From contig JARUPZ010000036.1 of the NCBI GenBank assembly GCA_031213475.1, positions 62,001-126,000 of the forward strand: 64,000 nt of DNA. The letters are read 5' to 3'. Source of the DNA: Nereocystis luetkeana (lineage: Eukaryota; Sar; Phaeophyceae; Laminariales; Laminariaceae). This document shows, piece by piece, positions 1-64,000 of this stretch (positions within the stretch are counted from its first letter, which is position 1; every line of letters begins with the position of its first letter). The notes under the pieces were generated by a model. The model saw only the letters and a list, made by a program, of their open reading frames with translations, ran no database searches and had not been told where the DNA came from. The position numbers and the translations under genes were made by a program.

Positions 1-341
1 TCTCTTAGATTTTGCTTTCATTTTTCTTCTTTTTCTTTTTCGACTTGTCTACCTTGTTTTTGTTTTCTCTTTGATTGTTTCTTTTCGTTTCACTATTTCA
101 TAGATTGCGTATGTCGTGCCTGTCGTATCTAGTATGATGACATGGCTTTGCATTGCCCACTGCAGTTCACACTGCACACGTGGCAACGTAGTATCTCTGT
201 GGCGTAGCTTTGTGACCACAGAACTTGTATCTCTTCTAGGATGGAAGAATCGGCACGGACACTGGTTGTGCTGGATGTCGACGGGTAGAAAGAACGGTTT
301 AATGTGAAGAACACACACACACACACACATACATACATACC
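1..341 (+). mobile_element. LINE-A 3' UTR copy, cut by the window edge
   Basis: This matches the end of the LINE-A 3' UTR described for 8863-9742. It includes the block GTATGATGACATGGC and the conserved end GGTTTAATGTGAAGAAC, and closes in a (CA)n tail followed by short ACAT repeats. Only the last ~340 bases of the element are visible, so its 5' extent is unknown. Confidence 0.85.
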
Positions 342-762
342 TGACCTGGTACACGCTTTGACTGAAACCAAGCGACTACCGTAGGTTTAGTGTGGAACAC
401 TCGGCCCTACATCGTTGACAGCGCACGTTTTGCGTCTCGCTTGATGACAGGGCACCTGACATCTTTTTGGGCCACACCATTATATGCTGGTTTGTGGTGT
501 GTCCGTGAGTTGAGTGGTCTCTGTTCTATTCGTCGTGTGTAGTGGGTTCTCCTGCTTGCGGCTACTACTGCTTGCTGTGGCAGTGCTTACCATAAAAATG
601 AAGCCCAGCCATACAGCAGCTACTAATAGCTAGCTGCTGATCATCAACTCCATCCAGCACCTTTTGTGCTAAAACAACTAAAGGTGGTGGTGCGGAGCAA
701 ATTCATATTTTCCAGGATTGAGGTGATGAAAATACGAAAATATGTCTTCAGCAGTCATCAGC
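342..762. other. Unassigned spacer
   Basis: This stretch lies between two LINE-A copies. I see no repeat shared with the rest of the window, no convincing coding frame and no RNA gene. Confidence 0.5.
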
Positions 763-1765
763 AGTGTGTGTCTGTTCTTCACATTAAACCGTTCTTTCTA
801 CCCGTCGACATCCAGCACAACCAGTGTCCGTGCCGATTCTTCAATCCTAGAAGAGTTACAAGTTCTGTGGTCACAAAGCTACGCCACAGAGATACTACGT
901 TGCCACGTGTGCAGTATTCTTCTTCTTTGCTCATCCCATTTATTATCTTCGCCCATCTTCTTCTCTCTCTCCTTCCGACTCGTAACTCAGATCCGGGGTC
1001 ACATAACAGGCTCTTCTCCCCCCTTCCCGCTACGGTACGTGCCTTCATTTTTATCGCGAGAAGATTTCAGCCTTTTCTTCCCTCGTCGACTCGCATCGAA
1101 TTGTGCCTACCCACGCTGCAAGGCGCTCTCAACAATTGAATCCTTTTTATTTTGGCAAATCAAGTCAAAGTCCGACCCACCTGGGGCCCGAACCCAGGAC
1201 TCAAACAAGTAGAATTCGAGGTTAACCACTTGAACCACCGGGGCGACCGGCTGCACTGCAGTGGGTAATGCAAAGTCATGTCATCATACTAGATACGAAA
1301 AAGTCGGAAGAGAAAAAGAAAAAAAATGAAAGCAAAATCAAGGAGAAATAATCTGTCGTGTTCCCCCCCGGCAGCCGAGGTGGCCAACACTTGAAAAAGA
1401 ACGAGCTGGAAAAAAAAAGAAAAAAAAAGAAGAAACACCACTGCTTGTAAACATAGTAAGACAAAGAACCAAGGAAAAAAATAACGAGGAAAAATAACCA
1501 AGGGGAAATAACAGGCAGACCAAAGCCCAAAGCACCTTCCAGGTGGCGGCAGCAGTTTGTGGTACGAGTAGTATAGCCAGGCTCTCCCTGCTAATCCACC
1601 TGGTACCTTGCTACCCAGACTGTCGCCTCCGCCTTGCGATCGTCAACTATGCCCAGCCCCTTGGCGTCAGACAATACGAAACGAGCAGAGCAAGTTCGTC
1701 ATCCAACCACGCCACACGGCTCCTTCAGTGCGGCTTATCAATCAGAAAAGGAAGAGAAAAAAAAT
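763..1765 (-). mobile_element. LINE-A copy (minus), split by SINE-B
   Basis: The (GT)n tail and GTTCTTCACATTAAACCG mark the 3' end of the element at the left. The homology stops at 915, resumes after the SINE at about 1255 with CACTGCAGTGGG, and runs to about 1765. It is 5' truncated and holds no reverse transcriptase sequence. Confidence 0.85.
916..1254 (-). mobile_element. SINE-B, near full length, nested in LINE-A
   Basis: On the minus strand the element begins near GCAGCCGGTCGCCCCGGTGG with a tRNA-like head. A box-A-like motif (TGGTTCAAGTGGTTAAC) and a box-B-like motif (GGGTTCGGGCCC) match an internal RNA polymerase III promoter. The anticodon-like position reads TTC, so a tRNA-Glu origin is possible. 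A non-tRNA body of about 250 bases follows. The 3' end at the left has a degraded poly(A). It sits in the LINE-A 3' UTR and points the same way as its host. Confidence 0.8.
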
Positions 1766-1918
1766 AAAGGAATTACTATCAATACTAAATTTTAGTCCAA
1801 CTCGATTTTATTTTAGTACCTGGTAGTTTTTGTGATTCGTGGTGGGAATGGATGGGAACAGACGACCACGAATGAATGTATGTATCTCGCAGGGGAAGAG
1901 GCACGTGGTGTCCGCCGG

Positions 1919-2338
1919 AGGCCATTTTTTGTTATTTCTTCTTTTTTTCAGCTCGTTCTTTTTCAAGTGTTGGCCACCTCGCCTGCGGGGGGGGGGGGCA
2001 CGACAGATTGTTTCTCTTAGATTTTGCTTTCATTTTTCTTCTTTTTCTTTTTCGATTTGTCTACCTTGTTTTTGTTTTCTCTTTGATTGTTTCTTTTCGT
2101 TTCACTATTACATAGATTGCGTATGTCGTGCCTGTCGTATCTAGTATGATGACATGGCTTTGCATTGCCCACTGCAGTACACACTGCACACGTGGCAACG
2201 TAGTATCTCTGTGGCGTAGCTTTGTGACCACAGAACTTGTATCTCTTCTAGGATTGAAGAATCGGCACGGACACTGGTTGTGCTGGATGTCGACGGGTAG
2301 AAAGAACGGTTTGATGTGAAGAACACACACACACATAC
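1919..2338 (+). mobile_element. LINE-A 3' UTR copy
   Basis: This is a 5'-truncated copy of the last ~420 bases of LINE-A, from the G-run block near 1990 to the (CA)n tail at 2322-2336. It is nearly identical to the copy at the start of the window. Confidence 0.85.
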
Positions 2339-2339
2339 T

Positions 2340-2580
2340 TTCGCGGGAGAGATTTTATCGGCGGGACGGGACGGTATGTGACGACGGTCAGGGATTTCGT
2401 CGGCGGGACGGGACGGCGGGACCATTTTGACGGCGGTTTTACCGTCCCGTCCCGTCCCGCCGTTACCGCCGTTAGCGTCCCGCCGATATACCGTGATAAG
2501 CCTTGAATATTTCCGTTGTTTCTGCCGTCTTGCCGTATAAGTCAACCATCCGACCCGACCCCTAACCCTAACCCGGACGC
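2340..2580. repeat. GGGACGG minisatellite with a telomere-like end
   Basis: Degenerate repeats of GGCGGGACGGGACGG run from about 2355. They invert near 2450 into CCGTCCCGTCCCG, so the block can fold back on itself. It closes at about 2558-2577 with CCCTAACCCTAACCC, the TTAGGG-type telomere repeat read on the other strand. Confidence 0.75.
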
Positions 2581-3307
2581 TATGGAGTGACCAGTGCTTG
2601 GATGCTCTGGCTTGTGAAATATCTAATAATCCTCGTAGGCTGATTCGGCCGGCTTATTATTCTGTTCAAGGAAAGGCCATGATTTCGTCGGCTCAGGATG
2701 TTGTGGCTTGGAAAACTTAATATTAATATCAATACCAGGTAGGTTTTGTTGGGCCGCTCACAAAACACCCCTTCTCCTATTCTATCAGAGTGCGTAAATA
2801 GCCACCTTGAGAAGATCCACCATCTTAGGGCAACCACTATTTATTGCTAGGTTTTCTCTCCCTCAATATTTTCCTTTGACTATGTTTTTCGTTTCTTGTT
2901 TTTTCCGAAGAATGTCCATGTCGTTCCTGACGAAGCATTGTATTGTCCACTCTTCTCCGATATTCCCGTTCGGCTTCGTTGGCAAGTCTGAAGATGGAAC
3001 ATGAGAATAGAATCGCTATTTTTCTATTATTATAGCCCAATAAACCCGACGCAAGGTTGCACAAAGCAGACCATCTCACGACACACTACCGCACTACCGC
3101 CTCCGCTAGACTCGCTATAACTTGTGTCAGAGAGGGAGATACGGAGGATACACGGTGTCAAGGGCAACCGCGATTATAGGGCTCGCGACACTGCTGGGTG
3201 TGACCGTGAGCCCCGCGTAAGTTAAGTGCGAGTTAGGTGTCGTTTTATGTGGGGGCTAAAACAAAGAATCTCAAAAAGCAGCCGTCCCAGCTTTTTTCAT
3301 GAATTTG
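2581..3307. other. Unassigned, contains one dispersed duplicated segment
   Basis: No gene is recognised. Bases 3040-3215 are homologous, in reverse complement, to 16970-17131. Within the shared part, 3127-3213 on the plus strand reads as a short open peptide beginning RGRYGGYTVSRATAIIGLAT. The other copy encodes a similar peptide on the minus strand. The conservation may be of a coding fragment or only of a repeat. Confidence 0.35.
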
Positions 3308-4212
3308 TGGGTGTGTTCTTCACACCGTTCTTTCTACCAGTCGACATCAGCAAAACCAGTGCCCGTACCGATTCTTCATGCTAAAAGAGATACAAGTTGT
3401 GTGGTGGCAAAGCTACGCCACATACATACATACTATGTTGCCACGTACCAGTACGCAGTAAGCACAGTAACAGTAGTAGTAGGCAATGCAATGCCATGTC
3501 ATCAGGACGGCATACACATTCTATTAAATAGAGAAACGAAAGGAAGCAATCAAAGAGAATTCAAAAACAAAAACAAAGACAAATCGAAAGAGAAGAAAAA
3601 AATGGAAGAAAAAACAGAAATAATAGAAGAAACAAACTGTCATGCCCCCCCCCCAGAGGCGAGGTGGCTAACACTTGAAAAACAACGAGCTGGAAAAAAA
3701 AATGGACCCAAACACCACTACCTGGTACTTGTAAACAGAGTAAGACAAAGAACCAAGAAGAGGGAAATAACAAATAATGGGAGAAAACAGGCAGACCAAA
3801 ACCCAAAACACCCTTCAAGGTAGCGGCAGATGTGTGTGGTACGAGTCGTAGTGTAGCAAGGTTCTCCCCGCTAGTCCGCCTGGTACCTTGCTACCCAGAC
3901 TGTCGTCTCCGCCCTGCGTTCGTCAACTATGTCCAGCCCCTTGGTATCAGACAATACGAAACAAGTAGAGCAGGTTCGTCATCCACCCACGCCACACGAC
4001 TCCTTCAATACGGCTTACCAGGTATCAATCGAAAAATGGAATCGAAAAACGGAGAATCAGCGCAAGAAAGAAGAAAAAAAAACGAAAGGAGAAGACAAGG
4101 GAAGATATCACCACGTTCGAACCAGCTGCACCAGTTGGTGGCACTAGTAGGATAGTCGTTCTACTTCCTACTCGGCCTGGTACCTTCCTACCCTGTCTGG
4201 TATCTCCTTCCT
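3308..4212 (-). mobile_element. LINE-A copy reaching into the RT gene end
   Basis: The copy begins with the (GT)n tail and runs the full 3' UTR. It continues past 4130 into sequence matching the reverse complement of the RT stop region at 8820-8900. It is one of the most diverged copies. It carries a clean 7-base insertion at 4016-4024 (TACCAGGTA where other copies have TA), plus TACCTGGTA near 3718. Confidence 0.85.
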
Positions 4213-5553
4213 TTTTTGGGGCTGGCTGGAACGACTGACATCCTCAGAACTACATGGACTATGCTGCGGTCGTAGTTACTCCGCAGTGCGCGTCGGCGTG
4301 CTACCGGCTGCCCTCTGCTGCTTTAGGGGACTAGACGAAATTTGAGCGTCTTACAAATTACACAAACATTCTACAAATATTGCCACATACCAGGTACCAG
4401 GTACATACCTGGTAGGTTTTAATATAAACTTTTTATTGTGGAAGGTTTCAGGTCATTCATGTACTACTCGTATTATTGGTGGGTTAGAATCCCACGGGGG
4501 TGACCAATGTTGTACCTGTGCTCGTCGTTCGTGCCGATGTAGTCGCGGGGGCGTCACAGTGTAGAAGTCGCGCAAAAGTCGCCGTGATGAGATCGCGAAG
4601 CGAGAGTCCCTTGCAGCCGTCGTTACGGCTGGCGTAAGCCGAGCTGAGTCCTTCGTTGATATTAAGCAAGGAGATGCTAAAGGAGCTAGCTACTAATAGT
4701 CTGACTCGGTGGGGAGGAATTTTGTCACCCCAGTCTGCGGCGGATTATCTCCCGATAGCTATCTCCTGAGGACGGGTCAACACCGTTTATGACGTGAGAC
4801 CGCTTATGATCCGAGATTTGATATTGCCTCGCCGGTTACGTGTCATTCGCGCGTGCGTATTACGATATCTACAATATCTCCCACCCCGACTTTCCCATTT
4901 ATTTTGGCACCGTTCTACCCGGTAGAATTTCGATGTGCCAAAACTAGGGCGTTTTGTGGCCTATTTCGTCAAAAAGAAGTATTCGCACAACCCAAGGCAA
5001 TCCGCTCGCAAAACGTTTTTTTGACACAAATTTGAAAACATCCAAGCGGTGCCTCATTCGGTCGTTCTGAATATATATCGCAAATCGACTATTATTATTC
5101 AACTAAAGTACGGCCTTGATTTTATTTTAAATTATTTTTGGTGTTTTTGGCTTGAATAATCTTGATTATTTGATTATAATCATCTGGTCGTGATTACACA
5201 AAGAAAACAAAAATTGATAGATTAATCATGATTATATATAGAGAAATAAATGGAAGGCGTTATCATGCCGAGATATTATTTGAGGCGCCTACGACACCAC
5301 GGCACCCGACCCGAGGGCACAACAACGCATCCAGCACGCAGTTGATGTGAGCAGCTAAGCCAGGGCAGCCGTGCCTTCTGCAATCGAGCTGCGTCACTTG
5401 GAGTCACGAAGAAAGTCGGCAGGCGCACAGCAGTGAGTGGCGCTGAGGCCCGCAGCAGTGTCGGCGAGAGCCACTTACTTGTTGTTGGTTGTAGGAACTA
5501 CCTCACTATGTTTTTTTTTGTACTTGGGATCAACACGTTGTTGCGCACTGCTT
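4213..5553. other. Unassigned spacer
   Basis: No gene is recognised. Three TACCWGGTA motifs cluster at 4386-4415. An AT-rich stretch at 5085-5245 holds AATCATGATTA-type palindromes that recur at 10020-10110 and 11350-11405. A 61-codon open frame at 4484-4669 on the minus strand has no family I recognise. Confidence 0.4.
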
Positions 5554-5848
5554 CTTTTTTTTTTTTTTTTTTTTTTTTTCTTTTTTCATCCCATTCATTA
5601 TCTTCGCACATCTTCTTCTCTCTCTCCTTCCAACTCGTAACTCAGATCCGGGGTCACATAGCAGGCTCTTCTCCCCCCTTCCCGCTACGGTACGTGCCTT
5701 CATTTTTTTATCGCGAGAAGATTTCAGCCTTTTCTTCCCTCGTCGACTCGCATCGAATTGTGCCTACCCACGCTGCAAGGCGCTCTCAACAATTGAATCC
5801 CTTTTTTTATTTTTACAAATAAAGTCAAAGTCCGACCCCCCTGGGGCT
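5554..5848 (-). mobile_element. SINE-B, head-truncated
   Basis: A run of about 26 T at 5554-5579 is the poly(A) tail of a minus-strand SINE-B. The body matches 916-1254 and 56936-57311. The copy loses homology at about 5848 inside the box-B region, so most of the tRNA-like head is missing. I see no LINE-A on either side, unlike the other three copies. Confidence 0.8.
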
Positions 5849-6183
5849 TCTGGGCATCAGCCATTGGCCAAACCCCATATATATATATCCACGGTGTGCG
5901 TACCCAATACCGGTGTACTGTGGGCCTAACTACGTACGTACCAGGTATATACCAGGTATAAAATACTAGAATACCTGGTAGATCAATTACATAGGTCTGC
6001 AAGGCTGTCCATCTATTATCCATATTGCTTATTGTAACTACCTGGTATTCAAGTAGGTTTGCAAGGGTATTGATACATACCTTTCTATATTGAAATAAAT
6101 AGGTACCAGGTACCTGGTAGTACGTATCGACCGACAGATTTTTGCATCCCTATCCTAGAAATTCAGTAGCCTTTTTTTGCACC
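5849..6183. repeat. Cluster of TACCWGGTA motifs
   Basis: No gene is seen. Six exact TACCAGGTA/TACCTGGTA motifs lie between 5937 and 6125, some sharing their TA ends. This is the densest cluster in the window. Confidence 0.7.
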
Positions 6184-6885
6184 TATGTGTGTGTGTGTTC
6201 TTCACATTAAACCGTTCTTTCTACCCGTCGACATCCAGTACAACCAGTGTCCGTGCCGATTCTTCAATCCTAGAAGAGATACAAGTTCTGTGGTCACAAA
6301 GCTACGCCACAGAGATACTACGTTGCCACGTGTGCAGTGTGCACTGCAGTGGGCAATGCAAAGCCATGTCATCATACTAGATACGACAGGCACGACATAC
6401 GCAATCTATGAAATAGTGAAACGAAAAGAAACAATCAAAGAGCGAAACAAAAACAAGGTAGACAAATCGAAAAAGAAAGAGAAGAAAAATGAAACCAAAA
6501 TCTAAGAGAAACAATCTGTCGTGCCCCCCCCCCGCAGGCGAGGTGGCCAACACTTGAAAAAGAACGAGCTGGAAAAAAGAAGAAATAACAAAAAACACCA
6601 CTGCTTGTGAACAGAGTAAGACAAAGAACCAAGGAGAAAGTAACAAGGAAAAATGACAAAGGGGAAATAACAGGCAGACCAAAGCCCAAAGCACGTTCCA
6701 GGTGGCGGCAGCAGCTTGTGGTACGAGTAGTATAGCCAGGTTCTCCCTGCTAATCCGCCTGGTACCTTGCTACCCAGACTGCCGTCTCCGCCCTGCGTTC
6801 GTCAACTATGCCCAGCCCCTTGGCGTCAGACAATACGAAACGAGCAGAGCAGGTTCGTCTTCCAACCACGCCACACGGCTCCTTG
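6184..6885 (-). mobile_element. LINE-A 3' UTR copy (minus)
   Basis: It begins with (GT)n at the left and runs about 700 bases to 6885. It is almost identical, in reverse complement, to 9035-9742. With that copy it forms a ~700-base inverted repeat around the RT gene. It is truncated before reaching any coding sequence. Confidence 0.85.
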
Positions 6886-7085
6886 AGTGTGTGTGTGTGT
6901 GTTCTTCACATTAAACCGTTCTTTCTACCCGTCGACATCCTGCACAACCAGTGTCCGTGCCGATTCTTCAATCCTAGAAGAGATACAAGTTCTGTGGTCA
7001 CAAAGCTACGCCACAGAGATACTACGTTGCCACGTGTGCAGTGTGCACTGCAGCGGGCAATGCAAGGCCATGTCATCATACTAGA
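6886..7085 (-). mobile_element. Short LINE-A 3' end (minus), adjoining the RT gene
   Basis: A second (GT)n tail starts here, immediately after the previous copy. The homology ends exactly where sense RT sequence starts at 7086. The antisense reading of this 200-base piece is open and stays in frame with the RT, which creates a longer chimeric open frame. Confidence 0.8.
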
Positions 7086-8862
7086 CCGCTTTCACAACAT
7101 CCTTGTCAATGTTTGGTTAACAGGAGAAGTCCCTCAGCAATGGAAAGATGCGATCATCAAGGTCCTTCACAAAAAGAAGGATCGAACTGACTGCAACAAC
7201 TATAGAGGGGTTTCGCTTGTTGCCCACGCAGGCAAAGTGTTGTTGAAAATCGTCGCGTCCCGCCTCAGCAACTACTGCGAGACCGAGGAACTACTCCCCG
7301 AGGAACAGTGCGGCTTCCGCCCCGCACGATCAACGATTAATATGTTGTTCGTCGTGCGCCGGCTGCAAGAGCTCGGACGACAGAGGAAAATCCCCTTATA
7401 CGTGTGCTTCATCGATCTGCAGAAAGCGCACGACTCTGTCGACCGAGAGCTGTTATGGAAGGTACTCACACGCTTGGGCGTACCAACCAAGATGCTGAGA
7501 ATTATCCGTAATTTCCACGATGGCATGCGGGCTCGCGTGCGTACTGATGACGGCGAGCTCTCGGAATGGTTGTATGTCACGCAGGGGCTGCGGCAAGGCT
7601 GTGTACTATCACCGTTACTGTTCAACGTGTTCTTCGCTGCTGCGTTACACGTCGTACTAGTACGCTTCAGCCAAGACGAAGCCATTGTAAGGGATTTGGT
7701 CCAACTCTGTGAAGCTGGAGCAGTTCGAACAGTGACGGAGGAGCCATTGGCGTGCGTGCGAAGGTCGGTATGGAGCATGTTGTACGCCGACGATGTAGGA
7801 ATTGTCTCGAAGTCGGCTGAAGGGCTCGCAAAAATGATGACAGTCATCGTGACTGTCGTCGAAGCAGCAGGCCTCACGGTGTCGGAAAATAAGACTGAGA
7901 CAATGGTCCTACAAACACCAGACCGGACAATCCTCGCACCACCGCTCGTCATCGAAGCGGCAGGTCAGAGGTATAAGCAGACGACCCAGTTCTTATACCT
8001 AGGCGGCGTTATCCACGAAAACGCTGACCTCTCGCTCGAAATCGACCGACGGATCCGCCTCATGCGAGCATGCCTCAAACGGTTCGGCCCGGAGTTGTAT
8101 GATAGGACGACCGCCCCCCTTAGCCTTAAAGTCCGAATGCTGAAGGCTGAGGTGATCGAGACCCTGCTGTACGGGTGTGTGACGTGGACCCTCAGAGCGG
8201 AACACTTTGCCAAGCTTCGAACGGCTCACCACCAAGTCCTGCTGCGAGTCATTGGCTTCCAGCGCCGACTTCATACTGACCATGCCACCCTCTCGTACGC
8301 GAAGGCCCTCAAGATGACACGTTGCGAGAGCATCGAAACGACCATTCGTAAACGGCGGCTCTTCTTTGCGGGGGGCGTGGCACGGCAAAGCAAGAAGCAA
8401 TTACCCAGTCGGGTAATGTTCGGGACGATAACTGGTGGGGAGAACCCGAGACAAGGCGGACAGTGTAAGACTTGGCATAGATGCATAGTCGAAGACCTTA
8501 GGGAGTTCCGAGCCACCGAAGGGTCAACGGAAGTTGCCCCCTTGGTGTTTGGAGTTGAGACCGCGTTGTGGTCCACTGCAGCCAAAAAGGTGGGGAAGTG
8601 GTACCGGCGGATCCTTGAAGCAGCTGAACGGTTCATGGTGAGGTGGCACGAGGCTGAGGCTGAGATGAGTAGGCAGCGCCGCGCATCCGCCGTGGATGGT
8701 GCCCAAGGGAACGGGGGGGGAGGGGGCAACAGGAGAAGTGGCAAAAAGCCCGACCGAGGGAATGCGGAGAGGGGGGGGAACAGGGGGGGTAGAAGGGAAA
8801 CGGCGGTAGACGAAACTAGGAAGGAGATGGCAGACAGGGTAGCAAGGCACCAAGTCGACTAG
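7086..8862 (+). CDS. LINE-A reverse transcriptase, 5'-truncated
   Basis: This encodes the reverse transcriptase of a non-LTR retrotransposon, which copies the element RNA at a nicked chromosomal target. An open frame runs from 6808 to 8862, but similarity to RT begins only at 7086. Residues here are numbered in that frame. Visible motifs are [14 protein letters not shown], motif [14 protein letters not shown] (Asp203), [14 protein letters not shown] and the catalytic YADD (Tyr326 to Asp329). A region ending [20 protein letters not shown] follows, then a Gly/Arg-rich tail. The catalytic aspartates are present. The endonuclease and upstream RT parts are missing. Motif A has KAHDS where the copy at 15524 has KAYDS. 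The short microsatellite tail and RT style suggest an RTE-like clade, which is inference. An autonomous copy is unlikely. Confidence 0.9.
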
Positions 8863-9742
8863 GAAGTAGAACATGACCATACTACTAGTGCTACCAACCG
8901 GTGCAGCTGGTTCCAACGTGGTCTTCCCTTGTCTTCTCTTCTTGTTTTTGTTTTTGTTTTTCTTTCTTTCTTGCGCTGACTCTCCGTGATTTTCATATTA
9001 TTTTTTCTCTTCCTCTTCCTTTTCTGATTGATAAGCCGTACTCAAGGAGCCGTGTGGCGTGGTTGAAAGACGAACCTGCTCTGCTCGGCTCGTATTGTCT
9101 GACGCCAAGGGGCTGGGCATAGTTGACGAACGCAGGGCGGAGACGGCAGTCTGGGTAGCAAGGTACCAGGCGGATTAGCAGGGAGAACCTGGCTATACTA
9201 CTCGTACCACAAGCTGCTGCCGCCACCTGGAACGTGCTTTGGGCTTTGGTCTGCCTGTTATTTCCCCTTTGTTATTTTTCCTTGTTACTTTCTCCTTGGT
9301 TCTTTGTCTTACTCTGTTCACAAGCAGTGGTGTTTTTTGTTATTTCTTCTTTTTTCCAGCTCGTTCTTTTTCAAGTGTTGGCCACCTCGCCTGCGGGGGG
9401 GGGGCACGACAGATTGTTTCTCTTAGATTTTGGTTTCATTTTTCTTCTTTTTCTTTTTCGATTTGTCTACCTTGTTTTTGTTTCGCTCTTTGATTGTTTC
9501 TTTTCGTTTCACTATTTCATAGATTGCGTATGTCGTGCCTGTCGTATCTAGTATGATGACATGGCTTTGCATTGCCCACTGCAGTTCACACTGCACACGT
9601 GGCAACGTAGTATCTCTGTGGCGTAGCTTTGTGACCACAGAACTTGTATCTCTTCTAGGATTGAAGAATCGGCACGGACACTGGTTGTGCAGGATGTCGA
9701 CGGGTAGAAAGAACGGTTTAATGTGAAGAACACACACACACA
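8863..9742 (+). mobile_element. LINE-A 3' UTR and (CA)n tail, reference copy
   Basis: This directly follows the RT stop codon and is the most complete 3' UTR, about 880 bases. Landmarks are CTACCAACCGGTGCAGCTGG near 8892, a T-rich stretch, the LINE-A box CGTCTCCGCCCTGCG on its antisense strand, a G-run near 9396, GTATGATGACATGGC near 9550, and GGTTTAATGTGAAGAAC ending in (CA)n at 9730-9742. All dispersed LINE-A pieces in the window align to it. A short microsatellite tail instead of poly(A) is typical of RTE-type LINEs. Confidence 0.85.
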
Positions 9743-9754
9743 CCTGGTACCTGG

Positions 9755-9906
9755 TACGTGGCGTAGTATCTCTGTGGCGTAGCTATATGACCACAGATTC
9801 TAGAACTAGTATTTCTTTTAGGATTGAAGAATCGGCACGGACACTGGTTGTGCTGGATGTCGAGGGGTAGAAAGAACGGTTTAATGTGAAGAACACACAC
9901 ACATAG
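9755..9906 (+). mobile_element. Short LINE-A 3' end
   Basis: A 150-base copy of the last part of LINE-A, ending in (CA)n at 9894-9904. It lies directly after another LINE-A tail, separated by two CCTGGTA motifs. Confidence 0.8.
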
Positions 9907-11343
9907 CAGGGCTCCTGGGGTGTATTTTGTACTTGTTTTTAGCATGTAACGGAGTTTGGGTGAAAAGTGGCCAGGTATACCTGATTTTGGCAAAACCCTT
10001 ATTTTATTCATAATATTATAAATCCGTGATTATTTGATTATCTCAAAAATAATCATGATCGATCAACCTAAATTTCGTCCCCCAAATTTCGTGATTAATG
10101 TTGACTATTTTTTGTTCGAACGCCTGTTTTGCTTCGTAATTACAGGACAATAGCCTGTTGAGTATGCTATTATTGGCCAGACTGACATTGTGACTGGTTT
10201 TGGCTCGAAAGGCCAAGGTATAATACCTGTTTTTTTCAACTCTATCTACCTTTCAACTGATTTTGGCGAACGTTGAACCAACCAGAGAGGCCATACGTAC
10301 ACTCTGTTGTTTCTCTCCGTATGCGTCTGCCCTCCCTCGCTTGACATTGTTCTCTATTAACGTATAAACTCAGTACTCGAACGTTGTACGTGAAAGTACG
10401 TATTTACATATGCATGCATCCGTACGCTGGTTGCACTTTCTTTCTTCTTTGGGGTGTGCGACGTGCTTCAGTTAAAAAATAGTTGTTTACTGTTGTGATG
10501 TGTCCTGCGGTCCTGTTGTGTGATGTTTTCTTTGTATAGTCACAGCGGTTTATACAGCACCACGGATGGTCGTTGTCCGCCCTCTGCACCACCCCGCGTC
10601 GAGGTGGCCATAGGTTTTGTACGGCGAGATAATTTCGTGCCGACCAGGCGGTTCCGCAAGGACGGTCTAGAAGATTAAGAGCTGCCAACGGGGGGGGGGG
10701 GGTGGGGGGGGCAGAGTAAATACTATTTCTTGTTGTTGGCTGCCCCCGCCGTGCCAAAACAACGACACGAAGCCTATCTATGAATACTGACTCTCTGGAG
10801 GTCCAAGTGAGGCCCGTGGTGTTTACTCTCTCAAGAAAACTAAACGATTTAATTTTTTGAGGCTGTGACACGCTTTATTTTTTACCCGACTTTCAAGGCC
10901 GCAACTAAAGCCGGCGTCCCCGGTAGGTTGGTAGGTGGTCCGCGTGCCTATCAAGATCAATTTAGTGGGTTCAAGTATCACCGAGTGCATGTATGTATGT
11001 GCTCGTGGCTTTTTCTTGCGAAAAAGAAATTGATTATTAGCGGAAAGCGCGAGAGCGTGAGTGAGTTAGCTACATTCGATGAAAATCGACGAGCAGTGGG
11101 AATGCTGAACCCTATGCGCGACAAAAAATAAAGGCACGTACCGGGGGGGAGAAGGGTGGGCACCTGTGACCACGGCTTATCCAGAAGCTCGTTGAGGGTA
11201 AAACCGCCCATGAGTAAGGCGGGAATGTAAAAGTGTGAAAAAAAAAAGGGAAAAAAATATCGCTCGTGGCGTGCGTTTTTCACTTGGTTTTAATATGTAC
11301 CTGATTTTGGCTCAACCGGATCAGGTATTATAACTGAGTTTGG
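9907..11343 (-). mobile_element. Element D copy (minus), rearranged and split by SINE-A
   Basis: Bases 10170-10905 and about 11257-11343 match the reverse complement of element D at 13076-13971, including its outer repeat near 11300-11340. SINE-A interrupts it at 10910-11250. The matching right-end segment, about 85 bases, lies in the opposite orientation at 9907-9990. The AT-rich block 9991-10169 separates it from the rest. This suggests that a local inversion followed insertion. No transposase frame is visible. Confidence 0.7.
10910..11250 (+). mobile_element. SINE-A, full-length copy in element D
   Basis: The tRNA-like head starts at GCCGGCGTCCCCGG. Box A is near TAGGTTGGTAGGTGG and box B is GGGTTCAAGT. 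In the related copy at 53127 the T arm forms a near-perfect 5-bp stem. A conserved body follows, including CTATGCGCGACAAAA and CCACGGCTTATCCAG, and the copy closes in an A-rich tail near 11240. The head most resembles tRNA-Asp or tRNA-Ile, but the anticodon arm has decayed. Confidence 0.75.
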
Positions 11344-11349
11344 CATTTG

Positions 11350-11434
11350 CCCTTAAAATCATCACGGTAAAAAAACGTGATTAATCATGATTATTGTAGT
11401 TGATTGCCAACCCAATTTAGTAGGACTGTTCGGG
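11350..11434. repeat. AATCATGATTA palindromic block
   Basis: AT-rich sequence with ACGTGATTAATCATGATTA, resembling blocks at 5200 and 10020-10110. It may be the edge of a small AT-rich inverted-repeat element. Confidence 0.4.
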
Positions 11435-11577
11435 CGTAGATTCCCGACCATGTGACCATAAAACATACCAGGGTATCTCCCTAGGACCAAAACATCGGCA
11501 CGGACTCTGATTGTGCTGGATGCCAACGAACGGGAAAAAAGAAACAGGTAACGTGAAGAACACACACATACATGACA
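11435..11577 (+). mobile_element. Diverged LINE-A 3' end
   Basis: Matches the last ~140 bases of LINE-A, including GGCACGGACTCTGATTGTGC and GTGAAGAACACACACATAC. It is more diverged than neighbouring copies. Confidence 0.65.
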
Positions 11578-11697
11578 TACAGAAGAAGAAGGTGTTGTGT
11601 AGCCTGTCCTGTATCCACAGCAGACTGGATTATGACGATAGAATTTATTTATGGTACAACAACAATCAAATTGAAAATAGACATATCTTCTCGTCCC

Positions 11698-11724
11698 TTA
11701 GGGTTAGGGTTAGGGTTAGGGTTG
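11698..11724 (+). repeat. Interstitial TTAGGG repeats
   Basis: Four consecutive perfect TTAGGG units. Shorter runs occur at 2558, 24240, 24420, 25060, 27672, 30663 and 36806. They are internal, so they do not mark a chromosome end here. Confidence 0.9.
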
Positions 11725-11760
11725 ATAACAAAAGAGAGTATCAATATTATTATTTATTTC

Positions 11761-11818
11761 GCCATCCGACAATGTGCAGCATGATCTTCAACATGGATCA
11801 CTCATTACTTTCCCGATT
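11761..11818 (+). repeat. Short dispersed repeat with GTGCAGCATGATCTTC
   Basis: This ~58-base sequence (GCCATCCGACAATGTGCAGC and onward) recurs at 41590-41655 and, more diverged, at 57598-57655 and about 36148-36190. It has no coding frame. It may be one end of an element not otherwise recognised. Confidence 0.6.
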
Positions 11819-11839
11819 AATAGGGGTTTTTTTGTAGCT

Positions 11840-12163
11840 TGCCGGCGTCCCCGTTGGCTTGGTAAGTGGTCCGCGTGCCTATCACGATCGAGTGCATGCT
11901 CGTACTCGTAGGGACTTTTTCTTGCACAAAATATTGAGTATATATAGCGAAAAGTGCGAGAGCGTGAGTTAGCTACATTCGACGAAAGTCGATGAGCAGT
12001 GGGAATGCTCAACCCTATGCGCGACAAAAAAAAGGGGGTGTACCGGGGGTGAGAAGGGACGACACCTACCTGTGACCACGGCTTGTAAATGTCCAGAAGA
12101 TCGCCAAGGGTAAAACCTCCTACGAGTTTTAGGCTGGAAAAATTAAGTGACGTTGAAAAAAAT
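11840..12163 (+). mobile_element. SINE-A copy
   Basis: Aligns along its length with 10910-11250. It has lost about 25 bases around the box-B region, so its internal promoter is probably dead. It ends in an A-rich stretch followed by TACCAGGTA. Confidence 0.75.
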
Positions 12164-12267
12164 ACCAGGTAAATACCAAAAAAAATGTCTGGTCTGTGGT
12201 TTTTTTGGGAGGAACTTGGTTGTGTCTTTTGGTGTGTTTTAACAAAACGACCCAAACCCATGCACTT

Positions 12268-13055
12268 ACTTGGGGGGGGGGGGGTTCAACAGGAGAAGTG
12301 GCAGAAAACCCGACCAAGGGAATGCGGAGAGGGGGGGGAACAGGAGGAGTAGAAGGGAAACTGGGGTAGACGAAAGTAGGAAGGAGGTGGCAGACAGGGT
12401 ACCAAGGCACCAGGCCGACTAGGAAGTAAAATATGGCCACGCTACTAGTAACCCCTTCAGAACCGCAGTCCCGTTTTGGGGGCAACCCACTCAAATTCTA
12501 AGTAAGTAATTTGTCTCAAAATCTTCCTCTTCCTCTTTTTGATTGATAAGCCGTATTGAAGGAGTCGTGTGGCGTGGGTTGATGACGAACCTGCTCTCTG
12601 CTCGTTTCGTATTAATAATTGTCTGACGCCAAGGGGCTGGGCATAGTTGACGAACGCGAGGCGGAGGCGACAGTCTGGGTAGCAAGGTACATGGCGGATT
12701 AGCAGGGAGAACCTGGCTATACCACTCGTACCACTAACTGCTGTCGCCACCTGGAGGGTGCTTTGGGCTTAGGTCTGACTGTTGTTTTCCCTTTGTTATT
12801 TTTCCCTTGGTACTCTGTTTACAAGTAGTTAGTGGTGGTGTTGTTCTTTTTTTCTTTTTTTTCTGTTCAAGCTCGTTCTTTTTCAAGCCTTGGTCACCTA
12901 GCCTGCGGGGGGGAGGGCACGACAGATGTTTCTTATTTTTTTCTTTCAGTTTTTTTTTTGTCTTTCGATTTGTACTCTTTGTTTTTATTTTCTCTTTGAT
13001 TGTTTCCTTTCCTGTCTCTATTTCATAGAATGTGTATGTCCTTCCTGTCGTATAT
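12268..13055 (+). mobile_element. LINE-A 3' part, split by element D
   Basis: Starts with the Gly/Arg-rich end of the RT frame (compare 8700-8862) and continues into the 3' UTR. The homology breaks at about 13055 within GTCGTATCTAGTATGATGAC and resumes at 13990-14092 beyond element D. A MITE-P remnant at 12449-12512 replaces part of the UTR. The RT end is not translatable as a product here. Confidence 0.8.
12449..12512 (+). mobile_element. MITE-P remnant
   Basis: CCCCTTCAGAACCGCAGTCC and the next ~40 bases match the left half of MITE-P (see 15245-15341). The right arm is replaced by LINE-A sequence, so this copy is broken. Confidence 0.65.
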
Positions 13056-13075
13056 ATATATAAAAAAGATAAAAT

Positions 13076-13971
13076 GCCAAAATCAGGTATACCTGTTCCG
13101 TTTGTGCCAAAATTAGTTATATACTAAAATCAAGTAGAAACGCCCGCCTCGAGCGGTGTTCTGTCCATGAAAAAGTCCGATAAAAAATAATGCGTAAAGC
13201 ATAAAGCGTGCCACATGGCCTCCAAAATCTGCATTGTTTTGTTTGATTTAGGGTGTACCCTATTGATAGGCTCCATTCGTTTCGCCACGGCGGGGGCGCC
13301 AAGAGTATCGATCTGGTGCCCCCCCCCGTTGACAGCTTTGAATCTTCTAGACCGTCCTCGCGGAACCGCCTGCTCGGCACGAAATTATCTTGTCCTACCA
13401 AACCTGAGACCACCTCGACGCGGGTGTGGTGCAGAAAGAGACCATGGTGCTGCATCGACTGCTGATGTGGCCATAGAGAACAACACACCGAGTATGTGTG
13501 TTCTTAACCCTAAATCGTTATTTCTACCCGTCGAGTACCAGCACCCAACCAGTGTTCGTGCCGATTCCACATCACGACAACTATTAAATAACTGAAACGC
13601 ACACCCTTAAGAAGAAACAGTGAAATCAGCGTACGCATGCATGATTGTGTAAATACGTACTTTTACGTACGACGTACGAGTACAGAGTATATACGTTAAT
13701 ATACTGAAGAATTTCAACCGAGAGAGGGCAGACGCATATACGCAGAGAAAAAACAGTGAACGTATGGCCTCTCTGATTGGTTCAAAGTTGGCCAAAATCA
13801 GTTGAAAGCTAGATAGAGTAGAAAAAAACAGGCATCACCTGGCATTTTCGAGCCAAAATCAGTTACAATGCCAGCTTGGCCAAAAGCAGGGCTCCTGGCG
13901 TGTGTTTTGTACTTGTTTTTAGACTGTAACTGATTTTGGCCGAAAAGTGGCCAGGTATACCTGATTTAGGC
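13076..13971 (+). mobile_element. Element D, terminal-inverted-repeat element
   Basis: The left end is GCCAAAATCAGGTATACCTG, and the right end is its near-perfect inverse, CAGGTATACCTGATTTAGGC. A second pair of related blocks (GCCAAAATYAGTTA) lies just inside, so the inverted repeats are roughly 55 bases. It interrupts a LINE-A copy, whose two parts lie at 12268-13055 and 13990-14092. About 900 bases long with no transposase frame, it looks like a nonautonomous DNA transposon. I could not fix a target duplication. Confidence 0.7.
13491..13575 (-). mobile_element. LINE-A tail fragment inside element D
   Basis: About 85 bases matching the extreme 3' end of LINE-A, with the tail reduced to GTATGTGTGTTC. 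The other D copy lacks it at this position, so it inserted after D. Confidence 0.65.
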
Positions 13972-13989
13972 GAAAACCCCCAAAAAAAA

Positions 13990-14092
13990 GGATGATGACA
14001 TGGCATATATGTGGCATTGCATTGCCAACTGCTGTGCTTACTGCATACCAGGTACCTGGTACGTGGCAACGTATTAATAGTATCTCTCTGTG
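13990..14092 (+). mobile_element. LINE-A continuation beyond element D
   Basis: Resumes the copy interrupted at 13055. It carries two TA micro-insertions relative to 18895-18930: TACCAGGTACCTGGTA at 14046-14061 and TATTAATA at 14072-14079. Confidence 0.75.
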
Positions 14093-14218
14093 TGTGTTCT
14101 TCACATTGACCGTTCTTTCTACCCGTCGACATCCAGCACAAACAGTGTCCGGGCCGATTCTCCAATCAATCCTCGAAGAGATACAAGGTATGTGTGGTCA
14201 CAAAGCTACGCCACAGTG
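14088..14218 (-). mobile_element. LINE-A 3' end (minus)
   Basis: Starts with (GT)n and TTCTTCACATTGACCG and ends inside the 3' UTR where LINE-B sequence begins. Confidence 0.75.
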
Positions 14219-14600
14219 GCTAGGTATCGGTTCGACTAGCTCTTCTTGCAGATTTTTGCCTGCATATCCCTCTCTTTCGAGTTGCTTCGTCCGTGCAGCA
14301 GATACCAGCCATTCCTGAGTTCGTATGATATCGGTCTAGTAGCTTTTCTGAAGTCCTTGCGTCGTTTGTATCATGTTTTTTCTTTTTCTTTTCATCTCCG
14401 ATTTTTTTTTTTTTTTAATTGTCTTTTTGCTCTTATTTTTTCGGTCTTGCTTGTGTTGTTGTGTTCTCCTACCCGGTACGCTGACATTTCACTTACTTGC
14501 TGACCCTTGAATTTGCGATTTAGTCTTACTCTTTTGTCTTCCCCTTTCTCACAGTCTATGACCACAGAATCAGTAACTCCTTAGGATAGGGGATCAGGTC
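14219..14600 (+). mobile_element. LINE-B 3' UTR copy
   Basis: This is the reverse complement of sequence in the LINE-B copies at 40140-40345 and 62381-62745. Landmarks are GGTATCGGTTCGACTAGCTC, GAAGTCCTTGCGTCGTTTGT and ACCCGGTACGCTGACATTTC. It stops before the (CAA)n-type tail seen in the other copies. Confidence 0.7.
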
Positions 14601-14610
14601 GGACACTGGG

Positions 14611-14880
14611 TTGGCACGTATGCAGTAAGCACAGCAGTGGGCAATGCAATGCCATGCCATCACAGATCATACTAGATACGACGGGCACGCCATGCGCATT
14701 CTATGAAATAGAGAAACGAAAGGAAACAATCAAAAAGAAATATTACCAAATAAGGCAAATCGCACGAGAAAAAAAAACAATTATGAATATAACGAAAACC
14801 TAAAAGGAGCTATCTGTCGTGCCCCCCCCCTCGCAGGTGAGGTGGCCCACACTTGGAAAAGAAAACACCACCACCTCGTA
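14611..14880 (-). mobile_element. LINE-A 3' UTR piece (minus) abutting an RT gene
   Basis: Matches the middle of the LINE-A 3' UTR in antisense. Sense RT-gene sequence starts at about 14883, the same head-to-head arrangement as at 7085/7086. Confidence 0.75.
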
Positions 14881-15244
14881 TATAGAACCGCGTGGAAGAC
14901 CCTGAGATCTGTGTGTGCGAACCTGCAGAAGAAGGTGATCGCCGCAGGACTGCATGCGTACTTCGAAGCGTACCTTGCCGAAACCGAACGACTCCTATTA
15001 ATAGCGAACAACGACCAGAGAGGCTTTTACAAGCACCTTACTTAAGAGTACGGTAGGATTGGAAGGGACTAAAGCGAGGAGCGAACAGTTCATCAGGGAC
15101 GAGGATGGCACGCTCTTACGGGATAAGGTGCGAATTCGTGATCGTTGGGCGGGGTTTTACCACAAACTCTTGGGAACACGAAGTCGCAGAAACTCGATCC
15201 CCCGATCATCGACCTCTTGCCACCGCGACCGCCTAAACTGTCGC

Positions 15245-15341
15245 TTAACCCTTTTAGAACCGCAGTCCCGTTGTGGGGACAAACCAGTCAAATTCCAAGT
15301 ACTTTGTCCCCAAAACGGGACGGCGGTTCTAAAGGGGTTAA
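15245..15341 (+). mobile_element. MITE-P, TTAA-flanked, inside the RT frame
   Basis: Nearly palindromic 89-base core starting CCCTTTTAGAACCGCAGTCC and ending in its inverse, flanked by TTAA at 15245-15248 and 15338-15341. Removing the core with one TTAA restores the reading PPKLSLKDEPS, so TTAA is the duplicated target. TTAA targets and CCC-starting ends are the signature of the piggyBac superfamily. The element is far too short to code for a transposase. Confidence 0.85.
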
Positions 15342-16010
15342 AGATGAACCATCCATAGACGAGATGACAGAAGCACTTAAGGGGATGTCGAATTGGAAAG
15401 CTGTCGGGCCAGATGGTCTCCCGGTCGAACTCCTAAAAATCGACCACCCGGCATTCGCTCAGTGCTTTCACAACATCCTTGTCAATGTTTGGTTAACAGG
15501 AGAAGTCCCTCAGCAATGGTAAGATGCGATCATCAAGGTCCTTCACAAAAAGAAGGATCGAACTGACCGCAACAACTATAGAGGGATTTCGCTTGTTGCC
15601 CACGCAGGCAAAGTGTTGTTTTAAAATCGTCTTGTCCCGCCTCAGCAACTACTGCGAGACCGAGGAACTACTCCCTGATGAACAGTGCGGCTTCCGCCCC
15701 GCACGATCAACGATTGATATGTTGTTCGTCGTGCGCCGGTTGCAAGAGCTCGGACGACAGAGGAAAATCCCCTTATTATACGTGTGCTTCATCGATCTGC
15801 AGAAAGCGTACGACTCTGTCGACAGAGAGCTGTTATGGAAGGTACTCACACGCTTTGGCGTACCAACCAAGGTGCTGAGAATTATCCGTAATTTCCACGA
15901 TGGCATGCGGGCCCGCGTGCGTACTGATGACGGCGAGCACTCGGAGTGGTTTGATGTCACGCAGGGGTTGCGGCAAGGCTGTGTACTATCACCGTTACTG
16001 TTGAGCGTGT

Positions 16011-16502
16011 TATATATCCACACTTCACGTCAATCTTTCGGTTAATTTTTTGCCGCTCACGCTCTCACGTATTCTTATCTTCGGTCTTCTGCCCGGCGCG
16101 GGATGACTCGCCCCTGCGTTTACTTCGGAAATTCAACGCAGGCTTTCCTTCGGAAGGTACTCCACCGTCGGCTGCGCCGTTAAAGTGCTGCGGACGGAGC
16201 TGGAGGTGTTCACGAAGGCCCTCACAGCGAGAGGAGACGGGTGAGATTTTTGATGCCAGGGATACGACGTGATTCTACCAGCCGTCGGATGCTTGTTTGC
16301 TTGAGTGCGTTAGTATTATACGTGTAGCATGCTTTTGTTTATTTTTTAAGTGACCAACTTTGCTTTCGACCTCTCGCCTTGGATGTGTTTTTCCTCTCGG
16401 GGACTTTCTCTCCGTCGAGACGCGTTGTTTGCGCAGTTCCCCCGCCCCCCCCCGCATGACCACGGCCATGGGCGATAGTGAGTACCCCCCCCCTCGCCCG
16501 CT
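16011..16502. mobile_element. Unidentified 490-base insert in the RT gene
   Basis: Present here and absent from the RT copy at 7620-7640. It begins near ATATATCCACACTTCACGTC and ends near CTCGCCCGCTTTTGTA. I see no clear inverted repeats, poly(A) or coding frame. About 13 bases of RT sequence are lost at the junction, so it may be a filler insertion rather than a clean transposition. Confidence 0.5.
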
Positions 16503-16590
16503 TTTGTACGCTGCTGCGTTACACGTCGTACTACTAGTACGCTTCAGCCTAGACGAAGCCATCGTAAGGGATTTGGTACAACTCAGGGTC

Positions 16591-17134
16591 GTTTCTAACG
16601 ACAGAATGAAATAGCAAAAAACTTGCTATTTTGACAAGTCATACTTTCCATAAAGTTGCCAAAACCTTCTATTATTGGGAAACACTGCATATGTGGCAAT
16701 AATTGGCAAGTATTCACAACATAACACCCTCGGATTTTTCGTCAAACCCCTTACAACAGCAGCAGCAGGTAGCCGACGGCACGCCGACGCGGTCTATGGA
16801 GTAAATGCTGCCGCAGAAAGGACCCCAGGCGCAGCTAACGTACGTCAGAGGTCAGCAGTTCTCCCAACCAGGCCAAAATCCCCTGGGAAAAGCTGGGACG
16901 GCTGGGAAAAGCTGGGACGGCTGCTGTTTGTGATCCTGTTTTAGCCCCCGCACAAAACGGTATCCATGTCCCATCCACCCACGGCTCACGGCCAGTGTCG
17001 CCAAGCCTATCATCGCTGTGATCAATGCCACCTGGTATCCTTCGTATCTCCCTCTATTTATTTCACAGGTTAGAGCGAGTCTAGCGTGGGGCGTCGTGGG
17101 GCGGTCTGGTTTGTGCAACCTTGCATAAGCTTTA
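16591..17134. other. Unassigned spacer with a dispersed duplicated segment
   Basis: Bases 16970-17131 match 3040-3215 in reverse complement. On the minus strand 16972-17060 reads RGRYEGYQVALITAMIGLAT, alike in sequence to the plus-strand peptide at 3127. A 16-base direct repeat (GGGAAAAGCTGGGACG) lies at 16885-16920. No complete gene is seen. Confidence 0.35.
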
Positions 17135-17411
17135 CAGTACCGGCCCGCTAGTAAGAAACGTGTCAGTGAGAAAACCAGCCTCAAATTTTAGACAAACTTA
17201 AAAAACGGCCCAGCCTCGGCATCTGCCGCAACTCAAGAAAGAGCAACCCTTCCCCTGGCGGCACACCGTGCCCCGATATGTGGGGTACAGTACGGTATAT
17301 TCTCTCATTTTTCTGTACTACTGTCTGTACACTGGTTGTTTCGCAGTGTTGTCAGTCCTCAGGTACGAATCAATTGTGGCTTGGATGACGAATATTTAAA
17401 AAAACAAAATC

Positions 17412-18155
17412 ATGCCAGATCGAACGGGGGTCACACGCTTTTGGCAGTCCCTCAAAAAAAGCAGACCGTCTGCGGTAGACCTCCTGCTCGGCGCGCGCAC
17501 CTCCGCAGCCCCCCAGCTGCGCCCGCGTGAGGCAAGCGCCAAGCAGCAAGCGCTGTTGTTGCCCATGAACGCTGCGGCCTTACTCCGCGTCAAGGCCGAG
17601 TTGGGCAAGCTGAGGCACAAGGGAGCGTTGACCACAGACCAGTTCCAACTTTTGAAGACCAGAGCGAAAGATGGCGTAGTCACAGACGTAGAAAAGTGGG
17701 AGTCCAACAAGCTGACGGCGTCTGATCGTGGGATCTTGATCACGCAATGGACCGGAGAGGCCGCGAAGAAGATCGACAGCGACACTGCGTACCGCAAGCG
17801 CCTCTTCGAGAAGACGGGGCTGGCGATGACGGCAGATGGCAGCGATGACGACCTCATAAATCTCCAAGGCGTAGAGCGGGGTACGTACTCCTTCATGGAG
17901 GTTGATACTACACCGGAACCGCTGGAGGACGTGCTACCGATCTCGCCTGCTCCCGCGGATGAGGAGAACCCGCCAGGTTCAAGCGACGAGGAGGAGAGTG
18001 AGATCGAGACGGAGCAAGAGGTTGATGAAGAGGCTGTGCTGGATATGGACAACGACATCGCTGACGACGAGGACTTACTGCCGTTTGAAGCCCCTGACGG
18101 TTATTATTTTGTAAGCTCAGCACCTACCTGCCGCCCTCACTCAGAATCTTGTTGA
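17412..18155 (+). CDS. Pogo-like transposase C-terminal remnant
   Basis: A 247-codon frame. Residues 94-160 (EKWESNKLTASDRGILITQW, then ADGSDDDLINLQGVERGTYS) match the region after the catalytic core in DDE_1 (pogo-type) transposases; copy 2 preserves the adjoining end of that core. Residues 165-230 are Asp/Glu-rich. None of the catalytic DDE core is left. Residues 62-86 (AELGKLRHKGALTTDQFQLL) are absent from copy 2 and resemble a SHOCT-type helical motif, so this piece was acquired or belongs to another gene. After a frameshift near 18150 the protein resumes at 18181-18420 with STRSMKLPLAKYSVDG, a conserved C-terminal block. The host function, if any, is unknown. Confidence 0.6.
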   Translation: MPDRTGVTRFWQSLKKSRPSAVDLLLGARTSAAPQLRPREASAKQQALLLPMNAAALLRVKAELGKLRHKGALTTDQFQLLKTRAKDGVVTDVEKWESNKLTASDRGILITQWTGEAAKKIDSDTAYRKRLFEKTGLAMTADGSDDDLINLQGVERGTYSFMEVDTTPEPLEDVLPISPAPADEENPPGSSDEEESEIETEQEVDEEAVLDMDNDIADDEDLLPFEAPDGYYFVSSAPTCRPHSESC

Positions 18156-18420
18156 CGAAGAGATACTGCTTCGGCTCGGGATGGGTTGGTTCAGGAGGGT
18201 CATCACACGAAAGGCCCAAGCACGCACAAGCCACCTCTACGACTTCAGGATGTTTCTCGAGACCGACGGCAGCACACGTAGCATGAAGCTTCCGCTGGCG
18301 AAGTACTCGGTAGATGGGGTCGCGGCAGGGGGATCGTGGGTGCTGCTATCGCGCTGCGGCGATAAGGACTCTTCAGAGGACAGCGAGAGCGAGGACGAGA
18401 GCGAGTTCGAGGACGAGTAA

Positions 18421-18470
18421 TAGTAGGAGGAGGAGGAGGAGGAGGAGTCGGGAGGAGGGGGGGTCGGTAG
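18421..18470 (+). repeat. (GGA)n microsatellite
   Basis: Runs of GAGGAGGAG follow the acidic end of the transposase remnant. They probably expanded from GAG/GAC acidic codons. Confidence 0.7.
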
Positions 18471-18872
18471 TACGATCGAGGGTTCGTCCGGGGGGGAAGG
18501 GGAGTAGCCTGAACGACATGAGCGACGTTGGGCCGATTCGCGCAGGGGGTAGGAAGCGCACGCCTAACGTGCGCCTGCAAGACCACGAGTAGCATCATGG
18601 TTTATCGGGGTCATTCGGGCGTAGATGGGGGCGTATACGCTATGATACTGAGAATAACGTCAGAAGAGAAGAGACGGATTCAAAATTGAGGAAGAGAACA
18701 ACATTGAACGTTGCTGGCAAAAATAAGAAAGGCGCTTTTAAGAAAATCATGCTCATTTTCCCAGGAAAATAAGAAAGGAGCATTTAAGAAAATGACGCTC
18801 ATGCTCCCAGAAAAATAAGAAACCCAGCCTCAGGCCGATTTTTCAGTTTCTTACTAGCGGGCCGGTACTGTA

Positions 18873-19062
18873 TGATGACATGGCATTGCATTGCCCACTG
18901 CAGTGCTTACTGCATACGTGGCAACGTAGTATCTCTGTGGCGTAGCTTTGTGACCACAGAACTTGTATCTCTTCTAGGATTGAAGAATCGGCACGGACAC
19001 TGGTTGTGCTGGATGTCGACGGGTAGAAAGAACGGTTTAATGTGAAGAACACACACATATAG
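18873..19062 (+). mobile_element. LINE-A 3' end
   Basis: GATGACATGGC to the (CA)n tail at 19049-19059, immediately right of the pogo-like element. It preserves the unmodified sites TGCATACGTGG and AACGTAGTATC that show TA insertions in 14040-14080. Confidence 0.85.
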
Positions 19063-19081
19063 TATAATACGTGTAAACAGG

Positions 19082-19179
19082 TTAACCCTTTTAGAACCGC
19101 AGTCCCGTTTTCGGGGACAAACCAGTCAAATTCCAAGTAGTGTGTCCCCAAAATGGGACTGCGGTCTTAAAAGGGTTAA
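19082..19179 (+). mobile_element. MITE-P copy
   Basis: TTAA on each side (19082-19085, 19176-19179) with near-palindromic arms matching 15245-15341. It is one of the best-preserved copies. Confidence 0.85.
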
Positions 19180-19183
19180 GGTT

Positions 19184-19572
19184 CATTCTTATCGGAGAGC
19201 GTTTTTGCCATATTTTCCCAAGTTTGGAAGTAATTGGAGATGATATGTATTAATATACGGAGGCGTTCTGTCACTATTCGTGAAAGTATCCAGGACCAAA
19301 AACATCAAGTTCGTTAACATTCCACTATTTCGGAAAAAAAAGGGAAAATTATCGGAGAGCTTATTTTCCAAAATTTTGACATTTTTTTCGCGCAATTTTT
19401 CAATCTCCATATTTCCTTTTTTTACAAATATTAGAATGTTTACGAACTTGATATTTTTGCTTCTTCTGGAGAATTTCACGAATAGTGACAGAACGCCTCC
19501 GTATGTCGATACATATCTCCAATTATATCCATAATTTGGATTTTTTGGAAAATACGCTCTCCGATAAGAATG
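19184..19572 (+). mobile_element. MITE-F foldback element, long form
   Basis: Ends are CATTCTTATCGGAGAGCG and its inverse. The left ~130 bases are the reverse complement of the right ~130 bases, including the mirrored GCGTTCTGTCACTATTCGTG. An internal ATTATCGGAGAGC near 19350 corresponds to the left end of the shorter copy at 49878. The long form therefore seems to be the short element with an inverted copy of its right arm added. There is no coding sequence. Confidence 0.8.
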
Positions 19573-19591
19573 AGCCTAAGAATGACCCTAA

Positions 19592-19826
19592 GACAAAGAA
19601 CCGAGGGAAAAATAACAAAGAGAAGATAACAGGCAGACAAAGGCCCAAAGCACCCTCCAGGTGGCGGCAGCTGTTTGTGGTACGAGTAGTATTATATATA
19701 GCCAGGTTCTCCCTGCTAATCCGCCAGGTAACTTGGTACCCAGACTGCCTTCTCCGCCCTGCGTTTGTCGAGTAAGTATGCCCAGCCCCGTGGCGTCAGA
19801 CAATACGAACATCCAAGCGAGCAGAG
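19592..19826 (-). mobile_element. LINE-A 5' UTR-side piece (minus)
   Basis: Matches the part of the LINE-A 3' UTR nearest the RT gene. Contains TAGTATTATATATAGCC where other copies have TAGTATAGCC, another insertion at TA. Confidence 0.75.
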
Positions 19827-19828
19827 CA

Positions 19829-19950
19829 TCTGCTGTGGCGTAGCTTTGTGACCACAGAACTTGTATCTCTTCTAGGATTAAATCGGCACGGACACTGGTT
19901 GTGCTGGTTGCCGACGGGTGAAAAGAACGGTTTAATGTGGAGAACACACA
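19829..19950 (+). mobile_element. LINE-A 3' end
   Basis: CTGTGGCGTAGCTTTGTGAC through GGTTTAATGTGGAGAACACA, in the opposite orientation to the piece just before it. Confidence 0.8.
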
Positions 19951-20340
19951 CCGCGGACCGAAGCCTAATGGGTAGGACGACGTGTACTGTCGCAATCTTG
20001 GAGACTAGATTTTTCAATGGTTTCGGAGGTTAAAGTCCTTCACGAGCTGGCCGGTGGAGATATTGTCGGCCTGCTGTCTACCCCCCTATCTATGCTGAAC
20101 CACAGTCGTATGGGAAAGCTAGCCGGATGGAGACCGAGAGGTTACCATGAACGCGCGGGTGAAAGCTGTATGAGTCTTCATACAGTATAAGCGTGGGGAC
20201 CGAGATCTCCCGTTCGGTCTTTCGGCCCGGAGAAAGAAACACACACACTCCTTCAGTATTTCCATTGTCTGGGAAGACAAACAATACGTCACGCACGCTC
20301 CTCACAATAAAACAGGTATCTGCTGTATTCATACGTACAT
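19951..20340. other. Unassigned spacer
   Basis: No repeat partner or gene is recognised. An 80-codon frame at 20193-20435 runs into LINE-A and is not convincing. Confidence 0.4.
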
Positions 20341-21069
20341 ATATGTGTGTGTGTTCTTCACATGAAACCGTTCTTTCTACCCGTCGATATCCAGCACATT
20401 GTCAACTAATGTCCGTGCCGATTCTTCAATCCTAGATGAGATAAAAGTTACGTGGTCACAAAGCTAAGCCACAGAGATACTACGTTGCCACCTACCAGGT
20501 ATGCAGTAAGCACAGCAGTGGGCAATGCAATGCCATGTCATCAGGCGCGACATACACATTCTATGAAATAGGGGAACGAAAGGAAACAATCAAAGAGAAA
20601 ACAAAAACAAAGTAGACAAATCCAAAGAGAGAGAAAAAAATGAAAACAAAAACTCGAAGAAACAATCAGTCGTGCCCCCCCCCCTCAGGCGAGGTGGCCA
20701 ACACTTGAAAAAGAGCGAGCTGGAAAAAAAGAAAAAAAAAAGAAAAAACACCATTGCTTGTAAACAGAGTAAGACAAAGAACCAAGGAAACAAAATAACA
20801 AAGAAAGGGAAAATAACAGGCAGACCAAAGCCCAAAGCACGCTCCAGGTGGCGGCAGCAGTTTGTGGTACGAGTAGTACAGCCAGGTTCCCCCTGCTAAT
20901 CCGCCTGGGACCTTGCTACCCAGACTGCCCTATCCGCCCTGCGTTCGTCAACTATGTCGCTACCCAGACTGCCCTATCCGCCCTGGGTTCGTCAACTATG
21001 TCCAAGCTCCTTGGCGTCAGACAATACGAAACGAGCAGAGCAGGTTCGTCATCCAACCACGCCACACGA
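20341..21069 (-). mobile_element. LINE-A 3' UTR copy (minus)
   Basis: (GT)n at the left, full 3' UTR to about 21069. It carries TACCAGGTA at 20493-20501 and a ~48-base tandem duplication around 20920-21000 (TACCCAGACTGCCCTATCCG twice). Confidence 0.85.
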
Positions 21070-21700
21070 CATATATATATGTGTGTGTTTATACGTCTCA
21101 CAAGTCTCGACTAAACCGCAAGGTACTGCTGTACCAGGTAGTCTTGAAGAGGAGCCAGCAGTCACCACCCGTTGATATACGTACAGCCCGAATCACAACG
21201 GGTGTGGGCATTCAACCGACAAACGAAAAAACCCTGGTTTTCGTTGTTGGTCAACCCCAGCGTCGCGTGCGGTACGGGTATTCTCGGAACAACGTTGGCC
21301 AGGAAACTCGGAGTTACCTCTGGACAACGCGGTTTGACGTACAGGTTAAAGGTGAGTGCGATCAGGTACCACATGTACTACTCTACCTAATGCGGCGGTC
21401 GCAGCCGGCGGTTGTTTCTTGGGTCGTGGCTTACTGTTCTTACTCTCAGCCTCGTACGCCGCCCGCCCCTCTCGCGACCGCGTTATTAGTATTTCGTCGG
21501 TTTTGCCGTTCCTCTTTCGTTGGCTCGTGGCCATTCACAGCCTAAAGCTGCAACAACAGCAGTAACAGCAGTACACAGCGATAGTGTCCAGGACGGGATG
21601 GGGATAGTTCTCCAACAGGACCGTCACCTACCCTATTCAACATGTGCTCGAGGACAGATCAGTGGTCGGTCTTTCACTCTCTTCAAGCCTTCCTCTCCCC
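21070..21700. other. Unassigned, with one dispersed protein-like block
   Basis: On the minus strand about 21437-21510 encodes SREGRAAYEAE. The same peptide is encoded on the plus strand at about 45000-45045 (ARWSREGRAAYEAERE). The surrounding sequence is not shared beyond about 60 bases. I do not recognise the family. Confidence 0.4.
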
Positions 21701-21793
21701 AACCTTTAGAACCGCAGTCCCGTTTTGGGGACAAACCAGTCAAAGTCCAAGTAGTTTTTCCCCCAAACGGGACTGCGGTCCTAAAAGGGTTAA
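21701..21793 (+). mobile_element. MITE-P copy, left end lost
   Basis: Matches MITE-P from TTTAGAACCGCAGTCCCG to GGGTTAA. The right TTAA (21790-21793) is kept; the left one is missing. Confidence 0.8.
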
Positions 21794-22679
21794 GGAAGAA
21801 ACAAGCAATCACTGAAGCTGTTCAACTATCCGCCTCCACCTCGGTACCACTGCATCGCCCGAGACTTACTTGTCAATGTGTCCAGTCATCTACGTACTTC
21901 AACGACCATACTTTTTACAATGAATGGACATATATCCTGCTATTTTAGCTCTCCCAACCATATGTACGTAGGATAATTAAGCCTATCTGTGGCCTCAGCA
22001 TTTTGTTTTGGCATCAACGATTGGAGATCATAGACGTGAACCGCGAGGATAGGCGAGGGAGGGCGGCCGACAACGACTTCGACGACCCCGATTCGGCGGC
22101 GGAGTAACTCACGGCCACTCCAGGTAGGTGCTACACCTAGTGTGGGGAAACACTTCTTTCTGGTGGTACACAAACTAAAGTTGGGGGGAGGCGCTGTTTG
22201 CCAACATCATACACGAAGCCCAAGTGACCTTTGATTTTTGTTTTGCAGCGGAACCCAGCACTTGGTTTTGCACGCAAGACCCCGCTGAAACTTATTGATA
22301 GCAATTCCCACGCAGACGTACGCCGAACGATCTCTCGGTCTGGAGACATGATTCGATCAGCAGGAGGGGGGTGTGTCTCCTCTTTATGATCAGCAAAGAA
22401 GGGTATATTATTATCACTGCTGAGGTCCAAGAACACGCACGAGCACCAGTAGACGGGCTTTGGCGGGTCTTTGGAGCTGTTTCAGGCAGGGCGGGCGGAT
22501 GCAGTGTGCGCGTTTGTATCGGGTAGAAATATGTACCTGGTATACATGTATTTGTCAAATGTTCGTACTTTTGACAACTTTTCTCTTCGTACGAAGACTT
22601 TTCGGCAAAACACCAGGTATTCGGACTATTAATAGTTAATAGTGTGGGATATCGAAACAAGAAAGGTTTCGGTACGACA
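21794..22679. other. Unassigned spacer
   Basis: No recognisable gene. Open frames of up to 167 codons are present (22292-22795 minus), but they show no known motif and overlap simple sequence. Confidence 0.35.
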
Positions 22680-22775
22680 AGGCCGAAATAACTTCGATAA
22701 CGCCAACGATAACGATAATTATCGTTACCGTACCGAAAAACCCAAAACGTCGATAACGATAACGATAACGATAAT
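22680..22775. repeat. (AACGAT)n hexamer repeat with an inverted half
   Basis: AACGATAACGATAA units run rightwards and are mirrored as TTATCGTTACCG near 22720, so the block can form a hairpin. Confidence 0.75.
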
Positions 22776-23169
22776 GGAGGCAAAAACCGGCGCACAAAGC
22801 CCGCTAAACACGCACGCCCATTTCGCTTGTTGTTGGTGTTGTCGCGTGATCAGCACGAGAGACCCTGGATGATTAGCATCTCAAGCCTCACAACGTCTCT
22901 ACCACGAGTTGCATAGATCCCCACGCTCTGCGCCTCACACGTCGACGGGTGCCGTGTTATTATACTGTCGGGTGCGTTTTTTTTCACGGTGTTGATCATC
23001 TACCAACCCTGTTTTCTTGTTCGAGAGATATATGACCGACACGAATATCTGGAAAAACATGATAAAAAAGCGACCGAAACTCGTCTGAAGAAGGATCTAG
23101 GCTCGTTTTCCGTTAGACTGCATAATAATATAAAGTGTAAATACGGGGTTAAATTGCAGGGTTCTTTAC

Positions 23170-23525
23170 GCTGCGGTTTTTCCTATCGGTTCGGTCCGGT
23201 CCGGTGCGGTTAACCGCACCGCACCGCACCGTAGGGTTTTTGCCTCCTGGAAAACCGCACCGCACCGCACCGTAGGGTTTTTGCCTCCTCCTGGAAAACC
23301 GCACCGCACCGCACCGTAAGGTTTTGCCTCCTGGAAAACCGCACAGCACCGCACCGTAGGATTTCAAAACTAACCGAACCGCACCGTTAGATTTCCGAGT
23401 TTCTAAATCCGCACCGAACCGCACCGTAGCTTTTCCAATGTTTGAAAACCGCACCGAACCGCACCGTAGGATTTCTGATTTTTGAAAACCGCCCCGAACC
23501 GCACTGTAAGAAATATCACAAACCG
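23170..23525. repeat. Minisatellite of ~42-bp units rich in CCGCACCG
   Basis: About seven units of AAAACCGCACCGCACCGCAC followed by a spacer such as GTAGGGTTTTTGCCTCCTGG. Later units diverge (GATTTCCGAG and similar). A palindrome at the left, GGTGCGGTTAACCGCACC, opens the array. Confidence 0.85.
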
Positions 23526-23734
23526 AACCGCAACGTGGGCGGCAAGAGGCGGTGCCAAAAATCGTTAGATCGCCGTTCCATCGGTCGCGGAATGGTGCGA
23601 CGGGGTCACGGTTTCGCACGGCTCATGACGGTTTCGGCACGGTTTAACGTGATCCCGCTGGTTTGGTTGATCTTATGGTATATCATCTTTCGATTTTTTT
23701 GTGGTTGAAACTCGAAAAAAAGTTTATTGTTTTA

Positions 23735-25085
23735 GGCTTTATTTAGGCAATCTCCCAAGCGCGAATTCATCGAGTACTCAAAAGGCCGGATGTCTAACAC
23801 AGCAGTCTGATCCCACCCGAAGTCGTAATATATATATGTGTGTGTCGTGTGTGTTTTCCCCTCCCAAGGCCCAAAGCGGCGGATTCCGGGTATACCGTAG
23901 TCGTGATAACTTCTTCAAACACCGATACGTTTTGCCGAGACTTGGTGTATGTGTTGTTCAAGTTAGAATGAAGCGACAAAGGCAATCTCCAAATAAAGGG
24001 CGAATATATCAAGTGCTCCAAAAGCCGGATGTGTTATACAGCAGTCTGATCCCGCCCGAAGGCGTAAAATACGTGGTTTTTTCCCCTCCTAAGGTCCAAG
24101 GAGGTGTATGTGGGGTATACTGTAGTCGTAATAGTTTCTTCAAACACCGATAACCTTTGCCGAGACTTGGTGTATGTGTTGTTCGAGTTAGAATGAAGCT
24201 ATAAAGGCAGTCTCCCACGAGCGAATTTATCGAGTGCTCGAAAAGCCGGGTGTCTAACCCTAAACCTAGGAGGTGTATTTGGGGTATACTGTAATCGTAA
24301 TAGTTTCTTAAAACACCGATAATGTTTGCCGAGACTTGGTGTATGTGTTGTTCGAGTTAGAATGAAGCGATAGAGGCAATCTCCCAGGGGCGAATTCATC
24401 GAGTGCTCGAAAAGCCGGGTTAACCCTAACCCTAGGTTTTTTGCCCATCCCAAGGTCCAAGGAGGTGTGTTTGGGGTATACTGTAGTCGTAATAGTTTCT
24501 TAAAACGCCGATAATGTTTGCCGAGACTTGGCGTTTGTGTTGTTCGAGTTAGAATGAAGCGATAAAGTCAATCTCCCAAGGGCGAATGTATCGAGTGCTC
24601 GAAGAGCCGGGTGTCTAACACAGCAGTCTGACCCCCCCCGAAGGCGTAAAATACACGTGTTGGCCCCTACCAAGGTCGAAGGAGGTGTATTTGGGGTATA
24701 CTGTAGTCGTAATAGTTTCTCAAAACACCGATAATGTTTGCCGAGACTCGGAGTCTGTGTTGTTTTCTAGTTCGAATGAAGCGATGAAGGCAATCTCCCA
24801 AGGGCGAATTTATCGAGTGCTCGAAAAACCTGGTGTCTAACACAGCAGACTGATCCCGCCCGAAGGCGTAAAATACGCGTTTTTCCCCCCTCCCAATGTC
24901 CAAGGAAGTGTATTTGGGGTATACTGTAGTCGTAATAGTTTCTTAAGACACCAATATGTTTTGCCGAGACTTGGTGTATGTGTTTTTCGAGTTAGAATGA
25001 AGCGATAAAGTCAATCTCCCAAGGGCGAATTTATCGAGTGCTCGAAAAGCCGGGTGTCTAACCCTAAACCTAACCCTAACCCATA
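23735..25085. repeat. ~225-bp satellite with telomere-like substitutions
   Basis: Six anchors (GCCGAGACTTGGTGTATGTG) lie at about 23934, 24158, 24330, 24510, 24740 and 24964. Full units are about 225-230 bases. Two units are only ~171-180 bases, and in them the segment with CAGCAGTCTGATCCCGCCCG is replaced by CCCTAA-type repeats (near 24240 and 24420). The array ends in CCCTAAACCTAACCCTAACC at 25060. This resembles subtelomeric DNA. Confidence 0.85.
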
Positions 25086-25690
25086 GTTTACGATACCCAA
25101 CGTTTCCTTCCTGAAAAAATGACTCATACGCACGAACGAGTGGTTTGTCCCTCATCGTTGAACATTGCAGGATCTGTTGCCTTTCAGGAGAGATAGTTGG
25201 CGCACTGTTTTCCGAGGCGTCATCTCATGACCGTAGTATCGTGTCGCCACCATCATCCACTCAACTCTAACCTATAACACGAATATGACGGAGTATGCTC
25301 GTACACGAGAAGTTTGTTCCAGATATGTTACAGCTCAAAGCATCGACCAAAACCGAACGCATGCGTGTCAACAGCATGCTGGATGACTACTGCAGTACGC
25401 GACTGGATGGCTACAGCAGTGCTACGACTGGATGGCTGCAGTGTACGCGACAGCACTTACGAATTTGACTCTTGATAAGTTCAGGTTTGAAAGTTGGGCG
25501 AAAATGATAATATGACAGTGTTTGTACTGAAAGTAGGGGGGGGGGGGGCTGCCTTACACAAGAATTCCAGTTTGGACAAAAAAGAAGTGTTGCATAGCAA
25601 CGCCCACTCTTTGTGTCTGGATATAACACTTGTTCGTCACGAAGTTGGTAGCGTCGCTCAGTATCCGCCTCTACTACTTCTAAGTTGAGG
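25086..25690. other. Unassigned, with a short tandem block
   Basis: About three ~24-base units of GACTGGATGGCT lie at 25380-25450, differing at TA-flanked positions. No gene is recognised. Confidence 0.4.
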
Positions 25691-27154
25691 CCCTTTTGGG
25701 TTCGGGAGAGGGGGGATAGAGGGCTGTGCTAATTTTTGTTTGGGCAAGAGAGAGGAGAGGGAGGGAGAACGGTGGTTCGTCGGTGATTGGTACAGCAGTA
25801 GAAAGAGAGCGTACGGGCCTAATCATAGGCATCAAGCAGATGGTTATTGTCTATCTTCGTAGGCACCAGAGCTGTCAGAGCCATGAACCCTGAGGTGGCG
25901 GGTGGTCGTTGTGGTCGAATAGTCTGACCTTTTTCGGGTATAAGGGTACAACAATCGGGTACCTCTTGGGGGGGAAGTAGCAAAAATCGAGTATGCCCGA
26001 CGCAAATGTGGTCACCATCGGTTGTCGCCGCCGTTGGCAAGTGAGATGACGTCCTGGGGCCGTTGCGGTCAGTGAAATAGAAAGGTGCCAGATTTGGTCA
26101 CAAACGCATCGGCTATATATACCCGATTTTGGCCACTTGTCCTTATTTCTGCTACTTCTTGCAAAGGTATTTTCGGGCCCGTTGTTGTCTGATTTGTTGT
26201 GTACACGTGGAATCGGCTTCTGCTCTAGAAGTGAGAGGTGTGGGAATGGGCTGGGAAGCGCCGCATCTTTGATCCACTGTATCCACAGTCCAAATTCTCC
26301 AGATAGGTATGGTTCCGGCCTGAGTTTTATAGGGACCCGCAGATACCATCCTTCTGGGTGGGCTAGTGCTATGGTGCCATGCATCTCCTTTTGCGGCGTT
26401 GTGACTTGTAGCAAGTGCCCCCTAAGCATGCCTGGCACGCGTTATCGCCTGCCTCGATGAGGATTGACCCACCACTTCGCCCAGAAGGCATCCGGCGTGG
26501 CAAGCTAGCAACGAATACGATACACTGTATCCTTCAAGCATCTTCAAGCACCTTGCATAACCATAGACACCTGCGAGCAGTAGTCGGTCCCTAGGTCCAT
26601 ACAGCAGGGGAAAGAGGCCGTACCCCGACGGACTCCCAAATAGTTGCCCATGTAAGTTGTACAATACCAGGACGCTACTTCTGACTTTTGTATATTATGA
26701 TACCATCCTAAAAAACAAAATTATTCGATGGAGAATCTAGATGCGGAGGTTTGATCTGGGTACCAGTAGTAGTGTGGGTGTACGCATGCCGAAAAGCGCA
26801 CGATCGATTTGAAACTAGCGTATGAAGCAGATTTTTCATTAGAGGTATGTCTTGCTAAGCGTTCATTCTTAGTGTGGCCGTCTTCGTACTTGAAAATGAT
26901 ACCAAATGAAATGTATACCAGGTATACGTTTTCATTTGATCTCAGCAATCAGGCCATGTATACTACCTGGTATTATTATCCACAAGCTATCATTCTATTG
27001 TTGACATCAGTTGGATATACTGCCTGGGTGTCCTAAGTGCAAGGCTTGACCATTATGGGACCCAAAACCGGATTAGAGAACAAGATTCCTTCTTTATGAT
27101 GTTGAAACCCACACAGCCGATGGCAAATATTATTTGGCATGCCGCTACTGGAAG
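25691..27154. other. Unassigned, possibly low-copy sequence
   Basis: No repeat seen elsewhere in the window. The longest open frame is 25875-26438 on the minus strand (187 codons) and includes HPEGWYLRVPIKLRPEPYLS. I recognise no domain, and composition alone does not show it is coding. Three TACCWGGTA-type motifs occur at 26660-26970. Confidence 0.35.
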
Positions 27155-27500
27155 GTGCAATTTCAACAAAAAACACCTACCACCGCTGATGATTCCTCGC
27201 CGCACAGCGCACGGCACGAGATGACGCCTAATCTTCGAGGCCGTATGCTCCACTGCTCTGAGAGTGCTCGCTACCAAGTTGGAGGGTCGTTGAGGTTTTG
27301 TGGCCGGAGTTCTCGCTCGAGACGTGAGCACCTCAGCCATTTCTGGCCGTTTGTTTTCAGACAAGACTGGGACACAGTTCAGTAGCGAGCAATCTCAAGC
27401 CAGTGGAGCATATGGCCTCGACGATTCGAAGGCCATCTCGTGCCCTGTGAAGCGAGGAATCGGTGGTGGCTGCAGGTGCTGTGTTGAAAGCACAGGTTTT
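27155..27500. repeat. Inverted repeat with ~120-base arms
   Basis: Arm 1 (27155-27274) and arm 2 (27382-27500) are diverged reverse complements. Both contain GATTCCTCG, CACGAGATG and ATGCTCCACTG (or their inverse). The loop is about 107 bases. It could be a foldback element or a precursor-like hairpin. Confidence 0.65.
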
Positions 27501-28620
27501 TATGTTTGAGTGGTCGGAAATGGCCCATGTCTACCGACGGCACCACCCTGGGGTTTCTACACGATGAAGGGAAATCCTGCTTTGGTTTCCGGTTTCGGCT
27601 TCCCATGCGGTTCAGCCTAAGTTCTATGCTCGAAAATCAAACTTCGAACTATTGCTCTGCCATACCAGACGTAGGGTTAGGGTTACCCCTGCGGACTCCT
27701 TGCATATATAATATACCGGTAGCATGTACCGAGCACCAGGTACCTTCGTATTGAAGGATTGCCACGGCACCATATCACCAAACTTAAGTTGCACAGGCAT
27801 CGTAATACGGCTGTACCGGTACCTCGTCAAGGCCCATGAGGCTCATTAGACTGGGCACAACGTACAATAAGGACGCAGGGATAGCAGTACGACTTTTTCT
27901 GGCATAGCCAAATCTGATAAGACAAAACATTCCATCAAATTTCGAAGGCATTTGAGTACAAAGAGAATACTATGGGGTGGGGGTACCCACTTATCACATG
28001 TAAAATACTGAACACACTAGAACAGAACACATTTATGTGTAGCGCAGGCCTTCTTGCCACATCAGCCCCCGTCCATGTATATCTCGGATATATAAGTGTA
28101 CATGTAATGACACAAAAAATACAACCTAACCTAAAACTGAACGGAACTACGCAACACGAAAAACAACCCGACCTGAAATAACGAAACGTCGAAATACCTA
28201 TGATATCAGAAAGAGAAACATAATGTTCTTGGTGCTTCATCCGTAAAAAGAGGGAAAAAGCAACAGGGCAAAAATAAGGGAGGGCAAACCAACTGAAAAA
28301 GGAAACTACTTCGCACACGATACACATAGGAGTAGCGTAATTTAAAACCCCGCGCGTACAGCCCGTAGATAATTCGTGGTCAGAAATCAGCAAGAAACCA
28401 CACAATCCGCAGCATTGCCAACAGTAATAAATACTTGGTAACAAAGAAGATGCCCCCGACAGACAATCTCGTGTTTTACCAGGTAAAGATGCACCACATA
28501 TCTCTATCTAACCCATTCACATATGAATAAGACCAGGTACTTGGTACGAGTACGTCATTCCAATTATCTGGTCGAAACCTGGTGTGTAATACATATATTA
28601 TACCGACCATCAAGAAAGGC
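27501..28620. other. Unassigned spacer
   Basis: No gene recognised. GTAGGGTTAGGGTTAC at 27670 is a short telomere-like run. A 169-codon minus frame at 27935-28444 has hydrophobic stretches but no known motif. Confidence 0.35.
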
Positions 28621-29236
28621 TTCAAACCAGAGCTTCATCAAGCCCCCCCCCCCTTCTATTTCCGCCAGTATATTCCACACACTATTAGTATAACGTCAAG
28701 TAGTCCATCATACGAATAGACGGCATGATAAGCAAGAAAAAGTTCCCATGCCAATATAACCTACCAACCCCGTGCCCCCATTCTTATTTATTCTTCCTTT
28801 ACCATAACGTCGTACTCTATTCCGCGTCACACCCCCCCCCACCCCCACCTTGAGGCTGTGTCCCCCGTCCCCTCCGGTTATGTTATGTAATCAACTCTCT
28901 ACATCGTATATATATACCAAGCCTACTGTACCTTACGCCCTACCCCCTCTCCACCTACACATCCTTTCGCCCCCCTATTCCTTCTGCCACCAATCACCCC
29001 TTTTACCCCCCTTTGCCCGTCCGCCCCCCCGCTCCTACCGCTGTTCCTCCGCTTGCAACTCCTAGTACTCTACGCCTTTATCCCCGCCTTTATCGTCGCA
29101 GGAACTCTCATCCCACACCCCTCGTCCCCCCTCTCGTCCCGTTTAAGCACCGCCTGCTGGCTTTCCTGCTTAACACCAGCAACACCAGCAACACGAACAC
29201 CATCGCCATCATCATCACTACCCCCACCATTTCCAC

Positions 29237-29274
<38 letters not shown>

Positions 29275-29450
29275 CCACCACCCGAACCACTACGTCTTTG
29301 AGGGGAAGGGTCAGCGGTGTCAGAGGAATAGTCAACTGGTAATGTCGACGGGCTCCGTCTACTCCTTCTACCATCTTGCTTATATTGGTTGTTGCTGGTG
29401 TTGATATTATCGATGTTCATGTCACCCTGCGCGTTAGTTGCGTGCGGGAG
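28621..29450. repeat. C-rich, pyrimidine-biased sequence
   Basis: The plus strand is strongly C-rich (runs of CCCCCCC at 28640, 28830, 29020), then CAA/CAC-rich from 29170 to 29285. Long open frames here in both directions are products of low complexity. Confidence 0.6.
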
Positions 29451-31110
29451 CGTCAGAGAGGAGGAAGGACAACGGTAGGGGGAGAGGGGGGGAGGGGGGT
29501 GTTGTTTGAAGAGGAGGGGCTGGGGATTAAGGGGAGGGAGTTTTTTGTAAGAGGAGCGGGGGTTAGATGGAGTAGAGTGTTCTGTGGGGAGGAGGGCGTG
29601 GCAGCTATTGCCAGGGGGGGTTGTCAGGAATAGGGAGGGTGTTAGTTGAGCGCAGGGGAGATCGGGTTTGGGGGGGGGGGTGGTACTATTATTATGCATG
29701 GTCGTACTGTAGTCGTCTGACCATAGACCCTCGTATTCCACAATGCCGTGACGGAACACGTCGAGTTCCACCAGCCAGGCAGATGTTGCTTGCACCAAGC
29801 ACGAAACGCGGTGAGGTGTTCAAAGAGCCGCATGAAAAGTGTAGCTACGTCCAATTTAGAATCGTTGGGTGTGATACTGAATATCATCCATGGCCGTAGT
29901 CGTATGACCATACGATCCTCGCAGAGGGGGGGGGGGGGGGGGGGGGTTACGATAGGAGGGGGGAGGGGGTTGGGAGGGTAGGGGGAGGAAACTCAATGCC
30001 GTGGGGGGTTGCTAAGAAGAGGGCGGGTGCAGGACGGGTATTGAGTCGGAGGGGGAGGCTTGTTTAGAAAAGGGCGAAAGGAGAGACGTGAGCAATAAAA
30101 CGGAAGCGGGGATTGGTTTGAGATGCGAGCGAGGGCAGAGCAGTCATGGCGGTGAGTATGGGAGGGGATCGACTGTAAGGGGGGGGTCTGTAAAGAAGAG
30201 GGAAGGGGGAAGAGGCAGGAGGTTCCACGAGGAAGGGGGGGGTGGGAGGTATACTCCTGTCATGCATGGCCGTAGTCATATGACCATAACCTCTCGTATT
30301 CTCACGAGTACAACGCCGGAACGGAGAGCATGTCGAGTGTTCGCCGACCAGGCAGAAATTGATTGCACCAAGCGCGAACACCGTGAGGTGTTCATCGAGT
30401 GGCATGAAGGGTGAACTGCACCCTACTAAGAACCCCTGGTGAGGCGGACTTTCTTGCACATGGACGACAGCGTCTAATTAATCATTTTGTTTGCTGATGT
30501 GGCCTCTGCCAGAGACAGCAATTTATATAGTATGTAGTTGCCTCGTGGATACCTTGTCATCTACACACTGCGAGATGCCATATTTCCTCTTATGCAGCGC
30601 TAAGGTTTTCCACCCCACGCACATTATCTAAATCGTTCGCCATTCATGGTCGCCAAAACAAATGTTAGGGTTAGGTTGTCTTGACCCCGGAGTTAACATG
30701 TTCTACAGAGTCGTGGCCGACCGACGCCGGCTGCCACCCTACAAGAACCCAACCTATCTATAATATACAAAACTGGCAGAGGGAAGAGGATTGGAGAGGG
30801 TGTAGATTCATTGGGGGAGGGAGGGGGGAAGGAGGTAGTTAGGGAGGAGTTGGGGGGGGGGGGGGGGGTACTCGATATGAGAGATGTACTCGATCCCATG
30901 CATAGCCGTAATCGTATGGCCATGGACCCTCGCATCCCTACAATGCCGGAACGGGGCATCTTGGGCTTTCACCGACCAGGCAGACATTTCTTGCACCAAG
31001 TGCGAAGCGCCGTGAGGTGTCTGGCGAGTCACATGACGAGTGAGCTGCATCCTACTATTAATAAGAATCGCTTGTGAGACGGACTTGCACATCGAGGACA
31101 GCTTCAACGA
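29451..31110. repeat. Three tandem ~600-bp units: G-rich block plus 180-bp conserved block
   Basis: A ~180-base block (CATGGCCGTAGTCGTATGAC, then CACCAGCCAGGCAGA and CGGTGAGGTGTTC) occurs at 29695-29875, 30263-30440 and 30898-31075. Each follows a G-rich stretch with runs up to 16 or more G (29926-29946, 30860). A fourth partial copy of the start lies at 29890-29925. The conserved block is not coding in any consistent frame. Confidence 0.75.
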
Positions 31111-32890
31111 GCTGATTCAATTTTCGGAGAAGGAATTTCCAGAGTCAGCAATGGGAGTACTATGTAACTGCCTCTTAAGTGACATACCATAAACACTACG
31201 TGATACGATCATTCCCACTCGTGCGGAGTAAATATTGTTCACCTCGCACAACTGATCTACAGTAACTCGACAACCAGTTGTGGGCGACCGCCTAAAAAAA
31301 CAAAAGGTACCCTGGTTGTCTAGCTCACGTAGTGAGCGGCCTGTTTTACAGTGTCGTTGCCAACCGACGCCAACCCAACATATAGGGGGTAGAGAAAAAG
31401 GGGCATGAGTCCAATGCGTATGACGACCCAACGTATTCATGAAGATTACCCATTCGCACCGTACCGTGAACATCGCCGCTGCTCCACCTACGGCTCTACA
31501 TACTGTTTCGCCTGCCGTATATCATCTGCTGATCCAGACATACCGCTCAATCTACTGTTTTGCCAATTGATTCGCACACAGATTCATATATCGCAGGATA
31601 CTTACGGCTCCACCATCGGTCCAGACATACTGCTGCACCTACTGCCTTAGGGTCACTGATCAACCTTACTACAACATTATACTACACATACGGTTCTAGC
31701 TACTGGTCCAGACATTGCAACACCTATTGGCCCATCTACGACTTCCGCCACGGTATGATATTCAGAACACTGCGAGCAATATCCGTCACTAAAACCACGT
31801 ATTATCAATGAAAGCAATGCAAAAATGTCAGATGTGACTTCGACCGACTGATTTAACGATAAAGCAAGCTGCGTCGCCGATCGTACGAACAACCCGATGA
31901 GAAGATGAGCAATCCCAGTGACCACCACCAAAGATACCACGCAAAGCGTTGTTTCTTACAAATGCATGGGGTTGAACATGTATTGGGCAGTTCCACAGCT
32001 GAGGGTAAACGTCGACTATCAATACCCCGTACCTCCACCACATTACTTCTTGACTTCTTCACGTACTGCCACATACTGATTCTCTCATTGCTTCACCTAC
32101 AACACGCAATACGCACCAGCACTTCTGTTATATCGCGAGGGTTGGCGACGGTAGACTTTCCTCCAGTAGTAGATGGGAAGTGAAGAGGGGACAGTCTGTC
32201 TTCGGAAACTGAAAGGTCGTTCGACAGGCCGTAAAGTCTCGGGACGGTTTTTAGGCGGCCACGACCGGCCTCGAGCTGTGGTCAACGACAGGAGGTGCGT
32301 GTAGTGGCACAATTGGAATGAGGACGGAGATGGGAAGGATTAGATTGAAAATGAGAACGAAAGTAACGAGATTGGTGAAAATCATTGTAACAGTGACAAC
32401 GGTACTGAGAATGACAAATATTACAGGAGTGAGAATCACTAGGAAAATTATAATGGGAACGATGATGCTTCACCATATATGACGAGCATTCCGAGAATGG
32501 GGGGAATGATACGGTGGGGGATATTAAGAAAGCCCGCACATACACTATGGGCAAAAACAAACAAAGAAGTACCCACACCCAAGTCACTCATACACACGCA
32601 CAATAGTCGTACGATGCACACAATATCAATTCATTCCCAATTCATGAACTTCAACATGCATACGGAACCCGTCACAGGCATGCTCAAACAAACACACAAC
32701 AAAGGCGGGCATACCGTACTGTACCTCCAAATGAACCTCGTCTTCTACCTCCGCGCGGCGCCTTGCAGCCCCCCTGACCTGGAAGCAGCAATATCCTACA
32801 AATCCGACCAAGAACAGACCTGCGAGTCCGATCGGTACCCACCGCTATGCAATTAATGTATCCCGTTGTGGTGCATGGGTTAAGGAGGGG
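31111..32890. other. Unassigned spacer
   Basis: No gene recognised. Degenerate repeats around CTACGGCTC and TCCAGACATACTGC lie at 31480-31720, and GAGAATGA/GTAACGAGA-type repeats at 32320-32450. Confidence 0.35.
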
Positions 32891-33450
32891 ATGGGGCGGA
32901 GGAGGTAGGGTCAAGGGTTAGGGTAGGGATGGCAGTTGTCGGTATGAAACCAGGAGGTGGAGTGTAGGAGTTGGGGGGCGGGGTCTTTTGCTGAGACGAG
33001 CGTGGGGTCCATCTTTTTTTGAAGGGGCTCGTAGGTCGGAGGGATGTACGGGTTGACGTTTGAGGGCGGGTCGGGGCCGTTGGGTTTGTTCAAAATGGCA
33101 GGATGGCTCATGTGTGGGGGAAGAGATGAGGGATCAAGGGGGTGTAGGGGAAGGGGCTGGGGGTGGGGGTTTGGGTTTACGTAGGATAGGATCGCGTGGC
33201 ATGTCTTAGGAAGGGGGAATGTATAATAGAGGAAATGTAGGGGTTAGAGGTAGAGGTTGGGGTATGGGGATTTGCCGGGAAGACAGCAGGGTGCATGTTT
33301 TGGGGGGGAGGAGGGGTCGAGAGCATATAGGGGTTGGGGTTGGGGTTCAATAGGGTTTGAATTTGAGACAGGGGGGGGTGCATGGTTTGGGTGGGTGGAG
33401 ATGTAACAGAGGGGACGTAGGGGGATAGGGAGTGGGGTGGGTTGTCCAGA
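32891..33450. repeat. G/T-rich tract with GGGGTTGGGG runs
   Basis: Repeated GGGGTTGGGGTT and GGGGGTT runs on the plus strand, strongest at 33120-33175 and 33240-33375. The sequence could form G-quadruplexes. On the minus strand it gives Pro/Asn-rich open frames (33177-33743, 32911-33111) that I treat as low-complexity translation. Confidence 0.65.
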
Positions 33451-34540
33451 AACAACACGACTAAAAACACCATCACTGAAGAAAGGACCATAACTATCCC
33501 TCGACAAGCACTTACGCAGAAAACCTTCCCCATCGGTTGACGTGTCGATTTCGAACAGCAGGTGAGCTGACGAGCGGCTTGCTGAAATACTTGTAGTTGT
33601 GGTGGGCGTTGCAATTGAGGTTTAGCTGCTGTGCGAGTTCTGCAAAACCCAGCAGGTTCTTGTAGTATATATGTTGGGAGGTGCAAGGAAAATGAACTGC
33701 CGTGAACAGCGGCGCTGTGTGTGGTGCGTGTTTGTGCTTGCATACGGCTCGATCCTTGTTCATAATTTTGATTGCCGAAGGTAAGTAAGGGAAGTTCTAC
33801 TGGCGGAAACCGATCTTTATAGATCGTTCTTTTAGATTGAAGAGTCGCTTTGTCGACCGGGCAGGGGAAATCTATAGGCTAAATAAACGTGCAACAGACC
33901 CAATTGGATCCACTGGAGAATCGCTCCTTTCATTGCTTCAATATTGTTATCTTCCCCTTCTAACAATGTGTACTACAGAGCAGTTTCAAGCTTATCACCC
34001 ACGAATTTTACGTCTATTCAATATTGTGAATGGCTTCCGCGTCCCTTCGCGATCCTGCGAATATTTATCTTTACTGCAAAAGCTACCCGATTATCTGAAA
34101 ATGGTTTGCTGTATAGGGTTAACAATCGCTTGGATTAGTGTACACCAGTACCCTGGTATATAGTAGGCGACAGAAGCACTCAAGACTTGTAATGTGGCAA
34201 AAAAAAAAAACTGGAATTAGAGTTGGGCACACCCTAACTTACGTAAGAACTCGAGCCTGACCCAAAATAAGAGCTCATCAAGTTGTGTCGCAACCTGCAC
34301 GGTATTAGCCGAATAACTTCGAAGCTCAGACGATAATAATATGACACCTACACTACTGTAGGTATACGTTTACGATTCAAGTACAAACCACATTTGTGTC
34401 CGTTTGAGCTGAAATCGTTTGAGCTGAAATCACGTCGCTGGCGCTACATGAAGGAACGCCGGACACTGCGACGCTCCATATCGAGACCAGCTGACAGAAA
34501 TACCCAACGACTAATGAATGTCTCGTGTTGTAAAGATTAC
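33451..34540. other. Unassigned spacer
   Basis: Nothing recognisable. A 108-codon plus frame at 33837-34163 has no known motif. Confidence 0.35.
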
Positions 34541-34645
34541 TCTGAGCTGGGTAATCGATCGATTATTTACCCCTATAGTCCAGTAGGTAACACCCTCGCA
34601 TTTGGCGTCGTCGGCAAGACACGGGTTCGAACCTCACTTCGAACG
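34541..34645 (+). repeat. tRNA-like sequence 1, decayed
   Basis: ACCCCTATAGTCCAGTAGG resembles a tRNA start with box A, and CACGGGTTCGAACCTCAC resembles the T arm with box B. The acceptor ends do not pair and only three of five T-stem pairs form, so this is not a working tRNA. The upstream flank GAGCTGGGTAATCGATCGA is shared with 34795, so the unit is a repeat, perhaps a SINE head. Confidence 0.45.
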
Positions 34646-34794
34646 TTTCTTTTATAGAAACGCTTTTGCGTTCGCCCCTAAAAACGTATCTCCCTTGTTC
34701 TCCAGGTGACGAAACGAAGCGGGTAGGTCAGCGTACAGCCGTATACGGTTCCGACACCCCAAGATCCCGTCGTTCAGAGGAGGAGAGGGTGTTA

Positions 34795-34930
34795 AAAAGA
34801 TTACCTTGGGCTGGGTAGCCGATCGACCTTTTACCCCTGTAGCTCAGTAGTACACTTTCACCCTCACACGTGTGCAGATAGTTTATCGCTCTGACATGGA
34901 CGCTCAAAGGTTCAATTACCGGGCCAAAAT
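34795..34930 (+). repeat. tRNA-like sequence 2, decayed
   Basis: Shares its left flank with the previous entry (GGCTGGGTAGCCGATCGACC). Contains TAGCTCAGTAG (box A) and AAGGTTCAATTACC (box B-like), spaced about 25 bases too far apart. Likely another copy of the same tRNA-derived repeat. Confidence 0.4.
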
Positions 34931-35380
34931 ATATACTGGTACTGGGTACCATAGGCTCCACTGAAAGCCGCTTTCCCTCTACGCAACTCATGGCACGCCT
35001 CGTCGATGCCTCTCGCTTAGGCGTAATCTTCCGATTACGGAAGGGTTCCCTCAACAAGGCGGTGGTGTGTCAGAGCACTATGACCGTCCTATTGGAGGAA
35101 GCCGCTTTACTCGTGAATAAGGCGGTTGCAGCCTTGGTGAGGGTGTGGGATTCCCTCAGTAACACGGTCGCCTCCTAAGTAAGGAACATGCATCATATTG
35201 ATGTGTTGTAGCCAGCAGTATACCAGGTAATAGCTATTAAAATATCAGAGCGCTGCCCCACGAAGGCATGCCGCAGGTGACGACGAACAACAACGGGCAT
35301 GAGCTCCATCGTGGGCACCGAGCGTAGACGCATACCCGATATGATTGAAGACGTTGGAATTGATTAGGCCTGCTCGAGGT
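34931..35380. other. Unassigned spacer
   Basis: Two blocks resemble each other (GGAAGCCGCTTTACTCGTG and AAAGCCGCTTTCCCTCTACG), but no gene is recognised. Confidence 0.3.
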
Positions 35381-36060
35381 TCATGACTCGACCTACCTGT
35401 CGGGTCAGGAGGTTATTAAAATGTCACGGGTCGGGTTGGATCGGATCGGGTCAGGATATATTCAAATCTCACGTATCAGATCGGGTCAAGAGGTATTCAA
35501 ATCTCGTGGGTCGGGTCAAGAGTTGTTCAAATCTCACGGGTCGGTTCGGGTCGGGTCATGTCAATATTTGTTTCAAATCTCACGGATCGGGTCAGGTGGG
35601 GTCAAGAATTGATGGAAGGCTCCCGGGTCGGGTGAGATCACGACCCGCGGGAAACGGGTCTCTCGCGGGTCGGGCCAGCATAACCCGCGAGGTACTTTTT
35701 CTGACCCGCGGGTTGGACCCGTTCATCCGGCCCCCAGGTCCGACAATTCAAAAATTCCCGCCTTCTTGCCCACACGTTTGTTTTGCATCACTACTCGACA
35801 ACATTCCTTTGTGATCATATTAACATTAAAACACCGCCAAACCTGCATGCCCGTATCCATCCATATTCCACTACAGCCAGGCCACGTATCGTTGCGGGGT
35901 ACAAAACTGGAGATTATATTGTTTTCAATGTGTTGCGGAACAGGTGTCGCGAGTTCAGGTGACCCGACCCGCGACATGCCCCGTATCTCGCGAGTCAGTC
36001 GGAATCTGGCGGGTCGGGCCAGGTAGGGTCAGGTGGTGTTCAAAATCTCACGAGTCAGGC
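35381..36060. repeat. GGGTCGGGTCA minisatellite
   Basis: Degenerate ~30-50 base units of TTCAAATCTCACGGGTCGGG run from 35400 to about 35680 and resume at 35960-36060 after a ~250-base unique insert (35740-35950). Confidence 0.8.
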
Positions 36061-36700
36061 CGGCTTGGGTAAATAACTCGACGTGAGGCGTCGAGAAAAC
36101 TAAAGTCGGCCGCCCCAGCCTGTACTACAAGTATCATATTGTTGTGTTCGCCATCGGGTCATGTGCAGCATGATAATGATCTTGAACGTCGAGCTCATAA
36201 ACGTCCCGTGCACTCTAGGTGAGCGTGTAAGCAATGACTCTCTTTGCTAGTAGTCATGGGTAAGGGCGAAGGGGCACTTTGTGGCATTCCTTGGCCAGAC
36301 CACATCAGCAATACGGTGCCACTCCAGCGCCATCGGGGGGGTAATTACAGGTCCAGATGTTTCTGAGTTCTGCCTCCGGAAGGTCAGCAATTGAACAACC
36401 CTGTACAAACATATATACATAGATATGTTATACAAGGTTCCCCTTCGGGATGTGGGTGGCCTGAAATCCGGGGGGTGTCGCAAGATGAAAAGGGAGACGC
36501 ATGTAAAACCCTTGCACCTCTGTTTTGAGTAAAAATGATTTCGGAGAAAACTGAGTCATGGGCTACAAATCTATTGCTAAAAGCTGAGAGTAGTAGTCTA
36601 GTCTTCGACAATCTCGCATGTCTTGGCGCATACCTTGTAGGAGACATGGACTACTGTATTGCTTAAAGAAAAGCGTAGCACCGAAAATGAAGGGGTGTGC
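36061..36700. other. Unassigned spacer
   Basis: Contains the short dispersed repeat GTGCAGCATGATAATGATCT near 36162. No gene is seen. Confidence 0.3.
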
Positions 36701-37530
36701 ATCATCCAGGTATGTATCGCCTGGGTGGGATCTGTATCATCGATATAGGATATGTGATCCTTGATGATCTGAACACCTCTACTGGGTGGGGTCTGCACGA
36801 TCTGCATGAACCTAACCCTAACCCTCATCGAACATACGTGTGCCGAAATTAACTATCTGATGAATAGCTTAGCGTCGGTGGGTCCGCATGATCCAACGAT
36901 CGGTACTATCTGCAGGGACTGTATATTGTAGATGTATCAATCTCTTCTTTGGCGGTGAGATCTGCTTGGTATTTATGATTGCACTTGCGTGCCGGGTGGG
37001 ATGATCTGAATGGCATGTGTGCATGATGTGGAGGATCTGCATGATCGATTATCTACACACTCCAACTTGTAGTTTACCTTGAGAGACAGGTATGTTCCGT
37101 ATCATTTCCACTTGCTGTATGCCAGGTGGGATCTGGTTGATCTCAATGACATGCTAATGTTTAACCGGGAGGGGATCTGTCTGATTACAATTTTCCTAGA
37201 TGTGTACCTGAGTACAATATGTGCGAGCTGTACATTCAGTACAGTTTGACCGGGATGGGATCTGTCCGATCTGCCGATCTGTACATCTCTAGCGAGATAG
37301 GGTTTGTGCGATCTGCATAATCTGCACATAACATGTTTATCGGTGGGTGTCATAGATCTGCAGGATCTGTATAATCTGCAGGATCGGTATGATCTACCTG
37401 AGTGGAATCTGTGTGATCTGAATGATCTGTACCTGGTACATATTATCCGGGATACGGTCTGTACGATTTGGAGGATCTGCATGATCTGCAGGATGTCTGT
37501 ATGATCCGGAGGATCTGTAAAATCTGGGTA
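36701..37530. repeat. GATCTG array
   Basis: Degenerate units of ~10-11 bases with the core GATCTG (for example GATCTGCATGATCTGCAGG), densest at 37250-37520. It begins near 36730, with a CCTAACCCTAACCC run at 36806. GATC recurs roughly every 10 bases, close to one helical turn. Confidence 0.8.
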
Positions 37531-37559
37531 CTTCACACTTGTTTTAGCATGATTATTAA

Positions 37560-39080
37560 TAGCAACAACAGGAGCAGCAAGATAACCAACCGCGTGGCAC
37601 GGGAAAAAATAAAATAAGGGCAGCAGCAAGAACAGCAACATGTGCCAACAACAGCAGTAGAAATAGCAGCTATACCGCGATTGTGTGTAGTAGCAGTAGC
37701 GGCAGCAACAACAGGAGTGTTAGAAGAATATTAAGCAAACCGCGTGGCACGGGCACATTGTACAAAAGGCAGTAAACACTCGGCTACATTATACCAACAC
37801 GCAACGCTCTACGTGGTACGAAGATCCGACAAAAGATTATTCGCACCGAGATCTTGAAAAAACACTACAATACCATACGTCGTTCATTGTGTACCGCGGC
37901 ATTGATGGTGTGCATCGTTAGTGAGGGACGGGGCAAGGGCCGACGCGTTGGCGCCGGCCTCGAGGCCTGCGCCGGCACATAGTTTCTCACCGTCCACCGC
38001 CATTTTAGTGCAAGGCCACAGCATCGTTAGGGCCTACAGCAGAATAATGGTGTCGCGCAACGTGTATGGTATGTGTCGGAAGTGAGTGACGGGCCACCGG
38101 CCGACGCGTTGGCGACGTGGTGGATACAGCGTGTTCTCACGTCTTGTGGCCAAGCAGAGCACACGAGCACTCAGCAGCAGCAGCAGCAGCAACATTCAGC
38201 AGCACTCGAGCAACACTCGATTCGAGCAGCACGCGTACGCCTGTTGTTGTTGTTCTTGTGCTGCTGCGTACTGCTCGAGCAGGACTCGAGCGCACGAGCA
38301 TGAATAGGTGTCAAGCCTAATGCATCGCAAAAAAAAAAGACACGTCACCACGATCACTCGATTGCTCAAGCGCAACGAGCACGAGACAAACACGAGCACG
38401 GCGTGGCCTAGCAGTCACGGGCACACGAGCACTCAGCAGCAGTAGCAGTAGCAGCAGCAGCAGCAGCAGCAGCCAGCGGCCCTGGGGCAACACTCGACTA
38501 GAGCAGCACTCGTACGCCTGTTGTTGCTGTTGTTTTGCTGCTGCGTACTGCTCGAGCATGAGCTCGACATTATTACACGCAACGCAATACGTGGTATTAT
38601 TTTAAAGGTCCGATAAATGGTGAATCGCACCGAGATACTAAAAACACAATTCCATGTGCGTGGTGGATACAGCGTCTTGTCACGAGCACACGAACACTCA
38701 GCAGCAGCAGCAGCAGTACTCGGCAGCACTCGAGCAACACTCGATTCGAGCCGCACCTTTACGCCTGTTGTTGCTGTTATTGTACTGCTGGGTACTGCTC
38801 GAGCAGGACTCGAGCGCACGAGCATGAGTAGGTGTCAAGCCAATTGCATCGCAAAAAAAAAGACCCGGGACCACGATCATTCGATTGCTCAAACGCAACG
38901 AGCACGAGACAAACGCGAGCACGGCGTGGCCAAGCAGTCACGGACCCACTAGCACTCAGCAGCAGCAGCAGCAGTAGCAGCACCCAGCGGCCCTGGAGCA
39001 ACACTCGACTAGAGCAGCACTCGTACGCCTGTTGTTGCTGTTGCGAACTCGAGCCGGACTGCTGTGTGCTGTAGTTGCAG
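37560..39080. repeat. CAG-rich long repeat, two ~0.5-0.8 kb units
   Basis: Two related units (about 37798-38575 and 38578-39070) each carry (CAG)n. They also share ACGAGCACTCAGCAGCAGC, TACGCCTGTTGTTG with its inverse-like GCTGCTGCGTAC, CTCGAG-centred palindromes, an A-run (GCATCGCAAAAAAA), and CACGAGACAAACRCGAGCAC. CAG/CTG stretches give polySer/Gln/Leu frames on all phases, which I do not call as genes. Confidence 0.8.
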
Positions 39081-39659
39081 TTGCAGCAAAAAGCGAGAAA
39101 AACAAAATCTTTGCAGCTGAAAATACGAAGATCCGGGTAGGAGTTTAAGCCTCAGGATGGCTTTTCGAAAGTGGGACCCCATCCCCTGAGTTGCTTGCTG
39201 GGTCACGTGACTTTGACCATCTAGAGATGGGCCACGGAGACCGGCCCGAGCGAACGCTTGCACCGTACTGTCCACGCGGCCCCCCTGCGGGCCCCGCAGC
39301 AGGAAGCACGACAAACGACCCGCGGCCGAACGAGAAAAATGAACTATTCCGGAAAAAACGTCCATTTTTACAAAGTAATATATCCAATCCAAATACATCT
39401 GAAGTATAATTTATAGTTGGTTTACAACTTGATCATTTGTAAGCGTAGCCCATGCGATTGGACGCGGCCTCCGGTAGGAGCACACCTTCTTTCTGTGAGG
39501 CTTCTCACATGGCGAAATCTACTTTTAAGTTCACACATTCATCGAGAAACACTACTGTAACCCTACGTCAGTACGTGCAATCCGATGGACAACCCCATAG
39601 ATTTCGAAAAGGATACTATACAGAAATAATGAAAAAAACTGGGCTGTCCTTAAACCGCG
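39081..39659. other. Unassigned spacer
   Basis: No repeat partner or recognised gene. A 72-codon frame at 39452-39670 (MAKSTFKFTHSSRNTTVTLR inside it) has no family I recognise. Confidence 0.3.
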
Positions 39660-39875
39660 GTTGGTGGTAAATGCCTCGATTCCGTGAGTTGCCGTGTTTT
39701 TCGCTTACCACGGAAGCGTGCCGTGCGAATGCCGTGTTTTCTGAATACTGTACACTGACTGCCGTGGTTTTCGCTCACTGCGGAATGCCGTCCAACTGCC
39801 CTGATTTCTGAATACTGCTGTACCGCGACTGACGCAGGTTTCGCTTACCACGGAAGCATGCCGTAGAAAGTGCCG
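39660..39875. repeat. Tandem repeat with GCCGTG and TTTCGCTTACCACGGAAGC
   Basis: About three diverged ~75-85 base units. GAATACTGTACACTGACTGC in one unit corresponds to GAATACTGCTGTACCGCGAC in the next, a TA-flanked difference (CTG versus CTGCTG). Confidence 0.7.
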
Positions 39876-40047
39876 TGAGCACGAGTAACCGTACCATGAT
39901 CTGTCATATCATAACTTCATGCCGAGGACAGATCTGCATATATATTTCGGCCTGGCGGACCCTCACACGAGGGATGGAATCCCCCGCCAGCGTAAAGCTC
40001 TGTATACGTACCTACCTTTGGTTTTCAAGCATTTTCAAATGTAATAC

Positions 40048-41503
40048 CTGGTACTTGTTGTTTTGTAGTTGTCTTCACATTAAATCGTCCTTTTACCCAG
40101 CTTCCTCAGTACACCCAGTGTCCGTCCTGATTCCGGATCCTAGCGAGATACTGATTTTCTGTGGTCACAGACTGTGAGACAGAGGAAGACAAAAAAAAAA
40201 CGCAATTTCAAGTGTCAAGCAAGTGAAATGCCAGCATACCGGGTACGAGAACACAACAACACAAGAATGACCAGAAGAACACACTGAAAGACAACCAAAT
40301 GCTACAAGAGCTGGTCAAACCGATATCTGTAGTACACCCGATCTATCTTTTGTTTTTTTCGTTCGTCGACAGCTGTAGCAGTACGGCTGCCCCCCCGCCC
40401 TCCCCCCCTCCCCTTGTCGCCGTTCTTGGCGCCCTCAGCCGCGTGGCGCAGCCGGGTTCTCTGTGTCGTCCCTGTGCCACCTCGCCATGAAACAGTCCGC
40501 CGCTTCGACGACCCCCCGGTACCACTTCCCGCTCTTCTCAGCGGCCCTCGGCCATAACACCATCTCTACTCCGAACAGCAAAGGGGAGTTTTCCATGAAC
40601 CCCTCGGTGGCTTGGAAAACCCTGACGTCGTCTGCTAGACATCGGGCCCAGTTATCTTCCGGTCGGCCTGGCCCTGGGTTCTCCCCACCATCCATCGTCC
40701 CCAACATCACCCGGCGGGTCAGCCACTAATTGGTCGTCCGCTGTACCCCCTCCGCAAAAAGGAGGCGTTGTTTGCGCATGGTTGTCTCAACGCTTTCGCA
40801 TTGTGCCTTTTTGAGGGCCTTGGCGTACGACATGAGGTGTTCAGTGCGTTGTCGGCGCTAGACGCCAATGATCCGTAGGAGGATGTGCCGTTCGGAGCTC
40901 AGCGAAGTGTTCCTGGCCAAGAGTCTACGTCACGCACCCGTAGACCAGGGTCTCCATCACCTCGGCCTTTAGCATGTGCACTTTTAGAGTGAACGGAGCA
41001 TCCTCCATATCGTACAGCTCCCGTTTGACCCGATTGTAGCATGCCCATGCGAGTCGGATCCGTCGTGTGATCTCTAGCATAATATCAGCGCTTGCGACGA
41101 CAAGACCGCCCTGGTACAAAAACTGCATCGTATGTCTATACCTCTGCCCCGCTGCTTCGATGACGAGAGGTGACGTCCAGGGCGCCAGATTCGGTGTCCG
41201 CAGGAACATGGTCTCCCTTTTCATTTCGGATACGGCAAGGCCTGCTGCTTCGAAAAAGGTCACAATGACGGTCATACTCTTCGCAAGGCCTTCCGCCGAC
41301 TTAGACACAATACCTGCATCGTCCGCGTACGGCATAGCCCAAACTGACTAACTGCCCTCCGTAAGCAAGTTGTTGGGTCGACCTTCACCCCGTCCTCGCC
41401 GAGGTCCTCCTCGAGGTGAACCAAGTCCCTCAACATATCTGGGTCTCCACTGAAGCGTACCAGCATGGCGTATATCACAGCAACAAAGAAGACGTTGAAC
41501 GGA
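40048..41503 (-). mobile_element. LINE-B copy, 5'-truncated
   Basis: Tail and 3' UTR are at the left (TTGTTGTTTTGTAG, then GTCTTCACATTAAATCG) and RT sequence at the right, ending at 41503 within the RT. The 3' UTR shares only its extreme end with LINE-A, so this is a sister family. Confidence 0.8.
40340..41503 (-). pseudogene. LINE-B reverse transcriptase, broken
   Basis: On the minus strand the copy starts at LPFNVFF (motif B end) and continues LVRFSGDPDMLRDLVHL. After a frameshift comes [20 protein letters not shown], with the catalytic YADD encoded at 41319-41330. The thumb-side block QRYRHTMQFLYQGGL and LKVHMLKAEVMETLVYGCVT follow. Beyond 40925 further frameshifts separate the C-terminal pieces, including FQATEGFMENSPLLFGVEMV at about 40560-40640. 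Motif A and everything upstream are missing. It is about two thirds identical by eye to the LINE-A protein and cannot be active. Confidence 0.85.
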
Positions 41504-41839
41504 AGCAATTACAACACACATCCTGCCGCAGCCCCTGAGTGGCGTGGAACCTTTCCGAGTATTGACTGTCTGTCTATTTTGTTATTATTTCTCTTGCCAT
41601 CCGACGATGTACAGCATGATCTTCAGCATGGATCACTCATAACTTTCCCGAAAGAAGAAAACAAAAGGAAACAAAAGGAAACCCATGCACCAAGTCTACC
41701 TCCCTTCCGTGCCAACTTTCAGCTTGTCTACTCTTGTGGTCCCTAATTCCAGTTAATTGAAAGGCATCGAGCTCTAGTATCCAAGCAATTTCTACTGAAC
41801 GACCCCTTCATGGCTCTATTTTGCAGACAGCTCCATTTT
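41504..41839. other. Spacer with a short dispersed repeat
   Basis: Bases 41590-41655 match 11761-11818 (GCCATCCGACRATGT). No gene is seen. Confidence 0.5.
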
Positions 41840-42260
41840 ATAGGGCAAATCCAAGTAATGGGCGTTCTCTTATATAAATTGTCCGGCCAGTTCCAATTGA
41901 CTGACCGTCTCCTGAGTCAATTATCCAGACAACAGACGCCCCCCCGAACTAGTTGTCCGGACAATTTTCAATTAATAGACTGCCGCCAAAATCATTTGTG
42001 CCGACAATTCCCATTATTAATATTAATAGACAGTCTCCCAGATCAATTGCCCCGACAATTCCTATTTATACACAGGCTCCTAAATCAACTGTCCGAATAA
42101 TTTCAATTAGCAAACTACCTTCTAGATCAATTGTCCGGGCAATTCCAATTTATTGACAGTATACAAAATCTATTATCCGGACAATTTCGACAAATAAAAA
42201 ATCTCTAAAATCAATTTCTTCAGACAATGCCATTGGTAGGCAGTTTTCTGAATTAATTAC
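41840..42260 (+). repeat. ~56-bp minisatellite, forward block
   Basis: About seven degenerate units containing CAATTGTCCGGACAATTCC and AATTAATAGACAGTCTCC. The core AATTGTCCGGACAATT is a perfect 16-base palindrome. Confidence 0.85.
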
Positions 42261-42480
42261 CCGTACGTTTCAAAATATCGGTGCATACAGATATTTTTGT
42301 TTCGTAAAACATTTTTATGAATTATTTACAGCTGAGCACATGGGTTAGGCAGTATCAAAACGTCCTCAGAGGGGACATGAAATACAAGGTTAAAGTGGAG
42401 GTGTCCCGCCCTTTAGCATATGCCTTGGACAAAACACCTATCAGTAGACTATTGCCCCTACAGCAGAATCACGAAGTTGT
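42261..42480. other. Unique spacer between inverted minisatellite blocks
   Basis: No repeat or gene seen. It separates the forward block from the inverted block. Confidence 0.5.
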
Positions 42481-42990
42481 CTATTAATTGGAATTTTCGG
42501 GCAAGTGATGTCAACGACTGTCTAGCAATTGAAGGTGTTTAGACAATTGATCTTGAATACCGTCTATTAATTGGATTTGTTCGGGACAATCGATATCTGG
42601 TACCTGGTACACTCCAACAATTGGAATTGTCCGGACAAATAATTTTGGAGACTCTGTATCAATTGAAATTGCCCTGACAATTGATTTGAGAGACTGCCTA
42701 TAAATTGGCATTGTCTGGACAATTTGTGTTTGGTGCTTTAAAAAAAATAGGATTGTCCAGACATATGATCTCGGAGACTGCCTATTGATTGGAATTGTGC
42801 TGACAAATGATTTCACAGGCTGTCTATTAATTGGAATTGCTTTAACTATTGATTTCGTTATTTACATGACTTGGACTTGTCGAGGTAACTGCTTTGAGAG
42901 ACCGCCCATTAATTGGAATTGTCCGGATAATTGGTGCCGGAAGCGACCTACTAATTGGAACTGTCATGATTATCGAGTTTAAGAGGGCTG
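42481..42990 (-). repeat. ~56-bp minisatellite, inverted block
   Basis: The same unit in reverse orientation (TGTCTATTAATTGGAATTGT), about eight units. Confidence 0.85.
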
Positions 42991-43199
42991 TGTTATTTGG
43001 AAGCCGGCAGCTGCTTGTAGAACTACAGCTGATTTGATTATACCATGCTGTTATTAGTATTGCCTCTACAACCGGGCCGGGAATTTCCCTGCGTGCGCAA
43101 TCATTTGAAAGGTGCTTTATTGTGCCACATTATGAGTAGTATCAATTCAATTGGGAGTGTCTTATCATAATACAATTAATAGGTACACGACCATGACAT

Positions 43200-43800
43200 T
43201 TATCGAGCAATTGATTTCTTGCGCGACATCTGAAATTAATTGTGCGGACAATTCCAACTACTTTCCAATCGCCGAAGTCCGTTTGGACAATTCCATTTAA
43301 TTCACAGCACCCGAAATCAATTGTTTGGACGATTCCATTTAATAAGCAGAATCCGAAAGCAATAGTACAGACGAGTCCAGTTAATAGATATCTCCCGAAA
43401 TCAAATGACTGAGCAATTTCAGCTCGTCGTGGACAACACCCGAAATCTATTATTGTCCGGATAGTTCCAACTATTGGGCCAGCACCGAAATCAATTTGCT
43501 GGATAATTCCAATTAATGGCCAGTCTCCGTAATCAGTTGTTTGAGCAATTCCAATTCATAGACAACGCTTGAGGTCTATTGCTCATACAATTCCAATTAA
43601 TAAAGGAATTGCAATAGTCCAGCAATTCCAATTCATGGACAGTCGCTGAAAACATTCATCTGGCCAATATCAATTAATAGGCAATCGGCGAAATCAATGG
43701 TACCCTGGTATGGACGATTTCGATTAAAAGATAGTCGCCAAAACCACTTGTCAAGGCAAATCCAATTAACACACAGCCTTCAGAATCAATTGTAGACACA
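43200..43800 (+). repeat. ~56-bp minisatellite, second forward block
   Basis: The unit returns to forward orientation for about ten diverged copies, after a unique spacer at 42991-43199. Confidence 0.8.
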
Positions 43801-45659
43801 ATAGACTATTGACATCCAGGGTGTGATATTTGTATTGTTGTGTTCTCTCAAATATTTATTATTAAATACCTGGTATTGTTTTACAGATTATTAGATGCTC
43901 CAAGTACAAACCCGCCCATCTGTGCCTGGTACATACTTCTGTATGTTGTATACAGCAGTATAACCTCTATGTACAATACGCGTGCGTGGGTAACCCTATT
44001 ATAGTCTTGTGCTACAGCAGCAGTAGCAGTAGCAGTAGCAGTATCATAATCGAATTGAGAGTAGTTGTGAGTACATCATAAACACACAACGCATATGATA
44101 CAACCTGTTGCTAATGCCAGGTATGCTGCGGTACCGGTACTAACAAACAACCGCAGCAAGGAGCTGGTCTTACGGTTCACCCCCACTATACATCATAACC
44201 ACAATACCACACCACCACAACCACTGCTGCTACAGCAGTACTATAACGTACTTCTACCACTACTACCTTACTCCCCTCACTACGATTATAGTAGCTGCTG
44301 TAGTATCGCCACTACTACTACCGGTACTACCGCACGTATTGCCAAACCTACAACACTGTTGTCAAACAAACAATAGTTGGGCTGCTGTACTATAGAATCA
44401 CTTGCTTAGATCTAAATCCCTGAGCGTGCTCGGTTGGTACATCGCTGGCCTCTCAGAGCTCCTACTCCGAAACCGCCTTCCTTCATTATTTGGCGGACCT
44501 TTCAAGCGGGTCTTTGTTTTCTCCATTTCTCTTGGCACCCTCGGTCCGTTCTGCCTTTTTTCTTCTTTCGTTTCGTGTGCGTGCGTGTACTCCGAGTACG
44601 GCACCGCAGGCGAGCCCGGCGCCGTCGCGGGTGTCAGCGGGTGCGGGCGGGTAAAGGGGGAGTTTCAAGAAGCATGGTCGCCGTTTTCGTGCCTAGGCGT
44701 CGCGTGTGCCTCGAGACACGAGGGATGCATGAACGGGCTCTGTCTGGCCTCCATTGGTGATTTTAGATAGAGTATGTGCGAGTTACAAAGGTCATTCGGG
44801 ATGGCAAGATAATATTCAAGCGGTGCTTATTTTAGCGACCACGCTGAAGTTGAAAGAGGGAGCTGTGTAGTTCGAGCACCAACGTTATCGAGCTGGTGAA
44901 CGACGGCCACGGTGAGCACCGGGCTTCACGCGAGGCGGGCGAAGAGGCTGATTGTGGCAGAGGGTGAGAAAATATTTACCCAGACCAAATCGGTGGCGAG
45001 GTGGTCGCGAGAGGGGCGGGCGGCGTACGAGGCTGAGAGAGAAGCTCTTCCGTTCGATTTTTTTTTCTTCTTATTTTTGACCGGGTGGAAGGGGTTCCAA
45101 TCAGGCAGAGAATTAATACTCGAGAGGGGACGGGGAAATTTTCTTCTTTCCGTTTTTTTCGGTTTCATTTTCGTTGTTTTTGCTGTGCCTCAGTGCCGTG
45201 CTGTCTGTGCTTTCTCTTTCTTCGTACAAACGAGTACAGGCATAGATCATATCGAAAGAAGAAAATAAGCACCCTACCTGGGGTATTTACGTACGTACGA
45301 CATCCGCGACGCGAAGCGTATGTGGCGTCCGAGCTGTTCATATGTGGCGTCCGAGCTGTTTTTTCCTGAAGCATGGCGGCGGGACTCTTGGCATTAAATT
45401 ATCAAATCGCCAATTTGCAAATACGATCATAAAAAAAACAATCATGGACAGAGTGTCGCATAATTTGATCTAATCTACTTTTTTCCTTCCTGAGCGAAGC
45501 GCCTTGTACCCTGTACCACTGAAACAATACCAGGTAAGTACTATTGCTCCCACTACGTACTGCTGCACCTATATCACCACCATCACGCTGCATCACGACA
45601 GTAACACCTCGACTAGACTATTAATACTACTATTACTGCGGCAGAGACGTGCACAACTA
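43801..45659. other. Unassigned, with microsatellites and one dispersed peptide block
   Basis: (CAG/TAG)n occurs at 44013-44043 and ACTACTAC-type repeats at 44200-44330. A frame at 44402-44770 (122 codons) has a Cys-rich, unrecognised product. At about 44940-45050 the plus strand reads RRAKRLIVAEGEKIF, then SVARWSREGRAAYEAERE, the latter shared with 21437-21510. These may be remnants of an unrecognised mobile gene. Confidence 0.35.
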
Positions 45660-47244
45660 CAGTACCGGCCCGCTAGTAAGAATGGTGTCAGTAAGAAAAT
45701 CAGGCTCAAAGTTTAGAAAAGTTAAGAAACAGCCCAGCCTCGGCATCTGCCGCAACGTAAGAAAGAGCAACCCTTCCCCTGGCGGCCCACCGTGCCCGTA
45801 TATGGGGGGTACATTATCTCATTTTTCTGTACTACACCGGCTGTTTCGCAGTGTTGTCAGTCCTCAGGTACGAATGAATTGTGGCTTGGATGACGAATAC
45901 AGTATTAAAAAAAAACAAAATCATGCGAAAACGGGGGTTACGCTTTTGACAGCCCCACAAAAAGATCCAACCGTCTGTGGTAGAACTCCTGCTCGGCGCG
46001 CGCAGCTGCGCCCGCGTGAGGCAAGAGCCAAGCAGCAGCACTGTTGGCCTTCTGCAACTCCTGGGCGGGCAACACTTTCCGCAAGGGCGTATGTAAAGCT
46101 TCCATCGAGGTACCCGAGAAACAGTCGACCTGGTATCCTTTTTGCCGACAACCTGTACGGCCAACAATCTACACGGCCAGACCGTCGACGAGTTCAAGCG
46201 TGCGTTGAGCGAGAAGTGTAACACTCTGCTGTGGCTATTGCCCCCGAAATGCACCGACGAGGTGTAACCTGTGGATGCCGGCTACGGGAAGCTCTTCAAG
46301 GTCTACGTGGGGAAGGCTCTGGACAAGTGGCTTCTTGACGGCGACAACGTAGAAAAGTGGGAGTCCAACAAGCTGACGGCGTCGGATCGTCGGATCTTGA
46401 TCTCGCAATGGACCGGAGAGGCCGCGAAGAAGATCGACAGTGACACTGCGTACCGCAAGCGCCTCTTCGAGAAGACGGGGTGACGATGACGGCAGATGGC
46501 AGCGATGACGACCTCATAAATCGCCAAGGCGTAGAGCGGGGCACGTACTTCTTCATGGGTGTTGATACTACACCGGAACCCCTGGAGGACGTGCTACCGA
46601 TCTCGCCTGCTCCCGCGGATGAGGAGAACCCGCCAGGCTCAAGCAACGAGGGGGAGAATGAGAGCGAGACGGAGAAAGAGGTTGATGAAGAGGCTGTGCT
46701 GGACATGGACGACGTCATCGCTGACGACGAGGACTTACTGCCGTTAGAAGCTCCTGACGGTTATTCTTTTGTACGCTCGGCACCTGCCGCCCTCACTCGG
46801 AATCTTGGTAACGAAGAGATACTGCTTCGGCTCGGGATACGATCGAGAGTTCGCCGGGGGGGGGAGCGGGTAGCCTGAACGAGATAAGCGACGTCGGGCC
46901 GATTCGCACAGGGGGTAGGAAACGCACGCCTAACGTGCGCCTGCAAAACCACGAGTAGCATCATAGTTTATCGGGGTCATTGGGGCGTAGATGGGGACGT
47001 ATACGCCACCAGGTATTTGATACTGAGAATATCGCGAGAAGAGAAGAGACGAACTAAAAATTGAGGAAGACAACAACATTGAACATTGCTGGCAAAAATA
47101 ACAAAGGCGCTTTTTTTTAAGAAAATCATGCTCATTTTCCCAGGAAAAAAAGGCGCATTTAAGAAAATGATGCTCATGCTCCCAGGAAAATAAGAAACCC
47201 AGCCTCAGGCCGATTTTCAGTTTCTTACTAGCGGGCCGGTACTG
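45660..47244 (+). mobile_element. Pogo-like DNA transposon, copy 2
   Basis: The same terminal inverted repeats as copy 1 (CAGTACCGGCCCGCTAGTAA and the inverse), flanked by TA at 45658-45659 and 47245-47246. It is 1585 bases. Relative to copy 1 it lacks about 295 bases near 46840, corresponding to 18180-18475, and has a different segment between 46060 and 46340. Confidence 0.85.
45905..46878 (+). pseudogene. Pogo-like transposase 3' half, broken
   Basis: This copy keeps more of the transposase than copy 1. Around 46150-46330 it reads HGQTVDEFKRALSEKCNTLL, then PPKCTDEV, a stop, and PVDAGYGKLFKVYVGKALDK. Such a block follows the last catalytic residue in DDE_1 transposases. The Asp of the nearby DNL at about 46149 may be that residue. 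The conserved EKWESNKLTASDRRILISQW and ADGSDDDLINRQGVERGTYF follow. Lesions are the stop at 46266, a short tandem duplication near 46150-46180, and a frameshift at 46480. Catalytic Asp residues further upstream are absent. It is not functional. Confidence 0.75.
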
Positions 47245-47246
47245 TA

Positions 47247-47739
47247 TTACAACTATTTCCATACAATACGAGGTACTTCCACTACAGCTGCTACTTTTAA
47301 TATGCTGAGTACACTACACAATTTCCACCACCACTACCGCCACCACTACCACTCCTACCCCCACTATTAATACTACCACCTCCTCATGGGCGTGGCATTA
47401 TAGCTGTGCTGCACCGTTTGTGAAACAGGCCGGGAAGACAAAGCGATCGTTAATATATGTAGGGTGGTTTTGGCTCGACTGCTCTTTTTTCGCTGCATGT
47501 CCGCGAATCGAAACTCTGACACACCCCAGACAGCGGGTGTGTTCTTCTCTCAGTTCACGACTACCGTGCGTTTCGTGTGGTGCAGGCAGCACTCCAGACA
47601 GCAACCGCTCTGGTCATCAGTGGGGTTAGAGTTGGTCAGTTGTGGGAACGGCGGGAACTCTACGCTGTAGTTGAGAGGATATCCGCGGTCGTGTTCAGTT
47701 TGCACGTTGATTTATTTTCATGTGTACGTATGTGCTTCA
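47247..47739. other. Unassigned spacer
   Basis: ACCACTACC-type simple repeats at 47315-47385. No gene recognised. Confidence 0.35.
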
Positions 47740-48195
47740 GATTACACGTTTGTTTTGTTTTTCTTTGTTTTCCTTCGTTTCTCTATTTCATAGAATGTGT
47801 GTGCCGTGCCTGTCGTATCCAGTACGATGATGACATGGCTTTGCACTGTCTACTATTAATATTAATATTTATACTGCTGTGCTTACTGCATACCGTACCT
47901 GGTGTACCGTAGCGGGAAGGGGGGAAAAGAGCCTGCTATGTGACCCCGGATCTGAGTTACGAGTTGGAAGGAGAGAGAGAAGAAGATGTGCGAAGATAAT
48001 GAATGGGATGGAAAAAAAAAAAAAAAAAAAAAAAAAACTGGTACGTGGCAACTTAGTATCTATCTACCTGGTATGTATGCGGCGTGGTTTTGTGACCACA
48101 GCACTTGTACTGCTGTATCCCTCTAGGATTGAAGATTCGGCACTAGGGCACTGGTTGTGCAGAATGTCGACGGGTAGAGAGAACGATTTAATGTC
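47740..48195 (+). mobile_element. LINE-A 3' UTR copy, split by SINE-B
   Basis: LINE-A homology runs from 47740 to about 47895 and resumes at 48042 through 48195. The copy is full of TA-flanked insertions: TATTAATATTAATA near 47851, TACCTGGTA at 48065-48073, TACTGCTGTA at 48108-48117. Confidence 0.8.
47906..48037 (+). mobile_element. SINE-B, 5'-truncated, with poly(A)
   Basis: The last ~105 bases of SINE-B (GTAGCGGGAAGGGGGGAAAA to GAATGGGATGG) followed by a run of 26 A at 48012-48037. It is inserted in LINE-A in the same orientation, within about 15 bases of the site used by the copy at 916-1254. The long pure poly(A) suggests a recent insertion. Confidence 0.85.
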
Positions 48196-48221
48196 AACAC
48201 ACAAACACCACGGGGGTACCC

Positions 48222-48605
48222 GCCGTCACCCAGCACAACCAGTGTCCGTGCCGATTCTTCAGTCCTAGAGAGATGCCGTATCTGGTACTATTCATAATTA
48301 GTAGTTATGCGATCACGAAACTACGCCACAGATATTCTACAGCAGTAGACTATCCAATCGCACTTCATCATCCTGGATACGACAGGCACGACAATATTAT
48401 ATGAAGGAAAAAAACAAAAGAAACGGACAGAAAAAAGAAGAAGACGAAACACAAAGAAGACAAATCAAAGAGAACAAGGAAAAAGAAAAGGGAAAACGTC
48501 GTGCCTCCCCGCAGGGGATGTGGCAGACACTTGAAAAAAACGAGCCGAAGACACAGACAGCACCACTGCATACAGAGTACAGCAGTACTCGTAGTAACAC
48601 AGAAA
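48222..48605 (-). mobile_element. LINE-A 3' UTR copy (minus), diverged
   Basis: Starts at CAGCACAACCAGTGTCCGTG and runs to the block before TAAGACAAAG. Includes GTACAGCAGTACTCGTAG where other copies have no insert. Confidence 0.75.
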
Positions 48606-48705
48606 ACCAATGAGAATGATTTCTCATATCCCGTCCAAACCAGTTTCGTGATCCCGCGAGATTTGTCCCGTGGTTTCTGATACAACGGGATTTTCCAGGG
48701 ATTTT

Positions 48706-48790
48706 TAGCGTGTAGCTCAGCGGTCAGACGTGCTCAACTCTAGGACAAACAGTTGGGTTTTCGAACCTTGCCTGTATCATGTGTTTTTCG
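48706..48790 (+). repeat. tRNA-like sequence 3, decayed
   Basis: GCGTGTAGCTCAGCGGTC gives a good box A, and GGGTTTTCGAACCTTG is a box B with two extra T. The acceptor stem does not close. It may be a tRNA pseudogene or the head of a SINE. Confidence 0.45.
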
Positions 48791-49019
48791 ATTGTGTTAC
48801 ATTTCCCAGGTAAATCATCCACTACTCTCCCCATGATTAAAAATGTTTTCGTTTTACGTCGTATAAAAAAAACTTCTTGTTTGTAAAGTTTTTTTTTCAA
48901 GTAATTCAGTGCGAGAGCAAAAGCGACACGACACGATTGCTGCCCCCAGTGAGACACGCTGCCTGCCCTAGCAAATTCAAAACTCTGACGCCACAAATTT
49001 ATGGCCTGCACAAGCTACA
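48791..49019. other. Unassigned spacer
   Basis: Nothing recognisable. Confidence 0.3.
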
Positions 49020-49375
49020 GCTCCGACCCGTCCAACCCAGTAGTATCTCAATCCCGTCCCGTGGAGTACCATGCTTTTTTCGTCCCGTAAAGTCCCGCCC
49101 TGAAAATTCCGTGATAATTCAGTGTGTCCCATGGAGTACCGTGTTTTTTTCGTCCCGGGAAGGGATCCGTCCCGTAAAATCCCGTGGTATCCCACTCCCG
49201 TACCGTGCAGTTCCGTGAATCTCAGTCCCGTCCGAATTTTCGCGTTCACTCCCGTGATGATGGTTCGACCCCGTCCTGCACCGTCCCGCTGTCATTTAAA
49301 TGCCCGTTAATTATCCCGTCACGGGGAATCCCGGGATATCTTGATCGCGGGGGATCCCGTCCCGGGACGAGAACA
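49020..49375. repeat. GTCCCGT-rich minisatellite
   Basis: Degenerate units such as CCCGTGGAGTACCGTG and CGTCCCGTAAAGTCCCG, period roughly 55-60. The composition resembles the block at 2355-2500. Confidence 0.75.
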
Positions 49376-49384
49376 TTCGGTCCC

Positions 49385-49560
49385 CAGGAAAGCCCTGGAA
49401 GTCACGAACAATCGTCAGCATCTTGGTTGGTACGCCAGCACCTCCCACAGCAGCTCTTGGTCGACAGAGTGGTACGCTTTCTCCAGATCGACGATATTCA
49501 CACGTACAGAGGGGGTTTCCTCTGTCGTTCGAGCTCTTGCGCCTTCTTCGTTTATTTAGT
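49385..49560 (-). pseudogene. LINE RT fragment around motif A
   Basis: On the minus strand the sequence reads ELERQRKPPLYV, a stop, then IVDLEKAYHSVDQELLWEVL, matching [20 protein letters not shown] of LINE-A. The match ends near the G-rich minisatellite on one side and at 49560 on the other. It is an isolated ~175-base fragment with no neighbouring RT sequence. Confidence 0.75.
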
Positions 49561-49877
49561 TTAAGAAGCTGTTTTTTTATTATTTTCCTACTGCTGTACA
49601 GTATAATAGGGCTCCAGGACCAGTGTGTGATCACGGACTCCTTGATTTAATACCTGGTAGTTAATAAAGCGAAAACAACGACAACAACAACAAACAACAA
49701 CTCAACTCAACATTATTTCACCGCCTACGACCACGACCACCCTTCCTTTCACTCGTCCCAACCACGCAACAACCACCCGACAGGATTCGCGCACCAATGC
49801 ACAAAGACGAAGACACAATCGACGGCGTGGTTCATGCAGGAACTGAGACAGCAGCAGCAGTCAATGAATATGACCAT
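49561..49877. other. Unassigned spacer
   Basis: AAC-rich stretch at 49675-49710. No gene. Confidence 0.35.
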
Positions 49878-50109
49878 CATTCTTATCGGAGAGCTTTTTT
49901 CCATAATTTCGATATTTTTTTCGCGCATTTTTTCAATCTTCCATATCTTCCTGATTTTTTTTTTCCTCGTGCGTGAAATTTAACGAACTTGATTTTTTTG
50001 TTGCTGGAGAATTTCACGAATAGTGACAGAACGCCTCCGTATATTGATACATATCTTCAATTATTTACAAGCTTTGAAAATTATGGAAAAACGCTCTCCG
50101 ATAAGAATG
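49878..50109 (+). mobile_element. MITE-F, short form
   Basis: Ends are CATTCTTATCGGAGAGC and CGCTCTCCGATAAGAATG. The right ~110 bases match the long form at 19450-19572, including GAATTTCACGAATAGTGAC. It lacks the extra inverted arm of the long form. Confidence 0.8.
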
Positions 50110-50486
50110 ATCCTAATAACCTATAAATAGCTAAATGCCTGTTCTGTAGAAATGTAGAAATGCATCGGAGGCTTTACTCAATAATCGTGATCGCAAATCA
50201 CGATTGATCGCCATATTAAAGCGTGGTGGCTGGACAATTGTTTGCGATCACGATCACCAGAAATCGCGATTATACGTAGTCGCAAAACGCGAAGTACAAC
50301 TCTGGGCACACTACGTCAGGGATGCGTGTTTCCCGGTCGCGGTAATTACCCGACATTAATAGGGCTCGAGGTAACAGTTTTTTCAGAGGAAATCAAATAC
50401 GCGTCCCTTATCCCCGGGCGAATAACGCCTCCGTATAGAATGGAAAACCTCGTTTTTTTTTTAAACGATGCCAAGCTGTGCAGTAG
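50110..50486. repeat. AATCACGATTGATCG palindromic block
   Basis: 50175-50285 contains overlapping palindromes such as AATCGTGATCGCAAATCACG and GCGATCACGATCACC. No gene. Confidence 0.5.
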
Positions 50487-50850
50487 ATGAGCTGTGCAAC
50501 AGACTGCCCTCAGTCAACCGAGAGCTACGCCGCACGCAGGACACGACAAACAGCAGTGTGCCGGTGTGACGTAGTAGCATACTATGTGGCATTCAGTCGC
50601 AACGCCGTGGTCGAGTTATCCTCTGGCGGGCCCCAGAGCTACGAAGAGCATGCGCCCATCAGCACTGACAAGTGACAAGGCGAAGAAGCTCGTCTTCGTT
50701 CGGGCCAACTTGAAACTCGAAGCGAAGGACTACGACCCTAGGCCGTTCATCGCCTGGGACCCTGAGTCAGTGGAGTCAGATGGCTTTCTTGGCGATGAAG
50801 AGGAGATTGAGAGCTCGGACTCGGACGGCGATGTTGACTTCGATTTCTGA
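50487..50850 (+). pseudogene. Possible hAT-type transposase C-terminal remnant
   Basis: Two overlapping frames, joined near 50680, give an AFSRNAVVEL block and then LTSDKAKKLVFVRANLKLEA, followed by an acidic tail (GDEEEIESSDSDGDVDFDF). The KAKKLVFVRANL motif resembles the end of the hAT C-terminal dimerisation domain. The upstream sequence gives no catalytic residues. A frameshift separates the two parts. The acidic C-terminus is unusual. The assignment rests on one short motif. Confidence 0.4.
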
Positions 50851-50976
50851 TTTTTGGGTTGCGGTTATTTGGGAATGTCGCGCTGTGCCCATTGTGTTGC
50901 GTACAAATGTGATGTTTCGCTGCGAGGAATTGGATGTTGTGGCGAACGGAATCATCGAAGGAATCATTTTATTTTT

Positions 50977-51304
50977 ATTTATTTTAGTCATCACTTTTAC
51001 TTTCCAGCCTTACTCGTAGGAGGTTTTACCCTCAGCGAACTTCTGGGCAAGCCGTGGTCACAGGTGTCGTCCCGTCTCCCCCCCGGTACGTGCCTTTTTT
51101 TTGTCGCGCATAGGGTTCAGCGTTCCAACTACTAGTCGATTTTCATGGAATGCAGCTAACTCACGATATCGCGCTTTCCGCCAATCATTTTTTTTATGCA
51201 AGAAAACGTCCCTACGAGCACGCACCCGTTCGTTGACGCTTGAACCCACGAAATTGATCTTAATAGGCACGCGGACCACCTACCCAGCCACCGGGGACGC
51301 CGGC
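50977..51304 (-). mobile_element. SINE-A copy (minus)
   Basis: The head is at the right (GACGCCGGC at 51296-51304) and the A-rich 3' end at the left (T-rich 50970-51000). Aligns with 10910-11250 over its length, and the box regions are partly conserved. Confidence 0.75.
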
Positions 51305-52554
51305 TTTGTACTACCTGGTAATATCTATTAATCATATATAGACAGCGTGATGCCCAATCATAACTTCATCATAGTATTGCCTATAATACCAACTTGTGTT
51401 AAAATCTATACCTCACGTACTTCAAAATCAACTTTTTCAAGCTTCCTTCATGCACCAACGTAAAATAAAATGCATCTACGAGGTATCTCTCTCATACTCC
51501 GAAATCACCTTTTGCAAGCTGCCTTCTTGCAACGTTCCAAGATATTGTCCTTTGCGACGTCATCTTCGAAACACGCATGTGTTCCTGCCCTCCTGCGCTT
51601 TGAGCATCCGGTCCTCGTCATCTACCGCCGCTTCACCCGAAGTCCATCGAAATGAGAGTATTTCGAGCTACCGAGGGGGATACGCAATCCTCTCTGTCTT
51701 ATTTTGTACACTACATACGCCGCGCTGTGGACTACTACTGCAGACAACAAAGTAGTACCTTCCTCTATAAGCTCTGTACTACACCAAATTTCAAATCATC
51801 CTCCTTATCTCCTTCTACCGCATCACACTGCTGTACATACACAATCATGCACGCTTGACACGAGACGGTATCTGTGTGTCCCGCCGCGTTATTGGTCGAG
51901 ATCGTACTTTGCCGTTACGTACCGAAAACCCGCCGCAATTTGTATTAATCAGCCAACCGACTTCACCTCCCGTCTAGAGAAGATGAGGAGCGACGCTCGC
52001 TACACCGCATTGTTGGTGGCCCGTGGCGATGATGATGAGTTTCGGCGCGAAGACCTTGCCCCGAGCAAAGGCAACTCAATTGCATACAGCAGCAGCGGAA
52101 GGGAGAAGCCTGCCTGCAGCACCTGTGGTGAGACAACACAAACCGCCTACACGGTGCGAAAGACGTTGGCTCTCCTAGCCGGAGCGGATGTATGACGAGT
52201 ATGCGCGGTTCGTTTATCATCCTCCGTCGGTTCACGTTTGCTCGTGCCGGCTTCGTTTGATCCCCGTCGAGTTTTACCACTCGGCTTGACGCTGCTACTG
52301 CTGCTGCTGCTGCTGCGTCTGCTCCTTCTGTTGTTTCGCCATCGTATGATGCTGTTGTTGGCACCCTGCTCGAGCTCCACTACTATTTTAATATCTGTAA
52401 TAATCACGATGATCCAAAACAGCTTTTCACGACGTCAAAACTCGCCCTATATCATCTGTGCAGCAGCCGGTTTGACGGTTTTTGGGGGTTGTACCGACAT
52501 CGCTCGCGGCTCGAAAGCGTTCGATTTCTCGGTATTGTATACTCGATTCGCCGA
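51305..52554. other. Unassigned, possibly with a tiny LINE trace
   Basis: The frame at 51652 begins MRVFRATEGDTQSS, reminiscent of RVFQATEG in the LINE-B protein, but the match is too short to rely on. (CTG)n occurs at 52295-52325. No gene recognised. Confidence 0.3.
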
Positions 52555-53126
52555 GTATATGCGGAGTATCGAGTAATTTTCGTACTCCAAGTACTCCGAG
52601 TATTAGGAGTACTGGTGGCCTAAATACTCGGAGTACTTGCAGTATGAACAGTACAGAAGGGCCAAAACCTCCGAGTACTGGAAGTATGAGCAGTAATTAT
52701 ACTCGAGTACAAGCAGTACCGGGAGTACAAACATCTAAATTACTCGGAGTACTCCGAGTATCGCGAGTATTGAACCCAGGAATACTTCATCATCCGAGTA
52801 TAATACTCCGAGTAATACTCTAACCCGGAGTACCTTGGAGTATAAAACCCTGAAATACTCAGAGTATTACTCGTACCTCGGAATATGAAACCCTGAAATA
52901 CTCCGAGTATAGAAGTTTTTGTAGTATGAAATGCCCATGTACTCCGAGAACTCAAAGTAGGAGCAGTACAAGATCTCCAAATACTTCAAGTACAACGAGT
53001 ATTCCAGAGTAATGAACCCCAAAATATTCGGAGTACAGCAGTATGTCAGAGTATCGAACTCCAAAATACTCCGAGTATAGCAGTATTGAGAGTGATCATA
53101 CCCGAAATACTCCGAGTACGAGCAGT
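52555..53126. repeat. TACTCCGAGTA minisatellite
   Basis: About 20 degenerate ~27-30 base units containing ACTCCGAGTA or its inverse TACTCGGAGT, often with GTATGAACAGTAC. The 10-base core is a near-palindrome, so each unit can form a small hairpin. Confidence 0.85.
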
Positions 53127-53428
53127 GCCTATCAAGATCAATTCCGCGGGTTCAAGTCCCACCGAGTGCATGCTCGTGGCTTTTTCTTGCAAAAAAGAAA
53201 TTGATTAGCTTCAAGCGCGAGAGCGTGTGAGTTATTAATAGCTACATTCGATGAAAATGGACGAGCAGTGGGAATGCTGAACCCTATGCGCGACAAAAAA
53301 AAAGGCACGTACCGGGGGGCAGAAGGGTAGACACCTGTGACCACGGCTTGTCCAGAAGGTCGTCGAGGGTAAAACCTCCTACGAGTTAGGGTGGAAAGTG
53401 AAAGTGATGATTTAAAAAAAAAAGAAGT
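53127..53428 (+). mobile_element. SINE-A copy, head-truncated
   Basis: Starts at GTGCCTATCAAGATCAATTC, so box A is missing; box B (GGGTTCAAGTCCCACC) is the best preserved in the family. It ends in an A-run and abuts a LINE-A tail. TATTAATA at 53233-53240 replaces TA at 11067-11068. Confidence 0.75.
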
Positions 53429-53560
53429 ATCTCTGTGGCGTAGCTTTGTGACCACATAACTTGTATCTCTTGTATTAATAGGATTGAAGAATCGACACGG
53501 ACACTGGTTGTGCTGGATGTCGACGGGTAGAAAGAACAAGAAGAACACATACACCTGGCG
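53429..53560 (+). mobile_element. LINE-A 3' end
   Basis: AGTATCTCTGTGGCGTAGC to AGAACAAGAAGAACACATAC. Carries GTATTAATAGG inside CTCTTCTAGG. Confidence 0.8.
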
Positions 53561-54095
53561 CATGTAGAGTTTAGCGGAGTTTAGAGTGAAAATGATCGAA
53601 AATGACTGTCCAATGGCCTGAACGAATGACATACTTGTGCTTCATGTAGTGCATGGACCCCCGGGGATGATAAGTTTTGTCCCCCCCCAAAATGACGCAT
53701 TTTTATCCTCGAATAAGAGGAAATAGGGCATTTTTTTTTAAAGGCTGAAAAAGGCTTGTTTCCCGGAAAAAAATGGGTTCCGGGTGAGGAAATACGCATC
53801 CCTGCTACAGACAGGAGTGAGTGTAAATAAATAGAGAAGTGAATGTAAGGGAAGGACCTGTTTATAGACTGAAATTCACATGAAATTATGAATCCAAGTT
53901 ATTAATAGTGAGAATATACGATAACGCTGCTATTCTGCCTTTGTGCAGCAGTACGAGTAGTACGAGTATAGAAGAAGCACGTGATGTGAGTAATCGAGCA
54001 AGAACTACCGTACGTGAAACCATATTGTGACACCATCCTCGAATAACCTTGAGCATTGGACTGCTATTATTAATTATTAATGATAAAGGATTCTC
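53561..54095. other. Unassigned spacer
   Basis: No repeat partner or gene seen. Confidence 0.35.
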
Positions 54096-54500
54096 TGATC
54101 GCTCGCCGCAGTGCATGCCAACTTTCTCACGTAGCGCTCCCCAACGAGGCACGGAGTATTGTCTTCATGTTAACACTATTAATAGGTATGTATGCTGTGT
54201 ATTATTCGTGGGCCTACATCGTACTCTGCCGTTGTACAACCGTACAGAAAGCCCATACCAGGTACGTGTGTATGTACTTTAATTTCCCACCTCGTAAATC
54301 TGATCGCTCGCCGGAGGGCATGCCAACTGTCTCACGTAGCGCTCCCCAACGAGGCACGGAGTATTGTCTTCATGTCAACACTAGGTATGTATGCTGTGTA
54401 TTGTTCGTGGACCTACATCGTACTCTGCCGCTGTACAACCGTACAGAAAACCCATGCCAGGTACTCTGGTACGTATGTATGTACATTAGTTTCTAACCTT
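54096..54500. repeat. ~205-bp tandem duplication
   Basis: Two copies (54096-54299 and 54300-54500) of GATCGCTCGCCG... through CGTACAGAAARCCCAT. They are about 90% identical by eye. Two of the indels are TA-flanked: TATTAATA (54177-54184) versus TA (54382-54383), and GGTACTCTGGTACG versus GGTACG. Confidence 0.85.
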
Positions 54501-55240
54501 GTAAACGAAAAGGCCGGGCCAGCGTTCCCGATGTGTAATCGAGTATTCTGCATGATTTTTTTTACGCGTACCGGTAAATAAACATCATATTATATCGCAT
54601 GATAAGAGGCAGTGCTATTTGACGTCACGAGGACTTCAGGGGGAACAAATGTCGGAAGTGAATGTAAAACTCGATTTCGTGCAACATCGGTCACGCGAAG
54701 CAGCCAAGGCTTCTGGTATAGGGTATAGGAAGTGTCCGAACTGCAACATACTGGTATATGCGCGCACAGCACATATATATGATGCTCGTACTGCTGTGCT
54801 TTTGCGATTTTCCTATATTGATAGCGCAGGGTCGCTTTTTGTTCGCCATAATACCTGATGATGATACATGATACCTGATGTGTAATACCAGGCATAACGT
54901 AATATAACATGGACTCACCTCAACTTTGTTAGCGAGGGACGAGTTTGGTCCTCACTCCTCCCCTTCTTTAGTTTCCTCGGCACAAACTTCCGTTGCTGTC
55001 TCCAGCAGGATCAGCAGCAGCGGTGCTAGCACCAACCGGTGGGGAAACAAGTTCCTTGAGGGGGGGCAGGAGGACGGGAGAACAGGGTGCCGGCGGCGCT
55101 GACATGAGGATGGTGATGCCGATGACGATGATGATGGAAGTCTTTCCTTGTTGGTTGCGGTGAAGGTCATTCCGATATTTTTGGCGTGCATGTCCGAAGT
55201 GTACTTATTCGTATGGGGTGGACTCTCTGCCTTCGTCGTA
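54501..55240. other. Unassigned spacer
   Basis: No gene recognised. Confidence 0.3.
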
Positions 55241-55385
55241 AAGAGGCCCTGTTGGTGTTGGTGTCGATGTCGGTGGCAGCGTTGGCGTTCGTCGTTTCGA
55301 TGTTGGTGTTGCTGATGGTAGTGGTGGTGGTGTTGGGTCTGATACACTGCTGAAGTGGCGCTGGTGTTGGTGCTGGTGCTGATAT
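55241..55385. repeat. GTTGGTGTTGG-type simple repeat
   Basis: Degenerate TGGTGTTGGTG repeats on the plus strand, giving His/Gln-rich reading on the minus strand that I do not call as coding. Confidence 0.6.
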
Positions 55386-56655
55386 TATGGCTAGGGGTTC
55401 TGGAGCTCAGTCGTAGGTGCTACTATTAATTCAAGTAAGTACAGGTGTACTGTATCACTCGTGGTAGAAAATGTAGTGCCTTGGTCCGAAGGGTCTCTTA
55501 CTTTCGGTGGAGAATCGAAGTACGAGGTGACAGCAGTAGCAGCAGCAGTTGCACTGATGTGACCATGAAACTTGGTTACCTGCACTCTCGCAGCGAGTGC
55601 GAAGGTTCGAAGGTTCAAACGGGTCCGCAACGAAAAAAGCCGGAAAAGAGCCGAACCAGAAGTGCCACGTATGGCAATATTACACGTATGGCGTGTCATC
55701 CAGTTGTGATGGTCTCCGCATCGATCAATTAAAGATACCAGGTATTGCCAGGGGATTGTGAGTACTGAGGTACCTGGTACCAATCTTCTGTCCTCTATCT
55801 GTTGAAACATAAGTGCGTCTACGAAAGAGACTGATGAAGACTGAATTGAATAGATTGAGTGATCAAAATGAATGATACAGCCGTTGACCAAACATTGTAT
55901 ACTGCTGCGTGATGTATAAACTGTTTGTTGTACGACGTTTTGCTTTTTTGCGTTTTGTTGTCTGCTTTTGTTTTTGTTTTTGTTTTTTTGCTTCGCTTCA
56001 TCTTATTTTTTTAGTGGTTTGTCTGCTATTAATAGTAGTCTCCTTTTTGCTTGCCTGGTGTCCTTAGTGGTGGAATGCGAATGCTTGTTTTTTTGTTTTT
56101 GCCTCTGTTTTACTACCGAGGTATTTATTCCACTCCAGAGTTATTGGAGCCTGTCCTGCGACCATGCACAGACTGCATTGTATTGTGGCGATGGTGTTAA
56201 TGTGAGAACAACAACAACAAATAACAACTCAAACCTGTTACGTACCTGGTACGTGGTACGAATTATTAATCATGCACACATCATGCAGACACGACGTGTA
56301 ACACCATCCCACCTGGAAAAAATTGGAATACCGCCACACCAGCTCCTCATAGATAGAAGAGAGAGTGGGTGGATGGTCAGTCGTTAGACCTCGATATCTA
56401 CCACCTGAGATGGGCGTCATCATTGAATCAGGAGTACGTCGAACAGAAATTCGTCATCGGCATAATACCTACTCATCTTTTGCGGAGCCGCAAAAAAAAA
56501 AAAAAAAATGCCATTCTATAGTGATGATTATTAGACAGTGATTGAAGCGAAAAGCAAAACAATTAATTGTCTTATTTTGTTTTTTCGTCTGCATACTACA
56601 TGGTATTAGATAGCGCAATAAATCAATAGACAACGGACACTCCAAGACCTGCAAT
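55386..56655. other. Unassigned spacer
   Basis: A 166-codon minus frame (55391-55891) shows no known motif. Poly(A) at 56491-56508 is isolated, with no SINE body found beside it. Confidence 0.3.
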
Positions 56656-57480
56656 AATGTGTGTGTGTTCTTCACATTAAAAACCGTTTTTGCTCCACCC
56701 GTAGATATATATCCAGCACAGCCGATTCTTCAGTCCTAGCGAGATACCTGGTACAAGTTATCAAGTGGTCACAAAACTACCAGCTACGCCAAAGAGATAC
56801 CTCCTACGTTGACACGTACGTGCCAGGTAGGCAGTAAGCACCGCAATGGACATGTCTTCATACTGGATATGACAGGTACGACATACACATTCCATGAGAT
56901 AGAAAAAACGACAGAAAACAGAGGAACACATAATATTTTTTTTTTTTTTTTTTTTTGTTTTTTTTTTTTTTTTGTTTTTTTTTCCATCCCATTCATTATC
57001 TTCGCACATCTTCTTCTCTCTCTCCTTCCAACTCGTAACTCAGATCCGGGGTCACATAGCAGGCTCTTCTCCCCCCTTCCCGCTACGGTACGTGCCTTCA
57101 TTTTTATCGCGAGAAGATTTCAGCCTTTTCTTCCCTCGTCGACTCGCATCGAATTGTGCCTACCCACGCTGCAAGGCGCTCTCAACAATTGAATCCCTTT
57201 TTTTATTTTTGCAAATAAAGTCAAAGTCCGACCCTCCTAGGGCTCGAACCCAGGACTCAAACAAGTAGAATTCGAGGTTAACCACTTGAACCACCGGGGC
57301 GACCGGCTGCATACTCGTGAATAAAAAACAAATCGAAAGAGAATATACTCGTGAATAAAAAACAAATCGAAAGAGAAAAAAAAAAAACTGTCGGGCCTGC
57401 CCGCAGGGGGCAGGGGAAGTGGCAGAGTCTTGTCTTGAAAGAACGAACAAGAAAAGAATGAGCAAGAGTAGGAATAGACA
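56656..57480 (-). mobile_element. LINE-A copy (minus), split by SINE-B
   Basis: (GT)n at 56658, LINE-A homology to 56935, then SINE-B, then LINE-A again from about 57313 with a duplicated 42-base segment (ATACTCGTGAATAAAAAACA twice). Confidence 0.8.
56936..57311 (-). mobile_element. SINE-B, complete, nested in LINE-A
   Basis: The most complete copy. A T-rich tail at 56936-56984 is the poly(A) on the minus strand. The body follows, and a tRNA-like head ends at GACCGGCTGCA (57301-57311). Box B reads GGGTTCGAGCCCTAGG, better than in the first copy. It has the same orientation as its LINE-A host. Confidence 0.85.
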
Positions 57481-58509
57481 GCAAAATAATGAACGTACCG
57501 CAATGGATGAAGGGGTACCGATTGTTGATAATTAATATTAATAGCATGATTATACCTGGTATCGTATACCGGTATACTGGTACAATACTATTCTGCTTGC
57601 CATCCGACAATGTGCAATGTGCAGCATGAGCTACAACGAACGTTGATCACTGGTAAATCTAATTTACTGGTTTGTCCCCAAAACGGGACTGCGGTCTTGG
57701 TTCTGAAAAAGAAACCCCCGGAAACAATGGAAAGCAATGCCTATGCACACGGTCTATATATACCTTTCATGTCTAGCCCCTCGTACTTCATTATATTATA
57801 GTCGTCGATAACATATATATACCGTACCTATTACATGCATACATCGATGTGCTCGTTCATCATGTCCCCAATTTATGTTCGGGCAGCAGACTTCGATAGT
57901 CCCTCGATGAAGGCTATCGTCACCGACAATCGAAGATGTCCGGAGACATGTCAAGCAACCCAAAATGTCCGCTATCAAGGATGTAGGGCCGACTACTGTT
58001 ACACACTAAACTAGCAGTTTGGAGTCGGTCAAGGCATGTCGAGGCAAAGTTGCTGTTTGTGTCAAGGGGTGAAAGTGCTTGTCTCCTGACATATCTGCCG
58101 GCACGTGTGTGTCTGCTGTGAGTTCCTGACATTTGGCCGTTCTCTTTATACAACGCAGCTCCCCGAGGGAGGCACGACCCAGCGATCATACAAAACGATG
58201 GGAATAGGGAGAGCGTGACAGACGCCTTCAAGTGGTCAAACTCTCAACTACTGGGTGGGTGGTTCTTCTACTTTATTACTGAGTTCCAACCACAGCAGTC
58301 TTGGACCAAATATTATGGAATGTTATTTCTGGGCTCCAGGAACTGCGTTTTGAGCCCTTTTTTACTCGGCTAGACAGCCAAAAACAACATAGGTAAGTAA
58401 CCTCCTCAGAATGCTCCCCGAAGTTTTCCGGGAGATTACTGGAACAGGTTTCCGTTTCTCTTAGGTTGAGTTTTGGAGAAGCCAATAAGCTCTCTTTGTG
58501 GAGGCTCAA
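57481..58509. other. Spacer with MITE-P remnant and short dispersed repeat
   Basis: 57598-57655 resembles 11761-11818 (GCCATCCGACAATGTGC). 57667-57700 matches the right half of MITE-P (GTCCCCAAAACGGGACTGCG). The rest has no recognised gene. Confidence 0.5.
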
Positions 58510-58601
58510 AAATAATATTGTAGTTGTTGTTGTTGTGGTTGTTGTCTTCACATTAAATCGCCCTTTCTACCCGGCTTCATCAGCACACCCAGTGTCCGTC
58601 C
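58510..58601 (-). mobile_element. LINE-B 3' end, left of the copia insertion
   Basis: Tail GTTGTTGTTGTTGTGGTTG, then GTCTTCACATTAAATCG and CCCAGTGTCCGTCC. The copy continues at 62376 beyond the inserted LTR element. The last five bases, CGTCC (58597-58601), are the duplicated target. Confidence 0.85.
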
Positions 58602-59014
58602 TGTTTGATCACAGGAGCTGTCGGACGCGTGCACGTGATACACGCGTGGTCTGCACCATGATCGTTGAGGAAGAGCAAATAAAATACTAGTTACAATGAG
58701 CCAAACACAACACACACCAGGTGGATCAATACCGTTCTGTCAGAGACCCACCACATAAACCACACACAGGAGGTAAGCCGCGCCAAGATTGTCACCGGCT
58801 GCACCACTCACATATATATAGACAGGCAGTATCATTGTCATCAAAGCCTGGGCCGTATCATTAACATCATCAGCGACTGCTCCCGGAGGAGCAGCTCCAT
58901 CCCTCCATCCACGAGGCATACTAAATAATGCCCCGATACATAATACGAAACCCCACAACATATGAAACCCCCAATGTCCGCAGGCCCGTATCAAGCTACC
59001 GCATACCACAAACA
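58602..59014 (-). repeat. 3' LTR of the copia-type element
   Basis: 413 bases, nearly identical to 61968-62375. Differences include TATATATAGAC versus TGTAGAC and GCAGTATC versus GCAGTAGTATC, both at TA. Confidence 0.9.
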
Positions 59015-59695
59015 GCCCCCCTATTCGGTGTTCGATACGATAGGTCTCGAATATCTTTTATCACCAATTATTGCCAGGTAAAACGGCAACCCCGAATTCC
59101 ATCCTTCATCATTGCCAAGGTAAAACGGCAATCCCAAATTCCACATCTCTCAATCTCGATTCCAGTATCAACCTCCTAAAATGTATCAAGACAGAAGCTA
59201 TGGGAAGGGAAAAATCCAGCAAACGTAAGTATGTTGGTAAACCCTTCAAACCAAATCAATAACACCGTCATCAATAGATATCGTACCGCCCGATAGCATC
59301 GGCTCCCCTGTTGTGTACTCTGGTGTACTCTGGAAGAGCAGAACAACAGAACGTCTCTGATGTAGGAAATCTCAAATCTAACTATAATAGCCCCCCTGCT
59401 ATTAATAGGTGCTCACTCCGGGAGTATGCAAAAGTCAACAACAAACTGCATCTGAATTTAAAAGTACTATGGATACTAGTGATTTTGGGTCCGGTGTACG
59501 TTGTGCATACTTAACCAGTAGCCAATGGGTACGGCACGATTCATCAAGACCATCGGCATACCCTATTGGCGTATTAACATTACTGAACGCATGAGTACAT
59601 CCCAGTACTTTCTCCAATCCCCTAAAAATCACTCTTCTCTATTCTCATCACCCAATACCCCAAAATATCCGAAACCAATAAATAAATGAAAGAAA

Positions 59696-59945
59696 TCACC
59701 ACAAATTCATCACAAAGTCAAGCCCAAAACGAAACATCTCAGCGGGCAACGGTTTGATGAAAAAATCGGCATGCTGCTCTGCCGACCGTACGTCTTGATC
59801 TCAGACTCCCCGTTAAACACATGCCTTAGACATCTACATCCAGTAGAGGAAAGCGATGAACAGACATCCGCGCACAAAATCACTCCACCAGAGACAGACC
59901 TCCGGTCAGTACCCTTGCGTGCATGGTCCGCATCCACTTATGAGC
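59696..59945 (-). pseudogene. Copia pol 3' end (RNase H region)
   Basis: On the minus strand DADHARKGTDRRSVSGG matches the conserved DADxAGxxxDRRSTSG block of copia-type RNase H. After a frameshift, QHADFFIKPLPAEMFRFG and DFVMNLW followed by a stop (59696-59698) match the usual end of copia polyproteins. The stretch between them, which normally holds further RNase H residues, is shortened. Upstream protease, integrase and RT motifs are not found. This fixes the family as Ty1/copia and the orientation as minus. Confidence 0.75.
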
Positions 59946-60080
59946 TCACTCCAACTGAACTGCACCATCTGCGATAGAAAGTCTTCGTCGTGTTACCGAG
60001 TGCAGCTACTATGACACTCCAACTGAACTCCACTATCTGCGATAGAAAGGCTTCGTCGTGTTACCAAGTACAGCTACTAT
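59946..60080. repeat. 66-bp tandem duplication within the copia interior
   Basis: CACTCCAACTGAACT through CAGCTACTATG occurs twice, with small differences (TGCACCATC versus CCACTATC). Confidence 0.8.
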
Positions 60081-61254
60081 GCCCCCCCTGCTCGGTAGAC
60101 GACAAAGCACTCATCATTAAAAAGTTGCGATGTCATTACGACTCAAAAATACCTCAACCATGAAATAAAAAGAAACAAACTCACGTCCAAACCCCCCACA
60201 ACCCCACCTCTCAACCTCCGTCTCCTACTCCCTACAATATGGATGCGACGCTTGTCTTCCGCGCGGCTCCATGTTGCCGCGACATGGACTACATCTCGCA
60301 AAGCCGCAGGGTGCAGTGGGCAGTATCGGGTGGGTCAGCGTCAGAAATCAAGCCAGTTCGTGCCAGAAACCGAGGTTACTCGTTAGATAACGAGTCACAT
60401 CATTATGCACTATGTCTACGAGTAGAATCATGCCCTCAAACCCCCCCTCACGATTTCACTCAAAACAATAGTGACAAGACAACGTCAGTGCCGATTTATA
60501 TTCATAGTCAGTTGGTCTTCCTCATATTCAAGTGGGTAATTGGCAACGCAGGTACGTCCGTTTTGCCATTTCAAATCGCGGCCTGGGTAGACACAGCAGT
60601 ATGGAATCAGGTAGCAGACGTGGTACGGTTCCCTCATACCCTCTGGTTAATATACGGGACCGTAGACAGCAGCTGCGGTGGAAATGCTTCTGTCGTGAAA
60701 GAAATACCTGGTACCAGGTACCAGGTACACCACACCTTCCGCAATATTGCACACTTCATTTGAGAACATACCAGGCAAATACAAAGAAAGCACAGAAAAG
60801 GACAAACAAAAAAGGACGAACAAAAAGATGCAGTCCACCAAACCTAAAGTGGGCGACACTGGAAAAACATTACATGCCTGTTTCCTACCAGGGGTCGAAC
60901 GGGAAATCTCGCTTGCCGCTGCTGCAGCCGCTGCTAGTCCCCGCCCCCTCGTAATCCCCGTCTCCCAATCCGCCATTATACCCCCCCCAAACCGAGCCAG
61001 ATCCGTATTCCCAGCCACTCGGTGCCAGCCTCGCCCATGTGAGTTTTCCCCGGTCGAAGGGGTATGTTGACCCCCCCTTCTGACCGGAGTTGCGCACCTC
61101 GGACACAGCAACACCAAGCTCCACCACCTCAGGCCCAGCATAACCAAGGCCCACCACCTCGGACACAGTAACACCAAGCTTCACGACCTCAGGCTCAGCA
61201 TCACCAAGGCCCACCACCTCGGACGCAGTAACACCAAGCTTCACGACCTCAGGC
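60081..61254. other. Copia interior, unrecognised
   Basis: No pol motif found on the minus strand. A 174-codon plus frame (60239-60763) has no known motif. At 61120-61270 a ~60-base unit (CCACCTCGGACRCAGTAACA) repeats about three times and on the minus strand gives EVVKLGVTVSEVVGLG-type repeats. Three TACCWGGTA motifs overlap at 60703-60727. Confidence 0.45.
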
Positions 61255-61900
61255 TCAGCATAACCAGGGCCCACCAGGCTGGGCAGTGATACACTGCCTG
61301 GCCATGCGACCATGAAAGATTAATAAGTCGTCGCACACACTGTTGGGTGCCCGGCAAATCACATCCCTATGCCCTCGGGCGCCACACCGTGCGCACATGT
61401 AGGATCCGTACATCGACGCTGCTGCAGGCGGAGGGGACTCAGGCTGATACCACACGCGATCGGTTTTACCAGCCGCCCCAATGCACCACTCCGAAGCAGC
61501 ATGTGGCTGCCGCCGTTGCTGCTGCTGCTGATGATGATAACTCTGGCCTCCACCCCAGCGTTGCTGCTGTTGAGGCTGAGGCTGTTGCTGCCCTCGGCCT
61601 CCATACTGCTGCCGAGGATACTGCTGCTGATAACTCTGGTCTCCACCCCAGCGTTGCTGCTGTTGTCCACCAAGGTGCTGCTGCTGAGGCCGAGGCTGTT
61701 GCTGCCCTCGGCCTCCATACTGTCGCTGATGATGTTGCTGCAGATAACTCTGGCCTCCACCCCAGCGTTGCTGCTGTTGTCCACCAAAGTCATACTGCTG
61801 GTGCTGCAACCGTGCGTCACCTCCTTACCGTCGTTCCTGCTGCGCCTCCATACCAAGCAGCTCCTCCATTTGCGCCATACCACCACAGACGCCCTTCCAC
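61255..61900 (-). pseudogene. Gag-like gene with Gln/Gly repeats and zinc knuckle
   Basis: The frame from 61809 to 61255 (184 codons) lies next to the 5' LTR, where gag belongs. Residues 15-90 are about 2.5 copies of a Gln/Gly/Arg unit (QQQQRWGGGQSYLQQ and YGGRGQQQPRP). Residues 139-152 (CARCGARGHRDVIC) are a CX2CX4HX4C zinc knuckle with all ligands. A second knuckle (VCDDLLIFHGRMARQC) has lost its spacing. Upstream of 61809 a stop codon follows MAQMEELLGMEAQQERR, which probably belonged to the same protein. Gag proteins coat the element RNA. The Gln-rich repeats are unusual for a copia gag and may be an expansion. Confidence 0.65.
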
Positions 61901-61943
61901 CAGTAGGTGCTCTCCTCTAACACAGTATAACCCTTCAGTGTCC

Positions 61944-61959
61944 TCCGGGCCCGGAGCCA
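61944..61959 (-). other. Candidate primer-binding site
   Basis: TGGCTCCGGGCCCGGA on the minus strand starts 8 bases inside the 5' LTR. TGG would pair with the CCA end of a tRNA. The tRNA was not identified. Confidence 0.45.
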
Positions 61960-61967
61960 CGATATCG

Positions 61968-62375
61968 TGTTTGATCACAGGAGCTGTCGGACGCGGGCAC
62001 GTGATACACGCGTGGTCTACACCATGATCGTTGAGGAAGAGCAAATAAAATACTAGTTACAATGAGCCAAACACAACACACACCAGGTGGATCAATACCG
62101 TTCTGTCAGAGACCCCACCACATAAACCACACACAGGAGGTAAGCCGCGCCAAGATTGTCACCGGCTGCACCACTCACATGTAGACAGGCAGTAGTATCA
62201 TTATCATCAAAGCCTGGCCGTATCATTAACATCAGAGACTGCTCCTGGAGGAGCAGCTCCATCCTTCCATCCAAGAGGCATACTAAATAATGCCCCGATA
62301 CATAATACGAAACCCCACAACATATGAAACCCCAATATCCGCAGGCCCGTATCAAGCTACCGCATACTACAAACA
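61968..62375 (-). repeat. 5' LTR of the copia-type element
   Basis: 408 bases, partner of 58602-59014. LTR ends are intact. No TATA box or poly(A) signal was assigned with confidence. Confidence 0.9.
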
Positions 62376-62850
62376 CGTCCTGATTCCTTATCCTAGAGAG
62401 ATACTGCTTCTGTGGCCACAGACTGAGACCGCGAAAACTAAAAAGTAATCCCAAATTCAAGTGCCAAGCAAGTGAAATACCAGCGTACCGGGTACGATAA
62501 CACAACACAACACAAGCAAGACCAGAAAAATAAGGACAAAAAGACAATAAAACAAAAACCAAAAATCTGAAATGAAACAGAATACAAACGACGCAAGGAC
62601 TTCAGAAAGGCTGCCAGACGGAAAGCGTATGTACTCAGGAAGGACAGATATCTGCTGCACGGACGAAGCAACACGAAGGAGGGGGAGGCACAGGCAGGCA
62701 AACGTCTGTAAGAGCTAGTCGAACCGATACCTAGCCACCCGATCTATCATTTCGTTTCTGCATTCGTCGACAGCTGTATCAGTACGGCTACCCTTTCCCC
62801 CTCCCCCCCTCTCCTTGTCGCCTTTCTTGGCGTCCTCAGCTGCGTGGCGT
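62376..62850 (-). mobile_element. LINE-B, right part after the copia insertion
   Basis: Resumes LINE-B at CGTCCTGATTCC and continues through the 3' UTR (CCAGCGTACCGGGTACG) to the C-terminal end of the RT frame. There the minus strand reads TAVDECRNEMIDRVARYRFD-like residues at 62715-62790. Homology to 40048-40450 ends near 62850. Confidence 0.8.
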
Positions 62851-63134
62851 TTCTCAGAAATGGGGTCAGAAATAAGGAATGTTTGAATATTTTTGGTGAA
62901 CAATCGTGATATGTCCTCAGAACCGGCAGACCCTAAGACCTATCTATGCCAATGGGACAGCGAAGTTTGAATTTCAAAGATACCCGCCAAATTTTTCAGA
63001 ACACGCTTCCTATGGGCCACGTAAAAAAAAAAAAGTTCCTTACTTTTGGAAAAGCCCAAGAAAAGCAAATCTGGGGCCGATGTGTTGGGCCGATGTTGGG
63101 CCAGCATCGGCTTGAGAAAACCTCAGGCCGATCT
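62851..63134. other. Unassigned spacer
   Basis: A short direct repeat GGGCCGATGTTGGGCC lies near 63090. CCTCAGGCCGAT resembles the right end of the pogo-like elements (18830, 47200) but without the terminal repeat. Confidence 0.35.
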
Positions 63135-63232
63135 TTAACCCTTTTAGAACCGCAGTCCCGTTTTGGGGACGAACTACTTAGAATTTTAGTGGTTTGTCCC
63201 CACAGTGGGAAGTGCGGTGCTAAAGGGGTTAA
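63135..63232 (-). mobile_element. MITE-P copy
   Basis: TTAA on both sides (63135-63138, 63229-63232). The central asymmetric part is inverted relative to the other copies, so this copy is in the opposite orientation. Confidence 0.8.
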
Positions 63233-64000
63233 GGTTCGAAGTGGCGAGATTCCGAGACCGCGACAGACATCGATCAACAAAACCAACGATTGCGTCATGA
63301 ATTCTGAACGGAGTGCGCTCGTTAGGGGCTCCGACCCACGCTAGGGTCACCGTCTTCACGTCATGGCCGGTGTCATGTGGCGGGAGCTGACCAGGCGCAT
63401 GATAAAAAAAACATTTGGGCGCTGGTTTGTACAAAACAGAAGACAGAACTTCTCCATCCGTCTCGAATGGCAAAAAATAGACTTTTTTTCAGGTTTGGGA
63501 GGATACCGTAGGACGCCGCCGGCAAGCTCTCGCCCCCTAGACAATGGATTCACCTGATATTTTCGGGGCCGTCCTCTAAATTCGTTGGCCTTGCCAGATA
63601 CCGAGCGGGTTGGCCGTGGGCTGAGTCTATGTCGAGATCGAGCGTCGATCGTCGCACGAGCTGGTTTCGATCACCGTGTTGACAAATTGCAACCAGAAAA
63701 ACACAAATAACAGACAAATCGGAAAAATGGGAACGAAGCCTAAAAAAATGAGAACCAAGCCGTATCTCCAGAAGAACCATGTATGTGGTGTATCAGAGAA
63801 CCAAAATGATCCTGCGAAACCCCTTGGCCAGCCCTGTGAGAGGAGCTCGTCAGAACGGTCATGCTCCATCTCGTGCCTTCGGGTGGGCGCAAAAAGCGAT
63901 ATACGCTGGCTCTATTGTGATTTCTCTAGATAGATGCTGGCTACCGCGGCGATGCCGAGGACTTCCAGCCTGAGCGACAGCTCATTCGAAGGCTGCTGTA
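63233..64000. other. Unassigned end of window
   Basis: A minus frame (63186-63473) reads PHDTGHDVKTVTLAWVGAPN before reaching the MITE-P. It is open but not recognised. MITE-P sits at its downstream end, so an interrupted gene is possible. Nothing else stands out. Confidence 0.3.

Follow-up and report, generated by a model that had tools for sequence, protein, structure and literature searches.

The 9-mer TACCTGGTA/TACCAGGTA (TACCWGGTA) raises the question of how one short word came to be so frequent in this DNA. The window, i.e., the whole 64,000-nucleotide stretch that was analyzed, contains 41 exact copies, compared with a mean of 0.43 and a largest value of 2 in 100 shuffles. This bears out the first-pass annotation, in which about 40 copies had been counted versus about 0.5 in random sequence. 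TACCTGGTA and TACCAGGTA are reverse complements, and thus the "W" center is no evidence of two sequences. A genome-wide count had been proposed as a check, and the excess is found there as well: the 9-mer is present 182,395 times (91,155 + 91,240) in the 465-Mb genome, versus 1,744 (883 + 861) for the reversed-word control. The genome has an estimated 25 million TA sites, and the roughly 182,000 intact copies, termed scars here, correspond to ~0.7% of them.

Exact 9-mers on the plus strand are at positions 1817–1825, 4406–4414, 5972–5980, 6039–6047, 9748–9756, 22534–22542, 26964–26972, 37430–37438, 40045–40053, 42601–42609, 43867–43875, 48065–48073, 49651–49659, 51312–51320, 55771–55779, 56243–56251 and 57553–57561. 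Those on the minus strand are at 2733–2741, 5939–5947, 5950–5958, 12163–12171, 21132–21140, 26916–26924, 28477–28485, 35221–35229, 45528–45536, 54256–54264 and 55736–55744. Other exact copies have a TA in common with a neighboring scar. These are 4388–4396 and 4395–4403 (both minus), the oppositely oriented 6104–6112 (minus) and 6111–6119 (plus), and a run of three at 60705–60713 (plus), 60712–60720 (minus) and 60719–60727 (minus). The remaining exact copies are described below with their repeat relatives.

Aligning repeat copies for insertion state had also been proposed, and this shows that the 9-mer is a derived insertion and is not ancestral in the repeats. The sample consists of 109 distinct 9-mer sites in 280,154 bases, representing the window and 33 nuclear loci (L001–L004, L007 and L008 were chosen for holding the 9-mer and eleven others for a transposase match). 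An alignable repeat relative spans the site in 9 of the 109, and at each of the nine the relatives are without the insert, although four of these (L002:1501 and window positions 14046, 14053 and 56745) depend on one relative each. With the strict alignment filter, no relative sharing the insert was found at any of the 109 sites in the 280 kb; this filter overlooked two cases seen by eye, L023:8038 and a double insert in L008.

The first-pass annotation held that a plain TA is present where a relative lacks the motif. This is correct at eight of the nine comparable sites, where at least one relative has an exact plain TA, but not at the ninth, 3719–3727 (plus, in a repeat), whose six relatives without the insert have TG (five) or TT (one). 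The scar at 4016–4024 (minus, in a repeat) is replaced by a plain TA in two relatives, the one at 56745–56753 (plus) by a plain TA in one relative, and the one at 20493–20501 (minus, in a repeat) by TA in three and TG in five of eight relatives. The scars at 14046–14054 (minus) and 14053–14061 (plus) are oppositely oriented, have a TA in common, and each correspond to a plain TA in one relative. The positions given in the annotation are accurate, i.e., GGCTTACCAGGTATCAATC at 4012–4030, GGCTTATCAATC at 1732–1743, the copy at 20493–20501, and the double copy at 14046–14061 compared with a plain TA at 18915–18916. A trimmed scar, TACCAGTA, with one end shorter by a base, is at 3446–3453 (plus), and its six relatives without it have TA (two) or TG (four).

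The 9-mer is most probably the excision footprint of a family of TA-targeting inverted-repeat transposons with CCA ends. The family would have the ends TA|CCA[C/G]TCTG... and consist mostly of an 83-bp MITE mobilized in trans by a transposase from another locus. Entry of an element at TA would duplicate the TA. On excision, CCA, three bases from each end, would remain as 3' overhangs, and end joining would overlap the terminal A residues in an A.A mismatch that is later fixed as A or T. Gap filling would then produce TA-CC-W-GG-TA, and further trimming would give TACCGGTA, TACCAGTA and variants of that kind. Scars would form chains when a new element enters either TA of an existing one. The 3-nt stagger, the A.A joint and the identity of the transposase are parts of the model that we infer. 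A joint with a one-base A.A overlap is less natural than the pairing that CAG or TTA ends could form. The first-pass annotation had proposed a process that inserts CCWGG with a TA at TA, giving as one example the excision footprints of a TA-targeting transposon with CC...GG ends; insertion polarity, CCA trimming, a CCA-ended family and the target fit support this. A repair activity, which it named as another source, would not be needed by itself, with end joining entering as the last step.

Trimmed variants were counted as observed/second-order expectation on both strands, so that palindromes count twice. The CCA-end series is represented by TACCAGGTA (109/2.6), TACCGGTA (36/9.0), TACCAGTA (23/9.3) and TACCATGGTA (4/0.5), and by the shorter words TACCGTA (58/37.7) and TACCATA (44/34.2). 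There is no such excess of the words that would mark CCT ends, namely TACCTAGGTA (0/0.4), TACCTGTA (6/12.3) and TACCTTA (11/21.3). The majority of the trimmed variants thus make up the series expected from CCA and not CCT ends, and the series would fit a staggered cut leaving a CCA overhang. Genome-wide, TACCAGTA is found 46,688 times versus 20,551 for TACAGGTA, with equal dinucleotide expectations. Relative to their own reversed controls, which differ greatly from one another, the excess is 1.6-fold for TACCAGTA and 2.6-fold for TACAGGTA, and the polarity is absent. Two words count against the footprint reading: the series member TACCTA shows no excess (102/109.2), and TACGTA is in excess (250/157.3) but without target preference (z 1.4). 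The control-series word TAGGACCTA is also in excess (11/1.0); it lies in a shared repeat with filled relatives at 9 of 9. TACCAGGGTA, with 10 observed versus 0.47 expected, is in excess outside the footprint model.

The candidate parents are TA-flanked inverted-repeat elements with CCA ends, an 83-bp MITE (CCASTCTG...CAGASTGG) and relatives of 564–1173 bp. The exact element end TACCACTCTG is present 5,814 times genome-wide, versus 549 for its control; the 100 places listed include three pairs that face each other head to head at exactly 83 bp. TACCAGTCTG is found 1,276 times (control 740) and TACCAGTCTGAC 128 times (control 26); the latter includes elements of 674, 564 and 1173 bp that have both ends and are flanked by TA. 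A matching second end, i.e., a terminal inverted repeat, is present in 12 of 33 fetched CCAG loci, and 6 of 20 fetched CCAC loci pass the second-end filter. Target duplication is seen as TA on both sides in L047–L049 and L100, and MITE copies without the element have a single TA at the L100 site. Terminal inverted repeats and a duplicated TA target are both traits of the IS630-Tc1-mariner/pogo superfamily. The copies, 83–89 bp, are short, non-coding and repeated, with inverted repeats and a target duplication, as is characteristic of MITEs. In the window, no copy of the parent element is recognizable at E<0.05. Other candidates were rejected: the 3.1-kb TACCTGATTTTGGC structure at 9978–13089, which has CCT end polarity and lies in a patchwork of inverted repeats, and the TTACGGGGG MITE together with CAGT pogo-like elements, which have a different target context.

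Profile searches for a DDE/D transposase of this superfamily gave no matches to PF13358 (DDE_3), with a positive control, and none to PF01359 (Transposase_1), where the control was silent too. PF03184 (DDE_1) gave 28 matches; at the 12 loci fetched, no CCASTCTG ends are tied to the match, and the ends located are CAGT or GCACC.

Target preference was modeled by a weight matrix built from scar flanks with scar-like neighbors removed. Held-out scars have a z of 7.0, and the element flanks have values of 4.9 (CCAG, 30 used) and 4.5 (CCAC, 25). The trimmed words score 3.0 (TACCGGTA) and 4.6 (TACCAGTA/TACTGGTA). Flanks of the CCASTCTG family thus fit the scar target preference, whereas those of two other TA-element families do not (-0.5 for the TTACGGGG MITE, 24 flanks; -0.6 for CAGT pogo-like ends, 9). 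Values for other words are -1.0 (TATTAATA), 0.6 (TACWGTA) and -0.9 (TACAGGTA). A strong A at -6 was at first taken for the principal mark of the target and was then discarded: neighboring scars had inflated that profile, and the signal is weaker after their removal. The same genome offers a parallel to the fit of elements and scars, in that a C-TA-G context is common to the TTACGGGGG MITE (17 of 24 flanks with C at -1) and the TATTAATA words (54% with C at -1). In the two other TA families, element ends may likewise correspond to a type of scar.

No more than three terminal bases of the element ends can be read from the scars. The scars could therefore stem from another CCA-ended transposon outside the CCASTCTG family, by now extinct or too rare to be detected, with the same or a related transposase. 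A at -6 is present in just 6 of 26 CCAC elements, although their whole-flank score fits. This origin is unlikely in view of the fit of both CCAG and CCAC flank profiles to the scar matrix, which the two unrelated TA families lack, and of the 6 of 33 fetched CCAG loci in which the element and a scar have a TA in common.

In an unrelated MITE end of ~105 bp, one fixed TA carries the scar 675 times genome-wide (reversed control 0), a figure that counts occurrences across MITE copies, not all of them necessarily independent insertions. Of the 100 places listed, the first 46 comprise 35 scars that read CCTGG and 11 that read CCAGG. Since both orientations are present, the 675 do not all go back to a single scarred MITE. 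The empty state has TA 19 times in 280 kb and CA in five more, which gives very roughly 30,000 genome-wide when scaled from the 19, or ~40,000 from all 24. In L100 this same fixed TA is occupied by a full 83-bp element that is flanked by TA at either end, and L051 has a CCAG end there. Element and scar share this position across different MITE copies, and no locus was found to carry the two as alternative alleles.

The exact element end is found at only two places at this 675-scar site, and the 280-kb sample has 109 intact scars versus seven copies of the 83-bp element (E<0.01). Such numbers may suggest that the 7 bp itself was inserted, i.e., that abortive or partial transposition joined end sequence at TA with no full element there. 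This is a very improbable origin in light of the polarized trimming, which is the outcome expected of end joining at an excision gap, and of the similar pairing that may hold in the two other TA families. A conserved binding site, spread or kept by selection, would account for an odd and very dense palindrome, but is scarcely credible with the 9-mer missing from relatives at 9 of 9 comparable sites and one-mismatch neighbors that resemble decay (70 of 128 are transitions, center position excluded). Slippage during replication, or the tandem duplication of a 7-bp stretch, suggested by runs of TA-sharing scars such as TACCAGGTACCAGGTA, is refuted as a general cause, since most scars are single and 6 of 10 TA-sharing pairs have opposite orientations, which slippage cannot produce.

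Stowaway MITEs have ends of the CTCCCTC type, as do grass mariner elements, and the Sleeping Beauty footprint is of the CAG type. The ends here are CCASTCTG and not CTCCCTC-type, which places the family outside Stowaway. In this genome it is the TACWGTA words and the pogo-like elements with CAGT ends, not the 9-mer, that resemble the CAG-type footprint. The mechanism of excision footprinting is already known from Tc1/mariner-type elements; it is the scale, and the clustering of scars at each other's TA, that is unusual. The Stowaway MITEs of grasses (Tc1/mariner-type, PMC1925063) are among the closest known systems, with five footprints inferred at one intron, compared with a single footprint type 182,395 times here; the grass mariner consensus end is given as CTCCCTC (PMC4423477). 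Sleeping Beauty/mariner excision (PMC7827188) is also close, but its ends and footprint differ from those of the scar family. The TA-bound internal eliminated sequences and MITEs of ciliates likewise involve mass removal of TA-bound MITE-like elements (PMC9942856); that elimination takes place in development, and the majority of PiggyBac excisases are described there as seamless, whereas excision here would leave a 7-bp gain. Literature searches with TACCTGGTA and for genome-wide footprint reports gave nothing on the subject among the matches listed.

Excision footprints are usually studied locus by locus. Here ~182,000 intact copies of a single type are present in one genome, accompanied by a readable repair spectrum and a target preference. 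The scars far outnumber the remaining elements, and the genome would thus retain a record of past jumps. If the excision origin is correct, past cut-and-paste turnover, normally invisible after exit, would become countable and datable, and end-joining outcomes could be read directly from the DNA. Counts of TA palindromes could expose the same record in other genomes. A more speculative and rather doubtful extension is that very frequent or programmed excision in the life cycle has purged the elements nearly everywhere they land, with hundreds of thousands of scars written by a family that retains few copies, and that the transposase favors TAs beside its own scars, each exit seeding an entry. 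A scan of 2.9 million viral contigs for the double scar gave six stretches.

The 9-mer TACCTGGTA (other strand, TACCAGGTA), here called the scar, occurs 41 times in the window, where shuffled sequence gives 0.43; the count of about 40 copies in the first-pass annotation thus holds. A genome-wide count, which it also called for, gives 182,395 copies in 465,085,209 bases vs 1,744 of the reversed word. The window corresponds to C36:62001-126000 in this genome. No flanking word common to the 41 window copies was seen outside the 9-mer. Footprints of this type are already known; no report of them at such a scale was found in the open-licence literature searched.

Comparison with repeat relatives indicates that the 9-mer is an insertion and, as the annotation had proposed, is derived rather than ancestral in the repeats. 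The comparison covered 109 distinct sites in 280,154 bases of nuclear sequence, i.e., the window and 33 fetched genome loci (L-numbers), with seven low-GC, overlapping or near-duplicate loci left out. Relatives span 9 of the 109 sites and lack the insert at all nine, with an exact TA in at least one relative at eight; a single relative is behind four of the nine comparisons. Relatives that carry the insert were found at 0/109 sites. Direct alignments display a clean 7-bp gain, e.g., at L023:5741, L023:8038 and window positions 4016 and 20493, and a double gain of 14 bp in L008. The same test of other words shows relatives without the insert (empty) at 4/51 sites of TATTAATA, with one filled; at 4/108 sites of TACWGTA, with seven filled (four of these within one tandem repeat); and at 1/17 sites of TACCGGTA, 2/23 of TACCAGTA/TACTGGTA and 0/6 of TACAGGTA/TACCTGTA. 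Control words, seven palindromes of matching shape, have 0/21 empty and 10 filled.

If transposon end bases are left between two TAs, trimmed variants of one polarity are predicted to be in excess. Counted on both strands, with palindromes counted twice, the series expected from CCA ends comprises TACCAGGTA (109 observed, 2.6 expected), TACCGGTA (36, 9.0), TACCAGTA (23, 9.3), TACCATGGTA (4, 0.5), TACCGTA (58, 37.7) and TACCATA (44, 34.2); its member TACCTA is not in excess (102, 109.2). Words diagnostic of CCT ends show no excess (0, 6 and 11, with 0.4, 12.3 and 21.3 expected). TAGGACCTA, a word of the GGA control series, also exceeds expectation (11 vs 1.0); it is a shared repeat, since all nine of its sites have filled relatives. 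Genome-wide, TACCAGTA occurs 46,688 times vs 20,551 for TACAGGTA, with equal first-order expectation. Measured against the reversed form of each word (29,541 and 8,021 copies, respectively), the ranking is inverted, and these two controls are so unlike each other that no weight is placed on them. The counts of TACCAGGGTA (10) vs TACCTGGGTA (1) have the polarity of TACCAGTA over TACAGGTA, with the extra base in TACCAGGGTA lacking a clean account.

A search for TA-flanked inverted repeats starting with CCW yielded an 83-bp element at L027:376-458, a candidate parent of the scar. Genome-wide there are 128 copies of its CCAG end word TACCAGTCTGAC vs 26 of the control, so that about one fifth of these words are chance; TACCAGTCTG occurs 1,276 times (control 740) and the sister CCAC end TACCACTCTG 5,814 times (control 549). 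Among the places listed, three head-to-head pairs of TACCAGTCTGAC delimit TA-flanked elements of 674, 564 and 1173 bp, and TACCACTCTG forms three exact 83-bp pairs among 100 places. The 33 CCAG loci fetched represent 36 of the 100 places listed out of 128; a second end matches in 12, nine of which are 83–89 bp. Six of 20 fetched CCAC loci, three of the 20 having been picked as pairs, passed the second-end filter. L053, L096 and L100 each have an element with CCAC at one end and CCAG at the other. Open frames in the three larger CCAG loci reach at most 101, 79 and 171 codons, and the one of 171 runs through tandem repeats. Searched with a profile of the 83-bp element, the 280-kb sample yields seven copies at E<0.01, two of them sources of the profile, and the window none at E<0.05. 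Inside the 1173-bp CCAG element, a run of 27-bp tandem units (L049:899-1223) includes a portion of that element's inverted-repeat end. Contigs C700 (L027:1-488) and C7 (C7:4396282, L058) are identical over 488 bp, which implies that at least one small contig duplicates a chromosome stretch.

Target preference provides a link between element and scar. Of 218 scar flanks, 26 are themselves scar-like (background 426/29,674), which had inflated a first profile. Without these flanks, T is scarce at -1 (0.08 vs 0.19) and common at -8 (0.39 vs 0.25), and A is common at -7 (0.43 vs 0.25) and -6 (0.40 vs 0.24). The flank matrix scores z 7.0 on held-out scars, 4.9 on CCAG elements (37 flanks, 30 used; the 12 two-ended elements contribute two flanks each, and 13 of 21 one-ended loci, picked by end appearance, one each), 4.5 on CCAC elements (26 flanks, 25 used), 3.0 on TACCGGTA and 4.6 on TACCAGTA/TACTGGTA. 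It does not fit the TTACGGGG MITE (-0.5), CAGT pogo-like ends (-0.6, 9 flanks), TATTAATA (-1.0), TACWGTA (0.6) or TACAGGTA (-0.9). Two points stand against the link: CCAC elements show no enrichment of A at -6 (6/26), and TACGTA is in excess yet does not fit the matrix (z 1.4).

Element and scar also meet at one fixed TA. One abundant MITE, ~105 bp long and TA-flanked with ends TTACGGGGGACC, has 21 matches in the sample, some partial, and none in the window. It carries a TA in the context CCATAGTNAA-TA-NGACC. In the sample, 19 copies are empty at this TA and five others read CA. Genome-wide, 675 copies have a scar at this TA, a number that does not count independent insertions (reversed control 0). 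Scars at this site point both ways (35 and 11 in the first 46 of 100 places listed), which excludes descent of all 675 from a single scarred MITE. On contig C30 (L100) the same TA holds a TA-flanked 83-bp element, one end CCAC and the other CCAG, and L051 has a CCAG end there; these two are all the exact genome matches of the element end at this TA.

Scars also occur in chains. Ten pairs share a TA (four direct, six inverted) vs 0.09 expected at that spacing; random TA hits at the genome-wide rate would give about one (1.6 neighbour events per 109 scars). A CCAG locus and a scar have a TA in common in 6 of 33 loci (L049, L053, L081, L086, L093 and L094). As a target, the scar flank is at the 51st–67th percentile of the matrix and is not outstanding, so flank preference alone does not account for the clustering.

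The sequences show insertion at TA with duplication of the TA. Excision would then leave CCA on both sides, a remnant suggested by the trimming series and by the stagger of three bases that PMC7827188 reports for Sleeping Beauty and mariner. Joining may proceed through overlap of the terminal A's, and scars would then decay by point mutation. Of one-mismatch neighbours (centre excluded), 70/128 are transitions, with transversions leading at positions 4 and 6. The scars are probably of mixed ages, and decayed ones perhaps add as many again.

Other TA families would leave other footprints. The ~105-bp MITE, whose ends are also given as TTACGGGGG, is common in other loci and would leave TATTAATA. 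This word exceeds expectation (108 vs 3.0, both strands), and its flanks show C at -1, A at -2 and T at -3; among flanks of the MITE itself, 17/24 have C at -1. TATTAATA or a rotation of it stands where repeat relatives have TA at window positions 53473, 53233, 54177 and 31053, and is probably a second scar type that fits this MITE. CAGT-ended pogo-like elements (L029, L039, window 17133-18872 and 45658-47246) could possibly leave TACWGTA. The two in the window are TA-flanked, have ends CAGTACCGGCCCGCTAGT and align piecewise at 83–93% identity to L039, where there is a DDE_1 (pogo-like) match; no Pfam family matched their own frames at 17400-18152 and 46444-46875. Inverted-repeat elements of ~96 bp with ends ACCCTTTTAGAACCGCAG, apparently TA-flanked (window 15245-15341, 19082-19180, 21705-21794 and 63123-63233), are possibly a further MITE family. 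Also in the window, a 702-codon open frame at 6754-8862 matches the reverse transcriptase family RVT_1 (E 1.5e-34), and 9850-14150 is an inverted-repeat patchwork with recurring TAACTGATTTTGGC...GCCAGGTATACCTG units. Low-GC contigs of the assembly carry genes of apparently plastid type, which would fit a photosynthetic stramenopile such as a brown alga. At C34:4445281-4448513, L037, with ends GCACCGGGGTGCG, and L038 hold two DDE_1 matches, inverted and ~3 kb apart; their 99.5% identity over 1,888 bp marks an evidently recent inverted duplication.
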